64,000 bases of DNA from NCBI GenBank assembly GCA_001725415.1, contig MEGH01000005.1, positions 561 to 64,560 on the forward strand, written 5' to 3'. The translations under genes were made by a program, and so were the position numbers. Position 1 is the stretch's first letter. Each line of letters begins with the position of its first letter. Positions 1 through 64,000 of this stretch are shown piece after piece. This DNA is from Pseudonocardia sp. SCN 73-27 (GTDB lineage Bacteria > Actinomycetota > Actinomycetes > Mycobacteriales > Pseudonocardiaceae). The notes below the pieces were generated by a model. That model made no database searches, was not told the origin of the DNA, and saw only the letters and a program-made list of their open reading frames with translations.

Positions 1-645
1 GATCGCCGTCACGAAGATGTTCCACGTGAAGATCGGCATCCGGAACATCGTCATGCCGGGCGCGCGCATGCAGACGATCGTGGTGATGAAGTTGACGCCA
101 CCGAGGATCGTGCCGAGACCGGCCACGGCCAGGCCCATGATCCACAGGTCGCCACCCGCACCGGGCGAGTGCACCGCGTCCGACAGCGGCGAGTAGGCGA
201 ACCAACCGAAGTCGGCCGCGCCACCCGGCGTCAGGAAGCCGGCGAGCACCGTGAGGCCACCGAACAGGAACAGCCAGTACGAGAAGGCGTTCAGCCGCGG
301 GAACGCGACATCGGGGGCGCCGATCTGCAGCGGCACGATGTAGTTGGCGAAGCCGAAGAGGATCGGCGTCGCGTACAGCAGCAGCATGATCGTGCCGTGC
401 ATCGTGAACAGCTGGTTGTACTGCTCCGGGGACAGGAACTGCATCCCCGGCACCGCGAGCTCGGCGCGCATCAGCAGCGCCATCGCACCGCCGGCCAGGA
501 AGAACCCGAACGACGTGACCATGTACAGGATCGCGATGTCCTTGGGGTCCGTCGTCCGCATCATCTTGAGCAGCGTGGATCCCTTGACCGACCGTCGCGC
601 CGGGTAAGGGCGCGACGAGATCGGCTTGGGCGCGACGGCTGTCAC
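1..645 (-). CDS. ctaD: Cytochrome c oxidase subunit I, N-terminal part (aa3 type), cut by window edge
   Basis: Catalytic heme-copper subunit of the terminal oxidase, embedded in the cytoplasmic membrane. The 215 visible residues read as the family N-terminus: an N-terminal segment ending in [10 protein letters not shown], a first membrane segment ([20 protein letters not shown]), then [10 protein letters not shown], which carries the heme a His in HG, then [19 protein letters not shown] and later [11 protein letters not shown]. The start is GTG at 645, preceded at about 5 nt by AGGAGG (651-656). The reading frame is open to base 1, so the C-terminal half lies outside the window. Nothing in the visible part looks degraded. 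Oxidase subunit identity is firm; the aa3 subtype is inferred from the high-GC actinobacterial context. Confidence 0.95.
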
Positions 646-847
646 TGGTGCCTCCTGCACTGGCCTGTGGTGGGCAGGCCCGGACTCTATATCGCGCGGA
701 TCGGCCCTCCGGCCCCCGGGTGAGGGCCCCGGGGATGGGCGACCGCGCCGCGGGCTCATTGTGCTCTACGGAAGGTAGAACGACCACCGCGGACCACGTC
801 ACACTCGGCGGGCGGGCGAGCGGTGGACGGATCCGCGTGAGCCCTGC

Positions 848-1657
848 TCAGCGCAGTGGCGTGAACAGGTCGAGGAACAGGTCGGGTGCCGACGCCGGGT
901 TGGGCGGCGGGTCGACGATGTAGAACTCCGTGCCCATACCCATGGCGAACATGGGCTCCGGCATGGTCAGCATGAAGTGGTCGGGGCCCATCTGGCTGGC
1001 GTGCGCGCGCATCGAGGCCCGCTTCTTGTCGACGTAGTCGACCGCGTCGACGCGGTGCGTGATCTCCGCCTCGGGCTTGCCGAACGTCGGGGCGTCCATG
1101 CTGGGGGGCTCCCAGCCGTCGGGCAGGCCGCCCTCCTTGGCGAGGCCGGTCATGCCGCGGACCATCCAGTCGCGGTTGATCGTGCCCTGCGCCACGACGG
1201 GCACCGCGGCGAGCTCGGCGGCCCGCCGTCCGACGCGGTGCACCTGGATGTGGTCGGGGTGGCCGTAGCCGCCGTTGTCGTCGTAGACGGTGAGGACGTC
1301 GGGCTCCTCCTCGTCGAGGATGAGCGCGAGCCGCTTGGCGGCGTGCTCGACCTTGGTCTGCCAGAAGCAGTAGGGCGCGTCGTTGGTGGGCTCGCCCATC
1401 ATCCCGGAGTCGACGTAGCCGAGGAACTCCACGCGCGCGGCGCCGAGGATCTCGGCCGACTCGTAGCACTCGCCGGAGCGGCGCACGGGAAGCTGCTCAC
1501 CGGGGGCGAGCACGCCGGGCACGGGCTCGCCGAGCTCGCCGCGGGTGGCGAACACGAGCACGACGCGGTGTCCCTCGGCGACGGCGCGCGCGAGCGTGCC
1601 CGCGGACCCGATCGACTCGTCGTCGGGATGGGCATGGAAGCTGACGATCGTCCCCAC
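848..1657 (-). CDS. PIG-L/LmbE family zinc deacetylase (MshB/Mca-like)
   Basis: Predicted cytoplasmic zinc-dependent N-deacetylase of 269 residues. The N-terminal zinc motif HAHPDDE lies at residues 8-14 and the second motif GHPDH at about 132-136, both intact, in the usual Rossmann-like PIG-L order. In actinobacteria this family contains MshB (GlcNAc-Ins deacetylase of mycothiol synthesis) and Mca (mycothiol S-conjugate amidase), as well as many enzymes of unknown substrate. I cannot tell which applies. Start is GTG at 1657. It lies 203 bp beyond the divergent-looking but same-strand ctaD start and 48 bp from the end of the AAA/VWA gene, so it may be the last gene of a minus-strand unit. Confidence 0.85.
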   Translation of the reverse strand: MGTIVSFHAHPDDESIGSAGTLARAVAEGHRVVLVFATRGELGEPVPGVLAPGEQLPVRRSGECYESAEILGAARVEFLGYVDSGMMGEPTNDAPYCFWQTKVEHAAKRLALILDEEEPDVLTVYDDNGGYGHPDHIQVHRVGRRAAELAAVPVVAQGTINRDWMVRGMTGLAKEGGLPDGWEPPSMDAPTFGKPEAEITHRVDAVDYVDKKRASMRAHASQMGPDHFMLTMPEPMFAMGMGTEFYIVDPPPNPASAPDLFLDLFTPLR

Positions 1658-1704
1658 GTCGTGACCTTATCGGGGCACCCCGACAACCGTCGTGAGTGCA
1701 GGCT

Positions 1705-3606
1705 CTATCCCAGGATGCGCGTCAGGGCCGGGCCGATCTCCTTCAGCCGCCGGACCGTGCGCGACGTGCCGCCTCCCTTGGCCGCCAGCGCCGCCGCCGC
1801 GACCTCGGCGTCGCGGCCGTCCTCCCCCGGTCCGAGGGGGACGAGGACGTGCAGCCGGTCGATCCCGGCGAGCGCGGTGGCGGGGTCGTCGCCGGCGGTG
1901 TGCAGACAGTCCGAGAGCAGCACGACCATCCGTTCCTCCGCGACCGCCCCCGCGAGCCCGATCGACGCCGTGCGCAGGGCCGCGGCGAGGTCGGTGGTGC
2001 CGTGCCCGCGCAGGGCGACGAGCTCGCCGACGAGCTGGTCGGGCGGCTTGCGGACGCCTTGGGGTTGCAGGGTGCGGACGTCGGCACCGAAGGCGAGCAC
2101 GCCCGGTTCGAGACGCGACCCGCCCTCCTCCGAGGCGAGGACGACCCCGGCCGCGGCGACGGCGGCCAGTGCCACGGCGAGCCCCTGCATCGACCCGCTG
2201 ATGTCGACGACCAGGCAGATCGCGCGCCGGTGCGCCGTCCAGTCGCGGGTGACGAGCTCGTCGGCGGCGGGGCGCCGGGAGATGCCGGGCTGCCAGCCGT
2301 CGAGGGTGCGGTCGAGGTCGAGGTCGCCCGAGCCGCCGCGCACCGGTGCGATGCGGCGGGTGCCGCGCGCCTTGGCCGGGCCGACCTTGCCGAGCTGGAT
2401 GAACACCCGCCCGGCGAGCCGGCGGGCGGCGGCGCGCAGCTGCCCGTCGGTGGCGACGGCGAGGTCGGCGAGCAGCGCCGCCGCGGCCTCGGGGTCCTCG
2501 GCGAGCGCCTGGTCGAAGGCTTCCTCGTCGAGCTCGCCGAGCTCCGGGGAGACGTCGTCGAACATCTCGTGGCGCGCGCCGAGCTCCTGGCGGCCCAGCG
2601 TGCGCTGACCACGGTTGCGGTGCGGGCGTTCCTTGCTGCGGCCCGCCGCGGGGGGCGGCGGGCCCTCAGCTTTTCCCGGATCACCGCCCTGCGAGTCGTC
2701 GGAGGAGCGGTCCGGTGGCTGTGTCTCGTTCTCGGGCCAGAACCGTTCGAGGAGCTCGTCGATGACGGACTCGGGGGTGCGGTCGACGCCGTCGGCGATG
2801 CGGACGCGCCCGGACAGGGCGGCGTACGCGGCGTCGCGGGCGGTCTCGCGGGCCATGACGGCCTCGCCGCGCATCTGCGTGAGCCCGGTGAGGACCAGCG
2901 ACAGGTCGATCGCGCCGCGGACCGAGGAGCCCATCCGCAGGTCGCGGTGGTCGCGGGTGGCGCGGGTCAGCATCACCGACAGGTCGGTGACCCAGCCACG
3001 GACCCCGCTGACCGACGACGTGATGGCGCGTTCGGCGTTCTCGTCCTGGTAGCCGAGGACGACGCGGCACATGCGGTCGGCGATGGCCTGGCTCACCCGC
3101 GCGGTGCCGATGGCGTCGAACGGGTTCATGGCGGCGATGAGCCGGAAACCGGGCCCGGCCTGGACGGTGCCGAGGCGGGGGACGGCGATCTCGCCCTCGG
3201 TGAGGACGGTGATGAGGACGTTGAGGGTCTCCTCGGGGACGCGGTTGAGCTCCTCGAGGTAGAGCAGGCCGCCCCCGGAGCCGTCACCGGGGCCGCCGCG
3301 CATCGCGGTGAGCAGTGGGCCGTCGACGAAGCTGGCGGGCAGGTAGCCCTCGGCGAGCACCTGCGACGGGTCGAAGGCGCCGACGAGGCGCGCGGGCGTC
3401 AGCTCGGCGTTGCCCTCGACGAAGACGACGTGGCGGCCGGCCTCGCGGGCGATGGAGCGCAGCAGCGTCGACTTGCCGGTGCCGGGCGGTCCCTCGATGA
3501 CGACGTGGCGGCCGGTCGCGAGGGCGACGGTGAGCACCTCCCGCTCACGCTGGAGCCCGACGACGGGCGTGGGTGTGCGGGAGTCGGGCGGGGTGAGGGT
3601 GGTCAC
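1705..3606 (-). CDS. MoxR-type AAA ATPase fused to a VWA domain (Mg-chelatase I/D-like)
   Basis: A single 633-residue chain combining what are usually two proteins. The N-terminal half is a MoxR-like AAA+ ATPase with Walker A GPPGTGKS (about residues 39-46) and a Walker B-like LLYLEELNRV. A Pro/Asp/Glu-rich linker follows (about 310-360), then a VWA domain whose metal-binding MIDAS reads DISGS. The family (magnesium chelatase I/D, CbbQ/CbbO, NorQ/NorD, CoxD) uses ATP-driven remodelling to insert metals or activate metalloenzymes; the client here is unknown. I chose GTG 3606, about 10 nt after GGAGGT; an in-frame GTG at 3636 lacks a ribosome site. It lies 115 bp downstream of the alcohol dehydrogenase on the same strand. 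Confidence 0.82.
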   Translation of the reverse strand: MTTLTPPDSRTPTPVVGLQREREVLTVALATGRHVVIEGPPGTGKSTLLRSIAREAGRHVVFVEGNAELTPARLVGAFDPSQVLAEGYLPASFVDGPLLTAMRGGPGDGSGGGLLYLEELNRVPEETLNVLITVLTEGEIAVPRLGTVQAGPGFRLIAAMNPFDAIGTARVSQAIADRMCRVVLGYQDENAERAITSSVSGVRGWVTDLSVMLTRATRDHRDLRMGSSVRGAIDLSLVLTGLTQMRGEAVMARETARDAAYAALSGRVRIADGVDRTPESVIDELLERFWPENETQPPDRSSDDSQGGDPGKAEGPPPPAAGRSKERPHRNRGQRTLGRQELGARHEMFDDVSPELGELDEEAFDQALAEDPEAAAALLADLAVATDGQLRAAARRLAGRVFIQLGKVGPAKARGTRRIAPVRGGSGDLDLDRTLDGWQPGISRRPAADELVTRDWTAHRRAICLVVDISGSMQGLAVALAAVAAAGVVLASEEGGSRLEPGVLAFGADVRTLQPQGVRKPPDQLVGELVALRGHGTTDLAAALRTASIGLAGAVAEERMVVLLSDCLHTAGDDPATALAGIDRLHVLVPLGPGEDGRDAEVAAAALAAKGGGTSRTVRRLKEIGPALTRILG

Positions 3607-3721
3607 GTGCGGGGCTACCTCCGGCGGCGCGGCCACCCGGAGCCCCGGAGGGGGCGGTCCGGATGGCCGCGCGTCGTGGAACAGACGTCGGAACGGGGCC
3701 TGCCCGTTCGGACAGGGTCGG

Positions 3722-4843
3722 TCAGGCGGCGGGGTCGTGGATGATCACGCCGCGGACGTTGACGCCGTTGATCAGGTCGTCGTAACCCTGGTTGATCTGG
3801 TCCAGCGAGTAGGTGTTGGTGATCAGCTCGTCGAGCTTGAGCTGGCCCGACTGGTACATGCCGACCAGGCGCGGGATGTCCTTGAACGGGTCGCCGGAGC
3901 CGAACAACGAGCCCTGGATCCGCTTCTCGAACAGGGTGAGCAGCGCGCCCGGGATCTCGATCGTGTTCTTGGTCGGGTCGGCCAAGCCGGTGACGACGAC
4001 GGTGCCGCCCTTGCGGATCGCGTTGAAGGCGTTCGTCGTGACCTCGGTGTCGACGATGCCGACGGTGACGATCGCCTTGTCGGCGCCGACACCGTTGGTG
4101 AGCTGCTGGATCAGCTCGTGCGCCTCCTCCGCGGTGGCCGCGGAGTGCGTGGCCCCCATCTTCTCGGCCATCTCGCGCTTGTTGGCCAGCGGGTCGATGG
4201 CGACGACGTTGGCCGCGCCGGCGAGCGCCGCACCCTGGACGGCGTTGACGCCGATGCCGCCGACTCCGTAGATCGCGATCGTGTCGCCGACCTGGGTGTT
4301 GGCGGCATTGGTGGCGGAGCCGAAACCGGTGGGGACACCACAGCCGATCAGCACGGCCTTGTCGAGCGGCACGTCGTCGGCGACCTTGATCGCCGAGTTC
4401 TCGGAGATCGTGGCGCGCTCGGCGAAGGTGCCGATCATGCACATGCCGCCCAGGTCCTCGCCCTTGGAGTCGTGGAAGCGGTAGGTGCCGTCGGGGAGGA
4501 CGCCGTCGAGGATGGTGGCGCCGAGGTCGCACAGGTTGGTCATGCCGCTGGAGCAGAAGCGGCAGTGCCCGCAGACGGGCAGGAACGAGCAGATGACGTG
4601 GTCACCGGGCTTGAGGCGGGTGACACCGGGGCCGACCTCTTCGATGATCCCGGCGCCCTCGTGGCCGCCGACGATCGGGAAGCGCGGCACGATGTCGCCG
4701 TGCCGGAGGTGCTCGTCGGAGTGGCAGAGGCCCGCCGCGACGTACTTGATCAGGACCTCGCCCTCCTTGGGCGGGTCGAGGGTGAGCTCCTCGATCTCGA
4801 ACGGCTGACCGACACCGCGAAGCACTGCGGCCTTGGTCTTCAT
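3722..4843 (-). CDS. NDMA-dependent zinc alcohol dehydrogenase (mycofactocin-associated type)
   Basis: Medium-chain zinc alcohol dehydrogenase of 373 residues. Catalytic zinc ligands are C40 (GLCHSD), H61-E62 (GGHEG) and C168 (GCGVPTG); the structural zinc site is C91, C94, C97 and C105; the NAD fold has GVGGIG at 193-198. The overall pattern fits the nicotinoprotein family known from nitrosodimethylaniline-dependent enzymes, which keep NAD bound and hand electrons to mycofactocin rather than free NAD. That electron partner is family knowledge, not visible here. ATG at 4843 has AGGAGG 5-6 nt upstream. The gene is divergent from the benzoate operon (230 bp apart). Likely role: oxidation of an alcohol, perhaps benzyl alcohol feeding benzoate, though this link is only positional. 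Confidence 0.88.
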   Translation of the reverse strand: MKTKAAVLRGVGQPFEIEELTLDPPKEGEVLIKYVAAGLCHSDEHLRHGDIVPRFPIVGGHEGAGIIEEVGPGVTRLKPGDHVICSFLPVCGHCRFCSSGMTNLCDLGATILDGVLPDGTYRFHDSKGEDLGGMCMIGTFAERATISENSAIKVADDVPLDKAVLIGCGVPTGFGSATNAANTQVGDTIAIYGVGGIGVNAVQGAALAGAANVVAIDPLANKREMAEKMGATHSAATAEEAHELIQQLTNGVGADKAIVTVGIVDTEVTTNAFNAIRKGGTVVVTGLADPTKNTIEIPGALLTLFEKRIQGSLFGSGDPFKDIPRLVGMYQSGQLKLDELITNTYSLDQINQGYDDLINGVNVRGVIIHDPAA

Positions 4844-5004
4844 TGACCCTCCTGGCGTGGTTGTCCGGCGTACCGGCGTGGGGCGACGATGCGGCGGTGC
4901 GCACGGTCACATTCGCCGGTGTGCATGGCACTGCCTAACAGCTTGGCCGGACGTTGGGAAGATCGCTCGACGAGCATCCACGCCTCGCCCGGGCACCGGC
5001 GTTC

Positions 5005-5044
5005 TTCTACGAAACGTTGACGACACGTCGCTCACCAGTAGAGT
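5005..5044 (+). promoter_or_regulatory. Promoter and candidate operator of the benzoate (box) operon
   Basis: TTGACG (5017-5022) and TAGAGT (5039-5044) are 16 bp apart and lie 32 bp before the ligase start, a reasonable primary sigma promoter. The -35 overlaps TTCTAC/GAAACGTTG (5005-5019). A related TTCT-AACGTTG followed by TAGAGTT occurs before boxC at 6686-6704, so this may be a shared operator. No regulator gene is adjacent. Confidence 0.45.
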
Positions 5045-5075
5045 TCCAACTCCCGAACCGGCACAGGAGCCGTCG

Positions 5076-6677
5076 ATGCCAGAACTCTTCAACGCTGCCG
5101 AGTACCTGACCGACAGGCGAGTGCTCGCCGGCGACGGTGATCGGGTCGCGGTCCACCACCCGCACGGCGCCCTCACCTACGCCGAGCTCGCCGACGAGGT
5201 CCGTCGCATCGCGGCCGGGCTCGTCGGCATCGGGCTGCGTCCCGAGGAACGCGTCCTGCTCTGCATGACCGACGACGTCGAGCTGTTCACCGCGATCCTG
5301 GCGACGATGTACGTCGGGGCGGTCGCGGTCCCGTCGTCGACGATGCTCACCGGGCCCGAGCTGGGCGTCCTCGTCGCCGACTCACGGGCCCGGGTGCTGC
5401 TGGGCAGCACCGAGTTCGCCGGTGCGGTGCACGCCGCGGCCGCCGGCGCGCCGGACCTGCGCCACGTCGTCCTCACCGGCGACACCGGTCCCGACCCGGC
5501 CGCGCTCGGCCCGAACATCACGCCGCTGACGTGGCAGGACCTGCTCGACGCCGGCGTGGGTGCGCCGGTCGGCGCCCCCGCGTCGACGTGGGACGAGTCG
5601 CCCGCGCTGTGGCTCTACACCTCGGGGACGACGGGCAAGCCCAAGGGCGCCATGCACCGCCATCACGACATCCGCGTCGTCGCCGAGACGTACGGCCGGC
5701 AGGTGCTGGGCATCGAACGCGACGACGTGTGTCTGTCCGTCGCCAAGCTGTTCTTCGCCTACGGCATCGGCAACAGCATGTTCTTCCCGCTGTCGGTGGG
5801 CGCGTCGGTGGTGCTGGAGCCGCAGCGCCCCTCCCCCGCGCTGTTCTCCCGGCGCGCCCGCGAGCACGGGGTCACCCTCTTCTTCGCAGTGCCGTCGTTC
5901 TGGGGTCCGCTCCTCGCCGCCGACGAGCAGACCGTCGACCCGGCGGCCTTCGCGACGGTGCGCCGTGGCGCGTCGGCGGGCGAGGCACTGCCGCCGCGGA
6001 TGTTCCACGGGGTGCGCGACCGGTTCGGCTTCGAGGTCCTCGACGGCATCGGCTCCACCGAGGCGCTGCACATCTTCATCTCCAACGTGCCCGGCAGGGT
6101 CGTCCCCGGCAGCTCGGGCCACCCGGTGCCGGGCTACCGCGTCGAGCTGCGCCGCACCGACGGCACGGTCATCGACGGCACCGGCGAGTCCGGGATGCTC
6201 TACGTCGCCGGGGAGTCGTTGTGCACCGGCTACTGGTGCCGCACCGAGGTCAACCGCGCGGTGTTCCACGGGGAGTGGATGCGCACGGGCGACCAGTACG
6301 TCCGCAACGATGACGGCAGCTACACGTGCCTGGGCCGCACCGACGACGTCCTCAAGGTGGGCGGCATCTGGGTCAGCCCGGCCGAGGTCGAGTCGCGCAT
6401 CCTCGAGCACCCCGCGGTCGCGGAGGCGGTGGTCGTGGGCGTGCCCGACGAGGACGGGCTGGACAAGCCGATCGCCTACGTCGTCGCACGGCCGGGCGCG
6501 ACGATCGACCCCGACGAGCTGGTCGAGTTCTGCCGGGCCGGACTGGCGGCGTTCAAGCGGCCGCGGGCCGTCGTTGCCGTCGAGGAGCTGCCGAAGACCG
6601 CCACCGGCAAGGTGCAGCGCTACCGGCTCCGGGAGCGCGCGTCGGCACCTGCGCGCGACGACGTTCTACAGAACTAG
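5076..6677 (+). CDS. Benzoate-CoA ligase family enzyme
   Basis: Acyl-adenylate-forming ligase of 533 residues that would activate benzoate (or a substituted benzoate) with ATP and CoA in the cytoplasm. The P-loop motif YTSGTTGKPKG is at 181-191, the GIGSTE adenine motif lies in the middle, TGDQYVR near 415, and the C-terminal TATGK places the catalytic lysine at about 512. The substrate is inferred mainly from context: boxC and boxB follow directly, and together they form the aerobic hybrid benzoyl-CoA pathway. The ATG at 5076 has AGGAG about 8 nt upstream; an in-frame longer reading to 4833 has no support. The next gene starts 78 bp downstream, with a possible internal promoter. Confidence 0.9.
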   Translation: MPELFNAAEYLTDRRVLAGDGDRVAVHHPHGALTYAELADEVRRIAAGLVGIGLRPEERVLLCMTDDVELFTAILATMYVGAVAVPSSTMLTGPELGVLVADSRARVLLGSTEFAGAVHAAAAGAPDLRHVVLTGDTGPDPAALGPNITPLTWQDLLDAGVGAPVGAPASTWDESPALWLYTSGTTGKPKGAMHRHHDIRVVAETYGRQVLGIERDDVCLSVAKLFFAYGIGNSMFFPLSVGASVVLEPQRPSPALFSRRAREHGVTLFFAVPSFWGPLLAADEQTVDPAAFATVRRGASAGEALPPRMFHGVRDRFGFEVLDGIGSTEALHIFISNVPGRVVPGSSGHPVPGYRVELRRTDGTVIDGTGESGMLYVAGESLCTGYWCRTEVNRAVFHGEWMRTGDQYVRNDDGSYTCLGRTDDVLKVGGIWVSPAEVESRILEHPAVAEAVVVGVPDEDGLDKPIAYVVARPGATIDPDELVEFCRAGLAAFKRPRAVVAVEELPKTATGKVQRYRLRERASAPARDDVLQN

Positions 6678-6704
6678 CGCGTTGCGTTCTAACGTTGTAG
6701 AGTT
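6663..6704 (+). promoter_or_regulatory. Inverted-repeat region between ligase and boxC
   Basis: GTTCTACAGAAC (6663-6674, dyad with 5-bp arms) covers the last codons of the ligase. GTTCTAACGTTG (6686-6697) then runs into TAGAGTTTC. TCTACA (6665-6670) pairs with TGTAGA (6696-6701). The AACGTTG and TAGAGTT words recur in the promoter at 5005-5045, which suggests a common regulator. No clear -35 is visible here. Confidence 0.35.
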
Positions 6705-6755
6705 TCAGGCATCCCACCGCGCCGTCCACCGCGCCCGTGCGCAGGAGGCCCACCG

Positions 6756-8507
6756 ATGACCACCACCTCGATGTCCACCGCCGAGGCCGAACCGGCAGCC
6801 GCCGCGGCCGCCCCGGACACCGCCGAGACCCCGGCAGTCTCCTTCGACACCTCGCCCGACCGATACCGGCACTGGGTGCTCGACCTGTCGCAGGCCGCCG
6901 CCACCGGCGTGGCCTGGCTGCGACTCGACATCGCCGAGGACGGCGGCATCGTCCCCGGCTACGAGCTCAAGATGAACTCCTACGACCTCGGCGTCGACAT
7001 CGAGCTCTACGACGCCACGCAGCGGCTGCGCTTCGAGCACCCGGAGGTCCGCGCCGTCGTCGTGACCAGCGCGAAGGACCGCAACTTCTGCGCCGGCGCC
7101 AACATCCGGATGCTCGCCCAGTCCAGCCACCCGTGGAAGGTGAACTTCTGCAAGTTCACCAACGAGACCCGCAACGGCATCGAGGACGCGACGGCCAACT
7201 CCGGCCAGACCTGGATCGCCGCCGTCAACGGCACCGCCGCCGGTGGCGGCTACGAGCTGGCCCTGGCGTGCGAGCAGATCCTGCTGATCGACGACAACTC
7301 CTCCGCGGTGTCGCTGCCCGAGGTCCCCCTGCTGGGCGTCCTGCCCGGCACCGGTGGGCTCACCCGCGTCACCGACAAGCGCCGCGTCCGCAAGGACCGG
7401 GCCGACGTCTTCGCGACCCGCCCCGAGGGCGTGCGCGGCAAGCAGGCCGTCGAGTGGAAGTTCGTCGACGAGACGATCCCCAAACGCGCGTGGGACGAGA
7501 CGGTCGCCGCCCGCGCCGCGACGGCCGCCGCCACCTCCTCGCGGCCCGCCGACGCCACCGGCATCACGCTGCCGCCGCTGCAGCGCGAGGAGACCGCCGA
7601 CGGCATCCGCTACCGATACGTGTCCGCCGAGTTCGACCGCGAGCGGGGGCTCGTCGAGATCACCGTCCTCGGCCCCGACGGCGGCGTCCCTGAGACCCTC
7701 GCGCGCGTCCACGAGCTGGGGGCCGACTTCTGGCCGCTCGCCATGACCCGCGAGCTGGACGACCTGGTCCTGCGGCTGCGCGCCAACGAGCTCGAGCTCG
7801 GGACCTGGCTGCTACGCACCCGCGGCGACGTCGAGGACGCCCTCGCGATGGAACGCGTCATCGCCGAGCACTCCCGCGACGACTGGCTCGTCAACGAGGT
7901 GCGCCACTACTTCAAGCGCGTCCTCAAGCGGCTCGACGTGACGTCGCGTTCGCTCATCGCCCTGATCGAGCCGGGCTCCTGCTTCGCGGGCGCGCTTCTG
8001 GAGCTGGCGCTGGCGTGCGACCGGCAGTACATGCTCGACGGCACCCTCGACGAGGAAGGGTCCGAGCAGGGCGACGAGGCCCAGATCATGTTGTCCGACA
8101 GCAACTTCGGGGCGTTCCCGATGAGTAACGGCCTCACCCGCCTCGCGTCGCGCTTCTACGGCGACGACGAGCACGTCGAGGCCCTGCGCGGCGAGGTCGG
8201 CCGGCGTATCGAGGCCCGCGAGGCGCTCGAACTGGGGCTGGTCACCGACGCCCCGGACGACATCGACTGGGACGACGAGATCCGGATCATGCTGGAGGAG
8301 CGGGCGTCGCTGTCACCCGACGCGCTCACCGGCATGGAGGCCAACCACCGGTTCGTCGGCCCCGAGACAATGGAGTCGCGGATCTTCTCCCGGCTCACGG
8401 CGTGGCAGAACTGGATCTTCGTGCGGCCCAACGCCTCCGGCCCGGAGGGTGCGCTGCGCAGGTACGGCACGGGACGCAAGGCGGAGTTCGACAGGAAGCG
8501 GGTCTGA
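6756..8507 (+). CDS. boxC: BoxC, benzoyl-CoA-dihydrodiol lyase (2,3-epoxybenzoyl-CoA dihydrolase)
   Basis: Crotonase-superfamily enzyme of 583 residues, close to the roughly 555 typical of BoxC and far longer than a simple enoyl-CoA hydratase. It has two crotonase-like halves: the first carries NFCAGANIRM and AVNGTAAGGGYELALACE (oxyanion-hole segments), the second IALIEPGSCFAGALLELALACD. Known role: hydrolytic ring opening of 2,3-epoxybenzoyl-CoA to 3,4-dehydroadipyl-CoA semialdehyde and formate. The first 40 residues are Ala/Thr-rich and family-atypical. ATG 6756 has GGAGG at 6744-6748. boxB begins 3 bp after its stop, so the two are co-translated. No BoxA reductase or semialdehyde dehydrogenase gene is nearby. 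Confidence 0.92.
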   Translation: MTTTSMSTAEAEPAAAAAAPDTAETPAVSFDTSPDRYRHWVLDLSQAAATGVAWLRLDIAEDGGIVPGYELKMNSYDLGVDIELYDATQRLRFEHPEVRAVVVTSAKDRNFCAGANIRMLAQSSHPWKVNFCKFTNETRNGIEDATANSGQTWIAAVNGTAAGGGYELALACEQILLIDDNSSAVSLPEVPLLGVLPGTGGLTRVTDKRRVRKDRADVFATRPEGVRGKQAVEWKFVDETIPKRAWDETVAARAATAAATSSRPADATGITLPPLQREETADGIRYRYVSAEFDRERGLVEITVLGPDGGVPETLARVHELGADFWPLAMTRELDDLVLRLRANELELGTWLLRTRGDVEDALAMERVIAEHSRDDWLVNEVRHYFKRVLKRLDVTSRSLIALIEPGSCFAGALLELALACDRQYMLDGTLDEEGSEQGDEAQIMLSDSNFGAFPMSNGLTRLASRFYGDDEHVEALRGEVGRRIEAREALELGLVTDAPDDIDWDDEIRIMLEERASLSPDALTGMEANHRFVGPETMESRIFSRLTAWQNWIFVRPNASGPEGALRRYGTGRKAEFDRKRV

Positions 8508-8510
8508 GGC

Positions 8511-9923
8511 GTGAGCATCGATTACAGCGAGAAGATCCCCAACAACGTCGACCTCGCCGGCGACCGCAAGCTGCAGCGCGCGCTGGAGTCGTGGCAGCCC
8601 AACTTCCTCAACTGGTGGAAGACCATGGGCCCGGCCGTCCCGACCCAGGACGTCTACCTGCGCACCGCCGTCGACGTCGGCAAGGAGGGGTGGGCGCAGT
8701 TCGGCCACGTCGCCATGGAGGAGTACCGGTGGGGCGTGTTCCTCGCCGAGCGCGGCGACGACCGGCGCATCGCCTTCGGCGAGCAGAAGGGCGAACCCGC
8801 CTGGCAGCAGGTCCCCGGTGAGTACCGCGCCGACCTGCAGCGGCTCATCGTCATCCAGGGCGACACCGAGCCCGCCTCGGTCGAGCAGCAGCGCCGCCTC
8901 GGCGAGACCGCGCCCTCGCTCTACGACCTGCGCAACCTCTTCCAGGTCAACGTCGAGGAGGGCCGCCACCTCTGGGCGATGGTCTACCTGCTGCACGCCT
9001 ACTTCGGCCGCAACGGCCGCGAGGAGGCCGAGGCGCTGCTGCAACGCAACTCCGGCGACCTCGACAGCCCCCGCATCCTCGGCGCCTTCAACGAGGAGAC
9101 CCCGGACTGGCTGTCGTTCTTCATGTTCACCTACTTCACCGACCGCGACGGGAAGTACCAGCTGGGGACGCTGAAGGAGTCGGCGTTCGACCCGCTCTCG
9201 CGCACCTGCGAGTTCATGCTCAAGGAAGAGGCGCACCACATGTTCGTCGGCACCACGGGTGTCGACCGCGTCGTGGGCCGCACCGCCGAGCTGATGCGCG
9301 AGCACGACAGCGACGACGTCGCCCCCCACGGCGGCATCCCGCTCGACGTGATCCAGCGCTACATCAACTTCCACTACTCGGTCTCGCTCGACCTGTTCGG
9401 CTCCGAGCGCTCCACCAACGCGGCCAACTACTTCACCGCGGGGCTCAAGGGTCGCTGGCAGGAGGAGCGTCGCCGCGACGACCACCTGCTGACCGAGGAC
9501 GCCGCGCACGTCGACGTCGTGCGTGACGGGGTGCTGGCCACCGACGAGGTGCCGGCGCTGCTCGCGCTCAACCACGACCTGCGCAACGAGTACGTCAAGG
9601 ACTGCCAGTCCGGGCTCAAGCGGTGGAACCGGGTGTTGGAGAAGGCGGGCGTCGACCGCACGCTGACGCTGCCGCACGTCGGGTTCAACCGCCACGTCGG
9701 CGTCTTCTCCGGGCACCACGTCACACCCGCCGGGGAGCTGGTCGGCGAGGACGCCTGGAACGCCAAGGTCGACCGCTGGCTGCCGTCGGAGGCCGACAAG
9801 ACCCACGTCCGCTCGCTGATGCGGCCCGTCTACGAGCCGGGCAAGATCGCCGGCTGGATCGCCCCGCCGTCCAACGGCATCAACGGCCAGCCCTTCGAGT
9901 ACGAGTACGTCCACCTGGCCTGA
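8511..9923 (+). CDS. boxB: BoxB, benzoyl-CoA 2,3-epoxidase diiron subunit
   Basis: Diiron oxygenase of 470 residues that epoxidises benzoyl-CoA, the committed step of aerobic benzoate degradation by the box route. Glu and His metal ligands are in place: E120, E150 and H153 (EGRH), D211, E240 and H243 (EAHH). These positions coincide with the ligands I recall for Azoarcus evansii BoxB. The N-terminal SIDYSEKIPNNVDL and ESWQPNFLNWW are typical of the family. GTG 8511 follows the boxC stop by 3 bp. The enzyme needs a reductase (BoxA) that is not encoded in this window, so electrons must come from elsewhere. A strong terminator hairpin starts 15 bp after the stop. Confidence 0.95.
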   Translation: MSIDYSEKIPNNVDLAGDRKLQRALESWQPNFLNWWKTMGPAVPTQDVYLRTAVDVGKEGWAQFGHVAMEEYRWGVFLAERGDDRRIAFGEQKGEPAWQQVPGEYRADLQRLIVIQGDTEPASVEQQRRLGETAPSLYDLRNLFQVNVEEGRHLWAMVYLLHAYFGRNGREEAEALLQRNSGDLDSPRILGAFNEETPDWLSFFMFTYFTDRDGKYQLGTLKESAFDPLSRTCEFMLKEEAHHMFVGTTGVDRVVGRTAELMREHDSDDVAPHGGIPLDVIQRYINFHYSVSLDLFGSERSTNAANYFTAGLKGRWQEERRRDDHLLTEDAAHVDVVRDGVLATDEVPALLALNHDLRNEYVKDCQSGLKRWNRVLEKAGVDRTLTLPHVGFNRHVGVFSGHHVTPAGELVGEDAWNAKVDRWLPSEADKTHVRSLMRPVYEPGKIAGWIAPPSNGINGQPFEYEYVHLA

Positions 9924-9937
9924 CCTCGGTGTGACCT

Positions 9938-9968
9938 GCAGCCCGGCCGCGCCCCGCGGCCGGGCTGC
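9938..9968 (+). terminator. Terminator after boxB
   Basis: Perfect 14-bp stem GCAGCCCGGCCGCG / CGCGGCCGGGCTGC with a 3-nt CCC loop, followed by CGTCTTTCC. It ends the box operon and separates it from the nitrilase gene. Confidence 0.85.
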
Positions 9969-10003
9969 CGTCTTTCCGGCCTCCTTCGTATGATCGAATG
10001 CAG

Positions 10004-10062
10004 ATCTGTTCAGATATGACGTCAGTCAGCTACAGTTCGTCCAGGATCCGACACAGCGGATC
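10004..10062 (+). promoter_or_regulatory. Candidate operator region of the nitrilase gene
   Basis: The 129 bp between terminator and nitrilase is AT-richer than its surroundings. It holds a dyad GATCCG-ACACAG-CGGATC (10045-10062) and, upstream, the half-repeats CAGATCTG and CAGATATG 10 bp apart (10-11 bp phase). This suggests a dimeric regulator; none is adjacent. Confidence 0.35.
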
Positions 10063-10097
10063 GGATAGTGAACGACACGACGGCGTGAGGAACAGAC

Positions 10098-11153
10098 ATG
10101 GCACGGAAGGTCAGAGTCGCCGCGGTCCAGCTCAACCCGGACCTCGACACCCCCACCGGAACGGTGGACCGCGTCATCACGGCGATCGCCGACGCGGCGG
10201 CGCAGGGCGCCGAGCTCGTCGTCTTCCCCGAGACGGTCGTCCCGTACTACCCGTACTTCTCGTTCGTCCAGCCGCCGATGATGAGCGGCGGCGAGCACAT
10301 GCGCCTCTACGAGAACGCGGTCGTCGTCCCCGGCCCGGTCACCGACGCCGTCTCCGCAGCGGCCCGCCGGCACGGGATCGTCGTGATGCTCGGCGTCAAC
10401 GAGCGCGACCACGGCTCGCTGTACTGCACCCAGCTGCTCTGGGACGCCGACGGCACGCTGGTCCTGCACCGCCGCAAGACCGTCCCGACCTTCCACGAGC
10501 GGATGATCTGGGGCCGCGGCGACGGCTCGGGCTTCACGGTCGTCGACACCGCCGTGGGCCGCGTCGGCGCGCTCGCGTGCTGGGAGAACTTCAACCCGCT
10601 CAACCGCTACGCCCTGCAGGCCCAGCACGAGGAGATCCACCTCGCGCACTTCCCGGGCTCGCTCGTCGGCCAGCTGTTCGCCGACCAGGTCGAGACCCTG
10701 ATCCGGCACCAGGCCGCCGAGGGCGCGTCCTTCGTCGTGTGCGCGACCGCGTGGCTCACCGAGGAGCAGATCGCCACGGTCTCTCCCGACGAGGGCCTGC
10801 GCCGCGGCCTGCGCGGCGGCTGCATGACCGCGATCATCTCGCCGGAGGGCCAGCACATCGTCCCGCCGATCACCGAGGGCGAAGGCATCCTGGTCGCCGA
10901 CCTCGACATGTCGCTGATCACCAAGCGCAAGCGCATGTTCGACTCGGTCGGGCACTACTCGCGCCCGGAGCTGGTGTCGCTGCTGCTCAACGACACCCCG
11001 ACCTCCCCGGTCCACCGCGCCTACCCGACCCCGAAGAACTCGGCCTACGAGGTCGAGCCCCTGGGCACCGACGACCCCTCCCTCTCGGCCCCCTCGGCCC
11101 CCTCCGCCCCCGAGTACAACGGGAACGGCAGCAAGCACACCGCCAACGCCTGA
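10098..11153 (+). CDS. Nitrilase (aliphatic/aromatic nitrilase branch of the carbon-nitrogen hydrolases)
   Basis: Hydrolyses a nitrile directly to a carboxylate and ammonia. The catalytic triad is intact: E45 (FPETVVP), K127 (RRKTVP) and C161 ([10 protein letters not shown]). The CWEN signature separates true nitrilases from amidases and cyanide-independent members. The protein has 351 residues; the last 35 are Ser/Pro/Ala-rich and probably disordered, a common nitrilase feature. ATG 10098 follows GAGGA by about 7 nt. It is separated from boxB by a terminator, so it is its own transcript. If it makes benzoate from benzonitrile it would feed the box operon; that substrate is inference. A second nitrile route (hydratase plus amidase) lies at 51-54 kb. 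Confidence 0.9.
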
Positions 11154-11160
11154 CCCAGTG

Positions 11161-11411
11161 AACGGGTGGTCCGGCGTTCGCGCGACTTGGGCGTCAGGGG
11201 TGGCGCCGATGTCCCGGTTCCGGTGATCACCCCGGGCCCGCGGCCAGGAGTTCGGGCGGACGCGAGCCTGACGCCCACCAGGTGGCGCCCCACCGGGGTG
11301 ATCGCCGATTGCGGACGTGGGCGTCAAGGGCGTCGATGCCCCGGCAACGGCGATCGCCGCAGGCCCGAGGCCGCCGAGGTACCGGCGTCGGACCGTGGTG
11401 ATCGCCGAACG
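11161..11411. repeat. Non-coding stretch with three degenerate copies of a ~40-bp unit
   Basis: No gene is supported between 11154 and 11458. GGGCGTCAGGGG (11190) leads to CCGATGTCCCGGTTCCGG and GATCACC; GGGCGTCAAGGG (11320) leads to CGATGCCCCGGCAACGG and GATCGCC. GGTGATCGCCGA with GCGG occurs at about 11298 and again at 11397. These look like decayed duplications or imperfect intergenic repeats. Confidence 0.4.
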
Positions 11412-11447
11412 CGGGACATGCGCGACGTCGCCGTCGCGCATGTCCCG
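11412..11447. terminator. Bidirectional terminator hairpin
   Basis: Perfect 16-bp stem CGGGACATGCGCGACG / CGTCGCGCATGTCCCG with a 4-nt TCGC loop. It lies between the convergent nitrilase (plus) and the membrane-protein gene (minus, stop at 11459) and can serve both. Confidence 0.8.
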
Positions 11448-11458
11448 ATCCCCGCCGG

Positions 11459-12130
11459 TCAGCGGAGCGGGCGAGCCCGGCGCAACGCTGCGGCGAGGAC
11501 GATGCAGCCGACGGCGACGAGCGCGCCGTGGGTGATGCGCAGCTCCATCGGGAACCAGAACTGCGGCAGGTAGAGGGCGAACCCGAGCGCGAAGACCGCC
11601 CCGGACCAGCGGGGCAGCATGCCCGACCGGGCCGCGGCGAGCGCCGCGACGATCGCGCCGACGGCGAGCAGGACCAGCCCTGCCCCGAAGACGGTCATCT
11701 GGATCGGCCCCATCCGGACCGCCTCGGTCAGTGCGAGCAGGGTGGCCGTGTCGGTGACGGTCGCGCCGAGGGCGTGCAGGGAGAAGGCCTCGGCTCCGTA
11801 GTACGGGAGGACGAGAGCGGCGCCCGCGCCCCACACCCCGAGCGCCCAGCCGGCGAGTTGGCGGCCCGGGGTGCCTGCGAGCCGGTCGCGCATACCGAGC
11901 AGACCGGCCGTGACCAGCACGAACCCGCCGACACCGGCGAGGTGCGCGATCGGCCAGGTCCAGCCGGCGAAGGCGGCGGCGGTCGTCGCGGGAACGGCGT
12001 CGCCGGCCGGTCGCAGCGCGGGGTAGACGAGGAAGAGGACCCCGGCGACGGCGAGCGCGGCGGGCGCCGCCCAGCCGCGGACGGAGGCCTGCGGGGCGAC
12101 GGGTGCGGGTGCGTGGACCTGAGTTGTCAT
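11459..12130 (-). CDS. Six-helix integral membrane protein, function unknown
   Basis: 223 residues with about six to seven hydrophobic segments (for example ALAVAGVLFLVYPAL, HLAGVGGFVLVTAGLLG, TVFGAGLVLLAVGAIVAAL) separated by short loops, and a short Pro/Ala-rich N-terminus. No catalytic motif is recognisable, and I do not know the family. ATG 12130 has AGGAG 6 nt upstream. It is transcribed away from the two-component genes, whose 3' end is 94 bp upstream, and may share no promoter with them. A dyad at 12195-12207 lies 64 bp before the start. Confidence 0.7.
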   Translation of the reverse strand: MTTQVHAPAPVAPQASVRGWAAPAALAVAGVLFLVYPALRPAGDAVPATTAAAFAGWTWPIAHLAGVGGFVLVTAGLLGMRDRLAGTPGRQLAGWALGVWGAGAALVLPYYGAEAFSLHALGATVTDTATLLALTEAVRMGPIQMTVFGAGLVLLAVGAIVAALAAARSGMLPRWSGAVFALGFALYLPQFWFPMELRITHGALVAVGCIVLAAALRRARPLR

Positions 12131-12194
12131 CGCTGCTCCTGAACGAGATCGGTGCTCTCGTCGATCAGACTGCACCTCGTCGTCGAGCCCGTCA

Positions 12195-12207
12195 AGAGCA
12201 CTGCTCT
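12195..12207 (-). promoter_or_regulatory. Candidate operator upstream of membrane-protein gene
   Basis: AGAGCA-C-TGCTCT is a perfect dyad with 6-bp arms, and a half-site GTGCTCTCG lies closer to the gene near 12152. The spacing suits a small repressor, but none is encoded beside it apart from the upstream NarL-type regulator. Confidence 0.3.
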
Positions 12208-12223
12208 CGAATGTGGTCGATGC

Positions 12224-12886
12224 TCAACCCGAGCCACCTCCGAGGCCTGCCCGTCGGGCCCGCTCCACCGCCTCGGCCCGCCCCCCGACCTGCAGCTTCG
12301 CGAACACCGCCGACGCGTGGTTCGTGACCGTCTTCGCCGCGAGCCCCAGCCGCGCGCCGATCGTCGCCGTCGGCAGACCTTCGGCCATGAGCGTCAGCAC
12401 CTCGCGCTCGCGGGGCGTGAGGTCCGGGAACGGGTCGGCTGCCGCTGCCCCGCCGCTCAGCTGCGCGAGCACCCGCCGCGCGACCGACGGCCCGAAGATG
12501 GCCTCGCCCGCCGCGACGGCGTGGATCGCCCGCACGATCTCCTCCTGCGACGCGCCCTTGAGCACGTAGCCGCCCGCGCCCGCACGCATCGCGGCGAAGA
12601 CGGAGTCGTCGTCGTCGAACATCGTGAGCATCAGGACGGCGACGTCGGGTGCGTCCCGCGCGATCCGGGCCGCGGCGCCGACCCCGTCGAGATCGGGCAT
12701 CTGGATGTCGAGCACCACGACGTCGGGGCGCCGCGTCACCGCGGCCCGCACGGCCTCGCGGCCGGTCGAGACGGTCTCGACGACGTCGATGCCCGGCACC
12801 GAGCCCAGCAGTGCGGCCAGACCGTCGCGGACGACGGGATGGTCGTCGGCGAGAACGACTCGCAACGGCGGCACCGGTTCAGACAT
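12224..12886 (-). CDS. NarL/FixJ-family response regulator
   Basis: DNA-binding output protein of a two-component system, 220 residues. The receiver domain has the acidic pair D14-D15 (LADDHP), phospho-acceptor D60 (VVVLDIQMP), T88 and K110 (GYVLKG). A LuxR-type helix-turn-helix follows at about 155-210 (LTPREREVLTLMAEG, then TVTNHASAVFAKLQV). The start ATG 12886 overlaps the kinase stop by 8 bp (12879-12886), so the two are translationally coupled. Target genes are unknown. The pair is probably one transcript with the kinase first. Confidence 0.92.
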   Translation of the reverse strand: MSEPVPPLRVVLADDHPVVRDGLAALLGSVPGIDVVETVSTGREAVRAAVTRRPDVVVLDIQMPDLDGVGAAARIARDAPDVAVLMLTMFDDDDSVFAAMRAGAGGYVLKGASQEEIVRAIHAVAAGEAIFGPSVARRVLAQLSGGAAAADPFPDLTPREREVLTLMAEGLPTATIGARLGLAAKTVTNHASAVFAKLQVGGRAEAVERARRAGLGGGSG

Positions 12887-14864
12887 GCGAGACCTCCAGC
12901 GGCAGTCGCGCCCAGACCCGGCCACCGCCGCCATCGGCCGGACCGGCCCGCCATTCGCCGCCGAGCTCGGCGGTGCGTTCGGCGATCGACGACAGCCCGA
13001 CGCCGGGGGTCCAGCTGTCGACGAGCGCGCCGTCGTCGGTGACGTCGACCTCCAGGTCGTCGCCGGCGGCGACCCGCAGCCGCACGGTCCCGGCCCCGGC
13101 GTGGCGGACGGCGTTGGTCATGGCCTCGACGGCGATGCGGTAGGCGGCGACCTCCACCGCGGCGGGCAGCGTCGGCAGCGGCTCCCCCACCTCGACGGTG
13201 ATGCGCGGCCCGCCGACGCCCAGCTGCTCGCCCTGCCGGCGCAGCGCCCCGGCCAGGCCCAGCTCGTCGAGCGCGGGCGGGCGCAAGGCGTGGACGAGCC
13301 GTCGGACGTCGGCGATCGCCTCGGTGGCGGTGGCGCGCAGGGCAGCGAGGAGCCGGGCCGCGTCGTCGGGCGCGGTGGTGAGCAGGTTGCCGGCGGCGTC
13401 GGCCTGGAAGGCGATGCCGGTGAGGGCGGGACCGAGGCCGTCGTGCAGGTCCCGGCGCAGCCTGCGGCGTTCCTCCTCCCGCGCGGCGACGATCTGGCTG
13501 CGGGAGCGCTGCACGGCGTCGGACAGCGCGGTGGCCCGTACCGCCACGGCGAGCGGCGCGGCCAGCAGCTCGAGGGCGGACCGGTCGGACCGGTCGAGGG
13601 TGCGCTGTCCGCTGCGGACCCCGACGACGAGCTCGCCGACGCGGTCGCCCCCGTAGGCCAGCGGGACGGTCTCGAGCAGCTCGGGCGGAGTGCCGGACGC
13701 GGCCTGCTCGGCACCGTCGACACGCAGCCCGGCGTAGGGCAGCCGCAGCGCCTCCCGGATCCCGGCGAGCACCCCGCCGGCGTCGGCGTCGGCGGACAGC
13801 CGTTGCCCGATCCGGGACACGACCCGGACCGGGTCGGCACGGTCGCCGTAGAGGGCCCGGTCGACGATCCCCTGCAGCCGCACGCGGACGGGGTTGAACC
13901 CGATGGCGACGAGCACCGTCGCGATCACCGACGAGCCGACCCCCTCGCTCAGGACCCGGCCTGCCAGCGCGACGACCCCCAGGTAGACCCCGACAGCGGC
14001 CGCCGTCAGCAGTGCGTAGAGGACGGTCCGGGAGAAGACGAGCCGGATGTCGAGGAGCTGGTGGCGCAGCACGGCGATCGTCATGGCCGCGGGGACGAGC
14101 GGGATGCAGAACAGGATCAGCACGATCGGGCCGTGGTCACGCGAGAGCGGCGCCCAGATCGCGATCCCGACGACGACCAGCAGCAACGCCCACAGGATCC
14201 ACAGCAGCTGCCGACGGTCGCGTTCGTCGCCACGTCGGTAACGCAGCACGAGGCTCGCGAGCGCCAGCAGGTAGACGGCGCCGTTGAGCACCTCGGCGAC
14301 CGCCCAGAGGGGCGTGAGCGTGTCGTAGGAGTCGATGACCAGCCACGGGTCGACGCGTCGTTCGCCGATCAGCCCGCCCGGCAGGGCACCGGAGTCGAGG
14401 GCGAACAACACCGCGACGACCGCGACGACCGCCGGCACCGGGCGCCACCGGGGGCCGGGCAGCCGGCCCGTCGGGAAGACGAGCAGCGCGAGCGGCAGGA
14501 ACAGCGAGATCGTCCAGGGCCACGCGTAGGCACCGACGGTACCGACCGTGCGCAGGAGCCAGTCCGGCCACCCCGCGGCGACGCCCGCGGCGAGCAGCGG
14601 TGCCGCGGCCGCGGTGGCGCCCTGGAACACGGCACCGCCGAGGAGCAGCCAGCCGAGCGCGTTGGCCGGACGGTTCACCGCGACGAGCCCGCCCGCCACC
14701 GCGAGGGACAGCGCGATCGCCGAGTTCGTGAGGACGAACGAGTCGCGCGCGGCGGCCAGGTCGAATCCGACGAGCGCGCTGCCGACGAGCCCGACCGCGA
14801 CCTCGGCGAGGGCGAGCGCGCACAGCGACAGCGCCGCCGCGGGTCGCTTCCAGGTCCCGGCCAC
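12879..14864 (-). CDS. Membrane-bound NarL-type sensor histidine kinase
   Basis: About 661 residues from GTG 14864. The N-terminal half has roughly eight to ten membrane helices (for example LFLPLALLVFPTGRLPG, LLWILWALLLVVVGIAIWA). A GAF-like region comes next (about 370-470), then the HisKA_3 phosphoacceptor RRDLHDGLGPAL with the conserved His. The HATPase_c domain shows AMTNAVRHAG (N-box) and GVGLSSIAERTAELGG (G-box). It should sense a membrane or envelope signal and phosphorylate the overlapping response regulator. The start is uncertain: no good ribosome site is visible, and the frame is open to 14984. The upstream region has a 13-bp tandem repeat. Confidence 0.88.
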   Translation of the reverse strand: MAGTWKRPAAALSLCALALAEVAVGLVGSALVGFDLAAARDSFVLTNSAIALSLAVAGGLVAVNRPANALGWLLLGGAVFQGATAAAAPLLAAGVAAGWPDWLLRTVGTVGAYAWPWTISLFLPLALLVFPTGRLPGPRWRPVPAVVAVVAVLFALDSGALPGGLIGERRVDPWLVIDSYDTLTPLWAVAEVLNGAVYLLALASLVLRYRRGDERDRRQLLWILWALLLVVVGIAIWAPLSRDHGPIVLILFCIPLVPAAMTIAVLRHQLLDIRLVFSRTVLYALLTAAAVGVYLGVVALAGRVLSEGVGSSVIATVLVAIGFNPVRVRLQGIVDRALYGDRADPVRVVSRIGQRLSADADAGGVLAGIREALRLPYAGLRVDGAEQAASGTPPELLETVPLAYGGDRVGELVVGVRSGQRTLDRSDRSALELLAAPLAVAVRATALSDAVQRSRSQIVAAREEERRRLRRDLHDGLGPALTGIAFQADAAGNLLTTAPDDAARLLAALRATATEAIADVRRLVHALRPPALDELGLAGALRRQGEQLGVGGPRITVEVGEPLPTLPAAVEVAAYRIAVEAMTNAVRHAGAGTVRLRVAAGDDLEVDVTDDGALVDSWTPGVGLSSIAERTAELGGEWRAGPADGGGGRVWARLPLEVSHV

Positions 14865-14894
14865 GCGCAGATGATGCCGGTCGGAGGGGGTCCA

Positions 14895-14920
14895 CGTCCC
14901 GGGTCGACGTCCCGGGTCGA
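14895..14920. repeat. 13-bp tandem repeat in divergent promoter region
   Basis: Two copies of CGTCCCGGGTCGA followed by CCCGGG. The whole segment is rich in the dyads CCCGGG and GTCGAC. It lies between the kinase start (minus) and the membrane gene at 15035 (plus), where a regulator could bind; it would be coding only if the kinase starts further upstream. Confidence 0.4.
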
Positions 14921-15034
14921 CCCGGGGGATCGCCCGGTCCGGCGGGCGTCGCGGCCCTGTCGCCCGGGACCCCGTGGGCCGCACGGTCGCAGCCGCCCGT
15001 CAGCCGAAGCGCGACCCGATCCCGAGGAGCTCCC

Positions 15035-15694
15035 GTGTCGACCACCCTGACCGTCCCCCGCGCCGTGCCCGACCGGACACGACGCCTGATCGCGACCGCG
15101 GCCGTGCCGCTCGCCGCCGCGGGCCCACTGGCCGTCGCCGTCCTGCGGGGCGTGCTTCCCTACTCGACGACCGACGACACCGCGACGATGCTCGCCCGTT
15201 CCGCCACGTCGCCCGGCGCAGCGTCCGCGGTCGTGTGGCTGGGCGCCGTCGCGATCCTGACGATGCCGCTCGGGGTGCTCGTCGCCGGACGGACCGCGAT
15301 CGGGAACCGGGCGACGCTCGGCCTGGTCGCGGCCGTCGTCGCCTGGCTGGGGTTCGGCTCGATCGCGGTGCTGACGGGTGTCGACCAGGTGCTGGCGGTG
15401 GCGCCGAACGGGTCCGTCGCGCTCGTCGACGCCATCGGCGCCCAGCCGGCCGTCGCGGCCGCGACGGCCCTGTTCGTCGTCGGGCACATCCTCGGCGGCG
15501 TCCTGCTCGGCATCGCGGTCTGGGGCGCGGTCCCGAAATGGGCGGCCGTCGCGCTGGCCGGGTCGCAACCGCTGCACCTGGTGGCCGCGGTCGTCCTCGG
15601 CAATCATCCGCTCGACGCGCTGGCCTGGGCGTTGACCGCGGTCGGGTTCGCCGCGGCGGCAGTCGCGTGGCGTCGCTCGGTGGTGACCCCGTGA
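15035..15694 (+). CDS. Predicted membrane protein, function unknown
   Basis: 219 residues with about six membrane segments (for example TAAVPLAAAGPLAVAVLRGV, LVAAVVAWLGFGSIAVLTGV, ALAWALTAVGFAAAAVAW). GTG 15035 follows GAGGAG by 5 nt. It overlaps the next small membrane gene by 4 bp (GTGA), so they form a translationally coupled pair, divergent from the two-component genes. No family motif is recognised. The coupling and location suggest an envelope role, possibly under the neighbouring two-component system; that is inference only. Confidence 0.72.
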   Translation: MSTTLTVPRAVPDRTRRLIATAAVPLAAAGPLAVAVLRGVLPYSTTDDTATMLARSATSPGAASAVVWLGAVAILTMPLGVLVAGRTAIGNRATLGLVAAVVAWLGFGSIAVLTGVDQVLAVAPNGSVALVDAIGAQPAVAAATALFVVGHILGGVLLGIAVWGAVPKWAAVALAGSQPLHLVAAVVLGNHPLDALAWALTAVGFAAAAVAWRRSVVTP

Positions 15695-16086
15695 ACCGCC
15701 CCGTGAACCGTCGCGTGAACCGTCGCGTGAGCCGCGCCGGGCTGGTCGTCCTCGGGCTGCTGTCGGTCGTCGACGTGGCCGGCCTCGCGACGACCGACGG
15801 CGAGCACCCGCCCTGGTCCGTCGCGATCCTCGGCGCGGTGCTGGGGGTGGCGAGCCTCGCGCTGCTGGTGCCGGCGTGGCGTGGCGGGCGGGGCGCAACC
15901 GTCGCCCTGGTGGTGCTGCGGGTCGTCTCCGCCGCCACCGCGGTCCCCGCCTTCGTCCTGCCCGACGTCCCCGCGCCCGCGCTCGTCCTGGCCGCAGTGG
16001 TCGTGGTGGCGACGGTCGTCGGGTCCCTCCTGGTGATGCCGCAGCTGAGGAGACCCGCCGCCACCGGGGTGGCCGGGCGGCGGTGA
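15691..16086 (+). CDS. Small predicted membrane protein
   Basis: 131 residues with about four membrane segments (GLVVLGLLSVVDVAGLA, VAILGAVLGVASLALLV, ALVVLRVVSAATAV, ALVLAAVVVVATVVGSLLV). GTG 15691 overlaps the previous stop (GTGA). The N-terminus is a peptide repeat, NRPVNRRVNRRVSR, encoded by tandem copies of GTGAACCGTCGC, so several in-frame GTG codons could act as starts. The function is unknown. Confidence 0.65.
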   Translation: MNRPVNRRVNRRVSRAGLVVLGLLSVVDVAGLATTDGEHPPWSVAILGAVLGVASLALLVPAWRGGRGATVALVVLRVVSAATAVPAFVLPDVPAPALVLAAVVVVATVVGSLLVMPQLRRPAATGVAGRR

Positions 16087-16142
16087 CGCCGGGCGGTCCG
16101 CGGCGAGGGCTGTCACGAGTCGGCCCCGACAGTTAGGGTCTG

Positions 16143-16166
16143 CTAGTCGTCAGAAGCATCACGCCG
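16143..16166 (+). promoter_or_regulatory. Operator site A of the proposed TrmB regulon
   Basis: CTAGTCGTCAGAAGCATCAC followed by GCCG lies 14 bp before the ThuA-like gene. It matches site E at 29859 in TCGTYAGAAGYATCACGCCG. A possible promoter TGTCAC-N17-TAGGGT lies just upstream (16111-16139). Confidence 0.6.
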
Positions 16167-16179
16167 CTGGAGGTGGGTC

Positions 16180-16881
16180 GTGCGCGCCGTCGTTCTGTCC
16201 GGAGGGCTCACCCACGACTTCCCCGCCACCACGGCAGCCCTGACCGAGCTGCTCGAGAAGGCAGGGCTGGAGGTCGAGGTGCACACCGGGACCGAGGGCG
16301 TCGACTCCGCGCTGACGGCACTGCCCGGGGCGGCCCTGTTCGTCGTCAACGCGTTGCGCTGGTCGATGACCGGCGAGCAGACGCCGGAGCGCTACCGCGA
16401 CAAGGCCGCCGAGGAGGGCGCGAGCCCGTCGCCGAAGGCGCGCGAGGCCCTTGCCACGCACCTCGCGGCGGGCGGCGGCGTAATCGGCATGCACACCGCC
16501 GGCATCTGTTTCGACGACTGGCCCGGCTGGGGCGACACCCTCGGCGGAGCGTGGGTGTGGGGGTCGTCGTCGCACCCGCCGCTCGGCCCGGACGTGTCCG
16601 TCGCGGTCACCGGCGTGCACCCGATCGTCGACGGGCTCGACGACTTCTCGATCGTCGACGAGGTCTACTCCGACCTCGACATGCGCCCCGGCATCGAACC
16701 GCTCCTCGCCGCCCGACGTCCGGGCGAGGACACCGGCCCGGCGCAGCCGCTGCTGTGGGCGCGCGAGCACGGGGGCGGCCGGGTCGTCTACGACGCGCTG
16801 GGCCACCACGTCCCGTCGTACGAGGTGTCCGAGCACCGCGAGATGGTGCGCCGGGCGATCGGGTGGACCATCCGTGGCTGA
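16180..16881 (+). CDS. ThuA-like domain protein
   Basis: 233 residues with the ThuA fold, a class-I glutamine amidotransferase-like domain often found beside carbohydrate or catabolic genes. Segments seen: VLSGGLTHDFPATT at the N-terminus, GGGVIGMHTAGICFDDWPGW with the usual G-x-H turn, and HHVPSYEVSEHREMVRRAIGW at the end. No classical amidotransferase Cys is evident, and the enzymatic role of the family is not settled. GTG 16180 follows GGAGGTGG closely. It is followed after 6 bp by the MFS transporter, so the two form an operon behind operator site A. It probably acts on a transported compound; this is inferred from neighbours. Confidence 0.75.
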   Translation: MRAVVLSGGLTHDFPATTAALTELLEKAGLEVEVHTGTEGVDSALTALPGAALFVVNALRWSMTGEQTPERYRDKAAEEGASPSPKAREALATHLAAGGGVIGMHTAGICFDDWPGWGDTLGGAWVWGSSSHPPLGPDVSVAVTGVHPIVDGLDDFSIVDEVYSDLDMRPGIEPLLAARRPGEDTGPAQPLLWAREHGGGRVVYDALGHHVPSYEVSEHREMVRRAIGWTIRG

Positions 16882-16887
16882 CCGGTC

Positions 16888-18126
16888 GTGAGCGGCGAGC
16901 GGGGGTCCCGTCGCAGCGGGGTCGTCCTGACCGTCGCGACGATCGCGATCGGGCTCGGCAGCATCCCCGGCTTCCTGTTCGGCTACCTCGGCGCGGTGTT
17001 CGAGGACGATCTCGGCATCTCGGAGCCTGCGCTCGGCGTGCTGATCGGGGTGTTCTTCGGGGCGACGGGCCTGGCGTCGACGGTCGGTGGGGCGTGGGCG
17101 GAGCGGCTCGGCGCCCACAAGGCCGTCGGGCTGGACATGCTGGTGGTCGCAGCCGGCCTGCTGCTCGCGGTCCTGGTGCCGACATTCCCGTCGTTGCTGG
17201 TCATGGCCGCTGTCACCGGCGCCGGGTACGCGCTGTCGAACGCCGGCACCAACATGGCGGTCGCGGCGAGCATCGCACCGGCGCGGCACGGGATCGCGAT
17301 GGCCGTCCGCACCGCGGGCGTCCCGGCGGTCGGCGCGATCCAGTCGCTGGTCGGGGTCGCCGCGGCGGCGACGTTCGGGTGGCGGCCCGTCCTCGCGGTC
17401 GTCGTGCCGGTGATCGTCGTCGTCGCCGTGCTGTGTTTCTGGCTGCTGCCCGCCGCGCGCAGCTCCGGTGACCCTGCGGCGGCGGTCGTCGAGGCCCACG
17501 ACCTGGTCGGCGACGGTCCCGGGACACCGCGGCGGGCGCGGCTGCCCGCCGGGTTCGCCTGGTATCCGATCGCGGCGTTCCTGCTGATCGCGGGGACGCA
17601 GCCGATCTACTCGTGGTCGGTGCTCTATCTCGACGAGGTCGGCGGCCTGTCGGTGCCGCTGGCCGGCGCCCTGGCGTCGATCGGGTCGGCGGTCGCCGTC
17701 GTCGCGATGATCGTGCTCGCGGGCCGCTTCGACCGGACGGGCGGCGACCGGGTCCGGCCGGTCGTGCTGCTGACCGCGACGGCGACGATCGGGGTCGCGT
17801 TGCTGTGGCTCGGCATCCTCGCCGGGCCCGTGTCGATGACGGCCGGGCTCGTCCTGGGCGGGCTGGCCCAGCTGACCGCGATCGGCATGATGCACGCGGC
17901 GGTCGTCGCCACGGCGCCGCACCTGGTCGGGCGCGCCTCGGGCGCCACGATGGCCGGCTACTACCTGGGCGCGCTGCTCAGTGCGCCGCTGTTCGGGCTG
18001 TCGGTCGACGCGACCGGCGGCTACGGGCTGGGCTGGGGCGTGAGCGTCGCGCTGGTCGCGGCGAGCGTGCTGTGCTTCGTGCGGTGCCGCAGCGTGACGG
18101 CGCAGGCCACGGCTGCGCGCGCGTGA
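16888..18126 (+). CDS. MFS transporter
   Basis: 412 residues with about 12 predicted membrane helices and a central cytoplasmic loop (about 190-215, DPAAAVVEAHDLVGDG). The loop between helices 2 and 3 contains GGAWAERLGAHKAVGLDM, the position of the MFS GxxxDRxGRR motif in degenerate form. The likely job is uptake or export of the compound processed by the surrounding regulon. It follows the ThuA gene by 6 bp on the same transcript. GTG 16888 is the start; the ribosome site is weak, which fits coupling to the upstream gene. Confidence 0.85.
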   Translation: MSGERGSRRSGVVLTVATIAIGLGSIPGFLFGYLGAVFEDDLGISEPALGVLIGVFFGATGLASTVGGAWAERLGAHKAVGLDMLVVAAGLLLAVLVPTFPSLLVMAAVTGAGYALSNAGTNMAVAASIAPARHGIAMAVRTAGVPAVGAIQSLVGVAAAATFGWRPVLAVVVPVIVVVAVLCFWLLPAARSSGDPAAAVVEAHDLVGDGPGTPRRARLPAGFAWYPIAAFLLIAGTQPIYSWSVLYLDEVGGLSVPLAGALASIGSAVAVVAMIVLAGRFDRTGGDRVRPVVLLTATATIGVALLWLGILAGPVSMTAGLVLGGLAQLTAIGMMHAAVVATAPHLVGRASGATMAGYYLGALLSAPLFGLSVDATGGYGLGWGVSVALVAASVLCFVRCRSVTAQATAARA

Positions 18127-18151
18127 CCTGCCGTCCTCCGCTGCGGTGCCA

Positions 18152-18175
18152 GTAGTCGTCAGAAGCACCACGACG
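18152..18175 (+). promoter_or_regulatory. Operator-like site B, orphan copy
   Basis: TAGTCGTCAGAAGCACCACG followed by ACG matches site A in all but a few positions, but no plus-strand gene follows it. It lies 25 bp after the MFS stop and 113 bp from the end of the TrmB gene (minus). It may mark a deleted gene or regulate an antisense or short transcript. Confidence 0.45.
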
Positions 18176-18287
18176 TCGCCGCGACCCCGACCCGCCGCCC
18201 GACCGTCCCGCCGCACCCTCACGGTCCGCGGCGGGTGCCGGGGCAGCAGTGAGGTCGCGCCGGGTTCGTGACCGCTTCCGGCCGTGG

Positions 18288-19190
18288 CTAGTTCGGCCCG
18301 CGACGCCCGCTGCGCCGCGGTGGCGCCGTCGTCCCCACCGGGCCACGGGCCAGCAACGCGGCCGGGATGCCGTGGTCGGCGCGCAGCCGCCGCAGCGCCG
18401 GGTCGGACGTCCAGAACGACTCGAAGTCCTCCGGCGAGAACTTCTCGGCGATCAGGTGCATCGCGATGTCGTGGCGCACGTACTCGACGGCGACCAGCAC
18501 GACGGCGGGGTCGTCGGTGTAGACGCCCCACGCGTCCCCGTTGACGACACCGCCGATGACGGCCTGCTCCCGGTCGGCTGCGACGACGAGCAGCCGGCAG
18601 CCCAGGTTCTCGAGCGCCACCTCGGGCGTGGAGAAGCGGTGCGGGATCGTGGTGCCGACCGGGTCGGGGTCGTCGCCGAACATGACGACGGAGACGTCGA
18701 CACCCTCGGAGTCGGCCCGGCGCACGACGGGCTTGAGCGGCTCGATCTCGGCCGGCCATCCGGAGAGGAACAGGTCGTCGCGCGCCGCGGCGACGACGTC
18801 CTCCGCGCGGGCGAGCAGCGACTCACGGTCGGACAGGTTGTGCACCAGCCGGACCTGCGGGGGCGACGCCACCTGCGGCAGCGCCTCGCGCAGCGTGTCG
18901 ATGGAGTGGTCGAAGTCGCGGCGCATCCGGTCGAGCAGGGCCGACGGCGGCAGCGAGATGTAGCCGACGCTCGCCTCGCCCGCCCGCACCTCGTAGGCGG
19001 CGCCGCGCCCGACGAGCTTCGCCAGCGTCTCGTACACGGTGCTGCGCGGCACGCCGGAACGCTTCGCGACCTCGTAGCCGTTGAGCGGCGTGCCGGCGGC
19101 GACCAGCGCGACATAGGCCTTGGCCTCGTAACCCGACATCCCGAGGCGCTGCAACTCCTCGATGACGCTCTGCTGGGACATGCGACCCAT
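18288..19190 (-). CDS. TrmB-family transcriptional regulator
   Basis: 300-residue regulator. The N-terminal winged helix has LQRLGMSGYEAKAYVALVAAG and YEVAKRSGVPRSTVYETLAKL, a clear TrmB-type DNA-binding domain. The C-terminal part is the phospholipase-D-like sensor region of TrmB proteins (ARDDLFLSGWPAEIEPL, then RLLVVAADREQAVIGG), where sugars or other effectors bind. The start is ATG 19190 or 19181. It follows the SDR gene by 59 bp on the same strand, so it is probably transcribed from the promoter at site C, which would give autoregulation. It is the only regulator in the 16-33 kb catabolic region and the best candidate to bind sites A-G; that binding is inference. Confidence 0.88.
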   Translation of the reverse strand: MGRMSQQSVIEELQRLGMSGYEAKAYVALVAAGTPLNGYEVAKRSGVPRSTVYETLAKLVGRGAAYEVRAGEASVGYISLPPSALLDRMRRDFDHSIDTLREALPQVASPPQVRLVHNLSDRESLLARAEDVVAAARDDLFLSGWPAEIEPLKPVVRRADSEGVDVSVVMFGDDPDPVGTTIPHRFSTPEVALENLGCRLLVVAADREQAVIGGVVNGDAWGVYTDDPAVVLVAVEYVRHDIAMHLIAEKFSPEDFESFWTSDPALRRLRADHGIPAALLARGPVGTTAPPRRSGRRGPN

Positions 19191-19249
19191 AGTCGCATCC
19201 CGCTGAACAGCGTCGGGACTCCCCCGCCGCTGCTCAGGGCGCGTCGCGC

Positions 19250-20026
19250 CTACTTCACCCCGACCGAGTCGACCGACTTCGGCCGCGGCAGCGACGCGAG
19301 CGCCCCCTTGCTGATGCCGCCGTCGACGGCGATGGTCTGCCCCGAGATGTAGGACGCCTTCTCCGAGCCGAGGAACAGCACGGCGTCGGCGATGTCGTCG
19401 GCCGTGCCGAGGCGGCCCTGCGGCACCCGGCTCTCGCGCAGCCTGCGCACCTCCGGGTCGGCGTTGACGGCGTCGGACATCCCGGCGTTGATGAGGCCGG
19501 GCGCGATGCAGTTGACGCGCACGCCCGCGGGCGACCACTCGATCGCCATGTGTTCGGTGAGCATGACGATGCCGGCCTTGGACGCGGTGTAGGCGCCGGC
19601 GTTGGGGGCCGCGGCGAGCCCGTTGATCGACGCCATGTTGACGATCGCGCCGCCCCCGGCCTCGATCATCCGGGCGGCGACGGCCCGGCCGACGAGGAAC
19701 GTCCCGGTGAGGTTGACCTCGACGGCCGCTCGCCACTCGGCGGCGGCCAGCGTCAGCAGGGGGCCGAAGCGGGCGATGCCGGCGTTGTTGACGAGCAGCG
19801 CGGGCGCCACGGGCAGCTCGGCGACGGCGGCGGCGATCGAGGCCTCGTCGGTGACGTCGACGACCGACGCGACGCACGCGCCGCCCAGGTCGGCGGCGAG
19901 TGCCTCCACCCCGGCGCGGTCCACGTCCCACGCGGCGACGCGGTAGCCCTCCTTGACGGCGTTGCGCGCGATGACGGCACCGATGCCGTTACCCGCGCCG
20001 GTGACCACGGCCCACTCGTTCTTCAC
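19250..20026 (-). CDS. Short-chain dehydrogenase/reductase (SDR)
   Basis: Classical SDR of 258 residues: TGAGNGIG cofactor motif at the N-terminus, D in AAWDVDRAG suggesting NAD preference, NNAG, catalytic Ser in MASING and YTASK with Tyr and Lys, then PGLINAGMSDAV. The C-terminal DGGISKGALASL is typical. It oxidises a secondary alcohol or reduces a ketone; the substrate is unknown. GTG 20026 follows GGAGGT by 6 nt. The promoter TGGACG-N17-TAGCGT with operator site C lies about 50 bp upstream. The TrmB regulator follows on the same strand, so regulator and enzyme probably share a transcript. Confidence 0.9.
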   Translation of the reverse strand: MKNEWAVVTGAGNGIGAVIARNAVKEGYRVAAWDVDRAGVEALAADLGGACVASVVDVTDEASIAAAVAELPVAPALLVNNAGIARFGPLLTLAAAEWRAAVEVNLTGTFLVGRAVAARMIEAGGGAIVNMASINGLAAAPNAGAYTASKAGIVMLTEHMAIEWSPAGVRVNCIAPGLINAGMSDAVNADPEVRRLRESRVPQGRLGTADDIADAVLFLGSEKASYISGQTIAVDGGISKGALASLPRPKSVDSVGVK

Positions 20027-20077
20027 GGCCCGACCTCCGTCGTCGATCGCACTCCGTCGCCCCACCTGACCGGGGTG

Positions 20078-20125
20078 CGGCGTTGGCTTTCTGACGACGC
20101 TAGTGGCGTGGGCGGTCGCCGTCCA
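20078..20125 (-). promoter_or_regulatory. Promoter with operator site C (SDR-TrmB operon)
   Basis: On the minus strand, TGGACG (20125-20120), 17 bp, TAGCGT (20102-20097), then TCGTCAGAAAGCCAACGCCG. The same -35, spacer length and -10 occur at site E (29837-29865), followed by the same kind of operator. The operator would cover the transcription start, which suits repression. Confidence 0.65.
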
Positions 20126-20246
20126 CAACCTCAGGGGTGCCACGAGGTCACAGAGCCGGAGAAACGTCAGGAATCCACCGTCGTGCACCGTTCACGAGGA
20201 CTCCCCGCCGGCCCCGCAGCTGTGCGACACTGGCCACAGGGCGGGA

Positions 20247-20270
20247 CTAGTCGTCAGGCTTCTTACGGCG
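20247..20270 (+). promoter_or_regulatory. Operator site D upstream of amidohydrolase
   Basis: CTAGTCGTCAGGCTTCTTAC followed by GGCG: the left half is identical to site A, the right half diverges. It lies 49 bp before the amidohydrolase start, and site C faces the other way 145 bp to the left, so both arms of this divergent region carry a copy. Confidence 0.5.
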
Positions 20271-20318
20271 GGTCCGCGCCATCCACCACCCAGCTACGAC
20301 GACGTTCCGGGAGGCGCC

Positions 20319-21680
20319 GTGAGCGGCAGCATCCTCATCAGCGGTGGCACGGTCATCGACGGCACGGGCTCCCCCGCCCGCCCCGGCGAGTCGGTCCTGC
20401 TCCGCGACGGGCGCATCACCGCGCTCGGGCAGCAGGCGGTCGACGACGCCGAGACCCACGGCGTCGACGAGCGCATCGACGCGACCGGGCGCACCGTCAT
20501 GCCCGGCCTCATCGACGCGCACACCCACCTCACGTTCGGCGAGCCCACGGGCAACGACGAGCTGTTCAACCATCGCACCGAGGCCTACAGCTCGATGCTC
20601 TCGGCCTACAACGCGCGCAAGGTGCTGCGCGCGGGCGTCACGAGCGTGCTCGACGCCGACTGCCTGTGGAACATCGGCTGCGAGCTGCGCGACGCGATCG
20701 AGGCCGGGATCGTCGAGGGCCCGCGGATGCGCGCCGGCGGCCAGGCCCTGATGACGATGCTCGGCGGCACCGCAGGCCGCATGATCAAGGACGAGGGCCG
20801 CACCGGGTACGCCACCGTCGTCACCGGGCGGGACGTGATGGTCAACGAGATCCGCCGCCAGATCAAGTACGGCGTCGACTGGATCAAGATCATGGTGACG
20901 GGACTGATCCCGTCGATGAAGGGCCCCGAGGTCAAGGTCTGGAACATCGACGAGCTGCGCACCGTCTGCGACACCGCGCACGATCTCAACACCAAGGTCG
21001 TCGCGCACTGCCGCAACTCCGACTCCACCCGCGACGCGGCCCGCGCCGGCGTCGACCTGATCTACCACGCCTCCTACCTCGACGACGAGGCCATCGAGGC
21101 CGTCATCGAGGCCGGCTCGGCGATGTGCCCGACGTTCACGCTGCTGGGCAACCTGGCCGACTACGGCGAGAAGGTCGGCACCGCGCCCGAGCTGCTCGAC
21201 GTCTTCCGCGCCGAGATCGAGGTGACCGCCAAGCAGCTCACCAAGGCCCACGCGGCCGGCGTCAAGTTCCTCACCGGGTCGGAGACGGGCTTCGCCGTCA
21301 CGCCCGTCGGCGAGTGGCACGCCCGTGAGCTGGAGATGTTCGTCGACTACATGGGCATGTCGCCGATGGAGGCCATCGTCGCCGCGACGCGCAACGGCGC
21401 GTTCGCGATGCGCATGGAGGACGACCTCGGCACGCTCGAGCACGGCAAGGTCGCCGACGTCCTGGTCGTCGACGGCGACCCGCTCGCCGACGTTCGCATC
21501 CTGCAGCAGAAGGACAAGATCGTCGAGGTCGTCAAGGCGGGCAAGCGGATCGACCTCACCACCCCGATCCCGGAGCACAAACAGCGGACGTCGGACCAGG
21601 TGCGTTTCCTGGCCGCCTGCCCACTGACCCGGTCCCTGGCGTTCACCGAGGAGCAGCTGGAGCGGATGTCGCATGTCTGA
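20319..21680 (+). CDS. Amidohydrolase-family metal-dependent hydrolase
   Basis: 453 residues, imidazolonepropionase/dihydroorotase-like amidohydrolase with flanking beta-sandwich. It begins ILISGGTVIDGTGSP; the metal motif DAHTH places His at 68 and 70; WIKIMV holds the likely carboxylated lysine; AHCRN and YHASY give two more His ligands. The last ligand, usually Asp, appears in TGSETG, where Glu or Ser stands in its place, so the site may be mononuclear or altered. It would cleave an amide, lactam or cyclic bond. GTG 20319 follows GGGAGG by about 4 nt. It overlaps the next amidohydrolase by 8 bp. Confidence 0.85.
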   Translation: MSGSILISGGTVIDGTGSPARPGESVLLRDGRITALGQQAVDDAETHGVDERIDATGRTVMPGLIDAHTHLTFGEPTGNDELFNHRTEAYSSMLSAYNARKVLRAGVTSVLDADCLWNIGCELRDAIEAGIVEGPRMRAGGQALMTMLGGTAGRMIKDEGRTGYATVVTGRDVMVNEIRRQIKYGVDWIKIMVTGLIPSMKGPEVKVWNIDELRTVCDTAHDLNTKVVAHCRNSDSTRDAARAGVDLIYHASYLDDEAIEAVIEAGSAMCPTFTLLGNLADYGEKVGTAPELLDVFRAEIEVTAKQLTKAHAAGVKFLTGSETGFAVTPVGEWHARELEMFVDYMGMSPMEAIVAATRNGAFAMRMEDDLGTLEHGKVADVLVVDGDPLADVRILQQKDKIVEVVKAGKRIDLTTPIPEHKQRTSDQVRFLAACPLTRSLAFTEEQLERMSHV

Positions 21681-22662
21681 GGCACGAGTGATCGACGTCC
21701 ACGCGCACGCGGTCCTGGAGTTGACCGAAGGCGCTGCGGGCGCAGCCGGCCCCGAGCTCGGCGCCACCGACGACGGCGTGCCGTTCTACCGCGTCGGCGA
21801 CTACCGGCTGATGGGCGTCAGGTACGCCGGGAGCCCGTTCATGGACGTCGACGTCCGGCTCGCCGCGATGGACGCCGCCGGGATCGACCTGCAGGTGTTG
21901 TCCCCCAACCCGATCACGTACTTCAACGACCTCCCCGCCGACGCCGCCACCGACTTCGCGCGCAAGCACAACGACGGGCTCGCCGAGCTCGTCGGCAAGC
22001 ACAAGGGACGCCTGCTCGCGACGGCCCAGCTGCCGGTGCAGGACATCGCCGCCTCGGTGGCCGAGGCCCGCCGTGCCGTGCGCGACCTGGGGATGCCCGG
22101 CGTGTACATCGACACCGACCCGGCCGGGCGCACCCTCGACGACCCCGAGCTCGACCCGCTCTACGAGGCGCTCGTCGACCTGAACGTCCCGCTGTTCGTG
22201 CACCCGTCCCCGCTGGGCAAGAACGGCCCGGCCGACGACCCGCGCCTGCGCCGCTTCGATCTCGACCTGACGTTCGGCTTCGCCTACGAGGAGACGTTGG
22301 CCGTCGCGGCGATCGTCTTCGGCGGGGTGCTCGAGCGCCACCCGGGTCTCGACGTCTGCATCTCCCACGGCGGCGGCGCCGCGGCCTTCGTGTCGGGCCG
22401 GTTCGCCCGTGCCGTCGAGAAGCGTCCGTGGGCGTCGAAGCCCCTGCGCGACAACGGCTTCGACCACTACTACAAGCGCATCTGGTTCGACACCCACGTG
22501 CACGACGAGGATTCTCTGGAGCTTCTCGTCAAGCACGCGGGAACCGAGCGCCTGGTGTTCGGCACCAACTTCGCGGGCTGGGACTCCGGCGCGGGCGAGC
22601 ACCCCGCCGGCGACCTCGGCCCCACCCTGACGGCGAACGCCGCGCGCCTTCTCCGCCTCTGA
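21673..22662 (+). CDS. Amidohydrolase 2 (ACMSD-like) family protein
   Basis: 329-residue TIM-barrel protein of the group that includes aminocarboxymuconate-semialdehyde decarboxylase and ring-cleavage product hydratases. Metal ligands: H10 and H12 (DVHAHA), HPSP and SHGGG in the middle. The C-terminal position normally holding Asp reads FGTNF, so Asn replaces it; this may mean a changed reaction or a weaker metal site. It is translated through an 8-bp overlap with the preceding amidohydrolase (ATGTCTGA), so the two probably act in sequence on one substrate. A 40-bp palindrome ends the operon. Confidence 0.83.
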   Translation: MSEARVIDVHAHAVLELTEGAAGAAGPELGATDDGVPFYRVGDYRLMGVRYAGSPFMDVDVRLAAMDAAGIDLQVLSPNPITYFNDLPADAATDFARKHNDGLAELVGKHKGRLLATAQLPVQDIAASVAEARRAVRDLGMPGVYIDTDPAGRTLDDPELDPLYEALVDLNVPLFVHPSPLGKNGPADDPRLRRFDLDLTFGFAYEETLAVAAIVFGGVLERHPGLDVCISHGGGAAAFVSGRFARAVEKRPWASKPLRDNGFDHYYKRIWFDTHVHDEDSLELLVKHAGTERLVFGTNFAGWDSGAGEHPAGDLGPTLTANAARLLRL

Positions 22663-22667
22663 CGACC

Positions 22668-22709
22668 CGTGAGTGGCGTTATTGGCCATAGCCAATAACG
22701 CCACTCACG
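22668..22709. terminator. 40-bp palindrome, copy 1 (operon end)
   Basis: Arms GTGAGTGGCGTTATTGGC and GCCAATAACGCCACTCAC around CATA, plus one further pair outside. It starts 6 bp after the amidohydrolase stop. It is a probable rho-independent terminator without a T tract, as is common in actinomycetes, and a member of the family described in the findings. Confidence 0.75.
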
Positions 22710-22711
22710 AC

Positions 22712-23012
22712 AGCTGTGCGACCAGGGGCGGCCAGGGCTGCGAAGCGGCAGCAGATGGTTGTCGCCGTCGATCGTCGCGACCTCGGCCTTCGGGCGCCTC
22801 CCTGCCAACCGCGCGACCGGGCGGCACCTCGTCGCGCAGGAAGTACCGGCAGTCCCGCTCGGCCAGTGCGAAGGCGTCCGCCCCGAGTGGGGCGGCGGCG
22901 ACCTCGCGGTGCGCCGGCCCGCACACCGCCAGCTGCAACGCGATCAGCGACGCCGACGAGTGCCCCACGCCCAGCGCGGGAGCGGCGTCGGGTGCTCGCG
23001 GAACCGCCCGCC
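22712..23012 (-). pseudogene. Remnant of an alpha/beta hydrolase gene
   Basis: Minus-strand translation gives GVGHSSASLIALQLAV, matching the nucleophile elbow of alpha/beta hydrolases (usually VGHSSGG-IALQLA), followed by CRYFLRDEVP, which resembles the FLQDEVP segment of the same family. The rest is scrambled. Near 22790 the plausible continuation (EVATIDGDNHLLPL) is in another frame. No start codon or full domain is present and about two thirds of a hydrolase is missing. It abuts the SDR gene on the same strand. I read it as a decayed fragment. Confidence 0.5.
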
Positions 23013-23015
23013 CCG

Positions 23016-23771
23016 TCAGAGCAGCGCCTGGTAGGCCCCGCCGTCGACCGGCACCGAGGCGCCGGTGAGGAATCCCGCCTGCTGGGAGCAGAGGAAGGCG
23101 ACGACGGCGCCGAAGTCGGCCGGGCTGCCGAGGCGGCCGGCAGGGACGTCGGCGAGCGCGCCGTCGAGCGCGGGGCCCTCGGTGCCGTAGACGCCGGTGA
23201 TGCGGTCGGTCTCGTGCAGGCCGGGCTGGACGGAGTTGACGGTGACGCCGTCCGACGCGATCTCCCGGGCCAGGGTGCGCAGGAAGCCGGTCGCGCCGGA
23301 ACGCGCCGTGTTCGACAGCGCCAGGTTCATGTACGGCTGCCGCACACCCAGCGAGGTGATGGCCACGACCCGCCCCCAGCCGCGTTCGCGCATGCCGGGC
23401 GTCGCGGCCAGGCACATCGCGACGACCGCCAGCAGGCTCCGGTCGAGCGCGGCCTGGTAGGCGGCGAGCGGCACCTCGGTGACGATCCCCGGGCCCGGGC
23501 CGGGGCCGTTGACGACGAGGATGTCGACGCCACCCATCCGCTCGGTCGCGCCGTCGACGAACGCCGTCGCGCCCTCGGGTCCGCGCAGGTCGGCGACCAG
23601 CCACTCGGTGCCACCGCCCAGCTTCTCGGCGGCGGCGCGCGCCCGGTCGGCGTCGGAACTGCAGATGGTCACCTTCGCGCCCTCGGCGACGAGCGCCTCC
23701 GCGCTGGCGTAGCCCAGCCCCGTGCTGGCCGCGGCCACGGCCGCCCGTTTCCCCGCGATCCCGAAGTCCAT
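23016..23771 (-). CDS. SDR-family oxidoreductase with a non-canonical active site
   Basis: 251 residues with the SDR fold: AASTGLGYASAEAL at the cofactor turn, VADLRG, and the C-terminal CSQQAGFLTGASVPVDGG. The usual Tyr-x-x-x-Lys is absent. After ITSLGVRQPYMNLALS the helix reads NTARSG, so Tyr and Lys are replaced by Asn/Ser and Arg. The normal NNAG reads VNGPGPG. Several FabG-like paralogues with this SN..R pattern exist; their chemistry is uncertain. ATG 23771 follows GGAGG. The gene is flanked by hairpins on its 5' side and looks like a single-gene transcript. Confidence 0.8.
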   Translation of the reverse strand: MDFGIAGKRAAVAAASTGLGYASAEALVAEGAKVTICSSDADRARAAAEKLGGGTEWLVADLRGPEGATAFVDGATERMGGVDILVVNGPGPGPGIVTEVPLAAYQAALDRSLLAVVAMCLAATPGMRERGWGRVVAITSLGVRQPYMNLALSNTARSGATGFLRTLAREIASDGVTVNSVQPGLHETDRITGVYGTEGPALDGALADVPAGRLGSPADFGAVVAFLCSQQAGFLTGASVPVDGGAYQALL

Positions 23772-23803
23772 GCCCTCATCCTCCCGGGCCGCCCCGCCCC
23801 TGT

Positions 23804-23853
23804 GCAGGAACGACACTCTTCCCGGCCCAGCTGCAGGAAAGTGCCGTTCCTGC
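23804..23853. repeat. Long-loop inverted repeat upstream of SDR
   Basis: GCAGGAACGACACT (23804-23817) and AGTGCCGTTCCTGC (23840-23853) pair in 13 of 14 positions around a 22-nt loop. It lies between the SDR start and copy 2 of the palindrome, so it could be a second terminator for the ferredoxin operon or an SDR operator. Confidence 0.5.
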
Positions 23854-23870
23854 GCCAAGCGCCGCACCCT

Positions 23871-23912
23871 CGTGAGTGGCGTTATTGGCTATGACCAATA
23901 ACGCCACTCACG
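23871..23912. terminator. Palindrome, copy 2 (end of P450-ferredoxin operon)
   Basis: CGTGAGTGGCGTTATTGG and CCAATAACGCCACTCACG around CTATGA. The arms are nearly identical to copy 1, 1.2 kb away. It lies 2 bp beyond the ferredoxin stop on the minus strand. Confidence 0.75.
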
Positions 23913-23914
23913 GG

Positions 23915-24139
23915 TCAGCCCACGTCGATCTCCTCGCCCGACTCCACGTCGGTGACGATCAGCGCGCCGGAGGGGCAGGCGCGAGCGAGGTCGAGGATGC
24001 GTTCGTCGTTCGGCTGCGGGGCGCCGGGGATCATCTCGGCGATCTCGTCGTCGTCGAACCGGAACAGGTCGGGGGCGTCGGCGACGCACTTTCCCGAACT
24101 GATGCAGACCTCGGGGTCGATATCGATCTTGTACGTCAT
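23915..24139 (-). CDS. [3Fe-4S]-type ferredoxin, P450 partner
   Basis: 74-residue acidic ferredoxin. Cys residues in EVCISSGKCV and ACPSGAL give the C-x5-C ... C-P pattern of the P450-associated actinobacterial ferredoxins that carry a 3Fe-4S cluster. It passes electrons to the upstream P450. ATG 24139 overlaps the P450 stop by 4 bp (ATGA), with GGAGGAGG ahead of it. No ferredoxin reductase is encoded in the cluster, so a housekeeping reductase must be used. Confidence 0.9.
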   Translation of the reverse strand: MTYKIDIDPEVCISSGKCVADAPDLFRFDDDEIAEMIPGAPQPNDERILDLARACPSGALIVTDVESGEEIDVG

Positions 24140-25365
24140 GATCCTCCTCCCAGCAGGACGGGGTAGCTGCCCCAGTAGGGGCGGACGGTGGCGGCGTCGC
24201 GCTGCGGCGGGTTGTCGGGGTCGCGGCGCACGCCGACCCCGAACATGTGCCGCACGGCCCCGGTGACCAGGCCGTAGAGGTGGTCGTCGGGGTCGGTGCC
24301 GGCCCCGGCGACGACGCCCGCGGCGAGGTCCTGCCCGATGCAGACGTGCATGCCGCCGCCGAAGCTCAGCCCGAAGGGGGCGACGCCCTGCGGCATCGCG
24401 CGGGTGGGGTCGAACTCGGCGGCGTCGGGGCCGAGGAAGTCGGGGTCGCGGTTGATGGCCTGGAGGTCGATGACGACGGTCGCGCCCTCGGGGATGTGCA
24501 ACCCGGAGCGGAGGGTGACGTCGGCAAGTGCGATGCGCCGGCCCGTCGGGCTGGACGGGTTGAGCCGCACGGTCTCGTGGATGCACCGCTGGACGAACAG
24601 GGCGTCGTCGCGGACCCGGGCGATGTCGGCCGGGTGCTGGTCGAGCCAGCCGAGGATGTGGTCGATCGAGCGGACGAACGCCGTCGCGGACGTGTGGGCC
24701 CCGGCGAGCAGGAAGAACGCGACCTCGCGACGGATGACGTGGCGCGGCAGGTCGAGCTCGTCGCGGTGGCGCAGCAGGGTGGCGAGGACGTCCCGGGGGA
24801 CGTCGACGTCCTCCCCGGCGGCCTCGCGGGCGAGCAGGTCCTCCCGCAGCGCCCACGACGGCGCGAGGAACTCGGCGTCCCAGGCTTCGAGCGCCTCGGC
24901 GATCTCGCGGGACAGTGCCGCCTTGTCGCCGGTGTGGTGCGCCATGGTGGCGCCCTCGATGAACTTGGCGTTGTAGTCGTAGAGACGCTCGGTCTCCTCG
25001 GTGGTGCCGAGGGGGCGGTCGATGCCCGCGGTGAGCGCGGACAGGTTGAGCATCAGCTCGTGCCCGAGGTGCACGAGGTCGACGCGGCCGCTCTCGAGGT
25101 ACGGGACGAGGGTCTGCTCGGTCACCGCCGGGAAGAGGTCGCGTTCGTAGCGCTCGAAGACGTCGCGACGGAACATCCGGTTCTCGACGCGGCGGCGGTC
25201 GCGGTGCTCGCGGCCGTGCAGGTTGACGAGGACGCCGTCCATGACGACCTCGCCCTCGTCGTAGAGCGCCTGGCGCAGGTCCTTGCTGCGGTAGGCGTCC
25301 TTGGCGTCGGCGAAGGTGTCGAGGACGATCGTCGGGCCGGCCGCCTCCTCGGTCACTGCCGTCAT
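24136..25365 (-). CDS. Cytochrome P450 (first paralogue)
   Basis: 409-residue soluble bacterial P450. The heme loop FGGGMHVCIG gives Cys342; E264-T-V-R267 is the ExxR motif. The I helix reads AGAHTS (221-226): His224 takes the place of the acidic residue normally found in AGxET/AGxDT, with Thr225 kept. The closest relative here is the P450 at 29908, which has AGSHST. The two share LDxFAD, HRKRRRVENRLFRR-like and FFLLAG segments, so they are duplicates. It overlaps both the ferredoxin and the Gfo/Idh gene by 4 bp. Function: hydroxylation or epoxidation of the cluster substrate, inferred. Confidence 0.93.
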   Translation of the reverse strand: MTAVTEEAAGPTIVLDTFADAKDAYRSKDLRQALYDEGEVVMDGVLVNLHGREHRDRRRVENRMFRRDVFERYERDLFPAVTEQTLVPYLESGRVDLVHLGHELMLNLSALTAGIDRPLGTTEETERLYDYNAKFIEGATMAHHTGDKAALSREIAEALEAWDAEFLAPSWALREDLLAREAAGEDVDVPRDVLATLLRHRDELDLPRHVIRREVAFFLLAGAHTSATAFVRSIDHILGWLDQHPADIARVRDDALFVQRCIHETVRLNPSSPTGRRIALADVTLRSGLHIPEGATVVIDLQAINRDPDFLGPDAAEFDPTRAMPQGVAPFGLSFGGGMHVCIGQDLAAGVVAGAGTDPDDHLYGLVTGAVRHMFGVGVRRDPDNPPQRDAATVRPYWGSYPVLLGGGS

Positions 25366-26429
25366 GGCTCCTCCGATGTGGTGGTGGTGGGTGCGTCGTC
25401 GTCGAGGCCGTCGACGGCCGCTGCCACGCGCAGGGCGGCGACGCCGTCGTCGAACGTCGGGATGTCGTCGGTGTCACCCATGGCCAGGGCGCGGACGAGC
25501 AGGGCGAAGGGTTCGGTCGGGCCGCCCTCGGCGGGCAGGAGCGGACGCAGGCCGTCGTCGCCGCGTCGCGCGCCGCTCAGCCCGACGGGGAAGTGCCCGG
25601 TGTGGCCGGCGGCCTCGGCGACGAGGACGCCTTCGGAGCCGTGGACGACGAGCCGCCAGCCGGCCCCGAAGGGCGCGACCCACGAGGTGTGGACGGACAC
25701 GACGGCGCCGTCGGCGGTCCGGGCGGTGTAGGCGGCGCTGTCGACGCTGGTCGCGGGGATGGGGCCTTCCCCGCCGGGCCAGGACGGCTGGCGGGTGGCC
25801 GCGGTGCCGGTGACGTCGGTGAGCTCGCCGAACGTCCAGCGCAGGATGTCGGTGGTGTGCAGGCCGTGGACGCGCAGCGAGCTGGCCCCGTCGGCGGCGT
25901 CGGCGCACCAGCCCGACGACGCGACTGCCGCGGGCATCGTGAACGTCGGGTAGAAGGCTTGTGCGGCAACGTTGTCGACGCGTCCGACGTAGCCGTCGAG
26001 GACGAGCCGGCGGAGCTCGGCGATACCGGGCCGGAACCGTGACTGCATGTCGACGACCCCGCACACGCCGGCGTCGGCGGCGGCGCGGGCCATGGCGAGG
26101 CCGTCGTCGACGGTCGGGGCGAGCGGTGCCTCGCAGAGCACGTGCTTGCCGGCGGCGATCGCGGCGAGCGCCATGTCCTTGTGCCGGCTGGGCCGGGTGG
26201 CGACGTCGACGAGGTCGACGTCGGGGTCCTCGCAGAGGGCCTCGTAGCCGACGTGGGCGTGCGGGACGGCGAACTTGGCGGCGACGGCGTCGGCGGTCTC
26301 GAGGTGCGCGGTCGCGACGGCGACCAGCTCGACGATGCCGGCCTCGGCCAGCGCGGCGTAGACGGGCAGGTGCGTGCCGGAGGCGTAGCTGGCGCCGACG
26401 ACCCCGACCCGAAGCGGACGAGCGATCAT
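25362..26429 (-). CDS. Gfo/Idh/MocA-family oxidoreductase
   Basis: 355 residues: N-terminal Rossmann fold (RVGVVGASYASGTHL; the usual GxGxxG is changed to GASYAS), then VDVATRPSRHKDMALAAIAAGKHVLCEAPLA, where EAP replaces the common EKP with its Lys. The C-terminal domain is normal in length. The missing Lys suggests altered chemistry or a non-sugar substrate. It overlaps its neighbours by 4 bp on both sides (ATGA), so it is tightly coupled to an LLM enzyme upstream and P450 downstream. Its role in the pathway is unknown. Confidence 0.85.
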   Translation of the reverse strand: MIARPLRVGVVGASYASGTHLPVYAALAEAGIVELVAVATAHLETADAVAAKFAVPHAHVGYEALCEDPDVDLVDVATRPSRHKDMALAAIAAGKHVLCEAPLAPTVDDGLAMARAAADAGVCGVVDMQSRFRPGIAELRRLVLDGYVGRVDNVAAQAFYPTFTMPAAVASSGWCADAADGASSLRVHGLHTTDILRWTFGELTDVTGTAATRQPSWPGGEGPIPATSVDSAAYTARTADGAVVSVHTSWVAPFGAGWRLVVHGSEGVLVAEAAGHTGHFPVGLSGARRGDDGLRPLLPAEGGPTEPFALLVRALAMGDTDDIPTFDDGVAALRVAAAVDGLDDDAPTTTTSEEP

Positions 26430-27445
26430 GCCTGCGCCACCGCGGGGGTGTCGAGCTGCGGCAGCACCTCGGTCCCGAACAGCTCCATGGCCTCCAGGAC
26501 GGCGGCGTTGTCGGGGCCGGTGGGGTATCGGAAGATCATCAAGAAGTCGTCGACGCCGGCCTGGTCGCGGAAGCGGCCGATGGTGTCGACGCACTCGTCG
26601 GGCGTGCCGAACACGAAGCGGTCGCGGACGAACTCCTCGAGCGTGATCTGGTCCGAGGACGTGACGCCGGGCAGGTCGGTGATGGCGCCGTAGTCGAACA
26701 GGGTGCGCGCCATGGCGAGCGCGGTGTCGCCGAACTTCTCCAGCGCGGCCTCGCGGTCGCGGTAGGGCCAGCAGAACCGGATCGACGTGACGTGCGGGTC
26801 GCGGCCCCCGGCCGCGGCGGCGTCCCGGTACTGCCCGGCCATCGCGGTCATGGTGTCGAGCGACATCAGGGCGTTGGTGATCCAGCCGTCGGCGAGCCGG
26901 CCTGCGCGGCGCAGCCCGCCCGGCGTCCAGGCGGCGAGGTGCAGCGGCACGCCCTCGGGGCGGGCCGGCCGCGGGATCACGGACACGTCCTCGAACGAGT
27001 AGATCTCGTCGGTGAACGAGAACCGGTCGCTGGTGTGGGCCTCGCGCAGGATGCGGACGGTCTCGTCGAAGCGCTGGGCGCGGTCGTCCCAGGAGACGCC
27101 GACCGTCGAGTAGTCGACGGGCATGTACCCGACGCCGAGCCCCAGCCAGGCGCGGCCACCGGAGAGCTGGTCGAGCATCGCGGAGTCCTGGGCGAGTTCG
27201 ACGGGGTTGTAGAGCGGGGCGATCGCGATGGCCGTGCCCACCTTGACGTTGCGGGTCCGCGCGGCGATGGCGAACGACAGGTGCAGCGGCGAGCCGAAGT
27301 ACTCGTCGGAGTACTTGTGCTCGGTGGTCAGGGCGTGGGAGAAGCCGAGCCGGTCGGCGGCCTCGGCCTGCTCGAGGATCTCGCCGAGGACGGTGTGCGG
27401 GTCGCCCGTGACGAGCCCTTGGGTGAACAAGACTCCGACCGACAT
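26426..27445 (-). CDS. LLM-class flavin-dependent oxidoreductase
   Basis: 339-residue luciferase-like TIM barrel. The N-terminal EQAEAADRLGFSHALTTEHK, the LGLGVGYMPVDYSTVGV segment and WITNALMSLDT are typical of the flavin- or F420-dependent LLM family. These enzymes oxygenate or oxidise non-sugar organic substrates; substrate and cofactor cannot be read here. ATG 27445 is the start; it follows the flavin dehydrogenase by 53 bp, in a run of six minus-strand genes from 29815 to 23915. The overlapping next gene is the Gfo/Idh oxidoreductase. Confidence 0.88.
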   Translation of the reverse strand: MSVGVLFTQGLVTGDPHTVLGEILEQAEAADRLGFSHALTTEHKYSDEYFGSPLHLSFAIAARTRNVKVGTAIAIAPLYNPVELAQDSAMLDQLSGGRAWLGLGVGYMPVDYSTVGVSWDDRAQRFDETVRILREAHTSDRFSFTDEIYSFEDVSVIPRPARPEGVPLHLAAWTPGGLRRAGRLADGWITNALMSLDTMTAMAGQYRDAAAAGGRDPHVTSIRFCWPYRDREAALEKFGDTALAMARTLFDYGAITDLPGVTSSDQITLEEFVRDRFVFGTPDECVDTIGRFRDQAGVDDFLMIFRYPTGPDNAAVLEAMELFGTEVLPQLDTPAVAQA

Positions 27446-27498
27446 GACGCTCCTCGTGGTGGTGGGTGGGCGGGTCGCGACGCTGGGACCCGCCCGGC

Positions 27499-28956
27499 TC
27501 AGGGGACGTTCTCCACAGCGGGGTCAAGATGCACCAGCGCGATGCGAGTGTCGAGCATGCTCGGCATCCCGGCGTGCATCACGCTGCCGTGGTCGCTGCG
27601 GTCGTCGACGCCGCGCGCGACCGCCCGCCCCGCGATGCGGCCGAGCGTCAGCCCGCCGCAGATGTGGATCCCGCCCAGATCGGAGACGGGGTTGAGCCCA
27701 CCGACGCAGTCGCCGCCCGCGAACAGCCCCGGGATCGGGTCGCCGAAGACGTCGACGACCTGCATGTCGGTGGTGGTGCGGAAGCCGCCGCAGCAGAAGT
27801 TGATGCCCTCGATCATGGGCACGGCGGTGAACGGTCCGGTCGCGCACTTGCGCCGGCTCGGCGGCAGCACGACGCGCCCGTGGTCGGGGTCGACGTCGGC
27901 GCCGGTGTCGAGGAAGGCGTTCCAACGGTCGACGGTGGCGCGCAGCGCGTCAGCCGGGACCCCGATCGTCGACGCCAGCGCGTCGAGGGTGTCGGCCTGC
28001 ACCGCGGGCTCGGGCATCTGCCCGATCAGCCCTTCCTTCTCCTTGGCGACGACGTCGTCCACGACGTACCAGGCGCGGCGGCCGGGCTGGGCGTGCAGCT
28101 TCTCGACGCGCTCCTCGTAGGGGCCGGCCTCGTCGTGGAAACGCTCCCCCGACTCGTTGACGGCGATCGCGTCCTCCACGACCGACGACGACACAATCAC
28201 CAGGGGCGGCACGAACGTCATGTTGATCAGGTCGCCGCCGACGGCCTGGCCCATGAGGTGCCCGGCGCCCCGGCACGAGTCGACGCCCAGGTAGGGGGCC
28301 CGCGCCACGAACTCCGGCTGGTAGCGACGCCGCAGCTCCGGGTTGGACTGGTACCCGCCGGTGGCGAGCACGACCCCGCGCCGGGCGGTGATCTCGATCG
28401 TCGAGTCCGGGGCGTCGACCTTGTGCGCGAGCACCCCGGTGACGCGACCGTCGGTGACGACGAGCCGGTCCGCGAGCGTCCGGTAGAGCGTGGTGACGTT
28501 GTCGCGCTCGAAGTCGGGCCGGAACGCCCGGCCGATCATCCACGTGTCCTCGACGGCGGCCATCCGGTCGACGCTGTGCTGCTTCGGGCGCGGGATGAAC
28601 CGGCTGAACCGCACACCGCGCTCGGTGAGGATGCGGTAGGTCTCGGCCGACTCGCGGGCGTAGAGCCGCACCAGCGCCTCGTCCCACTCGACGCCGAACT
28701 GGTCGCGCGCGAGGTCGACCATGTGCTTCGCGTCGGCGACGAAGGTCTCCTCGCTGTCGACGATCCCCTGCTCGGCCTGCATGCCGGAGTTGACGAAGGC
28801 CAGGTAGCCGGTGGACCAGACGGCGTTGCCACCGATGTGATCCATGGCCTCGACCGCGACGACCCGCGCGCCCTCCGCAGCGGCCGCCGAGACGGCGGCC
28901 ATGCCGGCGGGACCGGTGCCGAGGACGACGACGTCGGCCTCGTAGGTCTCGGTCAC
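27499..28956 (-). CDS. FAD-binding fumarate reductase/ketosteroid-dehydrogenase-like flavoprotein
   Basis: 485 residues from GTG 28956 (AAAGGCGG upstream); an alternative GTG 28983 has no ribosome site. The N-terminal FAD dinucleotide motif is VVVLGTGPAGMAAVSAAAAEG, with EAMDHIGGNAVWSTGY next. The C-terminal GLFAGGDCVGGLNPVSDLGG is the second FAD contact of the FAD_binding_2 superfamily. That group includes 3-ketosteroid delta1-dehydrogenase and fumarate reductase flavoprotein. Likely role: alpha,beta-dehydrogenation of a ketone or acid. It sits between two LLM genes in the same operon. A paralogue lies at 36897. Confidence 0.88.
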   Translation of the reverse strand: MTETYEADVVVLGTGPAGMAAVSAAAAEGARVVAVEAMDHIGGNAVWSTGYLAFVNSGMQAEQGIVDSEETFVADAKHMVDLARDQFGVEWDEALVRLYARESAETYRILTERGVRFSRFIPRPKQHSVDRMAAVEDTWMIGRAFRPDFERDNVTTLYRTLADRLVVTDGRVTGVLAHKVDAPDSTIEITARRGVVLATGGYQSNPELRRRYQPEFVARAPYLGVDSCRGAGHLMGQAVGGDLINMTFVPPLVIVSSSVVEDAIAVNESGERFHDEAGPYEERVEKLHAQPGRRAWYVVDDVVAKEKEGLIGQMPEPAVQADTLDALASTIGVPADALRATVDRWNAFLDTGADVDPDHGRVVLPPSRRKCATGPFTAVPMIEGINFCCGGFRTTTDMQVVDVFGDPIPGLFAGGDCVGGLNPVSDLGGIHICGGLTLGRIAGRAVARGVDDRSDHGSVMHAGMPSMLDTRIALVHLDPAVENVP

Positions 28957-28996
28957 GGCGACCGCCTTTCGCAGTTCGTCCACGCGGTGACTGGGG

Positions 28997-29815
28997 TCAC
29001 CGAACCTTCTCCCGCGGACGAAGCGGCGTCAACCCCCTAACGACGTCTCCGCGGGCGGCGCGCCTCCGGCCCCAGTGCGCGGTGATCCGACGTGCGGCCG
29101 CGGCCTGCGGGTCCTCCGTGACCTCCGACCAGTACGCGACCAGGTGCAGCAGCGGCTCCCGGTCCCCTGCCGCGGCGCGGACCCAGCCGACCTTCTCGTC
29201 GGTCGCGTCCGCCGAGGCCGATGCCGTCGCGTGCGCCCCGAGCTTCCCCTCCCGGACGTCGAAGTTGATGCCGACGACGTCGGCGGTCCGCCCCGCCAGC
29301 GTCAGCACCCGGCGGCCGCCACCACCCACGAACAGCCGGAGCGGGGCGACGAGGTCGGGAACGTTGCGCAGGTCGCGGACGGCGACGCCCGGGGCGTCGA
29401 GGTCGACGGCCCCGCCGCCCGACAGCGCCCGCAGCAGCTCCAGCGTGCCGCCGAGCCGGTCGATGCGCCGGCCCGCGGGCTCGCGGACGATGCCGGAGAC
29501 GTCGTAGTCGTCGTCCATCCAGCCCGCGCCGATGCCGATCTCGAGCCGGCCGTCGCACAGCACCGACAGCGAGGCGATCTCCTTGGCCAGTACGGCGGGC
29601 TGTCGGAAGTCGTTGTTGAGCACCAGCGTCCCGAGCCGGATCCGGCTCGTGACCTGCGCGGCCGCGGCCAGCGCGAGGAGCGGGCTGATCGGGGCGCGGT
29701 CGAAGTGGTCGGTCGCGTGCAGTGTGGAGAGCCCGTCGTCCTCCATGCGCCGCACGCGGTCGCGCCACTGCGCGCGGGAGGTCACCGCGTCCATCATCAG
29801 TACGCCGAACTCCAC
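28997..29815 (-). CDS. LLM-class (F420-type) oxidoreductase
   Basis: 272 residues. FGVLMMD at the start, LSTLHATDHFDRAPISPLLALAAAAQVTSRIRLGTLVLNNDFR and GIGAGWMDDDYDVSGI are typical of short LLM proteins of the F420-dependent TIGR03621-like subgroup. GTG 29815 is chosen since the frame beyond it has no ribosome site. It is the first gene of the minus-strand operon and shares the divergent promoter region at 29816-29907 with the second P450. Cofactor and substrate are unknown. Confidence 0.8.
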   Translation of the reverse strand: MEFGVLMMDAVTSRAQWRDRVRRMEDDGLSTLHATDHFDRAPISPLLALAAAAQVTSRIRLGTLVLNNDFRQPAVLAKEIASLSVLCDGRLEIGIGAGWMDDDYDVSGIVREPAGRRIDRLGGTLELLRALSGGGAVDLDAPGVAVRDLRNVPDLVAPLRLFVGGGGRRVLTLAGRTADVVGINFDVREGKLGAHATASASADATDEKVGWVRAAAGDREPLLHLVAYWSEVTEDPQAAAARRITAHWGRRRAARGDVVRGLTPLRPREKVR

Positions 29816-29836
29816 GACGGCCCCCGTCCCGGAGCC

Positions 29837-29884
29837 TGGACGACCCCATTGTCGCTTGCTAGCGTCGTTAGAAGTATCACGCCG
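29837..29884 (+). promoter_or_regulatory. Promoter with operator site E (P450-LEH-LLM operon)
   Basis: TGGACG (29837-29842), 17 bp, TAGCGT (29860-29865), then TCGTTAGAAGTATCACGCCG. The -35, spacer length and -10 are identical to those at site C. The operator overlaps the transcription start. The ATG of the P450 is 23 bp beyond. It may also control the divergent LLM gene. Confidence 0.7.
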
Positions 29885-29907
29885 AACCACCGGACAGGGA
29901 CACGCCG

Positions 29908-31119
29908 ATGCAGACGATCACCCTCGACGGCTTTGCCGATGTCCGCGAGGCCTTCCGCCAGCACGACCTGCAGCAGTCCCTGTACGACGCAGGCGGCGTC
30001 GTCATGGCCGACTGCCTGCTCGTGCTGCACGGATCCGACCACCGCAAGCGGCGCCGCGTCGAGAACCGACTTTTCCGGCGTGGCACCTTCCGATACTGGG
30101 AGAAGGCGTTCCTGCGCGACGTCGTGCGCGACACGCTGGCTCCGTTCGTCGAGCGCGGACACGCCGACCTGCAGGAACTCGGCTACCGCACGATCATGAA
30201 CCTCACCGCGATGGTCGCCGGGCTCGACCAGCCGACGGGCTCGGTCGAGGAGACCGACGCGCTCTACCGCTTCGCGAAGAAGTTCTCCGAGGGCGCGACG
30301 CTCGTGCACACCACCCGCGACCCCGAGGTCGTGCGCGCGGAGGTGCAGCAGGCCCTCGACGACTTCGACGCCACGTTCCTGCAGCCGTCGATCACCCGCC
30401 GCCGCGCGCTGCTCGCGCAGCTCGAAGCCGGCGAGATCACCGAGGACGACCTGCCCCGCGACGTCCTCACCGCGCTGCTGCGCAACTGGGACGAGCTCGA
30501 CATCGACGACGACATCCTGCGTCGTGAATGCGCCTTCTACCTGCAGGCCGGCTCGCACTCGACCGCCGATGCCTTCACCCACGCCGCCGACGACTGGTTC
30601 GCCTGGGCCGCCCGGGACCCGGAGGCCGCCGCCGCCGCGCGCACGGATCCGGCGATCCTGCAGCGCTGCGTCTACGAGACCCTGCGGCTGCACCCGGCGA
30701 GCCCCGTCGCCCAGCGGCGCGCCCTGGCGCCGATCACGTTGAAGGGCGGGACCGAGATTCCCGAGGGCTCGTCCGTCGTCCTCGACCTGGCCGCCGCCAA
30801 CCGCGACCCGTCCGTGTTCGACCGCCCCGACGTCTTCGACCCGCTGCGCGAGATCCCCGCCGAGGTGCCGCGCTGGGGGCACGCCTTCGGCGGCGGGATG
30901 CACGCGTGCATCGGGACGGAGCTGGCGGGCGGGGTGCCGTCGTCGGAGAAGGCCCCGTCTCCCGACGAGGCCCACGACCAGGTCCTCGGGACCGTCACCC
31001 TCATGCTCGACGCGCTCCTCGGCGCCGGTGGGCGCCCCGATCCCGACAAGGCGCCGCAGCGCGACCCGCACTCCGCGCGCGACCACTTCTCCTCCTACCC
31101 GGTGGTCTTCGGGGAGTGA
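29908..31119 (+). CDS. Cytochrome P450 (second paralogue)
   Basis: 403 residues. Heme loop FGGGMHACIG gives Cys334; E257-T-L-R260 is ExxR. The I helix reads AGSHST (214-219), so His217-Ser218 stand where the acid-alcohol pair is expected; both paralogues have His here. The N-terminus aligns with the other P450 from LD-F-D onward. ATG 29908 lies just after promoter E. The stop overlaps the epoxide hydrolase start (GTGA), making a P450-LEH-LLM-SnoaL operon. An epoxide made here could be the substrate of the next enzyme. Confidence 0.92.
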   Translation: MQTITLDGFADVREAFRQHDLQQSLYDAGGVVMADCLLVLHGSDHRKRRRVENRLFRRGTFRYWEKAFLRDVVRDTLAPFVERGHADLQELGYRTIMNLTAMVAGLDQPTGSVEETDALYRFAKKFSEGATLVHTTRDPEVVRAEVQQALDDFDATFLQPSITRRRALLAQLEAGEITEDDLPRDVLTALLRNWDELDIDDDILRRECAFYLQAGSHSTADAFTHAADDWFAWAARDPEAAAAARTDPAILQRCVYETLRLHPASPVAQRRALAPITLKGGTEIPEGSSVVLDLAAANRDPSVFDRPDVFDPLREIPAEVPRWGHAFGGGMHACIGTELAGGVPSSEKAPSPDEAHDQVLGTVTLMLDALLGAGGRPDPDKAPQRDPHSARDHFSSYPVVFGE

Positions 31120-31502
31120 GCGACGCGCGGGAGGTCGTCGAGAGGTTCCTCGCCGCCGTCGGCGCGGGGGACCCCAACGCCGCAGCGGCCTGCTTCACCC
31201 CCGACGCGACGTACGCGAACATGCCGCACCCGCCGGTCATCGGGCCCGACGGGGTGCGCGGCCTGCTCGCCCCGATCCTGGACCGGGCCGAGTACGTCGA
31301 GTGGGAGATCGTCACCGCCAGCTACGCGCCGACACGGGCATGGCTGGAGCGGGTCGACCGCTTCCGTATCGACGGCCGCGAGTACGCGATCGAGTGCAAC
31401 GGCGTCGTCGAGATCGACCCCTCGTCCGGGCTCATCCGAGCATTCCGCGACTACGTCGACCTCGGTGTCTGGCGGGCCCGGCTCGGGGACGTGCTCGGGT
31501 GA
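31116..31502 (+). CDS. Limonene-1,2-epoxide hydrolase-family protein
   Basis: 128 residues, NTF2-like fold. The five catalytic residues of limonene-1,2-epoxide hydrolase (Y53, N55, R99, D101, D132) are matched by Y33, N35 (YANMPHPP), R79, D81 (LERVDRF) and D112 (FRDYVDL). The spacings 2, 44, 2 and 31 are exactly those of the Rhodococcus enzyme. It would open an epoxide to a vicinal diol without a covalent intermediate. GTG 31116 overlaps the P450 stop, and its own stop overlaps the LLM start, so the three are made together. It is short compared with about 149 residues in Rhodococcus, lacking the N-terminal segment. Confidence 0.9.
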   Translation: MSDAREVVERFLAAVGAGDPNAAAACFTPDATYANMPHPPVIGPDGVRGLLAPILDRAEYVEWEIVTASYAPTRAWLERVDRFRIDGREYAIECNGVVEIDPSSGLIRAFRDYVDLGVWRARLGDVLG

Positions 31503-32500
31503 GCCTCCGCGTCGGGATCGGGCTCTACACCGGGCAGGGCAGCGACTACCGCGACGCCGTCCCGCTCGCCGTCGCCGCGGAACAGGCCGGCTTCGACTCG
31601 TTCTGGGTGACCGAGCACCACGGGCTGCCCGACGGCTACCTCCCGTCGCCGCTTCCTGTTCTCGCGGCCCTGGCGCCCATGACAACACGCATCGAGCTGG
31701 GGACGGGCCTCGTTCTCGCGCCCCTGCACCATCCGTTGCGGCTGGCCGAGGACGCCGTCGTCGTCGACCGGCTCTCGGCTGGGCGCCTGATCCTCGGGCT
31801 CGGGCTGGGGTACGCCTCGCACGAGTACAGAGCGTTCGGGGTCTCACCTGCGACGCGTGGCGCCCGCCTGGGTGCGCTGGTCGGTGCCCTGCGCGACGCC
31901 TGGACCGGGGAACCGTTCTCCGCTCCGGCTCTCGATCTTCACGACGTCCGCGTCACCCCCACCCCGACCCGGCGCATCCCGATCTGGCTCGGCGGGTACG
32001 CCGCCACGGCCGTCGCCCGGGCCGGGAGGATCGCCGACGGACACCTCGTCGGACGCGGTGCGCCACACATCGTCGACGCCGCATCCGAGCAGCTCGCCGA
32101 GGTCCGCGACCCGTCCGACCCGGCGTTCACCCGGGCCGTCAACGTCACCTGCGTCCTCGACGCCCCCGGCGGCGGCGCTGCGTCTGCGCGTAAGGGGTTC
32201 GAGGCGCAGCAGCTCGTCTACGAGTCGATCCAGGCCGGCCGCCCGGTGTACGCGGGGCTGGTCGGCGACCCGTCCGGCTCGACCGGTCTCGCTCTCGGGT
32301 CGATCGACGAGTACGTCCAGGTCGCGGGCGACGTCGACGAGGTCGTCGCCGGGCTCCGGGCCGTCCTCGACGGCCTGCGCGGCTGGGCGGACGTGCACCT
32401 CGTCCTGCGCGTGCTCTTCCCCGAACCCGACCTGGACGTCCAGCTCACCCGGCTCGCCACCTTCGGCGAGCGGGTCCTGCCGTTGATCAAGGAGGCGTGA
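31499..32500 (+). CDS. LLM-class flavin-dependent monooxygenase, LimB-like position
   Basis: 333-residue luciferase-like protein with VAAEQAGFDSFWVTEHH, GTGLVLAPLHHPLRLAEDA and GLGLGYASHEYRAFGV, all typical of the flavin monooxygenase branch. In limonene degradation the epoxidase LimB is an LLM-family enzyme and the hydrolase LimA acts on its product. Here LEH and LLM genes overlap by 4 bp (GTGA), a similar pairing. The sequence alone does not prove limonene as substrate. The gene ends just before a SnoaL-like gene with an overlapping frame. Confidence 0.86.
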   Translation: MSLRVGIGLYTGQGSDYRDAVPLAVAAEQAGFDSFWVTEHHGLPDGYLPSPLPVLAALAPMTTRIELGTGLVLAPLHHPLRLAEDAVVVDRLSAGRLILGLGLGYASHEYRAFGVSPATRGARLGALVGALRDAWTGEPFSAPALDLHDVRVTPTPTRRIPIWLGGYAATAVARAGRIADGHLVGRGAPHIVDAASEQLAEVRDPSDPAFTRAVNVTCVLDAPGGGAASARKGFEAQQLVYESIQAGRPVYAGLVGDPSGSTGLALGSIDEYVQVAGDVDEVVAGLRAVLDGLRGWADVHLVLRVLFPEPDLDVQLTRLATFGERVLPLIKEA

Positions 32501-32505
32501 CGACG

Positions 32506-32970
32506 ATGCGCATCGAGGACCGGGTGGCCATCGGCGACCTGATGGCCCTGTACTGCGAGCGGGTCGACGAGTACGACATCGACGCCGTCGCCGCCCTCTT
32601 CACCCCCGACTGCGTCACCGACTACGGACCCGGCCGGGGCGGACTCGTCACCGGGCGCGACGCCGTGCGCGACCGGATCGCCGGCGGGCAGGCCCAGTTC
32701 CGGCGGACCCATCACCAGCTCGGGCAGAGCCGGGTCACCTTCGACCCCGCCGACCCCGACCGCGCCTCCGCCGTCACCTACGTGACCGCCTCCCACGAGG
32801 AGTGGGAGGGTCGCCAGTGGCGGGCGCACCTGCGCTACGTCGACATCCTCGCCCACACCCGAGAGGGCTGGCAGTTCGCCGAGCGTCGTGTCCACGCCGG
32901 GGTGATCGAGAACCGCCCCGAGATCGACTGGGTCTGGGTCCCCCGCCAGGAGCCGAGGGTTCGCGCCTGA
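32506..32970 (+). CDS. SnoaL-like (NTF2-fold) protein
   Basis: 154 residues from ATG 32506, with AAGGAGG about 10 nt before it. A GTG at 32497 overlaps the previous stop but sits only one base from the ribosome site. The fold is seen from RVAIGDLMALYCERVDEYDIDAVAALFTPDC and the later WRAHLRYVDILAHTREGWQFAERRV. SnoaL-like proteins include cyclases, dehydratases and isomerases of ring compounds. It is the last gene of the P450-LEH-LLM operon. His in RTHHQLG may be catalytic. The role is unknown. Confidence 0.78.
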   Translation: MRIEDRVAIGDLMALYCERVDEYDIDAVAALFTPDCVTDYGPGRGGLVTGRDAVRDRIAGGQAQFRRTHHQLGQSRVTFDPADPDRASAVTYVTASHEEWEGRQWRAHLRYVDILAHTREGWQFAERRVHAGVIENRPEIDWVWVPRQEPRVRA

Positions 32971-33078
32971 CGCCCCCTGTCGCCGACGCCCGACGAACCG
33001 GCCGCAACCTCACTGCTGTCCGGGGCCGGAGACGCGACCGGGAGGATGCGCGCGGGGTGCGGGCCCGACCCGGCCGGC

Positions 33079-33101
33079 CATGGCCAGTGCTGCCACTCAC
33101 G
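33079..33101. repeat. Degenerate copy of the 40-bp palindrome
   Basis: GCCATGGCCAGTGCTGCCAC then TCACG preserves the right arm and loop of the family. The left arm is lost. It lies in the 205-bp gap between the SnoaL gene and the flavin oxidase, both of which end here. It shows that copies decay in place. Confidence 0.45.
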
Positions 33102-33175
33102 ACCCCTGACCTGGGCATGGTCCCGGAGAACGTGACGCCGACCGCGCACAACCTCACCGATCTCCACTCACGGGG

Positions 33176-34537
33176 TCACGACGGCAGGGGGACGTTCGTC
33201 GCGAAGAGGCTCGCGGGATCGTGGCGGCGGGCGATGCGCAGGAGGCGGTCGCGGGTGTGGCTGCCCCACTGCCGCGCGACGTGCTCCGCGTCGGCCGGGC
33301 CGAGGAAGTTGAGCAGGCCCTCCCGCGCCGCCCAGGGCGACAACGCGGTCGCGATCCCGTCGGCCGCAGCCGGGATCGTCGCGACGGCCGGCCCGGCGAG
33401 GACGCCCAGCGCGTAGACGGAGAACGCGGCCTCCCGCCCCGAGACGGCGTTGGGCGACAACGGCTCCCGGCTGATCGCGCCACCCATCAGCCGGATCTCG
33501 ACCATCGTCAGCGGCGACCCCGCGTCCGGCCCGGCCTGCGCGAGCAGCGCGTCGACGGCCTCGGCGGGCAGGGCGTCGAGCGTGATGCCGCGGTCGCGGA
33601 CGGGCAGGGGCGTCGTCGGATCCATGTGGACCGCGTCGATCGCGGCGTAGGGCATCTCGGCGACGGCGTCCATCACCGCCGGGGCGACCGCACGCATCGG
33701 GGCGAGCAGCCGGTCCCCCTCGTCGGACGTCCCGAGGTGACAGAACCGCAGGTGGACGACGTAGCGCCCACGCAGCGGCGCGGGCAGCGCCGGGTCGGGC
33801 GGCATCTGCAGCAAGGCGATCGAGGTGCTCGCGTCGTCGGGCAGTGTCGGCGCCCAGGTGCGCCAGGTGTGCAGGACGGCGGCCGCCGCGTCGGCAGCGA
33901 AGAACACGCCGCCGCCGTGGAAGCGGGCGACGGGCAGCAGCCCGAACTCGATCTCCGTGACGATGCCGAGGTTGGCCTTGCCGCCGCGGACCGCCCAGAA
34001 CAGGTCGGGGTCGGTGCGCTCGTCGACGGTGCGGGCGACGCCGTCCGCGGTGACGATCGTGAAGCGGCGCACGTGGTCGGCGGCGAACCCGAAGCGTCGC
34101 GACATCGGGCCGAGGCCACCACCGGTCGTGAAGCCGACGACGCCGACCCCGGACGCCGACCCGTTGAGCGGGGCGAGCCCGTGCGGGGCGGCGGCGTCGA
34201 TGACCTGCCGCCAGACGGCGCCGGCCTGGACGCGGGCGGTGCGGGCCGCCGGGTCGACGACGACGCCCGCCAGCCGCCGCGTCGAGACGAGGACGGCGCC
34301 GTCGAGGGCGTCGTTGAGGCCGTGCCCGGTGGCCTGCACCGCGACGCGATGGCCGGTGCGCGCGGCGAACCGGACGGCGGCGGCGACGTCGTCGGTGCTC
34401 GTGGCCCCGACCGCCAGCACCGGCGACGCCCGGATCGCGACGTTGAACCCCGACACCTCGGCGGCGTAGCCGGGATCGGCGGGGGTGAGGACGGGACCGG
34501 CGATCGAGGCGAGGTCGGCGTCGACGAACGTGGTCAT
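33176..34537 (-). CDS. BBE-like FAD-dependent oxidase
   Basis: 453 residues, FAD_binding_4 plus berberine-bridge C-terminal segment (LNFLGPADAEHVARQWG, then RLLRIARRHDPASLF). The histidine for covalent FAD is in QATGHGLND; the second, Cys, attachment point of bicovalent members reads GVGVVGFTTGGG with Val, so FAD is probably bound through one residue. Such enzymes oxidise alcohols, sugars or amines with oxygen. ATG 34537 follows AAGGAG by 7 nt. It lies 28 bp after the RidA gene on the same strand and is divergent from a LuxR regulator. Confidence 0.87.
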   Translation of the reverse strand: MTTFVDADLASIAGPVLTPADPGYAAEVSGFNVAIRASPVLAVGATSTDDVAAAVRFAARTGHRVAVQATGHGLNDALDGAVLVSTRRLAGVVVDPAARTARVQAGAVWRQVIDAAAPHGLAPLNGSASGVGVVGFTTGGGLGPMSRRFGFAADHVRRFTIVTADGVARTVDERTDPDLFWAVRGGKANLGIVTEIEFGLLPVARFHGGGVFFAADAAAAVLHTWRTWAPTLPDDASTSIALLQMPPDPALPAPLRGRYVVHLRFCHLGTSDEGDRLLAPMRAVAPAVMDAVAEMPYAAIDAVHMDPTTPLPVRDRGITLDALPAEAVDALLAQAGPDAGSPLTMVEIRLMGGAISREPLSPNAVSGREAAFSVYALGVLAGPAVATIPAAADGIATALSPWAAREGLLNFLGPADAEHVARQWGSHTRDRLLRIARRHDPASLFATNVPLPS

Positions 34538-34565
34538 GGGCAGTTCTCCTTGTGCGAGAGGGGGT

Positions 34566-34979
34566 TCAGCGGGCGGCGACGGCGTCGATCTCGACGGCCA
34601 TGCCGGGGATCGCGAGCCGGGTGACGCCCAGCAACGTGGCGGGCGGGGTGGCGTCGAACATGGCGAGGCGCTCGGTGATGGCGCCGTAGCCGGCGAGGAC
34701 GGCGTCGACGTCGACGGCGTAGATCGTCAACTTCAGGACGTCGCCGAGGTCCATGCCACCGCGGGCGAGGACGGCTTCGACGTTGGCCATGGTCAGCGCG
34801 AGCTGGGCGGTGACGTCGTCCTCGTGCACGAGTGCGCCGTGCTCGTCGACGGGCCCCTGCCCGGCGAGGGTCAGCACCTGGGCCGGGGTGGGCCGCAGCT
34901 GTGCCTGGTCGTAGCCGAAGGCGGCGTTCCAGCTGGTGGGGTTGATGCGGCGCACGGCGTTCGGAGTCGTTGTCGTCAC
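34566..34979 (-). CDS. RidA (YjgF/YER057c/UK114) family protein
   Basis: 137 residues with the RidA fold: INPTSWNAAFGYDQAQLRP, VLTLAGQGPVDEHG, ANVEAVLARGGMDLGDVLKL and the C-terminal LGVTRLAIPGMAVEIDAVA. Family members hydrolyse reactive imines or enamines. The Arg that binds the carboxylate (position R in VTRL) is present. It precedes the flavin oxidase in one operon, which fits removal of imines produced by an amine-oxidising flavoenzyme. GTG 34979 is the start, 111 bp from the divergent LuxR gene. Confidence 0.85.
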   Translation of the reverse strand: MTTTTPNAVRRINPTSWNAAFGYDQAQLRPTPAQVLTLAGQGPVDEHGALVHEDDVTAQLALTMANVEAVLARGGMDLGDVLKLTIYAVDVDAVLAGYGAITERLAMFDATPPATLLGVTRLAIPGMAVEIDAVAAR

Positions 34980-35039
34980 GGCGAGAACACTGCGGCCGCG
35001 TCGTCACCACGGGTATCCCAGACGGCCGGGGACCCTCAC

Positions 35040-35055
35040 CCCCAGAGTTCTGGGG
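35040..35055. promoter_or_regulatory. Dyad in the RidA/LuxR divergent promoter
   Basis: CCCCAGA-GT-TCTGGGG is a perfect 7-bp-arm inverted repeat 35 bp before the LuxR gene. It is a likely operator for the LuxR regulator and the RidA-oxidase operon. The LuxR family prefers such dyads. Confidence 0.45.
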
Positions 35056-35090
35056 TACCGCGACCGGGTGCCCCCTTGCACACTGGGTGA

Positions 35091-36227
35091 ATGCCCGCTC
35101 CCTCGGCCGAACGGACCCGCGCCCGCATCCAGGCGCTCGCCACCGCCGGCCTCGATCTGCCGACGTTCGCCACCGCCGCCGTCGAGGTGCTGCGCACGGC
35201 GATGCCGTTCAGCGCGGCGTGCATCGGCACGGTCGACCCTGCGACGGAGATCGTCACCGCGACGGTGAAGTGGGGCGGCCTGACCAACGACGAGGACGAC
35301 CAGTGGGCCTTCCACGAGTACGAGGCCCCTGACCTCTACGACTTCCGTGACATCATGCGCCGCCCCGGCGGCGTGGCCTCCACCCACCACGAGACCGACG
35401 GCGACCCGCACCGCTCGCGGCGGTTCAACGAGTTCTTCAACCCCACGTACGGTTTCGACGACGAGCTGCGCGCGGGCTGCCGCGCCGACGGCGTGACCTG
35501 GGGATTGTTCGCGCTGTTCCGCGAGGGCCCCAACTCGGCGTTCACGGTGGCCGAGCACGAGTTCGTCAGCAGCGTGGCGTCGGCGTTCGCCGTCGGCTAT
35601 CGGACGGCGCTGCTCACCAACGCCGCCGATCCGACGATCCTGGTTGGTGTCGACGGGCCGGGCGTGGTCGTCGTCGACGCCGCGGGCGAGGTGGTGCAGG
35701 CCAATCTCGCGGCCGCCGGGCACATCGACGACCTCGGCGGCGGCGCGATCGGCGACGATCGGCTGCCGTTCGCGGTCCGCGCCCTCGTCGGCGCCGCCCG
35801 CCGGTTCGCGCTCGGCGAGACCGCGCTGACCCCCCGGTCGCGGCTACGCACCCGATCAGGCCGCTGGGTGGTCGTGCACGCTTCGCCGCTGGTGTCGCGC
35901 AACGGGTCCGGGACCGACGTCGTCGTGACGATCGAGGAGGCCCGGCCGCCGGAGATCGTGCCGCTCGTGGTCGCCGCGTTCGGGCTGACCGCGCGGGAGC
36001 AGGACGTCGTCGCGTTGGTGCTGCGGGGCGTCGACACCGCCGAGATCGCCAGGACCCTGCACCTCTCGGCCTACACGGTGCAGGACCACCTCAAGTCGAT
36101 CTTCGACAAGGTCGGGGTGCGCAGCCGTCGCGAGCTGACGGCGCGGGTGTTCCTCGACCAGTACGCCCCCCGGCTGGCCTCGCGGGCCCCGCTGACGCCG
36201 TCGGGCTGGTTCGCCGAGAGCCCGTGA
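35091..36227 (+). CDS. LuxR-family regulator with GAF-like sensor
   Basis: 378 residues. The N-terminal region (about 20-160: LPTFATAAVEVLRTAMPFSAACIG, then FALFREGPNSAFTVAEHEFV) resembles a GAF domain. A PAS-like middle (about 185-290: VDGPGVVVVDAAGEVVQAN) follows. The C-terminal LuxR helix-turn-helix is GLTAREQDVVALVLRGVDTAEIA and YTVQDHLKSIFDKVGVRSRREL. It is a one-component sensor-regulator, probably for the divergent RidA-oxidase operon, with the dyad at 35040 as its site; no phosphorylation domain is present. Confidence 0.88.
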   Translation: MPAPSAERTRARIQALATAGLDLPTFATAAVEVLRTAMPFSAACIGTVDPATEIVTATVKWGGLTNDEDDQWAFHEYEAPDLYDFRDIMRRPGGVASTHHETDGDPHRSRRFNEFFNPTYGFDDELRAGCRADGVTWGLFALFREGPNSAFTVAEHEFVSSVASAFAVGYRTALLTNAADPTILVGVDGPGVVVVDAAGEVVQANLAAAGHIDDLGGGAIGDDRLPFAVRALVGAARRFALGETALTPRSRLRTRSGRWVVVHASPLVSRNGSGTDVVVTIEEARPPEIVPLVVAAFGLTAREQDVVALVLRGVDTAEIARTLHLSAYTVQDHLKSIFDKVGVRSRRELTARVFLDQYAPRLASRAPLTPSGWFAESP

Positions 36228-36353
36228 GCGGCGCGTGCACGACCTCGACCGCCCCGGTTGCCGCGGCAGTGAATCACTGACAACAATGTCCCTGGTTTCG
36301 AATGAGCTGGATCACACCACCACGCACGGCTCGGACGACGTAGGGAGCACCGT

Positions 36354-36773
36354 ATGACCACGAACCCGCTCGACCAGATGCAGGTCATCCATGTCGATGA
36401 CCAGGCGTGGGTGGACTACGTCGACGAGACCGGGTTCATCCCGCCCGGGGCCGCGGTGAAGCCGCTGATCGACCCCGAGTCCGGGCACACGTTCATGCTC
36501 ACCCGCTTCGCGCCCGACTACAAGGCGCCCTCGCACTGGCACCCGTCGGACACGATCTACATCATCACCCAGGGCGAGTTCTCGGTGGAGGGCGAAGGCA
36601 CCTACCGTCCCGGCGACATCCGCTGGGTCAAGGGCGGCACGGCGTACGGGTCGGAGTCGGCGGGACCCGAGGGGTGCGAGTTCTACATCGTGAGCATGGG
36701 CCCGTTCGACGTGAACGACCCCGAGTCCGACGCCCCGCCGCGCGGGGACTGGCGCACGATCAAGGGCACCTGA
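36354..36773 (+). CDS. Cupin-domain protein
   Basis: 139-residue single-domain cupin. Motif 1 is SHWHPSDTIYIITQGEF (two His and Thr), motif 2 is YRPGDIRWVKGGTAYGSES, where the usual third His is missing, so metal binding is doubtful. Could be a small dioxygenase or isomerase, or a sensor. ATG 36354 lies after GGGAGCACC. It stands alone, 126 bp from the LuxR stop, and converges with the FAD dehydrogenase gene. Confidence 0.78.
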   Translation: MTTNPLDQMQVIHVDDQAWVDYVDETGFIPPGAAVKPLIDPESGHTFMLTRFAPDYKAPSHWHPSDTIYIITQGEFSVEGEGTYRPGDIRWVKGGTAYGSESAGPEGCEFYIVSMGPFDVNDPESDAPPRGDWRTIKGT

Positions 36774-36790
36774 GCTCGTCGTTCACCGAA

Positions 36791-36835
36791 CGAACGGCAC
36801 AGCCGCGCAACTCAGTGGCGCGACTGTGTCGTTCG
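36791..36835. terminator. Hairpin after cupin gene
   Basis: CGAACGGCACAGCCGCGC and GCGCGACTGTGTCGTTCG pair in 16 of 18 positions around a 9-nt loop (positions 36791-36808 and 36818-36835). It lies between convergent genes. Its right arm runs straight into the 10-bp tandem repeat. Confidence 0.6.
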
Positions 36836-36890
36836 TCGTCGTTCGTCGTCGTTCGTCGTCGTTCGTCGTCGTTCGTTGTCGTTCGCTGTC
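36831..36890. repeat. 10-bp tandem repeat, six units
   Basis: GTTCGTCGTC four times, then GTTCGTTGTC and GTTCGCTGTC, and a partial GTCCGTTC. The period equals about one helical turn. It lies 7 bp past the stop of the FAD dehydrogenase (minus), in the convergent intergenic space. Confidence 0.85.
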
Positions 36891-36896
36891 GTCCGT

Positions 36897-38330
36897 TCAG
36901 GAGCTGAGCGCCGTCCGCGCCGCGATCCGGCCGAAGCAGAAGGCCTCGGAGAGGTTGGCGCCGTCGGCGGGGTAGAGCATGCCGACGGGCTGGCCCAGCT
37001 CCCCCGCGGCGTACAGCCCGCGGATCGGGACGTCGTACGGGTCGAGGACGCGCCCGCCGGCGTCGCGGACCGGGCCGCCGCAGGTGTTGGAGCCGCCCGG
37101 GTAGAGCGGCACGCAGTAGTAGGGCGGGGAGTCGAGCGGGACGAGGGTGTCGGCGGCGCGGCCCAGCTCGTCGACACCCGCGGCGCAGGCCGCGTTGTAG
37201 GCGGCGACGGTGCGCGCCAACGCTTCCGGGTCCTCCATCCCCGCGGCCGCGGCGGCCTCCTGCACCGTCGATCCGCGGGCGATCCAGCCGCGGTCGATCT
37301 CGGCGGAGTTGTCGGGGCTCCAGTCGTAGAGCCCGACCTTCACCGCGCCGATGTGCGACAACGTGAGCGGACCGGCGGTGCGGCGGCGTTCGTCGAACAC
37401 CCACCAGCTGGGGATGCGGCTGTACTCGGCGCGGTCGTAGTCGTAGCGCAGCATCTCGTAGTAGAAGCCGTGCAGCAGTTGGGCCTGCATCGTCTCGTTC
37501 GCGTACCGCTCACCGCTGCGGTCGACGATGACGTGCCCCGGCGGGTCGATGTTGATGATGAAGTTGAGCCAGCCGCCCTCGGCCGTGTCGAGCGGGAAGT
37601 GTCCGATTGCGCGGCCGATCATCGTGTTCATGTGCCACAGCCCGGCGCCGGCGGCCTGGGCCATGCGGACGCCGTCGCCGGTGTTGCCGGGGTTGCCGTA
37701 GAAGTGCACGGGGTAGGCGCGGAGGTTGTCGCGCTTGAGGTTCTCGTCGAACTCGTAGCCGCCGCAGGTGAGGACGACCCCGCGCCGGGCCCGGATCTCG
37801 CCGGCGGCCGTCGCCACCCCGACGACTTGCCCGTCCTCGACGATCAGCCGCTGCGCCGGCGTCGACCACCGGATCTCGATCCCCCGCTCCTGGACGGCGG
37901 CGGCGACGGCGGCGAACAGCGCGTCACCCGCACCGGCCGACGGGTCGAGCCGGAACGCGGCTTCGCCCGGCTGGAACACGCCGACCCCGGAGGCGCCGGG
38001 GAGGTCGGGATGCTCCGCGATGTTGATGCGCGAGAACGTCAAGCCGGCGGTCTTGCCCAGCCAGTCGAGGACGTCGGTTGCCGACTCGGCCCAGGCGGCG
38101 GTGACGTCGGAGGGGACCATGCCGCCGGCGCAGGCGTCGAGGTAGGCGGCGCCGTCGGCCGCGGAGTCGGCGGCCATGACGAGCCCGCCGGACATCCGGG
38201 TGCTCGGAGTGTGCGCGCCCTCGGCCTGTTTCTCGAGCACGACGACCGTCGCACCGGCGTCGTGCGCGGTGATCGCCGCCGCCGCACCCGCTCCGCCGAA
38301 CCCGACTACGACCAGATCGACCTCGTCCAC
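36897..38330 (-). CDS. FAD-dependent fumarate reductase/KstD-like flavoprotein (second paralogue)
   Basis: 477 residues. I start at GTG 38330, which has GGAGG 5 nt upstream; a GTG at 38345 would add five residues. The FAD motif is VVVGFGGAGAAAAITAHDAG, followed by VVVLEKQAEG and a second FAD contact GLYAAGELGQPVGMLYPADG. It belongs to FAD_binding_2, as does the protein at 27499; the two differ through most of the middle. It lies behind operator site F. The likely reaction is dehydrogenation or reduction of a C=C bond next to a carbonyl. Confidence 0.87.
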   Translation of the reverse strand: MDEVDLVVVGFGGAGAAAAITAHDAGATVVVLEKQAEGAHTPSTRMSGGLVMAADSAADGAAYLDACAGGMVPSDVTAAWAESATDVLDWLGKTAGLTFSRINIAEHPDLPGASGVGVFQPGEAAFRLDPSAGAGDALFAAVAAAVQERGIEIRWSTPAQRLIVEDGQVVGVATAAGEIRARRGVVLTCGGYEFDENLKRDNLRAYPVHFYGNPGNTGDGVRMAQAAGAGLWHMNTMIGRAIGHFPLDTAEGGWLNFIINIDPPGHVIVDRSGERYANETMQAQLLHGFYYEMLRYDYDRAEYSRIPSWWVFDERRRTAGPLTLSHIGAVKVGLYDWSPDNSAEIDRGWIARGSTVQEAAAAAGMEDPEALARTVAAYNAACAAGVDELGRAADTLVPLDSPPYYCVPLYPGGSNTCGGPVRDAGGRVLDPYDVPIRGLYAAGELGQPVGMLYPADGANLSEAFCFGRIAARTALSS

Positions 38331-38347
38331 GCGCACCTCCGCCACAC

Positions 38348-38373
38348 CGTCGTGAGAGTCCTACCGACGCTAG
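38348..38373 (-). promoter_or_regulatory. Operator site F upstream of FAD dehydrogenase
   Basis: On the minus strand CCTAGCGTCGGTAGGACTCT then CACGACG. It shares CTAGCGTCG and CTCACG with site E at the matching positions. TAGCGT is the same -10 as at sites C and E, but no TGGACG lies 17 bp upstream because palindrome copy 3 begins there. Confidence 0.5.
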
Positions 38374-38376
38374 GTC

Positions 38377-38416
38377 GTGAGTGGCAATCATGGCTATAGC
38401 CATGATTGCCACTCAC
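38377..38416. terminator. 40-bp perfect palindrome, copy 3
   Basis: GTGAGTGGCAATCATGGC, TATA, GCCATGATTGCCACTCAC: all 40 bases are self-complementary. It contains the stop codon (38413-38415) of the oxidoreductase on the minus strand, so the terminator starts inside the gene. It separates that gene from the FAD dehydrogenase promoter. Confidence 0.75.
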
Positions 38417-41400
38417 AGGGCGCGGAGCGCCTCTCGGTACCGCGCGACGGACGCCAGCTTGATGTCCTCGTAGCCCCGGACCATGTCGGGCAGCCCGGCG
38501 ATCTCGACGGCCCGCGGGAGCGAGTCGACCGACAACGAGGCCAGCAGGTCCTCGACGACCGTCCGGTACTCGGTGATCAACGAACGCTCGACGCGGCGGA
38601 CCTCCGCCATGCCGAACGGGTCGAACCTGGTGCCGCGCAGGCGGCGCATGGCGCGCAGGGTGCGGAATGCGGGGCCGGCGGTGCGGCGCAGGGCGATCTT
38701 GCGGTTCATCCCGAGCGCGCGCAGGACGGGCGGGTGCAGCTTGTAGGCGACCTTCGCACCCTGACCGAACTGCTTCTCCACGGACGCGGTGAGCTCGGGG
38801 TCGAGGCTCAGCCGCGCGACCTCGTACTCGTCCTTGTAGGCCATGAGCTTGTGGAGGTTGACGGCCACAGCCGAAGCGAGGGTGGTCGAGCCGGGGACGG
38901 CGGCGTCCTCGGCGACGCGGACGCGCTCCACCAGGTCGGCGTAGGACGAGGCGTAGGCCGCGGACTGGTAGGCCGTGAGTTCCTCGACGCGGGTCGCGAC
39001 GATCGCCGCGAGATCGGCCGGAGACACTACGGAAGCCGGGGACAGCGCGCGGTCCAGCGCCGCCGGGTCGGCGACGGCCTGTCGACCCCGCCGGAACGCC
39101 TGGATGTTGGTCGCGACGGCCGCGCCGTTGAGCTCGATGGCCCGCTCGATCGCGGAGGCGGGAATGGGCAGCGCGCCCATCTGGTAGCCGGCGCCGACGA
39201 GGATCATGTTGGCGTACTGGTCTTCGCCGAACAGCTGCTCGGCGAGCCCGCGGGCGTCGAGGTAGGTGCCTGCGCGGACGCTGTCGGTGATCCGCCGGAC
39301 GACGGCATCGACCTGCGGGAACTCGACGGTCGGGTCGGTGACCATGGCGCCGGTCGGGACCTGGGTCGTCGACACCACCGCGACGGTGCGCGAAGGGTCG
39401 GTGACCGCGAGCTGTGTCTTGTCGGCGGCGACGAGGAGGTCGGCGCCGAGGTAGAGGTCGCACTCGCGGGCGCCGAGCTTGCCGGCGGACGCCACCGGCT
39501 CGGCAGAGATCCGCAGGTCCGAGACCACTGCGCCGCCCTTCTGCGCGAGCCCGGTCTGGTCGAGCCCCCGCACCTCGCGTCCGGCGATCACGGCGGCGGT
39601 CGCGAGGATCGCCGAGACGGTGACGACGCCGGTCCCACCGACGCCGGCGAGCCGGACGGTCACGTCGGTGCGGCCGTCGGAGGGAGGCTCGGGCAACGCG
39701 GCCAGATAAGGCGCTTGCGAGAACGCGAGAGAGCCCGGGACCACCGACAGGAACGACGGGCAGTCCCCGTCGAGGCAGGAGAAGTCGAGGTTGCACGACG
39801 ACTGGTCGATCTGCGTCTTGCGCCCGAACTGCGTGTCGACGGGCTGCACCGACAGGCAGTTGGACTTCTGCCCGCAGTCGCCGCAGCCCTCGCAGACGCG
39901 CTCGTTGATCATCACGCGCGTCGCCGGCGTGGGGGCCTTGCCGCGCTTGCGCTTGCGGCGCTTCTCGGCGGCGCACTCCTGGTCGTGGATCAGCACGGTG
40001 ACGCCCGGGATGCCGGCGAGGACGCGTTGCGCCTCCTCGAGCCGGTCGCGGTGCCAGACCTCGACACCCTGCGCCAGCTTCACACCGCGATACCGCGACG
40101 GCTCGTCGGTGGTGACGATCGTCCGGGCCACACCCTCGACCGCGAGAAGCCGCGTGATGGCCGGGACCCCGAGCGCGCCGACGGCGTCCTGTCCGCCGGT
40201 CATGGCGACGGTTCCGTTGTGCAGCAGCTTGTAGGTGATGTTCACGCCGGACGCGACCGCCGCGCGGATGGCGAGCGAGCCGGAGTGGTGGAAGGTGCCG
40301 TCGCCGAGGTTCTGGACGAGGTGCGTGGCCTCGACGAACGGCGACATCCCGATCCACTGGGTGCCTTCGCCACCCATCTGCGTGAGGCCGACGACCTCGC
40401 CGACCTGCGCCGGGTCCATGAGCAGCACCATGGTGTGGCAACCGATGCCGGCGGCGAGGAGCGAGTCCTCGGGCGGGGCGGTCGAGGTGTTGTGCGGGCA
40501 GCCGGAGCAGAAGTAGGGCGTGCGGGTGGCGGCGAGCGGGAGCATGACGGGCCCGCGCCGCGCGGGCCGGCGGGCCTCCTGCCAGGCGATCACCGACGGC
40601 AGGCCGGACAGGACGGTCGCGAGGCCTGCGGCGACGTCGTCGGATCCGAGCTCGCCGTGCGGCGGGAACAGCGCCTTGCCGCGCACCATCGGTGCGTTCG
40701 CCGAGCCGTAGAGGACGTCCTTGATCGCGGTCTCGAGGAACGCGCGCTTCTCCTCGACGACGACGATCTCGCGCAGGCCGGAGGCGAACTCCCGGACGAT
40801 GCCGGGTTCGACGGGGTGGACCATGCCCAGCTTGAGCAGCCGGACGCCGCGGCGGCGGAGCTCGTCGTCGTCGAGGCCGAGGATGTCGAGGGCGTGGCGC
40901 AGGTCGAGCCAGGTCTTGCCGGCGGCGACGATGCCGATGCGGTCGTCCCCGGTGCGGACGGGGATGCGGTTGAGGCCGTTCGCGGTGGCGTAGCGCAGGG
41001 CCGCCTCGGTGCGGGCGCCGTGCAGGTCTCGCTCCAGCGGTCCGAGGGTGGGCTGGAGCAGCCGGCCGGTCACGGTGTGCTGGAAGTCCGTCGATGACGG
41101 CATCACCGGCCGGACGGTGCCGAAGTCGGCCGCGTGCACCGTGGCCGAGCCGTCGGCGACGGCCGTCGTCATCTTCATCCCGGCCCACAGCCCGCTGGCC
41201 CGCGAGAGCGCGACGCCGTGCAGGCCGAGCGTCACGACCTCGGACGGGTCGGCCGGGTAGAGCGTCGGGACGGCGAGGTCGGCGAACGTCATCTCCGACG
41301 TGCAGGGCACGCTCGACGACTTCGCGGCCGGGTCGTCGCCGACGACGGCGAGCACGCCGCCGGTGCGGTTCGTGCCCATCAGGTTGGCGTGCCGGATGGC

Positions 41401-41805
41401 GTCGCTGGCCCGGTCGAGGCCGGGGGCCTTGCCGTACCAGAAGCCGGTGACGCCGTCGTGGCGCAGACCGCCGGCGATCGCGGCGAGCTGGGAGCCCTGC
41501 ACGGCGGTGGCGGCGGACTCCTCGTTGAGACCCGGGGTGAAGACGACGCCGTGCTCGTCGAGGAGCGTGCGACGGCGGCCGAGCTCGAGGTCGAACCCGC
41601 CGAGCGGGGAGCCCTCGTAGCCGGAGACGAACATGCGGGTGTCGAGGCCGGCGGCGCGGTCGTGGCGGCGCTGCTGGAACAGCAGCCGGACCAGCGCCTG
41701 GACGCCGGTCATGTGGACGACGCCGTCCTCGGCGACGTAGCGGTCGTCGAGTGAGTACGCGCGCGTGGGCGCGACGATGACCGGGCCGGGTTCGACGATC
41801 GTCAC
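38413..41805 (-). CDS. Fused 2-oxoacid:ferredoxin oxidoreductase (indolepyruvate type)
   Basis: 1130-residue fusion of the alpha, beta and gamma parts. It begins with the TPP-pyrimidine domain (FVSGYEGSPLGGFDLEL; GSQLAAIAGG), then a TPP-phosphate domain (FCSGCPHNTST, GGEGTQWIGMSPF). A 4Fe-4S site VCEGCGDCGQKSNC (about residue 630) is followed by the gamma/POR domain (VRLAGVGGTGVVTVSAILATAA). Reaction: CoA-dependent decarboxylation of aryl or branched 2-oxoacids with ferredoxin as electron acceptor; aerobic actinobacteria carry this version. GTG 41805 follows GGAGG by 4 nt. It is divergent from an Lrp regulator. The stop is inside a palindrome. Confidence 0.92.
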   Translation of the reverse strand: MTIVEPGPVIVAPTRAYSLDDRYVAEDGVVHMTGVQALVRLLFQQRRHDRAAGLDTRMFVSGYEGSPLGGFDLELGRRRTLLDEHGVVFTPGLNEESAATAVQGSQLAAIAGGLRHDGVTGFWYGKAPGLDRASDAIRHANLMGTNRTGGVLAVVGDDPAAKSSSVPCTSEMTFADLAVPTLYPADPSEVVTLGLHGVALSRASGLWAGMKMTTAVADGSATVHAADFGTVRPVMPSSTDFQHTVTGRLLQPTLGPLERDLHGARTEAALRYATANGLNRIPVRTGDDRIGIVAAGKTWLDLRHALDILGLDDDELRRRGVRLLKLGMVHPVEPGIVREFASGLREIVVVEEKRAFLETAIKDVLYGSANAPMVRGKALFPPHGELGSDDVAAGLATVLSGLPSVIAWQEARRPARRGPVMLPLAATRTPYFCSGCPHNTSTAPPEDSLLAAGIGCHTMVLLMDPAQVGEVVGLTQMGGEGTQWIGMSPFVEATHLVQNLGDGTFHHSGSLAIRAAVASGVNITYKLLHNGTVAMTGGQDAVGALGVPAITRLLAVEGVARTIVTTDEPSRYRGVKLAQGVEVWHRDRLEEAQRVLAGIPGVTVLIHDQECAAEKRRKRKRGKAPTPATRVMINERVCEGCGDCGQKSNCLSVQPVDTQFGRKTQIDQSSCNLDFSCLDGDCPSFLSVVPGSLAFSQAPYLAALPEPPSDGRTDVTVRLAGVGGTGVVTVSAILATAAVIAGREVRGLDQTGLAQKGGAVVSDLRISAEPVASAGKLGARECDLYLGADLLVAADKTQLAVTDPSRTVAVVSTTQVPTGAMVTDPTVEFPQVDAVVRRITDSVRAGTYLDARGLAEQLFGEDQYANMILVGAGYQMGALPIPASAIERAIELNGAAVATNIQAFRRGRQAVADPAALDRALSPASVVSPADLAAIVATRVEELTAYQSAAYASSYADLVERVRVAEDAAVPGSTTLASAVAVNLHKLMAYKDEYEVARLSLDPELTASVEKQFGQGAKVAYKLHPPVLRALGMNRKIALRRTAGPAFRTLRAMRRLRGTRFDPFGMAEVRRVERSLITEYRTVVEDLLASLSVDSLPRAVEIAGLPDMVRGYEDIKLASVARYREALRAL

Positions 41806-41860
41806 AGTGCCTCCAGGCAGGTCGCGATGGCGCGACGCTAGGAACGGACCGGGCACCCGT

Positions 41861-41884
41861 CCAGTGCCAATACGGGTTCACTGG
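41861..41884. promoter_or_regulatory. Inverted repeat in the Lrp/oxidoreductase divergent region
   Basis: CCAGTG, 12 bp, CACTGG. It lies between the oxidoreductase start (56 bp) and the Lrp start (53 bp). The size and location suit binding of the Lrp/AsnC protein, which usually autoregulates and controls its neighbour. Confidence 0.45.
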
Positions 41885-41937
41885 GCCATCGGTACAGTCG
41901 CGCCCGGCGAGAACCGCACCGAGGAGGCCAACGGACC

Positions 41938-42420
41938 ATGACTCTCGACGAGCTGGATCGGTCGTTGCTGCAGCTGCTGCTGGAGCACCCGCGGGCCGGG
42001 CTGCGCGAGCACGCCCGCACCCTCGGCGTGGCCCGCGGGACCGTCGCCGCACGGTTCCTGCGGCTGCAGGAGGCCGGGGTCATCTCGGGGCTGGCGCCGT
42101 CGGTGGAGCCGCGGGCGTTCGGCTACTCGATGCTCGCCTTCGTCCATCTCGATCTCACCCAGGGCTACCTCGACTCCGTCGTCGAGGACCTCACCGCGAT
42201 CCCCGAGGTCATCGAGGCCTACACGGTCACCGGCGACGGCGACCTGCTGTGCCATGTCGTTGCCCGGGACACCTCCGAGCTGGAGCACGTCATCCAGCGG
42301 CTGATCGCGGTGCCGGGGGTCGTGCGGACCCGCTCGCAGATGGCCCTGACGCAGCGCATCCCGCACCGCACGCTTCCGCTCGTGCGGGCCGGACGCTGGG
42401 CGCCGACCCGCAGCCGCTGA
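41938..42420 (+). CDS. Lrp/AsnC-family regulator
   Basis: 160 residues: N-terminal helix-turn-helix (LDELDRSLLQLLLEHPRAGLREHARTLG) and C-terminal RAM effector domain (LAFVHLDLTQGYLDSVVEDL, then VTGDGDLLCHVVARDTSELEHVIQRL). It probably senses an amino acid or 2-oxoacid and controls the divergent oxidoreductase gene, for which such acids would be substrates. ATG 41938 has GAGGAG about 9 nt upstream. The next gene is separated by operator site G and its own ribosome site. Confidence 0.9.
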   Translation: MTLDELDRSLLQLLLEHPRAGLREHARTLGVARGTVAARFLRLQEAGVISGLAPSVEPRAFGYSMLAFVHLDLTQGYLDSVVEDLTAIPEVIEAYTVTGDGDLLCHVVARDTSELEHVIQRLIAVPGVVRTRSQMALTQRIPHRTLPLVRAGRWAPTRSR

Positions 42421-42456
42421 CCCCTGCCGCCCGGCCCTTGCGACCCTCACGCGACC

Positions 42457-42480
42457 GGCGTTAGGTTCCTAACGTCGTGA
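42457..42480. promoter_or_regulatory. Operator site G, perfect palindromic form
   Basis: CGTTAGGTTCCTAACG (42459-42474) is a fully symmetric 16-mer. On the minus strand it reads CGTTAGGAACCTAACGCCG, matching site E (CGTTAGAAGTATCACGCCG) in 13 of 19 positions. It precedes the CoxL-like gene by 56 bp. A promoter TTGCGA-N18-TAGGTT (42438-42467) may overlap it. Confidence 0.55.
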
Positions 42481-42530
42481 TCGCCGACACGCGTCACCGG
42501 CGTGCCGGGAGCGAGGACGAGGAGGTCCGT

Positions 42531-44846
42531 ATGGGATCGATGGTCGGCGCGGCGGTCGTCCGCAAGGAGGACCCCGCCCTGCTCACCGGGCGCGGCACCT
42601 ATGTCGACGACATCCGGCTCCCCGGCACCGTCCACATGGTCTACGTGCGCAGCTACCTCGCCCACGCGAAGATCGTCTCGATCGACACCAGCGAAGCCGT
42701 GGCCAAGCCCGGCGTCCTCGGGGTGTGGACCAATGCCGACCTGGAAGGGCTTCCGCCCAACCGCTCGGTCCCCGGCATGGAACGGCCGTGCCTGGCCCGG
42801 GACAAGGTGCGGTTCGTCGGCGAGCCGGTGGCCGTCGTCGTGGCGGCCGACCGCTACGCCGCAGCCGACGCCGCCGAGGCCGTCCTCGTCGAGTACGAGG
42901 AGCTGCCGGTCATGGCGAGCATCGAGGCCGCGACGGCCGAGGGCGCCGTGCCGATCCTCGACGGGCTCGAGTCCAACGTGGTCCTGGAGCAGGTCCTCTC
43001 CGCGACCGACGCCGAGGCCGAGCTCGCCGCCGCCCCGCACCGGCTCGCGATCCACCTCAAGAACCAGCGCTGCGCCGCGGTTCCCCTGGAGCCGACGGTG
43101 TGTCTCGCCGACTGGCAGGCCTCCGGCCTCACGCTCTGGGCCACCACACAGACCCCGCACCACTCCCGCAACGAGCTGGCCGCGATGTTCGGGCTCTCCC
43201 AGCAGGAGGTCCGGGTCGTGGCACCCGACGTCGGCGGCGGGTTCGGCGCCAAGGCGTCGTGCTACCCCGAGTTCATCCTCACCGCGGAGCTGTCCAAGCG
43301 GCTGCGACGTCCGGTGAAGTTCGTCGAGACGCGCAGCGAGAACATGACCTCGATGGTCCATGGGCGGGCCCAGGACCACGACATCGAGGTCGGCTTCGAC
43401 GACGACGGCACCCTCCTCGCGCTGCGCGTGCGGATCACCCAGGACTGCGGTGGCTGGCCCGACGCCACGGGCATCGGGCTGCCGACGCTGACGTCGTTCA
43501 TGGCCGGTGGCTGCTACAAGATCCCGGTCATCGCGCCGAGCTTTCGGTCCGTCGTCACCAACACGACGCCCGTCGGCGCCTACCGGGGCGCCGGCCGCCC
43601 CGAGGCGTCGTTCATGATCGAGCGGGTCGTCGACCACGTGGCCGCCGAGCTGGGCCTCGACCCCCTCGACGTGCGGCGGCGCAACTTCGTCCAGCCCGGC
43701 GAGATGCCGTTCGCGACGCAGTTCGAGGGCATCGTCTACGACGAGGCCGACTTCCCCGGCGCCCTCGACAAACTCCTGACCACGATCGATTACGCCGCGA
43801 TGCGCGCCGACCAGGCCGCCCGCCGCGACGACCCGAGCAAGCCGTTGCTGGGCATCGGGTTCTCGACGTTCGTCGAGATGGGCGGCTTCGGGCCGACGCC
43901 GCTGTTCGAGCAGTTCGGCTACGTCGGCGGCTGGGAGTCGGCCAACGTCCGGCTCAACACCGACGGCTCCGCGGTCATCAAGGTCGGCACCTCCCCGCAC
44001 GGGCAGGGCCACCAGACGGCGTTCGCGCAGATCGTCGCCGACGAGCTGTCGATCCCCTTCGACCGGATCAGCCTCGTCCACGGCGACACCGCGACCGTGC
44101 AGGAGGGCATCGGCACGATGGGCAGCCGCGGCGCGCCCGTCGGCGGCTCGGCGGTGTTCCAGGCCGCGGGCAAGGTGCGCGCCAAGGCGATGAAGATCGC
44201 CGCGCACATGTTGGAGGCCGACGAGTCCGACCTCGAGCTCGTCGACGGCCGGTTCGCCGTCAAGGGCGCACCCGACCAGGGCGTCACCATGGCGGAGGTC
44301 GCCATCCGCTCGTTCAAACCGCACCTGCTGCCCGACGGCTTCGACCTCGGCCTCGACGAGACCGCCTACTTCGAGCCGTCCAACCTTTCCTACCCGTCGG
44401 GGGCGCACTGCTGCGTCGTCGAGGTCGACCGCGAGACCGGCTGGGTCAAGGTCGCCCGCTACATCGCCGTCGACGACTGCGGCACCGTCATCAACCCGCT
44501 GATGGCCGCGGGTCAGATCCACGGCGGCGTCGCGCAGGGCATCGCGCAGGCGCTGATCGAGGAGGTCCGCTACGGCGCCGACGGCCAGCCCGCGACGGGC
44601 ACCCTCGTCGACTACACGCTGCCGTCGGCCATGGACCTGCCCCGCTACGAGTGCGACCACATCGTCACCAAGACCAGCTTCAATCCTCTGGGCGCCAAGG
44701 GCCTCGGCGAGTCCGGCGCCACCGCCGCGCCGCAGGCCGTCGTCAACGCGGTCGTCGACGCGCTGGGCCACCTCGGGGTGCGCGACGTCGAGATGCCGTG
44801 CACGCCGCAGAAGGTCTGGCGCATCCTGCAGCAGAAGGCGAGCTGA
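42531..44846 (+). CDS. Molybdenum hydroxylase large subunit (CoxL/xanthine dehydrogenase family, form II-like)
   Basis: 771 residues. Signatures: [20 protein letters not shown] (molybdopterin contact), [13 protein letters not shown]-type [19 protein letters not shown] and the catalytic Glu in [16 protein letters not shown] is the form II CoxL or generic aldehyde/xanthine oxidase motif; true form I CO dehydrogenase has a Cys in AYRCSFR. So it is a hydroxylase of an N-heterocycle, aldehyde or acyl group rather than CO. ATG 42531 follows GGAGGT. The next gene encodes the 2Fe-2S subunit 1 bp later. No medium FAD subunit gene is present. Confidence 0.92.
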
Positions 44847-44847
44847 C

Positions 44848-45351
44848 ATGTCCCACCACAAGATCACCGTGACGGTCAACGGCGCCGCGAGCGAGGACGA
44901 GGTCGAGTCCCGGCTGCTGCTCGTGCACTACCTGCGCGAGGTGCGCAACCTGACCGGCACCCACGTCGGCTGCGACACCTCCAACTGCGGCGCCTGCACC
45001 GTCATGCTCGACGGGCAGACCGTGAAGTCCTGCTCCGTGCTGGCCGTGGCCGCCGACGGCGCCGACGTCCTCACCGTCGAGGGGCTGGCCGCCGACGGCG
45101 AGATGTCCCCGGTGCAGCAGGGCTTCCAGCAGTGCCACGGCCTGCAGTGCGGCTACTGCACCCCCGGCATGGTCATGGCCGCCACCGGCCTGCTGCTGGA
45201 GAACCCCGACCCCGACGAGGACGAGGTGCGCGAGGGCATCGAGGGCAACCTCTGCCGCTGCACCGGCTACTCGATGATCGTCGACTCGGTGCGCTGGGCG
45301 GCTTCACACGGTGGCGCCGGTGAGGTCGCGACGCGGCACGCCGCTCATTGA
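44848..45351 (+). CDS. Molybdenum hydroxylase small 2Fe-2S subunit (CoxS-like)
   Basis: 167 residues with both 2Fe-2S sites: [14 protein letters not shown] with a fourth Cys in KSCSV (plant-type, N-terminal), and [11 protein letters not shown] with NLCRCTGY (C-terminal). It carries electrons from the molybdenum cofactor to an FAD subunit. Start ATG 44848, one base after the large-subunit stop. The order is large then small, with no FAD-binding medium subunit in the window. The SDR at 45386 follows in the same direction after 34 bp, with its own GGAGG. Confidence 0.93.
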
Positions 45352-45385
45352 TCCCGCTCTCGCACAACCACATCCGGAGGTGCCG

Positions 45386-46228
45386 ATGCCCGCAGTGCTG
45401 CGCGGCCTCGAAGGCAAGAACGTCCTGATCACCGGTGCCGGCAAGGGGCAGGGCGCCAGCCACGCCCGCGCCTTCGCCGACGCCGGCGCCAACGTCGCGG
45501 CGCTCGACATCACCGACCCGATCCCCGACATCTACCCCCTCGCGACCGAGGCGATGCTCACCGAGACCGTCGAGGAGGTCGAGGCCCGCGGCGGCCGCGC
45601 CATCGCGCTCCCCTGCGACATCCGCGACGTCGACCAGGTCGAGGCCGCCGTCGCCAAGGCCCTCGGGTTCTTCGACAACCGCATCGACGTGCTCGTCTGC
45701 AACGCGGGGGTCGCCGCGCTCGACTCCATCCAGGACATGCGCCCCCACGTCATGGACGCCGTGATAGACACGATCGTCAAGGGGCACATGTACGTCGCCA
45801 AGTTCGTGGTGCCGCAGATGATCGGGCGTCGCGCCGGGAAGATCGTCAACATCTCCTCCGGGGTCACCGGGTCCGGGCACGCGATGCTCTCGCACTACGT
45901 CGCGGCCAAGCACGCCATGGAGGGCCTCACCACGGCCTGGGCGTTCGAGCTCGCCGAGTTCTCCATCAACGTCAACTGCATCGCCCCGGCGACGATCAAG
46001 CCCGGCGAGGGGCGCGGCTCCGGCATGGTGTCGGGGCTCGCGGGCGAGGTCGACATGACCCCCGAGGCCGCCTTCGAGATGTTCTCCGCCGCAGGCAACA
46101 TGCCCGGCGAGAAGTGGCGCACCGAGGCACAGAACATCACCGACGCGGTGCTGTTCCTCGCCTCCGACAACGCCGACCAGATCACCGGCACCGTGCTGCG
46201 TGTCGACGCCGGACAGGGAGCGAAGTGA
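45386..46228 (+). CDS. Mycofactocin-coupled SDR-family oxidoreductase
   Basis: 280 residues. TGAGKGQG at the cofactor site, DITDPIPDIYPLATEAML insertion after the second strand, CDIRDVDQVEAAV, CNAG, and YVAAK with the catalytic Tyr and Lys. The YPLAT-containing insertion is the mark of the SDR subfamily that holds its nicotinamide tightly and depends on mycofactocin; carveol dehydrogenase (LimC) belongs here. ATG 45386 follows GGAGG by 6 nt. It overlaps a second SDR by 4 bp. Substrate: probably a cyclic or aromatic secondary alcohol, inferred from neighbours. It fits with the NDMA-type dehydrogenase at 3722. Confidence 0.9.
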   Translation: MPAVLRGLEGKNVLITGAGKGQGASHARAFADAGANVAALDITDPIPDIYPLATEAMLTETVEEVEARGGRAIALPCDIRDVDQVEAAVAKALGFFDNRIDVLVCNAGVAALDSIQDMRPHVMDAVIDTIVKGHMYVAKFVVPQMIGRRAGKIVNISSGVTGSGHAMLSHYVAAKHAMEGLTTAWAFELAEFSINVNCIAPATIKPGEGRGSGMVSGLAGEVDMTPEAAFEMFSAAGNMPGEKWRTEAQNITDAVLFLASDNADQITGTVLRVDAGQGAK

Positions 46229-46908
46229 GCAAGGTACTGATCACGGGGGCCGCGTCGGGGATCGGCGCGGGCACCGCGGCGCTGCTGCGCGAGCAGGGCT
46301 GGGACGTCGTCGGCGCAGATCTGAAGCCGGCCGACGGCATCCTCGAGCTCGACGCCGCCGACGAGCACGCGTGGGATCGCGTCCTCGACGAGGCCGGCCC
46401 GGTCGACGCACTCGTCAACTGCGCCGGGTTCCGCAGCCGGGCCCCGATCGTCGACCTCGAGGTCGAGGAGTGGGACCGGATGATGGCCGTGCACGTGCGC
46501 GGCACCTTCCTGGGCATCCGCGGCTGCGCGCGTCGCTGGCTCGCCTCCGGGAAGCCCGGTGCGGTCGTGGCCATCGCGTCGGTGACCGCCACCCACGCCG
46601 TCGGTGGGCAGCCGCACTACGTCGCCGCCAAGGCGGGCGTCGCCGGGCTGGTTCGCGCCGCCGCGGTCGAGCTCGCGTCCTCGAACATCCGGGTCAACGC
46701 CATCGCGCCCGGCATCATCGCCACCCCGATGACCGCCGACCGCCTGGGCAACGCCGAGCAGAAGCAGTGGCTCGTCGACCGGGTCCCGGCGGGCGACCAC
46801 GGCGAGGTCTCCGACATCGCCGGTGCCGCGGCCTACCTGATCTCCGACGCCGCCCGCTACGTCAACGGCGTCCTGCTCCCCGTCGACGGCGCGTGGAGCG
46901 CCTGCTGA
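46225..46908 (+). CDS. Short-chain dehydrogenase/reductase
   Basis: 227 residues, a little short for the family (about 250). TGAASGIG, NCAG, Ser in IASVTATHAV, YVAAK and PGIIATPMTADRLG are intact, with the C-terminal GVLLPVDGAW. GTG 46225 overlaps the previous stop (GTGA). The close coupling to the mycofactocin-type SDR suggests that both act on the same alcohol or ketone. Palindrome copy 4 lies 22 bp past its stop and closes the operon from 42531 to 46908. Confidence 0.9.
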   Translation: MSKVLITGAASGIGAGTAALLREQGWDVVGADLKPADGILELDAADEHAWDRVLDEAGPVDALVNCAGFRSRAPIVDLEVEEWDRMMAVHVRGTFLGIRGCARRWLASGKPGAVVAIASVTATHAVGGQPHYVAAKAGVAGLVRAAAVELASSNIRVNAIAPGIIATPMTADRLGNAEQKQWLVDRVPAGDHGEVSDIAGAAAYLISDAARYVNGVLLPVDGAWSAC

Positions 46909-46929
46909 CGTTTCCGCAGCTCAGACCCT

Positions 46930-46969
46930 GTGAGCGGTGATGGTCGCCATAGCGACCATCACCGCTCAC
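46930..46969. terminator. 40-bp palindrome, copy 4
   Basis: GTGAGCGGTGATGGTCGC, CATA, GCGACCATCACCGCTCAC. The arms differ from the other copies but are fully paired. CAGACCCT upstream and AGGGGTCTG downstream extend the stem with one bulge. It ends the CoxL-SDR operon. Confidence 0.75.
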
Positions 46970-47051
46970 AGGGGTCTGGTCCACGCGCGGTGCGGCGGGC
47001 CCGGTGCCAGAGGGGTTGACCCGGGTCGTGGGGACGAAAAGGATGCGGCAC

Positions 47052-48122
47052 ATGCAGTTGCTCCCCGGGGTGCGGTCCGTCGTCGTTCCCACCGACCGGT
47101 TGGAGGTGCACCTCGTCGAGTCCGGTCCCGAGGACGGCATCCCGGTCGTCATGGTGCACGGCAACCTGTCGACCGGCCGGTTCTTCGAGCACCTCTTCCC
47201 CGGCGCCCCGGAGGGCTACCGGATCGTCGCCCCGGACATGCGAGGCTTCGGCGACACCGAGCGGCTCCCCCTCGACGCGACCCGCGGGCTGGCCGACTGG
47301 GCCGACGACGTCGCCGCCCTGCTGCGCACCCTGGGCATCGAGCGGCCGGTGCACCTGCTCGGCTGGTCGACGGCCGGGGCGGCGATCGTCGACTTCGCCA
47401 GCGAGCACGCGGTTGCGTCGTTGACATTCCTGGACCCGGTGTCGCCGTACGGGTTCGGCGGTGTCCATGCCGATGGGACACCCTGCTTCCCCGACTGGGC
47501 GGGCTCGGGTGGGGGCATCGTCAACCCCGAGGTGGTGCGCCGGATCGCCGAGGGCGACGACAGCACGGAGAGCCCGTTCTCGATCCGGTCGGTGATGCGC
47601 ACGGCCTACTGGCTGGAGTCGCACACCGAGCCGAGGGAGGACCTGTTCGTCGCCGAGGTGCTCAAGACCGTCACCGGCGCCGACAACTATCCGGGCGACG
47701 CGACGCCCTCGCCGAACTGGCCCGGCACCGCGCCGGGCACGACGGGGATCATCAACGCCCTGTCCCCCAAGTACTGCAACTGGACGCGGGTGGTCGACCT
47801 CGACCCCAAGCCGCCGGTGCTCTGGACACACGGCGCGGAGGACTCGGTCGTCTCCGACACGTCGATGCAGGACCTCGGGACGTTGGGCGAGCTGGGGTAC
47901 GTGCCCGGCTGGCCGGGTGCCGACGTCTTCGGGTCGCAGCCGATGGTCTCCCAGATCCGGGAGGTGCTGGGCCGCTACGCGGCGGCCGGCGGGCGCGTCC
48001 GGACCGAGATCGTGCCGGGTGCGGGGCACAGTCCGCACCTGGAGCAGCAGCAGCTGTGGGAGTCGGTCTTCTGGGAGTTCATCGGCACCGCCGAGCGCGG
48101 GGCGACTACGACGATCGGGTGA
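47052..48122 (+). CDS. Alpha/beta hydrolase
   Basis: 356 residues from ATG 47052 (AAAGGA 8 nt before it); in-frame starts at 47004 and 47043 are possible. The oxyanion motif is VMVHGNLSTGRF, the nucleophile elbow GWSTAG (Ser), then DMRGFGDTERL, WTHGAEDSVV with the acid, and GAGHSPHLEQ with the catalytic His. The family contains lactonases, esterases and C-C hydrolases. It has its own promoter region after palindrome copy 4 and is followed after 40 bp by the sigma factor gene. The substrate is unknown. Confidence 0.85.
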   Translation: MQLLPGVRSVVVPTDRLEVHLVESGPEDGIPVVMVHGNLSTGRFFEHLFPGAPEGYRIVAPDMRGFGDTERLPLDATRGLADWADDVAALLRTLGIERPVHLLGWSTAGAAIVDFASEHAVASLTFLDPVSPYGFGGVHADGTPCFPDWAGSGGGIVNPEVVRRIAEGDDSTESPFSIRSVMRTAYWLESHTEPREDLFVAEVLKTVTGADNYPGDATPSPNWPGTAPGTTGIINALSPKYCNWTRVVDLDPKPPVLWTHGAEDSVVSDTSMQDLGTLGELGYVPGWPGADVFGSQPMVSQIREVLGRYAAAGGRVRTEIVPGAGHSPHLEQQQLWESVFWEFIGTAERGATTTIG

Positions 48123-48162
48123 ACCGCCGACGGGAATCGCGGGCGGGGGACGAGGAAGGGTC

Positions 48163-48690
48163 GTGAACCGCGACGAGCAGGTCAGGCCCGACCCGGGTCT
48201 CGCCCTGCTGTCGTTGTACGACACCGCACTGCCGGAGGTCTACGGCTACCTGCTCGCCCGCTGCGGGCGGAAGGCGCTGGCCGAGGACCTCACCGCGGAG
48301 ACGTTCCTGGCCGCGGTGCAGGAGTGCCGTCGGACGAGCACGGATCCGACGATCGGCTGGCTGGTCGGCATCGCCCGGCACAAGCTCGCCGACCATTGGC
48401 GGGCGCTTGCCCGCGAGGAACGAGGCCTGCACGCGGTCGCCTCGCAGCACGAACCCGAGGCCGATCCGTGGGACGAGGAGATCGACGCGCTGCTGGCGCG
48501 CGAGGTGCTGGGTGAGCAGAGCCCGCTGCACCGCGCGGCGCTGACGTTGCGCTATCTCGACGGTCTGCCCGTCGGCGAGGTGGCCGGGGTCCTGGGCCGC
48601 AGCGAGCGGGCCACCGAGTCCGTCCTGGCCCGGGCACGGACCGCGTTCCGGCACACGTACCTGCGACGCACGGGAGGGGACACGGCATGA
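48163..48690 (+). CDS. ECF RNA polymerase sigma factor
   Basis: 175 residues. Sigma region 2 contains ALLSLYDTALPEVYGYLLARCG, AEDLTAETFLAAV and GWLVGIARHKLADHWR; region 4 has LHRAALTLRYLDGLPVGEVAGVLGRSERATESVLARAR. Both are typical of the extracytoplasmic-function class. GTG 48163 follows AGGAAGGG by about 4 nt. Its stop overlaps the next gene by 4 bp (ATGA). The overlapping partner is not a standard anti-sigma factor but a VOC protein with an anti-sigma-like N-terminus. Confidence 0.9.
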   Translation: MNRDEQVRPDPGLALLSLYDTALPEVYGYLLARCGRKALAEDLTAETFLAAVQECRRTSTDPTIGWLVGIARHKLADHWRALAREERGLHAVASQHEPEADPWDEEIDALLAREVLGEQSPLHRAALTLRYLDGLPVGEVAGVLGRSERATESVLARARTAFRHTYLRRTGGDTA

Positions 48691-49949
48691 GCGATCCGCT
48701 GGACGCCCTCCACGAACCCGTCCGCCCGGTCGATCCCGACCCGGCCTTCGCCGCGCGGCTGCGCGCCCGCCTCGAGCGTGAAGTGCTCGCCGCGCCACGC
48801 CTGCCCAGGGAGGAAGCCTTGACCAGCACGATCTCGCGTGGGGCCACGCTGGCCCTGCACTCGATCACCCCCTACATCGCTGTCCCCGACGCCGCCGCCG
48901 CGCTCGACTTCTACGTCGAGGCCTTCGGCGCGGTCCGGCGCGGCGACCCGATCGTCATGCCCGACGGCCGGATCGGGCACGCCGAGGTCGCGATCGGCGA
49001 CAGCGTGCTGATGCTCGCCGAGCAGTTCCCCGAGATGGGCATCGTCGCCCCCCGGGAGGGCGAGTCGCCCGCCTCGATGCGGCTGGAGGTCCCCGACCCG
49101 GACACCGTCGTCGACCGCGCGGTCGAGCTGGGCGCGCGCCTGGAGCGGCCCGTCTCGGACTCGCCGTACGGGCGCGGTGGTGTCGTCGTCGACCCGGCCG
49201 GGCACCGCTGGATGGTGTCGCGGGAGGCTCCTTCGGGTCGCCCGCTGCAGGTCGGCGATGTCGGCTACGCCTCGCTGTGGCGCCCCGACGTCGTGGCCGC
49301 GGAGCGGTTCTACGGCGCGGTGCTGGGCTGGACGGTCGAGGGCGACCACTCAGGGCAGGGTCGCCGGATCACCGGCACCGGCCAGCACCTGGGGATGTAC
49401 GGCGGGCAGGAGTCGTCGACGACGCTGTGCTGTTACGCCGTCCCCGACGTCGACGCGACGGTCGCGCTGGTGCGTGCCGCGGGCGGCACGGCCGAGGAGC
49501 CGACCGACGAGCCGTTCGGCCGCACCGCGTCCTGCGTCGACGACCAGGGGGTCCCGTTCGCGGTGTTCGCGCCGGAGGCGGGCTCCGCGCGGCCCGACAC
49601 CACTGCGACCGGGACGCTGACCTACCTGACGATCGAGGTGCCCGACGCCGGCCGGGCCCGGGCCTTCTACGGCACCGTGCTGGGGTGGGGGTTCCGTCCA
49701 GGGCGCGTGCCGGGAGGCTGGCACGCGGTCGCGCGGTCCGGCGACGACACCTCTCCGACGACGGGTCTGTTCGGCGGGGCCGCTGCGGCGTCGGTCGTGC
49801 CGATGTTCGTCGTGGACGACGTGGCGGCGGCGGTCGCCGCGGTCCGGGCCGCGGGCGGTACGGCCGACGATCCCGCCGAGGCGGGCTACGGCGTCTCGGC
49901 GCGGTGTACCGACGACCAGGGTGCCGCGTTCTGGGTGGTCCGGTACTGA
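48687..49949 (+). CDS. Triple VOC-domain protein with a sigma-partner N-terminus
   Basis: 420 residues. The first 40 (DPLDALHEPVRPVDPDPAFAARLRARLERE) resemble the short cytosolic tail seen in proteins co-translated with ECF sigma factors. Three VOC (glyoxalase/bleomycin-resistance) modules follow: about 50-165 (SITPYIAVPDAAAALDFY), 180-300 (ASLWRPDVVAAERFYGAVLGW) and 310-420 (YLTIEVPDAGRARAFYGTVLGW). The modules are related but differ in their metal-ligand positions. It overlaps the sigma gene by 4 bp. It may sense or detoxify a small electrophile and hold the sigma factor; this is inference. Confidence 0.82.
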   Translation: MSDPLDALHEPVRPVDPDPAFAARLRARLEREVLAAPRLPREEALTSTISRGATLALHSITPYIAVPDAAAALDFYVEAFGAVRRGDPIVMPDGRIGHAEVAIGDSVLMLAEQFPEMGIVAPREGESPASMRLEVPDPDTVVDRAVELGARLERPVSDSPYGRGGVVVDPAGHRWMVSREAPSGRPLQVGDVGYASLWRPDVVAAERFYGAVLGWTVEGDHSGQGRRITGTGQHLGMYGGQESSTTLCCYAVPDVDATVALVRAAGGTAEEPTDEPFGRTASCVDDQGVPFAVFAPEAGSARPDTTATGTLTYLTIEVPDAGRARAFYGTVLGWGFRPGRVPGGWHAVARSGDDTSPTTGLFGGAAAASVVPMFVVDDVAAAVAAVRAAGGTADDPAEAGYGVSARCTDDQGAAFWVVRY

Positions 49950-49959
49950 GGTTCGCTGT

Positions 49960-49993
49960 CCGCGGGCGCCGTCCGTCCGGGTGGCGCCCGCGG
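49960..49993 (+). terminator. Terminator after VOC gene
   Basis: Perfect 11-bp stem CCGCGGGCGCC / GGCGCCCGCGG around a 12-nt loop, 11 bp past the stop. It closes the sigma-VOC operon. Confidence 0.7.
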
Positions 49994-50328
49994 CGCGTCG
50001 GTCACGCACGGTTCATCGACGCCCGTCGGGGGGCGACTGCCGCGTGGTCCGACGTGTCCGTTCGCCCGACCAGGCCGTGGTGGACCGCTTTCTGCGGGCG
50101 GTCGATCCGCTCACCGGCGGCCCGGAGCCGCACACCGCGGCGCCGATCCCGAGGACCACGACGACGTCGTGAGCCCGTCGGCTCGCCGTCGATCGGTTCC
50201 GACCGTTCGTCGGTCCCAGCTGTCCGGGTGTCGCAGCAGGTCAGAGTTCGTCGCAGTGTGATGACCTCCGATCTCTTCACTCGAGCGGTTTCACTCTGCT
50301 GAGTGATCGCCGGGCTACGATCTGCGAC
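49994..50328. other. Intergenic stretch with no supported gene
   Basis: No reading frame here has protein-like composition or a ribosome site. AT content rises near 50230-50300 (TCAGAGTTCGTCGCAGTG, TCTTCACTCGAGCGGTTTC), where a promoter for the gene at 50329 may lie. I see no strong hairpin or known RNA. Confidence 0.4.
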
Positions 50329-50721
50329 GTGCCCGTGATGCGCGATGTCGGCGTGATCCTGTCGGAGTGGTCCGCCCGCCGGACCCTGCGCCGCATGATC
50401 GACGAGTTCGGCCTCCCCGGCCTCGTGGCCGCCCGCCGGTCCCCCGGCCTCGGCGCGGCGCTCGACCAGCACGTCGCGGCGGTCCGCGACCTGCTCGACG
50501 ACCGACCGTTCGCCCACCGCTCCTCGGTGATCACCCGGATGCCGGCCCGGGAGCTCGCGCCGCGCCTCGCCGCATACGCCCGCAGCCTGCTCGAGGAGCA
50601 GCGCCGCGGCGGCGGGGCCGTCCCGACGCCCCGGGCCGGCGAGTGGGAGCGCGCCGACTGGCTCACGCTGCGGCTGCTCGCGATCTGCCACCTCGGCCGC
50701 GAGGCCGCTCGCCGCGGCTGA
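50329..50721 (+). CDS. Small protein of unknown function
   Basis: 130 residues, Arg/Ala-rich. Two mostly helical halves: WSARRTLRRMIDEFGLPGLVAARRSPGLGAALDQHVAAV and LAPRLAAYARSLLEEQRRGG, ending RADWLTLRLLAICHLGREA. It faintly resembles the small proteins annotated as DUF6401, but I am not sure of this. GTG 50329 has only a weak ribosome site, and another in-frame ATG (50338) is possible. It stands alone between terminated operons. Confidence 0.5.
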   Translation: MPVMRDVGVILSEWSARRTLRRMIDEFGLPGLVAARRSPGLGAALDQHVAAVRDLLDDRPFAHRSSVITRMPARELAPRLAAYARSLLEEQRRGGGAVPTPRAGEWERADWLTLRLLAICHLGREAARRG

Positions 50722-51058
50722 CGGCGGCCACGCTCGACACCCCCACGCCCCGACCCGGTACAGCTGCAGGGCCGTGACGAACGCGAGCGAGAGCGCGGGC
50801 CCCTGACGGCTGGTCGGGGTGGGCACCGTCGCGGCGGGGCTGGTCAGGTCCGTCCATCGCCGAGGGGGCGGCCACGTCCGGACGACACTAGATGTGCACG
50901 TCCTCCCCCGTTCCGGTCGCGCGCCGGGCCGTGCCGCGACCGCCGGAGCCTCCGGGATGCGCCGCCCGCGTACACCTCATGTCGATCTGTGTAGACGTGT
51001 TGCCCTTGATCCACGACGTCCTTAGGCTCCGGCGGTACCCGACCGCGAGGAGTCTGCG
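50722..51058. promoter_or_regulatory. Intergenic region upstream of the nitrile operon, with inverted repeat
   Basis: No gene is supported. TACAC (50971-50975) and GTGTA (50989-50993) form a dyad 13 bp apart, 66-88 bp before the amidase start. CCTTGATCC-ACGACGTCCTTAGG follows (51004-51025), where TTGATC may be a -35. It is the probable control region of the amidase-nitrile hydratase operon. Confidence 0.35.
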
Positions 51059-52606
51059 ATGGCGGTACCACCTCCCGACCGTGATGCGCTGGCGGCGGCA
51101 GCCGCGCGCTACGGACTGAACCTCGGACCCGACGACCTCGACTCGTTCCAGCCGTTCGTCCACGGGCTGCTGGCGTCGTGGGACGCCGTCGAGGAGCTCT
51201 ACGAGCAGAGCGCCCCGACCCCGCCCGACCGCAAGTGGCACCGCCCCGAACCCGACGAGAACCCGTTCAACGCCTGGTACGTCACGACGGAGATCACCGG
51301 CGCCGACGACGGCCCCCTCGCCGGGCGCACCGTCGCCGTCAAGGACAACACCGCCGTCGCGGGCGTCCCGATGATGAACGGCTCCGCGACCGTGGAGGGC
51401 TTCGTCCCGACGCGCGACGCCACGATCGTCACCCGGCTGCTCGCCGCCGGCGCGACCATCGCCGGCAAGGCCGTCTGCGAGGACCTCTGCTTCTCCGGCG
51501 GATCGCACACCTCCCGCACCGGGCCCGTCCGCAACCCGTGGGACGAGACCCGCTCCGCGGGCGGCTCCTCGTCCGGGAGCGCCGCGCTCGTCGCCGGCGG
51601 CCGCGTCGACGTCGCCACCGGCGGCGACCAGGGCGGATCCGTGCGCATCCCGGCCGCCTACAGCGGCATCGTCGGCCACAAACCGACGTTCGGGCTCGTT
51701 CCGTACACCGGTGCGTTCCCGATCGAGCAGACGATCGACCACCTCGGTCCGATGACGCGCACGGTCGCCGACGCCGCGCTCGTCCTGAACGTGATCGCCG
51801 GCCCCGACGGGCTCGACCCGCGCCAGCCCGCGGGCCTCGTCCCCGACGACTACGTCGGCGCGCTCTCCCAGTCCGCCGCGGGGCTGCGCGTCGGCATCGT
51901 CACCGAGGGATTCGGACACGCCAACTCCGCCCCGGGCGTGGACGACACGGTGCGCGCCGCGGCGGTGAGCCTGCGCGACGCGGGCCTGACCGTCGAGGAC
52001 GTCTCCGTGCCGTGGCACCTGCACGGCGCCCGGATCTGGGACGTCATCGCCACCGAGGGTGCGGCCGCCCAGATGGTCGAGGGCAACGGCTACGGCATGA
52101 ACTGGCAGGGCGAGTACGACCCGGAGCTCGTCGCCCACTACGGCAAGCAGTGGCGCGCGAACCCCGACGAGTTCTCCGAGACCGTCAAGTTCGTGCTCCT
52201 CACGGGCGGCTACGGCCTCACCACGCATTACGGCAGGCACTACGCGATGGCCCGCAACCTCGCGCTCCAGCTGCGCAAGGCCTACGACGAGGCGCTCGAC
52301 CGCTACGACGTCCTCGTCATGCCGACGCTGCCGCTCACCGCGTCGACCATCCCCGCCGACGACGCCCCGCGCGAGGAGGTCATCCCCCGCGCGCTGGAGA
52401 TGATCGCCAACACGTGCGTCACCGACGTGACCGGTCACCCCGCGACGTCCGTGCCGGCCGGCCTCTCCGGCGGCATGCCCGTCGGGATGATGATCATCGG
52501 CCGGCACTTCGAGGACTCGACGCCGCTGCGCGTCGCCCACACGTTCGAACAGGCCGTCGGGGGCTTCCCGGCACCCGCGGCCGCGATCTCCGGGAGCCAG
52601 GCATGA
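51059..52606 (+). CDS. Amidase (nitrile hydratase-linked, amidase signature family)
   Basis: 515 residues. The Ser-cisSer-Lys triad is K95 (VAVKDN), S170 ([10 protein letters not shown]) and S194 ([10 protein letters not shown]), one residue below the numbering (96/171/195) of the rhodococcal enantioselective amidase. It hydrolyses the amide that nitrile hydratase makes to the free acid and ammonia. ATG 51059 follows GAGGAG by about 6 nt. Its stop overlaps the nitrile hydratase beta gene by 4 bp. Order amidase-beta-alpha-accessory is common in Rhodococcus and relatives. Confidence 0.93.
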
Positions 52607-53307
52607 ACGGCGTGCACGACCTCGGGGGGACCGACGGCCTCGGCCCGGTCCCGGTCGAGAAGGACGAACCCATCTGGCACGCCGACTGGGAACGCGCTGC
52701 GTTCGGCATGTTCTCGATGCCGTTCCGCGCCGGCTTCTTCGGCGTCGACCAGTTCCGCTACGGCATCGAGCAGATGCACCCGGCGGTCTATCTGCTCTCG
52801 CCGTACTACGAGCACTGGATGCACGCCGCCGAGCACTACGGCGTCGAGAAGGGCGTCCTCGACCCGGCCGACATCGAGGAGCGCACCAGGTACTACCTGG
52901 AGAACCCCGACGCCCCGCTGCCGCAGCGCTCGGACCCCGAGCTGCTGGAGTTCGTCAACGCCGTCGTCTCCGCGGGCGCCCCCGCCGGGCGCGAGTCCGA
53001 CAAGAAGGCCGCGTTCGCCGTCGGCGACCGGGTCACCGTCATCGACTCCAGCCCGTACGGGCACACCCGCCGCGCCCGCTACATCCGCGGCCGCACCGGG
53101 GAGGTCGTGCTGGCCCACGGCACGTTCATCTATCCGGACAGCGCGGGCAACGGTCACGGCGACGCACCCGAGCACGTCTACACCGTGCGGTTCACCAACT
53201 CCGAGCTGTGGGGCGACGAGGCCGCCGAGCCGAACGGGTTCGTCTACTTCGACGTCTGGGAGCCCTACATCGTCCCGGCCGCCGGCACCGAGGGGAGCGC
53301 AGCATGA
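52603..53307 (+). CDS. Nitrile hydratase beta subunit
   Basis: 234 residues. The N-terminal [17 protein letters not shown] is diagnostic for the family; RTRYYLENP, the FAVGDRVTV and [13 protein letters not shown] segments of the C-terminal SH3-like barrel and FDVWEPYI complete it. It forms the heterotetramer with the alpha subunit and supplies the Arg residues that contact the modified Cys ligands. ATG 52603 overlaps the amidase stop (ATGA). The alpha subunit gene starts 4 bp before its stop. Confidence 0.95.
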
Positions 53308-53918
53308 GCAGCACGCCGATCCAGCCGCCGTCCATCCGCACCCAGGAGGAGATCGCCGCACGGGTCAAGGCGCTCGAAGCGATCATGATCGAGAAGGGGA
53401 TCATGACCACCGAGGCCGTCGACCGGCTCACCGAGATCTACGAGAAGGAGGTCGGCCCGCAGCTGGGCGCGGCCGTCGTCGCGAAGGCGTGGACCGACCC
53501 GGAGTTCAAGGAACGCCTGCTGAGCGACGGCACCGGGACCTGCCGCGAGCTGGGCATCGGTGGCCTGCAGGGCGAGGACATGGTCGTCGTCGAGAACACC
53601 GAGACGGTGCACAACGTGATCGTCTGCACGTTGTGCTCCTGCTACCCGTGGCCGGTCCTCGGGCTGCCGCCCAACTGGTACAAGGGCCCCGAGTACCGGG
53701 CACGGATCGTGCGCGAGCCCCGCAAGGTGCTGCGCGACGACTTCGGTCTCGACCTGCCCGACTCCGTCGAGGTACGGGTGTGGGACTCGTCGTCGGAGAT
53801 GCGGTATTGGGTGCTGCCGCGTCGCCCCGAGGGCACCGACGGCATGTCCGAGCGGGCGCTGGCGGGCATCGTCACGCGCGACTCGATGATCGGCACCGGG
53901 GTGGTGCCCGCACCGTGA
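53304..53918 (+). CDS. Nitrile hydratase alpha subunit, cobalt type
   Basis: 204 residues. The metal-binding loop is C108-T-L-C-S-C113 in [10 protein letters not shown]; Thr at the second position marks the cobalt form, Ser would mark iron. The two inner Cys are normally oxidised to sulfinic and sulfenic acids. It hydrates nitriles to amides. The Tyr after the loop (CSCY) is typical of one cobalt subgroup. ATG 53304 overlaps the beta stop. The accessory gene follows with another 4-bp overlap. No cobalt transporter gene is in the operon. Confidence 0.95.
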
Positions 53919-54331
53919 CGGGTTTCCGGCCCGACGCGACGGAGCTCGGCGACGCGAGGCGTCGCGTCGAGGCGCTGGTCGCCGAGCTACCGGCGCGGCC
54001 GGGGGACGAGTCGTTCGACGAGCCGTGGGAGCTGCGGGCCTTCGCGATGGCCGTCGCGGCGTACCACAACGGACAGTACGAGTGGTCTGAGTTCCAGCTG
54101 TCGCTGATCGAGTCGATCCGGCGCTGGGAGGCCGAGGGTGGCGACGCCGAGTCGGCACCGTGGTCCTACTACGAGCACTGGCTGACCGCGTTGGAGACGG
54201 TGCTGGCCGGCAACGGTGTCCTGTCCGACGCCCTGCTCGACGACCGCACCCGCGAGATCCTCGCGACGCCGCGGGCGAAGAACCACCACGAGCCCCACTA
54301 CGAGCCTGTGGCGATCGACCCGGCCCGCTGA
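53915..54331 (+). CDS. Nitrile hydratase accessory (activator) protein
   Basis: 138 residues, similar to the beta-subunit N-terminal half: [39 protein letters not shown] and [22 protein letters not shown], the set seen in the small metallochaperone (NhlE/P14K-like) that loads cobalt into the alpha subunit. GTG 53915 overlaps the alpha stop. The C-terminus ends with a His-rich [11 protein letters not shown] segment, which may hold cobalt transiently. It is the last gene of the operon; palindrome copy 5 lies 2 bp after the stop. Confidence 0.9.
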
Positions 54332-54333
54332 CC

Positions 54334-54375
54334 CGTGAGTGGCATTACCGGCCATGGCCGGTAATGCCACTCACG
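54334..54375. terminator. 40-bp perfect palindrome, copy 5
   Basis: GTGAGTGGCATTACCGGC, CATG, GCCGGTAATGCCACTCAC, fully self-complementary, with one more C-G pair outside. It sits between the convergent nitrile operon and the TPP enzyme gene (whose stop is 2 bp away) and can terminate both. Confidence 0.8.
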
Positions 54376-54376
54376 A

Positions 54377-56113
54377 CTACATCGAGATCGATCCCTTGCG
54401 GAAGTCGCTGCGCCCCAGGCGGACGTCGACGAGCACGGGGCCGTCGGTCGCCTTCGCCTTGGCCAGCGCGGCCGGCAGCTCGGCGACGTCGTCGACGTGC
54501 AGGCCGGTCGCGCCGAACCCGGCCGCGACCAGGTCGTAGCGGGTGTGGGCGAGCACGGTGCCGACGTCGTCACGCAACAGCTCGACCTGCTCGCGCGCGA
54601 TCTGCGACCACGCCGCGTCGTTGCCGACGACCGCGACCACCGGGATGCCGTGCCGGACGAACGTGTCGAGCTCCGACAGCGAGTAGCCCACGGACCCGTC
54701 GCCGAACACGATCCACAGTGGAGCGTCGGGGTGCACGGTGGCCGCGCCCAGCGCGAACCCCGCGCCGACGCCGAGCGTGCCGAAGACGCCCGGGTCGAGC
54801 CAGCGCAGCGGGCCGTCGGGACGCAGCACGTACGACGCGGTCGCGACGATGTCGCCGCCGTCGCCGACGACGATCGCGCCCGGCGGCAGCGCGGCCGCGA
54901 GCTCCTGGCACATCCGCACCGGGTTCAGGCCGTCCGCGGCGGGGACCTCGGCCTGGGCGGCGATGTCGGCCTCGCGGGCGTCGTCGCGGCCGCGGACGAC
55001 GTCGCACCACTCCGGCCAGCGCGGCGGCGCGGCGTCGGCGTCGCGGGTGGGCAGGGCGGCGGCGATCCCCGCGAGCGCGAGCGCGGCGTCGCCGAGGATC
55101 GCGACGTCGGGACGGCGGTTGCGGCGCAGGTCGGCGCTGCTGCGGTTGGCGGACACCAGCGTGGCGCCGCGACGGACGTGGTTGCCGTAGTCGAGCCGGA
55201 AGTCGGCGGGCACCCCGGCGAGGACGACGAGGTCGGCGGCCTTGAGGCTGTCGCGGCGCTTGTGCCTGGCCTGTAATGGATGGTCGGCGCCGAGCAGTCC
55301 GCGCGCGGTTCCCGACAGGTAGACCGGCGCACCGATCCGCTCCAGGGCGGGGACGAGCCGTTCCGCCGCACCCGGCGACACCATCGCCTGGCTGCCGACG
55401 AGGATCACCGGCCGCTTGGCCTTGCCCAGCGCGGTCGCGGCGGCGTTGACGCGGTCGGGCGCGGGGATGGGGGCGGGGACGTCGACCATCGGCCCGGGGG
55501 TGTTGCGGCCGGCCCCGCGGAACATGCGCGCGACGCGGGCCTTCAGGTAGGTCTGGACGACACGCTCCCCCAGCGAGCGCCCGGACCGTGCGGCGCCGTA
55601 CCACTGGCGGACGACGACCTCGTCGTAGAGCAGGTCGATCGGCAGCTCCACGAACACCGGGCCGGGTACGCCGGACCGTGCGATCCGGAACGCCTCCTCG
55701 ACCGCCGGGCCGATCTCCCGGACCCGGCGCACGGCGTACGCCCACTTGACGTGGGGGCGGATCAACGCCATCTGGTCGATGTCCTGCAACGCGCCGCGGC
55801 CCTGCAGCACCGTCGGCGCCGCGCCGCCGAGCAGCACGACCGGCGACTGGGCGAGCTGCGCGTTCTTCACCGCCGTCACCGTGTTGGTCAGTCCTGGGCC
55901 GGCGGTCACGGCCGCGACTCCGGGCCGGCCCGTCAGCCGGGCGACCGCGTCGGCCGCGAAGACCGCCGTCGCCTCGTGCCGGGTGTCGACGATCCGGATG
56001 CCGCGTGCCTTGGCGCCCACGAGGATCGGTGAGATGTGCCCGCCGCACAGGGTGAACAGGGCGTGCACGCCCTGCGCGCTGAGGACCTCGGCGACCTGAT
56101 CGCCTCCGTGCAC
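54377..56113 (-). CDS. Thiamine-diphosphate-dependent acetolactate synthase-like enzyme
   Basis: 578 residues in the usual three domains. The TPP-pyrimidine N-domain has the catalytic Glu in [14 protein letters not shown], and GPGLTN; a central domain has [14 protein letters not shown]; the TPP-phosphate domain has [15 protein letters not shown] followed by GNDAAW, the DG...N metal motif. This family includes acetolactate synthase, oxalyl-CoA decarboxylase, 2-hydroxyacyl-CoA lyase and ILVBL-like lyases. A missing acetolactate regulatory subunit suggests a lyase or decarboxylase. GTG 56113 is preceded by GGGAG. It converges with the nitrile operon. Confidence 0.86.
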
Positions 56114-56231
56114 CGTCCGCTCCCCTCGCCTGCGAGTACCCCTGACCAGCCTACGAGCGTCTTGGCGTGCTGCCGAGTCCGTCGGTCGCCGGTTCGTCCC
56201 TTTCGTCGCAGCGACCGGCGCGGAACGCACC

Positions 56232-56292
56232 GCCGAGTGCGACCCGGGACTGGTTCGATCATGGTCGGGACCAGCGCCACGTCGAACTCGGC
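56232..56292 (-). terminator. Hairpin repeat, copy 1 of a two-copy family
   Basis: Minus strand: GCCGAGTTCGAC ... GTCGCACTCGGC (11 of 12 pairs) with TCCCGACCATGATCGAA inside the loop. It lies 15 bp past the stop of the FAD dehydrogenase. A second copy is at 60060-60118. Confidence 0.6.
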
Positions 56293-56307
56293 GCAAGTCC
56301 GTCGGGC

Positions 56308-57978
<1,671 letters not shown>

Positions 57979-58152
57979 GGGCCGAGGATGCCAGCCCACC
58001 GGATCTCCTGGCCGCGCCACGCCCGTAGGGTGGATGGTGGCCGCGACCGGCGAGGGTGGAGCACCACCGGGGAGCGGCCGACCGCACGTCCTTCGGAGCG
58101 TCGACCGCCTGGGTGCCCCGGCCCGTCCCGACCGCCGACCGTGAGGATCCGC

Positions 58153-59304
58153 ATGCTCCTGCGCTACGGCACCAACCCCCACCAGCAGCCCGCCACCGCC
58201 GAGTTCCTCGACCCGGCCCGCCCGCCACTGCGCGTGCTGTCCGGCGAACCGTCGTTCGTCAACATGCTCGACGCCCTGACCGGCTGGGCACTGGTCCGCG
58301 AGGCGGCCGCCGCGTGCGGTGCGCCGGTTGCGGCGTCGATGAAGCACGTGTCACCCGCCGGGGTGGCGCTCGCCGGGCGGGTCGACGAGGTCGCGGCCGA
58401 GACGTTCGGGCTCGATGCCGCGTCGGTCGGCCCGGTGACGAGCGCCTACGTCCGGGCCCGCGACGCCGATCCCCGCGCCTCGTTCGGCGACATGATCGCC
58501 GTCTCCGAGCCCGTCGACGCCGAACTGGCCGACCTGGTCCGGCGCCTCACCAGCGACGGGATCATCGCGCCCGGCTACGCGCCCGGGACCGTGGAGACGT
58601 TGGCGGCCAAGAAGGAGGGCCGTTTCCTCGTGCTGGAGGCCGACCCGTCGGTGGCGCCGCCCGAGCGGGAGGCCCGTGAGATCGGCGGGGTCCGGCTCGA
58701 GCAGCCACGCGACGCCGAACCGCTCACCGCGGACCTGCTCACCCGGTCCGCACCCGCGCTCGCCCCGCGCGCCGTGACCGACCTGCTGCTGGGCCTGATC
58801 GCCATGCGCCACACCGAGTCCAACGCCGTCGCCTACCTGCGTGACGGGATGGCACTGGGCATCGGGGCGGGTCAGCAGTCGAGGATCGACTGCACGCGGC
58901 TGGCGGGGACCAAGGCCGACAACTGGTGGCTGCGCCGGCACCCGGCAGTGCGGTCGATGACGTTCGTCGAGGGTCTGTCGGCGACGGAGCGGACGAACTG
59001 GCGGCTGCGCGTCGTCGAGGGCGATCTCGATCCCCGGGAGACGGCGATGCTGTCGGCGGCCACCCGCGGGTTCACGTTGTTCACGGCGCGGGAGCGGACG
59101 TCATGGATCGGGCGGCTCGACGAGGTCGCGTTCGTCTCCGACGGGGCGATCCCGTTCCGGGACAACGTCGACCAGGCCGCGCGGCACGGGGTGCGCCACC
59201 TCGCGGAGCCGGGCGGCTCGACCCGTTCGCCCGACGTCGCCGCGGCGTGCCGCGAGCACCGGATCACCCGCATCTGCGACGTCCCACGACTGTTCCGACA
59301 CTGA
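58153..59304 (+). CDS. Stand-alone AICAR transformylase-like protein (PurH C-terminal domain only)
   Basis: 383 residues matching the formyltransferase part of PurH. It begins [16 protein letters not shown], the usual start of that domain; [10 protein letters not shown] holds the catalytic Lys-His (the family has KHxNPxG, so Asn is Ser here); [27 protein letters not shown] and [21 protein letters not shown] are the substrate and folate contacts. The N-terminal IMP cyclohydrolase (MGS) domain is missing: full PurH is about 520 residues. It could catalyse the same formyl transfer without cyclisation or have another role. ATG 58153 follows AGGA. It is a single gene. Confidence 0.85.
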
Positions 59305-59318
59305 CGACGCATCCGCGC

Positions 59319-59335
59319 ATCGATTGACAATCGAT
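59319..59335 (+). promoter_or_regulatory. Dyad over a -35 element, DUF2975/HTH promoter
   Basis: ATCGATT-GAC-AATCGAT is a perfect inverted repeat with 7-bp arms, and the -35-like TTGACA (59324-59329) lies inside it. This suits autorepression by the small HTH protein encoded at 59838. The -10 is not clear. Confidence 0.45.
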
Positions 59336-59358
59336 AGATTTTCCTCGAAACTCGATCC

Positions 59359-59838
59359 ATGATGATCGAGCGTCGAGCGATACCCGCGCTCCGGGTGTTC
59401 CTCGTGGTGCTGTTTGCCGTCCTCCTCGTCTTCCAGTTCCTGTCGCTGCCCGGCAGCTTCCGGTACATGGCCGAGCAGAACCCGGACGACGCCCCGCTGC
59501 GCTGGCCGGCGACGATCATCGCCGGGTTCTGGGTGCTGTGCGTGCAGGTCGTGATCGTCGCGACCTGGCAGCTGCTCACCCGCGTCAGGCAGGACCGCAT
59601 CTTCAGCGAGAGCTCGCTGCGCTGGGTCGACGTGATCGTCGGGGCGATCGGTGCGGGCTGGCTCGTGCTCGTCGCGGTCGACGTCTTCGTCCTCACCCAG
59701 GCCGACGACCCCGGCATGCCCATGCTCCTGCTGCTGCTCACCGCGGGCGTCACCGTCTTCGGCCTGCTGGTGGTGGTGCTGCGCGCCCTGCTGCGTCAGG
59801 CCACGACGCTGCGCACCGACCTCGACGCGGTGATCTGA
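59359..59838 (+). CDS. DUF2975-family membrane protein
   Basis: 159 residues with four membrane helices (LRVFLVVLFAVLLVFQFL, ATIIAGFWVLCVQVVIVA, VDVIVGAIGAGWLVLVAVDV, MLLLLLTAGVTVFGLLVVVL). The loop RQDRIFSESSLRWVD between helices 2 and 3 is typical of DUF2975. Members are always paired with a small HTH repressor, as here, through a 1-bp overlap (TGATG). The function is unknown, presumably membrane stress related. ATG 59359 is very close to the promoter dyad. Confidence 0.87.
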   Translation: MMIERRAIPALRVFLVVLFAVLLVFQFLSLPGSFRYMAEQNPDDAPLRWPATIIAGFWVLCVQVVIVATWQLLTRVRQDRIFSESSLRWVDVIVGAIGAGWLVLVAVDVFVLTQADDPGMPMLLLLLTAGVTVFGLLVVVLRALLRQATTLRTDLDAVI

Positions 59839-60074
59839 TGGCGATCGTCGTGCGGATCGACGTCGAGCTGGCCCGGCGCAAGATGAGCGTCGGCGAGTTC
59901 GCCGAGCGGGTCGGCCTCACCCCGGCCAACGTCGCCGTCCTCAAGAACGGGCGCGCCAAGGCCGTCCGGTTCTCGACGCTCGAGGCCATGTGCCGGGTGC
60001 TGGAGTGCCAGCCGGGCGACCTGCTGGAGTTCGTCGACGAGGAGGAACCGGCCCGGACACCGAGTTCGACGTGA
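59838..60074 (+). CDS. Small Cro/C1-type HTH regulator (DUF2975 partner)
   Basis: 78 residues. HTH of the YozG/XRE type: VELARRKMSVGEFAERVGLTPANVAVLKNGRAKAVRFSTLEAMCRVLECQPGDLLEFV, a helix-turn-helix taking almost the whole chain. It is coupled to the DUF2975 gene by overlap of stop and start (TGATG), and probably represses the shared promoter at the 59319 dyad. The final codons (PSST) are inside hairpin repeat copy 2. Confidence 0.9.
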   Translation: MAIVVRIDVELARRKMSVGEFAERVGLTPANVAVLKNGRAKAVRFSTLEAMCRVLECQPGDLLEFVDEEEPARTPSST

Positions 60075-60118
60075 GACTGCTCCCGACCATGATCGAAGCA
60101 GGCTGGATTCGAACTCGG
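60060..60118 (+). terminator. Hairpin repeat, copy 2
   Basis: CCGAGTTCGA (60060-60069) and TCGAACTCGG (60109-60118) pair perfectly; the loop contains TCCCGACCATGATCGAA, also present in copy 1 at 56232-56292. It overlaps the HTH stop and faces the convergent gene at 60135. Confidence 0.65.
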
Positions 60119-60134
60119 CGGCCCGCCGTCCGGG

Positions 60135-60575
60135 TCAGCCGAGCTCGGGACGCAGCAGGCGCTCCAGGGCGTCGCGGGCGGCGGCGTCGCGGGCGGCGAT
60201 GCGGTTGAGGTCGACGGCCAGGGCCTCCAGCCACTGGTCGACCCCGACCGGGCGGCGGCTGATCACCACACCCCGCACGACCTGCCGGATCTCGCCCTCG
60301 ACCGCACCCCGCGGCCCCTCGCGCAGCTCCAGGTCGCGGTCCTGGCCATGCACCAGCACCGCGACCGGGCGCCCTTCGCGGCCGGCCATCCGGTCGGTCA
60401 GCCCACGCTTGTGCTCGACCTCCACCATCCCGTCGGGCAACGCCCCGGCCAGCGCGCCGGCGAGCAGCCGCGCGTAGGACACCACGTCGCTCCGGTCGCT
60501 GCGCAGCATCGCCGCGAGCAGCTGAACGTCGCCCATCGGGCCGAGCCCGCTCGGTCCCCCGCCCGGTTCCGTCAC
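60135..60575 (-). CDS. Hypothetical protein downstream of YbjQ-like genes
   Basis: 146 residues. VQLLAAMLRSDRSDVVSYARLLAGALAGALP forms two helices, then PVAVLVHGQDRDLELREGPRGAVEGEIRQVVRGVVISRRPVGVDQWLEALAVDLNRIAARD, a mixed region. It recalls the short C-terminal proteins that follow YbjQ-like genes in actinomycetes, but I know no function. GTG 60575 lies 11 bp after the upstream gene's stop, so it is the last gene of a three-gene operon. Confidence 0.62.
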   Translation of the reverse strand: MTEPGGGPSGLGPMGDVQLLAAMLRSDRSDVVSYARLLAGALAGALPDGMVEVEHKRGLTDRMAGREGRPVAVLVHGQDRDLELREGPRGAVEGEIRQVVRGVVISRRPVGVDQWLEALAVDLNRIAARDAAARDALERLLRPELG

Positions 60576-60586
60576 GGGGACGAGTT

Positions 60587-61420
60587 CTACCGGTCCGTCA
60601 GCGGAAGCACGAGCTGCGGGGTGGGGATCGTGTGGTCGGCGCGCAGCGGCCGAACGGCGGTGCCGATCGCGAAGAACTCCGTCGTGTGCCCGCCCCATCG
60701 ATGCCCGTGGGAGCGCAACTGCACCCCGACGATGCCCTCGGCGTGCAGCTGCTCGGCCTCGGCCTGCATCCGGCTCATGGCGAGCTCCCGGGCGTCGTAG
60801 AGGGCCTCGGTGAACTGCGGCAGCTCGACGTTCTGGCCGATGTTGCCCATCGCCTGCCAGAACCGCTGGTGGGCGACGTGGTAGACGCACGAGCCCATGA
60901 CCATGCCCAGCGGGGCGTAGCCGGCCTGCACGAGCGTCCAGAAGTCCTGGCCCGACAGGTCTGAGGTGAACGGCTGGTTCTTGTTGTTGCGCCAGCCGAA
61001 CCCGTCGGGGGTGGTGGGCTCGTCGGCCTTCACCGCGGTGCCGACGGCGATGAACTCGGCGAGGTCGGAGCCGAACTCCTTGAACTCGATGTCGAGCCGG
61101 ACGCCGACGATGCCGTCGGCGCCGAGCTGGTCGGCCTCGGCCTCCATGCGGGTCATGGCCAGCTCCCGGGCGTGGTACATCGCCTGGGAGAGCATCGTCA
61201 GCTCCTGGTTCTTGTTCCAGCGGCCCATCTGGAACCCGACGTGGTAGATGCTCGACCCGAGCACCAGCCCGAGCGGGCGGAACCCGGCCTCGCGGACCAG
61301 CAGGAACTCGTTGACCGAGAGGTCGGAGGTGAACAGGCTGGTCGCCTGGCCGGGACGCATCTCGGCGAGCCGGCGCATCGCATCCTCGGGGATGCCTAGC
61401 TCGGTCGGGTCGGCGGTCAC
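60587..61420 (-). CDS. Two-repeat YbjQ-like (DUF74/heavy-metal-binding domain) protein
   Basis: 277 residues made of two related halves. Each half reads FTSDLS, then FRPLGLVLGSSIYHVG (second: YAPLGMVMGSCVYHVA), then an ALYDARELAMSRMQAEA helix and LGADGIVGVRL (second: LHAEGIVGVQL), and FIAVGTAV. The repeats are about 120 residues and over 40 percent alike by eye. YbjQ is a homopentameric protein of uncertain function, called a heavy-metal-binding domain in databases. GTG 61420 follows GAGGAG by 8 nt. A related gene precedes it on the same strand. Confidence 0.85.
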   Translation of the reverse strand: MTADPTELGIPEDAMRRLAEMRPGQATSLFTSDLSVNEFLLVREAGFRPLGLVLGSSIYHVGFQMGRWNKNQELTMLSQAMYHARELAMTRMEAEADQLGADGIVGVRLDIEFKEFGSDLAEFIAVGTAVKADEPTTPDGFGWRNNKNQPFTSDLSGQDFWTLVQAGYAPLGMVMGSCVYHVAHQRFWQAMGNIGQNVELPQFTEALYDARELAMSRMQAEAEQLHAEGIVGVQLRSHGHRWGGHTTEFFAIGTAVRPLRADHTIPTPQLVLPLTDR

Positions 61421-61439
61421 ACGGGTCTCCTCGCAGAAG

Positions 61440-62300
61440 TCAACGCAGCGGCAGGTACGTCAGCGACCGGGTCGGTGCGACCCGACCGGTGTGGAAGCGG
61501 GCCAACGCCGTGCCGAACACGGTGGCCTCGGCGACGTGGTCGCGGTGGTTCTCCCCCGGCTCCACCGACCACACGGCGAGCGTCATGTCGTCGACGACCG
61601 CGCCGTCGGCCCCACTGCGGCGCACGGCGTCGTGCAGCAGCCTGCGGGCGTCGGCGCGGGTGACACCCACCAGCTCGGTGTAGCCGTCGACCTCGATGTT
61701 CCCGGCGTTCCACGACGCCTGCGCCCGGGTGGCCCAGTCGTCGTGGCGGATGGCGACCGAGATGCCGTAGACGATCTGCGTGGGCACCCAGCCGGCCTGC
61801 AGCAGCTTGGCGACGTCCTGGGCGTCGAGGACCGTCGTGAAGATCCGTCCCGGCCGAGTCGCGGACCGGGCGCGCACCGCGGTGCCGAGCGCGGTGAACT
61901 CGCGGGCGCCACCGAACTCGGTGGTCTGCCCGAGCCTGATGCCGACGACACCGTCCGCGCCGATCGCGGAGGCCTCGGTGACCAGCCTGCCGATGGCGGT
62001 GCCGTAGCCGGCGTAGAGAGCCTGCACGTAGGGGGCGAAACCGGAGAAGCGGTCCCCGTCCGACGACGTGATCGTCCGCGGTGCGGCACCCCAGCCGTAG
62101 CCGCCGCAGCCGCGGTACCCGGCCCAGCCGATTCGGGCGACCATGCTGCCCATGACCTCGCCGACGGCGTCGAACCCGGCGGCCTCCAGGCCCGCGGCAG
62201 CGGGGGCGCTGAGCAGCGACGTCCATGCCCCGCCCGCGGCGGCCCGGCGTATCCGTTCCGCGGCGACCGGTGGCAGACCCCGCCCGTCCCACTCGGCCAC
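61440..62300 (-). CDS. YbjQ-like heavy-metal-binding-domain protein
   Basis: 286 residues, again with two half-repeats: GSMVARIGWAGYRGCGGYGW, ALYAGYGTAIGRLVTEASAIGADGVVGIRLG and FTALGTAV; second: LLQAGWVPTQIVYGISVAI, LVGVTRADARRLLHDAVRRSGADGAVVDDM and VFGTAL. Related to, but diverged from, the next gene downstream (61420). The two probably form an assembly and share a transcript with the small gene at 60135. GTG 62300 has a weak ribosome site, so the start is tentative. Confidence 0.8.
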   Translation of the reverse strand: MAEWDGRGLPPVAAERIRRAAAGGAWTSLLSAPAAAGLEAAGFDAVGEVMGSMVARIGWAGYRGCGGYGWGAAPRTITSSDGDRFSGFAPYVQALYAGYGTAIGRLVTEASAIGADGVVGIRLGQTTEFGGAREFTALGTAVRARSATRPGRIFTTVLDAQDVAKLLQAGWVPTQIVYGISVAIRHDDWATRAQASWNAGNIEVDGYTELVGVTRADARRLLHDAVRRSGADGAVVDDMTLAVWSVEPGENHRDHVAEATVFGTALARFHTGRVAPTRSLTYLPLR

Positions 62301-62399
62301 GCCTCGACACTAACGCCGTGGGCGGCTCCGGGGCGGGCGTTCGGCCGGGGTCGTCCCGGATGCCCGGAATCCGGTGCGGCACCACCGAGGAGAACCGCC

Positions 62400-62528
62400 G
62401 TGAACATCGTGACCAGGTCCGTCGCCGTCGTCCTGACCGCCGCCGCCTTCGGCCAGCGCGTCGTCACGATCTCGCCCAGCACTGCCGACGACCATGAGGT
62501 TGCGCCCCCGTGTGTGCGGGGCCGTTAG
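62400..62528 (+). CDS. Possible small protein with signal-like N-terminus
   Basis: 42 residues from GTG 62400, with GAGGAG 7 nt upstream, which is the best reason to call it. The sequence starts NIVTRSVAVVLTAAAFG, resembling a short secretion signal, then RVVTISPSTADDHEVAPP. It ends 10 bp before the next gene, so it may be a leader peptide for that gene or just a chance frame. I cannot recognise a family. Confidence 0.3.
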   Translation: MNIVTRSVAVVLTAAAFGQRVVTISPSTADDHEVAPPCVRGR

Positions 62529-62538
62529 CGTCGCGCGC

Positions 62539-63324
62539 ATGGCTTCGGAGTTCCTTGACCTGCACCACGGCGACACCCCGCTGCTGATCCCCAACCCCTG
62601 GGACGGCGGGTCGGCCAGACTGCTTGCGTCCCTGGGCTTCCGGGCGCTCGCCACCACCAGCAGCGGCTTCGCCGGGACGCTGGGCCGTCGCGACGGCGGC
62701 GTCACCCGCGACGAGGCGCTCGCCCACGCGGCCACGATCGTCGCCGCCACCGCGCTGCCCGTCTCGGCCGACCTCGAGAACGGGTTCGGCCACTCCCCCG
62801 ACGACGTCGCCGCGACGATCACCGCAGCCCGCGGGGTGGGGCTCGCGGGCGGGTCGATCGAGGACTTCACCGGCGACACCGGCGCCCCCGTCTACGCCCG
62901 CGAGGCGGCGGTGGAGCGGGTCGCCGCCGCGGTCGCCGCGGCCGCCGGGGAGTTCGTGCTGACCGCTCGCTGCGAGAACCTGCTGCACGGCGTCGACGAC
63001 CTCACCGACACGGTCGAGCGGCTGCAGGCCTACCAGGAGGCGGGGGCCGACGTCCTCTACGCGCCGGGCCTGGTCCGGATCGCCGACGTCGAGACGGTGG
63101 TGCGTAACGTCGACCGGCCCGTCAACGTGCTGCTGCTCGACGGCGGCCCGTCGGTCGCCGAGCTGGCCGCGGCGGGCGCCGCGCGCATCTCCGTCGGCGG
63201 CACGTTCTTCTACGCGGCGGCGGGCGCGTTGATCGACGCCGGGAAGGCCCTGCTCGCGGGCGAGACGTCGTTCTACGCGAACGCCGCGACCGGCCGGAAG
63301 GGCGCCGCGGCCGCGTTCAGCTGA
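62539..63324 (+). CDS. Isocitrate lyase/PEP mutase-family protein
   Basis: 261-residue alpha/beta barrel of the PEP mutase/isocitrate lyase superfamily. Seen: LIPNPWDGGSARLLASLGFRALATTSSG near the N-terminus, SADLENGFG (metal-binding Asp and Glu), GSIEDFTG and LTARCENLLHGVDDL. The catalytic Cys of isocitrate lyase (KKCGH) is not present, so it is closer to 2-methylisocitrate-lyase-like, oxaloacetate decarboxylase or phosphonate enzymes. It cleaves or forms a C-C or C-P bond next to a carboxylate, inferred. ATG 62539. A strong terminator follows. Confidence 0.88.
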   Translation: MASEFLDLHHGDTPLLIPNPWDGGSARLLASLGFRALATTSSGFAGTLGRRDGGVTRDEALAHAATIVAATALPVSADLENGFGHSPDDVAATITAARGVGLAGGSIEDFTGDTGAPVYAREAAVERVAAAVAAAAGEFVLTARCENLLHGVDDLTDTVERLQAYQEAGADVLYAPGLVRIADVETVVRNVDRPVNVLLLDGGPSVAELAAAGAARISVGGTFFYAAAGALIDAGKALLAGETSFYANAATGRKGAAAAFS

Positions 63325-63331
63325 ACGACCG

Positions 63332-63383
63332 CGCGCAACCTCACGGTCGTCCGCAGCCCGCGGAACGACCGTGAGGTTGCGCG
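63332..63383. terminator. Convergent terminator
   Basis: GCGCAACCTCACGGTCGT (63333-63350) and ACGACCGTGAGGTTGCGC (63365-63382) pair perfectly, with one more C-G pair outside and a CTGAAC/GTTCAG extension after a bulge. It lies between the convergent PEP-mutase-like and MFS genes. Confidence 0.8.
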
Positions 63384-63389
63384 TTCAGC

Positions 63390-64000
63390 TCAGGCCGCCA
63401 CGACGCGGCGGCGCGAGGCCGCGCGGCGCTGGGTGACCAGCGACAGCACCCCCAGCGCGACGACCATGATCCCGTAGGCCGCGGTGGTGACCTGCAGGCC
63501 CAGCGAGGTCGCGGCGAACCCCGCGGCGACGGCCGGGATGCTGAAGGCCAGGTAGGAGATCGTGTAGGCGACGGCGAAGAGGGCGCCGCGCTCGTGGGGT
63601 GCGGCGATGCGGGCGTAGGTCCCGAAGGTGCCCAGGGCCGCGGCACCGAACCCGACGCCGGCGACGACCGTGCCCACCGCTCCGACCAGCCCGAGGCCGA
63701 GGTCGACCCCGACGAGGGCGACCGCGGTTCCGAGGGTGACGAGGACACCGGCCAGGGTCAGCAGCCGTTCCAGCGGCCAGCGGCGCAGCAGCAGCGCGGT
63801 CAGGGCGCCGGGCGCGCAGAGCAGGACGACGACGAGCCCGCCGACCAGGTGGTTGTGCACCCCGAGGACATCGGCGGCCACCGACGGGCCGAGCGAGAAG
63901 AACAGCCCCGACAGCGACCAGGACGCCAGCAGGATCGGGACGAGCGCGAACACCTCGGGCCGCAGCCTGCGCGGGACGCCGACGACGGGCCGCAGCGACC
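63390..64000 (-). CDS. MFS transporter, C-terminal part, cut by window edge
   Basis: 203 residues visible; the frame is open to base 64000, so the N-terminal half lies outside. About six helices follow a cytoplasmic linker (RRLRPEVFALVPILLASWSL): FFSLGPSVAADVLGVHNHLVGG, GALTALLLRRWPLERLLTLAG and ERGALFAVAYTISYLAFSIPAVAAGFAA are typical of the second half of a 12-helix MFS exporter. The substrate is unknown. It converges with the PEP-mutase-like gene. Confidence 0.85.
   Translation of the reverse strand, partial: SLRPVVGVPRRLRPEVFALVPILLASWSLSGLFFSLGPSVAADVLGVHNHLVGGLVVVLLCAPGALTALLLRRWPLERLLTLAGVLVTLGTAVALVGVDLGLGLVGAVGTVVAGVGFGAAALGTFGTYARIAAPHERGALFAVAYTISYLAFSIPAVAAGFAATSLGLQVTTAAYGIMVVALGVLSLVTQRRAASRRRVVAA

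Follow-up and report, generated by a model that had tools for sequence, protein, structure and literature searches.

Genes and operator copies at the locus

The window, a stretch of 64,000 nucleotides from Pseudonocardia sp. SCN 73-27, contains a cluster of predicted catabolic genes with a TrmB-family regulator among them. A ThuA-like protein (16180-16881, plus strand) and an MFS transporter (16888-18126, plus), both named from family matches, are followed by the gene for the TrmB-family regulator (18288-19190, minus), a predicted protein of 300 amino acids with a winged helix-turn-helix and a PLD-like domain according to PF01978, its model, and its fold match. A short-chain dehydrogenase, SDR1 (19250-20026, minus), leads this SDR1-TrmB unit. 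Beyond it lie two amidohydrolases, AmH1 (PF01979) and the ACMSD-like AmH2 (PF04909; together 20319-22662, plus), a minus-strand run encoding FAD1, a luciferase-like monooxygenase, a Gfo/Idh/MocA enzyme, P450a, a ferredoxin, and SDR2 (23016-28983), a plus-strand run encoding P450b, a luciferase-like protein, and a SnoaL-like protein (29908-32970), the FAD_binding_2 dehydrogenase FAD2 (36897-38345, minus), and molybdenum hydroxylase large and small subunits with two SDRs (42477-46908, plus). Judged by eye, the large subunit probably starts at 42531 rather than 42477. Other regulators encoded in the window are of the AsnC (41938-42420) and LuxR (35091-36227) families, together with a response regulator (12224-12934). 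The solved relatives of AmH1, AmH2, the luciferase, the Gfo/Idh/MocA enzyme, and the P450 are all distant and gave no lead toward naming the substrate, and the literature searched by locus tag for P. dioxanivorans held nothing bearing on it.

Eight copies of a 22-bp dyad with the consensus CGNCGTYAG-N4-CTRACGNCG, both half-sites of which are conserved, are packed into 26 kb of this region. A palindromic matrix built from them scores the eight sites at 20.1-27.4 bits versus 15.7 for the next best position in the window, and the core pattern with up to three mismatches occurs three times versus 0.02 expected. A sequence-only reading of this DNA had claimed seven elements and no other copies in the window. 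All seven are present as 22-mers, an eighth site had been missed (29024-29045), and outside 16000-42500 the matrix scan gave no window position scoring 18 bits or more. When 56 sites are read in each orientation, giving 112 rows, the consensus is CGTCGTnAGnnnnCTnACGACG.

The matrix places operator 1 (16145-16166, plus) 13 bp 5′ of the GTG of the ThuA-like gene, near a TTAGGGT box (16133-16139), and this site is kept before the ThuA homologues of relatives. Operator 3 (20078-20099, minus) lies in the SDR1-TrmB promoter and operator 4 (20249-20270, plus) 5′ of AmH1-AmH2, while operator 5, the one at 29024-29045 (minus), is 5′ of the FAD dehydrogenase-led gene run, the first gene of which spans 27499-28983 (minus). 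Operator 6 (29863-29884, plus) has the top score of 27.4 bits and is found 5′ of a cytochrome P450; like operator 3, it is overlapped by TGGACG-17-TAGCGT. Operator 7 (38348-38369, minus) is 5′ of the second FAD dehydrogenase, and operator 8 (42456-42477, plus) contains a -10 box and the inner dyad CGTTAGGTTCCTAACG, which is exact over 42459-42474, as had been read. Operator 2 (18154-18175, plus) is an orphan. It had been described as having TrmB downstream, which was mistaken, as the site is past the TrmB 3′ end, between the convergent MFS and TrmB genes, and precedes no gene; TrmB is instead the second gene after SDR1, whose promoter holds operator 3. A site at a similar place in Nonomuraea (L156) precedes an ABC-transporter permease gene.

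Promoter geometry and the TrmB protein

The CoxL promoter at operator 8 has a -35 box TTGCGA (42438-42443) and a -10 box TAGGTT (42462-42467). A -35/-10-like pair surrounds the operator in 10 of 12 CoxL promoters versus a shuffled mean of 0.28, by a pattern selected after inspection of the window promoters; a clear pair was seen in one of 13 FAD1 promoters and in none of five TrmB promoters. The operator lies over the -10-like box at CoxL, after TAGGGT at ThuA, and at the edge of the box at SDR1 and P450b. Covering or overlapping of the -10 box is a placement typical of repression. EdcR of Caenibius, which belongs to a different family than TrmB, is a TetR-type steroid repressor. It is alike in mode, as a proposed autoregulated local repressor whose dyad covers the -10 boxes of its catabolic promoters (PMC8700777), but its operator is different from the one here, so that the likeness is one of mode only.

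The PF01978 winged-helix domain of the TrmB protein (residues 13-69) scores 58.7 bits versus a cut-off of 25.6. All 40 sequences aligned keep its Y53, which is matched by a tyrosine of TrmBL2; the recognition-helix tyrosine of TrmB, Y50, contacts DNA (PMC4158304). The PF11495 effector-binding domain is matched at 23.1 bits versus a cut-off of 22.2, covering positions 7-95 of the 233 in the profile only. The NCBIfam equivalog models for sugar-sensing TrmB and TrmBL1 give 37.5-47.4 bits versus cut-offs of 500-650, and that for TrmBL2 gives 24.6 versus 530, all well below threshold. TrmBL2 is both the best PDB sequence match and the best Foldseek match of the predicted model. In sugar-sensing TrmB, the second C-terminal subdomain, a seven-stranded barrel with the Asn305-Glu326 sugar contacts, has six of the seven such contacts; it is absent from the model of this protein.

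Archaeal TrmB and TrmBL1 (Pyrococcus, Thermococcus) resemble this protein in the PF01978 winged helix and the recognition-helix tyrosine, and exert control from a palindromic promoter site (PMC4158304), whereas the site here is known from sequence alone. Their operators are TACT-N3-AGTA and TATCAC-N5-GTGATA (PMC4158304) in contrast to CGTYAG-N4-CTRACG here, and, compared by eye, our consensus is unlike these and TACT-N7-8-GAGTA. TrmBL2 of the Thermococcales likewise joins a winged helix-turn-helix to a domain without the sugar subdomain, but is described as a general chromosomal protein on coding and intergenic DNA (PMC4158304), whereas the present protein appears specific to a small number of promoters. 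The use of TrmB proteins for a non-sugar regulon of this kind had been supposed to be undescribed; TrmB-family regulators of non-sugar functions are known in archaea, namely MreA of Methanosarcina, which regulates methanogenesis (PMC4158304), and OxsR of Haloferax, an oxidative stress regulator (PMC9426492), but both are short, single-domain archaeal proteins with regulons that differ from this one. TrmB proteins account for about 0.5% of transcription factors in bacteria versus 12% in archaea (PMC9426492). Among the open-access papers listed by our searches, none describes a TrmB operator or regulon in bacteria; the Streptomyces albulus "TrmB" of PMC9195005 is simply a mutated gene.

Sites elsewhere in the genome and among relatives

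The element also occurs beyond the window, with at least three convincing promoter copies located on other contigs. These were found by pattern and then scored with the matrix built from the window sites alone. They precede an ABC-transporter operon with a second TrmB gene as its last gene, an OYE-type flavin oxidoreductase gene, and a CMD-family gene, and their number is a lower bound, since the genome scans scored 131-150 of about 700 to 5000 candidates per genome and the pattern search listed its first places only. The TrmB paralogue (C4:188254, 57% identical) is the final gene of its operon, at the head of which, 9 kb upstream, stands a site of 24.7 bits; in three relatives the paralogue is accompanied by a site at equal distance. 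Among 15 genomes searched, the OYE site is present in four of four orthologues and the CMD site in seven of eight orthologues and none of 13 paralogues. For the remaining CMD orthologue (L244), the count leaves out a match of 19.6 bits at a distance of about 1 kb.

The hundreds of unrelated places that, according to the sequence-only reading, would speak against a regulon were not seen at useful stringency, with 26 places outside the window at up to one mismatch of the 22-mer. Hundreds appear at two mismatches (291 + 274 versus 134 + 145 for a read-backwards control). Among the matches listed at up to one mismatch, four score above 20 bits, three at promoters and one in a coding gene; the latter, C7:18782 (20.5 bits), was rejected as a regulon member because it sits within a coding frame. 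Several distal loci also have matches of 18-19 bits within genes or past them, and given these and the two-mismatch counts, weak matches mean little. Model R1, for which each of the eight sites of the window was used in either orientation, loses true sites: G006 has two sites by matrix and none by R1, and the distal C19 and C38 sites are absent from its list. Model R2 was trained on the C4, C19, and C38 sites, among others, so its recovery of these three is by construction. In the genome that holds the window (E ≤ 10), R2 gave nine positions among the candidates scored, comprising five window sites, C4, C19, C38, and the coding C7 position, with three window sites falling below the list. Its list also includes two candidate positions for each of G025 and G042, which are genomes without TrmB.

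Sites accompany TrmB homologues with catabolic genes from Pseudonocardia to Acidimicrobiia-type MAGs, distant actinobacteria included. The TrmB orthologue of P. dioxanivorans CB1190 is 97% identical. Within the genus, 60 stretches around TrmB homologues contain 62 positions of at least 18 bits, whereas 30 permuted palindromic matrices average 0.07. For ten additional regions, of which eight surround the TrmB of other genera, the figures are 39 versus 0.25, and for 77 named loci 91 versus 0.2, the clusters in these loci partly repeating the two former sets and the loci of close relatives not being independent of one another. Where clusters are rearranged, the sites travel with their genes, and the same genes are preceded by sites across orders. 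The G024 cluster has an AraC-type gene at its edge. Of 142 distinct sites, 110 fall between 200 bp upstream and 40 bp downstream of a window-gene homologue's predicted start (median 31.5 bp), five of them assigned to TrmB itself; the assignment dropped matches below 45% identity or beginning beyond residue 25 and left 32 sites without a gene. The candidate matches examined in G002, G005, G030, and G043 were rejected, as they fall within long coding frames. The 12 TrmB genomes with at least three matches include G030 and G043, counted through matches away from TrmB, of which those examined are in coding frames.

Where TrmB occurs without the cluster, 56 stretches totalling 1.11 Mb gave no match, compared to 56 matches in 25 genus stretches with it (0.50 Mb). 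The cluster-less control comprised 20 stretches and 36 loci, three of the latter (about 57 kb) overlapping the 20, and the 36 were chosen by absence of cluster homologues after the 77-locus result was known. Six loci with no match at 18 bits and cluster-type or partial surroundings (L160, L167, L205, L208, L210, L222) were omitted from the control, and the equally matchless G013, G029, G047, and G054 stretches were counted on neither side. Sites are also lacking at some of the cluster-type TrmB loci. In P. endophytica (G013/L167), TrmB (79%) has P450b, FAD1, luciferase, SDR1, and ThuA homologues alongside and no site above 11.8 bits within 10 kb. At G047/L205 (TrmB 91%, with SDR1 and ThuA) the best score is 16.4, and no site reaches 18 bits at the cluster-type loci L210 and L222. 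G029 and G054 (TrmB 81-82%), where an SDR2 homologue is the only cluster gene alongside, have no sites, nor does the genus TrmB clade of 60-68% near the gene. A palindrome-like TGAGATGATCTCGCA precedes the TrmB start codon of this clade in L039, L041, L043, and L044.

Regulator of the operator and its meaning

We consider it very likely that TrmB is the regulator of these sites, and binding by it is predicted. The idea of a shared operator and a probable TrmB regulon is upheld by the spread of sites in relatives, their tracking of rearranged genes, the paralogue operon headed by the same site, and the absence of sites around cluster-less TrmB. The orphan operator 2 counts against it. An artefact of chance or composition is conceivable in a high-GC genome with so many two-mismatch matches and with 18-19-bit matches in and beyond genes, but is negligible given that permuted matrices score near zero and the gene-site pairs persist across orders. 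That the element is instead a core promoter part read by a sigma factor is very improbable; at several promoters it does fall on a -10-like TAGNNT box, but it is a symmetric dyad with both halves conserved, and its place relative to the box varies among CoxL, ThuA, SDR1, and P450b.

A true operator of another regulator, such as the AsnC, LuxR, or response regulator of the window or an unlinked TetR/GntR/MarR-type protein, is unlikely. Dyads of such size are common in some of those families, and TrmB copies of other clades have an identical recognition helix without such sites nearby. Close AmH1 orthologues occur in 15 of 62 genus genomes, all 15 with TrmB, and because TrmB and the cluster are inherited together in the genus, an unlinked regulator cannot be told apart from TrmB by co-occurrence alone. 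The co-occurrence test covered AsnC and LuxR, and both are rejected as owners because they are missing from many site-bearing clusters: AsnC was found in the G000, G001, and G037 clusters, the G058 contig, G010, and weakly L181, LuxR only in the G000 and G010 clusters and the G058 contig, and nine fetched stretches (G006, G011, G015, G024, G026, G027, G033, G059, G060) have sites with neither. In the G015 region, none of eight unmatched ORFs matches a regulator family, although four of these match no family and may be wrong frames. Also against another regulator, the C4 paralogue has a site in an operon largely different from the window cluster, and distant MAGs retain the site just upstream of TrmB. 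About equally unlikely, and taken from the confidence placed in TrmB itself, is that TrmB binds but activates, or acts both ways by position. The archaeal TrmBL1/Tgr and a Halobacterium protein are described as doing either according to site position (PMC4158304), but the placement of the operator at or beside the -10-like boxes of CoxL, SDR1, P450b, and ThuA argues against activation, the starts being predicted.

Repression by TrmB, if TrmB is the regulator, is held with somewhat less certainty than its ownership of the sites. TrmB would bind the dyad as a dimer, covering the -10/start region at each promoter, and prevent the catabolic units and, by autoregulation, the SDR1-TrmB unit from being transcribed. 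We infer that a pathway substrate or intermediate bound in the PLD-like domain would release TrmB, the identities of both effector and substrate being putative, so that transport, monooxygenases, dehydrogenases, and hydrolases would be switched on together. The distal ABC transporter operon with the TrmB paralogue, the OYE-type flavin oxidoreductase, and the CMD-family protein would be co-induced.

A shared switch before many degradation genes and the TrmB operon, recurring near TrmB in distant actinobacteria, suggests that a whole breakdown pathway is probably under the control of TrmB, whose family is known chiefly from work on archaea. The non-sugar label of the regulon is tentative, as ThuA and Gfo/Idh/MocA enzymes are present. 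We see an even chance that no bacterial TrmB regulon was defined before this one, with a TrmBL2-like regulator lacking the archaeal sugar subdomain and sensing a non-sugar catabolic intermediate in a PLD-like pocket, and an operator of a new class, conserved between Acidimicrobiia and Pseudonocardia, joining one degradation pathway over several loci. This would raise the question of how signal sensing works in a TrmB that lacks the sugar-binding subdomain. The operator, its members, and the regulator can all be named together here, and the operator predicts unlinked members (the transporter, the OYE-type flavin oxidoreductase, and the CMD-family protein) that may help to reconstruct a widespread actinobacterial degradation pathway.

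Putative operator copies in the window and their promoters

The putative operator copies in the window are a real finding. Sequence comparison identified a 22-bp dyad, consensus CGTCGTnAGnnnnCTnACGACG, common to all of the elements, and the seven related elements named in the sequence-only reading are all copies of it. That reading found no others in the window and missed an eighth copy, at 29024-29045. With a palindromic matrix built from these seven elements and the eighth copy, the eight score 27.4 to 20.1 bits, and the runner-up position in the 64 kb scores 15.7. In seven of eight cases there are genes behind the site: ThuA-MFS (a ThuA-like gene and a transporter), SDR1-TrmB, the amidohydrolase pair AmH1-AmH2, FAD1 (a FAD dehydrogenase) with the genes following it, P450b, FAD2 (a FAD_binding_2 dehydrogenase), and CoxL (molybdenum hydroxylase large subunit). 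SDR1 (19250-20026, minus strand) and then TrmB (18288-19190, minus strand), separated by a 59-bp intergenic gap, both lie behind the 20078 site. The remaining site, at 18154, is flanked by two convergent genes.

At the CoxL promoter of the window, a TTGCGA box is followed after 18 bp by a TAGGTT box, and the -10 falls inside the operator. The ThuA promoter has a TTAGGGT box and then the operator, which ends 13 bp 5' of the start codon. Judged from the promoter sequences, this placement would be that of a repressor. A -35/-10-like pair is present in 10/12 CoxL promoters (0.28 when shuffled) and 7/14 SDR1 promoters (0.45 when shuffled), in just 1/13 FAD1 promoters, and in none of five promoters before TrmB.

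Four perfect or near-perfect intergenic palindromes (22668-22709, 23871-23912, 38377-38416, and 54334-54375) share the outer arms GTGAGTGGC...GCCACTCAC but differ in their inner arms; they may act as terminators or make up a small family of repeats. Genes for an amidase (51059-52606) and a nitrile hydratase alpha chain (53208-53918) lie near each other, a nitrile-degradation pair outside the regulon.

Sites elsewhere in the genome

In the 6.95-Mb source genome (99 contigs), the zero-mismatch 22-mer pattern occurs at two places within the window and at C4:179279 on another contig. Allowing at most one mismatch gave 26 places outside the window, four of which exceed 20 bits with a window-only matrix. 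The site at C4:179279 (24.7 bits) heads a plus-strand run that encodes an ABC transporter (with its periplasmic binding protein, a permease, and an ATPase) along with two short-chain dehydrogenases and a FAD_binding_2 dehydrogenase; its last gene is a TrmB paralogue with 57% identity to the window TrmB. Two further distal sites, both of 22.7 bits, precede a carboxymuconolactone-decarboxylase-family (CMD) gene (C19:60301) and an OYE-type flavin oxidoreductase gene (C38:75625). C7:18782 (20.5 bits) was rejected as a regulon site, as it falls within a coding frame. The two-mismatch pattern gave 291 + 274 matches versus 134 + 145 for a read-backwards control; its places are known only among the matches listed, and additional weak members are therefore possible.

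Across 15 cluster-bearing genomes, the OYE site is kept at 4/4 orthologues (at least 19.1 bits) and the CMD site at 7/8 (at least 17.5 bits), and none of 13 CMD paralogues has a site (top score 14.0). Scores of 18-19 bits alone are weak evidence, because these orthologue loci also carry such matches away from promoters. Three more sites (21.6, 22.8, and 19.9 bits) were seen in locus L125 (G026:C1:5382900-5388900) and L244 nearby. They lie around genes of MFS, SDR4-like, and aldolase-family type; the CMD orthologue of G026 is a few kb off, and the TrmB genes of that genome are far away. These sites probably belong to the regulon as one of its distal parts.

Association of the sites with TrmB

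Among named relatives, Pseudonocardia sulfidoxydans (99%) and then P. dioxanivorans CB1190 (97%) come closest by TrmB, and TrmB is present in 27 of 62 genus genomes (E<=1e-20), once at just 29% identity. Co-occurrence of the motif with TrmB, proposed earlier as a check, was counted by genome: with both strands included, at least three matches occur in 12/27 TrmB genomes versus 0/35 others (Fisher p = 8e-6), two of the 12 (G030 and G043) qualifying through matches distant from TrmB. At least one match occurs in 21/27 versus 7/35. Site counts at 18 bits or more were 62 across 60 stretches flanking TrmB homologues (mean 0.07 for 30 permuted palindromic matrices), with 39 positions (control 0.25) in ten more regions (eight at other-genus TrmB, G016, and one additional from G010) and 91 (control 0.2) in 77 named loci, counts that are not independent because the sets partly overlap and include close relatives. 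The 77 loci extend to Nonomuraea, Microbispora, Microtetraspora, Geodermatophilus, Gordonia, and MAGs labelled Acidimicrobiia, Ilumatobacteraceae, and Microthrixaceae, at a TrmB identity of 43-55%. The clusters vary in gene order, and the sites travel along with the genes.

For 110 of 142 distinct sites, a window-gene homologue has its predicted start at most 200 bp downstream or 40 bp upstream (median 31.5 bp), and five distinct sites were assigned by script to TrmB itself. Cluster TrmB of the genus gave 56 matches in 25 stretches (0.50 Mb), and TrmB copies without the cluster gave none in 56 stretches (1.11 Mb, ~57 kb counted twice), a control in which 36 loci were picked post hoc for absent cluster homologues, L160, L167, L205, L208, L210, and L222 (cluster-type or partial surroundings, nothing at 18 bits) were excluded, and G013, G029, G047, and G054, which likewise lack a match, were placed on neither side. 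A tree of 40 TrmB proteins (27 with a site, 13 without) required 7 label changes versus 11.2 when shuffled, with 3/500 shuffles as low. In nine clusters that carry sites, the stretches compared contain neither an AsnC nor a LuxR homologue. Counting against the link, the recognition helix is identical in TrmB clades without sites. In P. endophytica, which has a 79% TrmB and several cluster homologues, nothing within 10 kb scores above 11.8 bits. G047 has a 91% TrmB, SDR1, and ThuA but lacks a site at 17 bits. Within the genus, a close AmH1 orthologue is always accompanied by TrmB (15/15 genomes), and TrmB and the cluster are therefore inseparable there. The central interpretation, that one shared operator ties the catabolic units into a probable TrmB regulon as first proposed, is supported by the comparative evidence.

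In a second Pseudonocardia TrmB clade (~60-68% identity), which lacks the catabolic cluster, a palindrome-like TGAGATGATCTCGCA lies immediately 5' of the TrmB start codon in L039, L041, L043, and L044 and is perhaps the clade's own operator. Three TrmB copies are broken or partial: the one at G033:C71:97874-98056 is a short fragment that is interrupted by a stop and has a CoxL homologue nearby, and those at G006:C80:4737-5591 and G032:C1:1170278-1171168 have one in-frame TGA apiece.

The TrmB protein and the likely role of the proposed regulon

The structure model of the window TrmB (pLDDT 87.4) joins a winged helix and a long helix (~residues 5-107) to a PLD-like domain (115-246), and its nearest solved chains in Foldseek are TrmBL2 and then TrmB. 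In archaeal TrmB, the second subdomain is described as carrying six of seven sugar contacts (PMC4158304). The alignment to the archaeal sugar domain stops at residue 239 of that domain, ahead of this subdomain, and the effector is thus probably not bound the way maltose is in archaeal TrmB.

Genes of the probable regulon encode P450s and a ferredoxin, monooxygenases of the luciferase-like type, a molybdenum hydroxylase, FAD and short-chain dehydrogenases, two amidohydrolases, and transporters; in relatives, too, transporters sit behind sites. This gene set looks like one for catabolism of a cyclic compound, possibly with a sugar part, given the ThuA and Gfo/Idh/MocA proteins. The TrmB family itself is already known, and no description of a bacterial TrmB regulon was found in open-access papers; what is new here is a bacterial TrmB-family regulator with its own predicted operator class.
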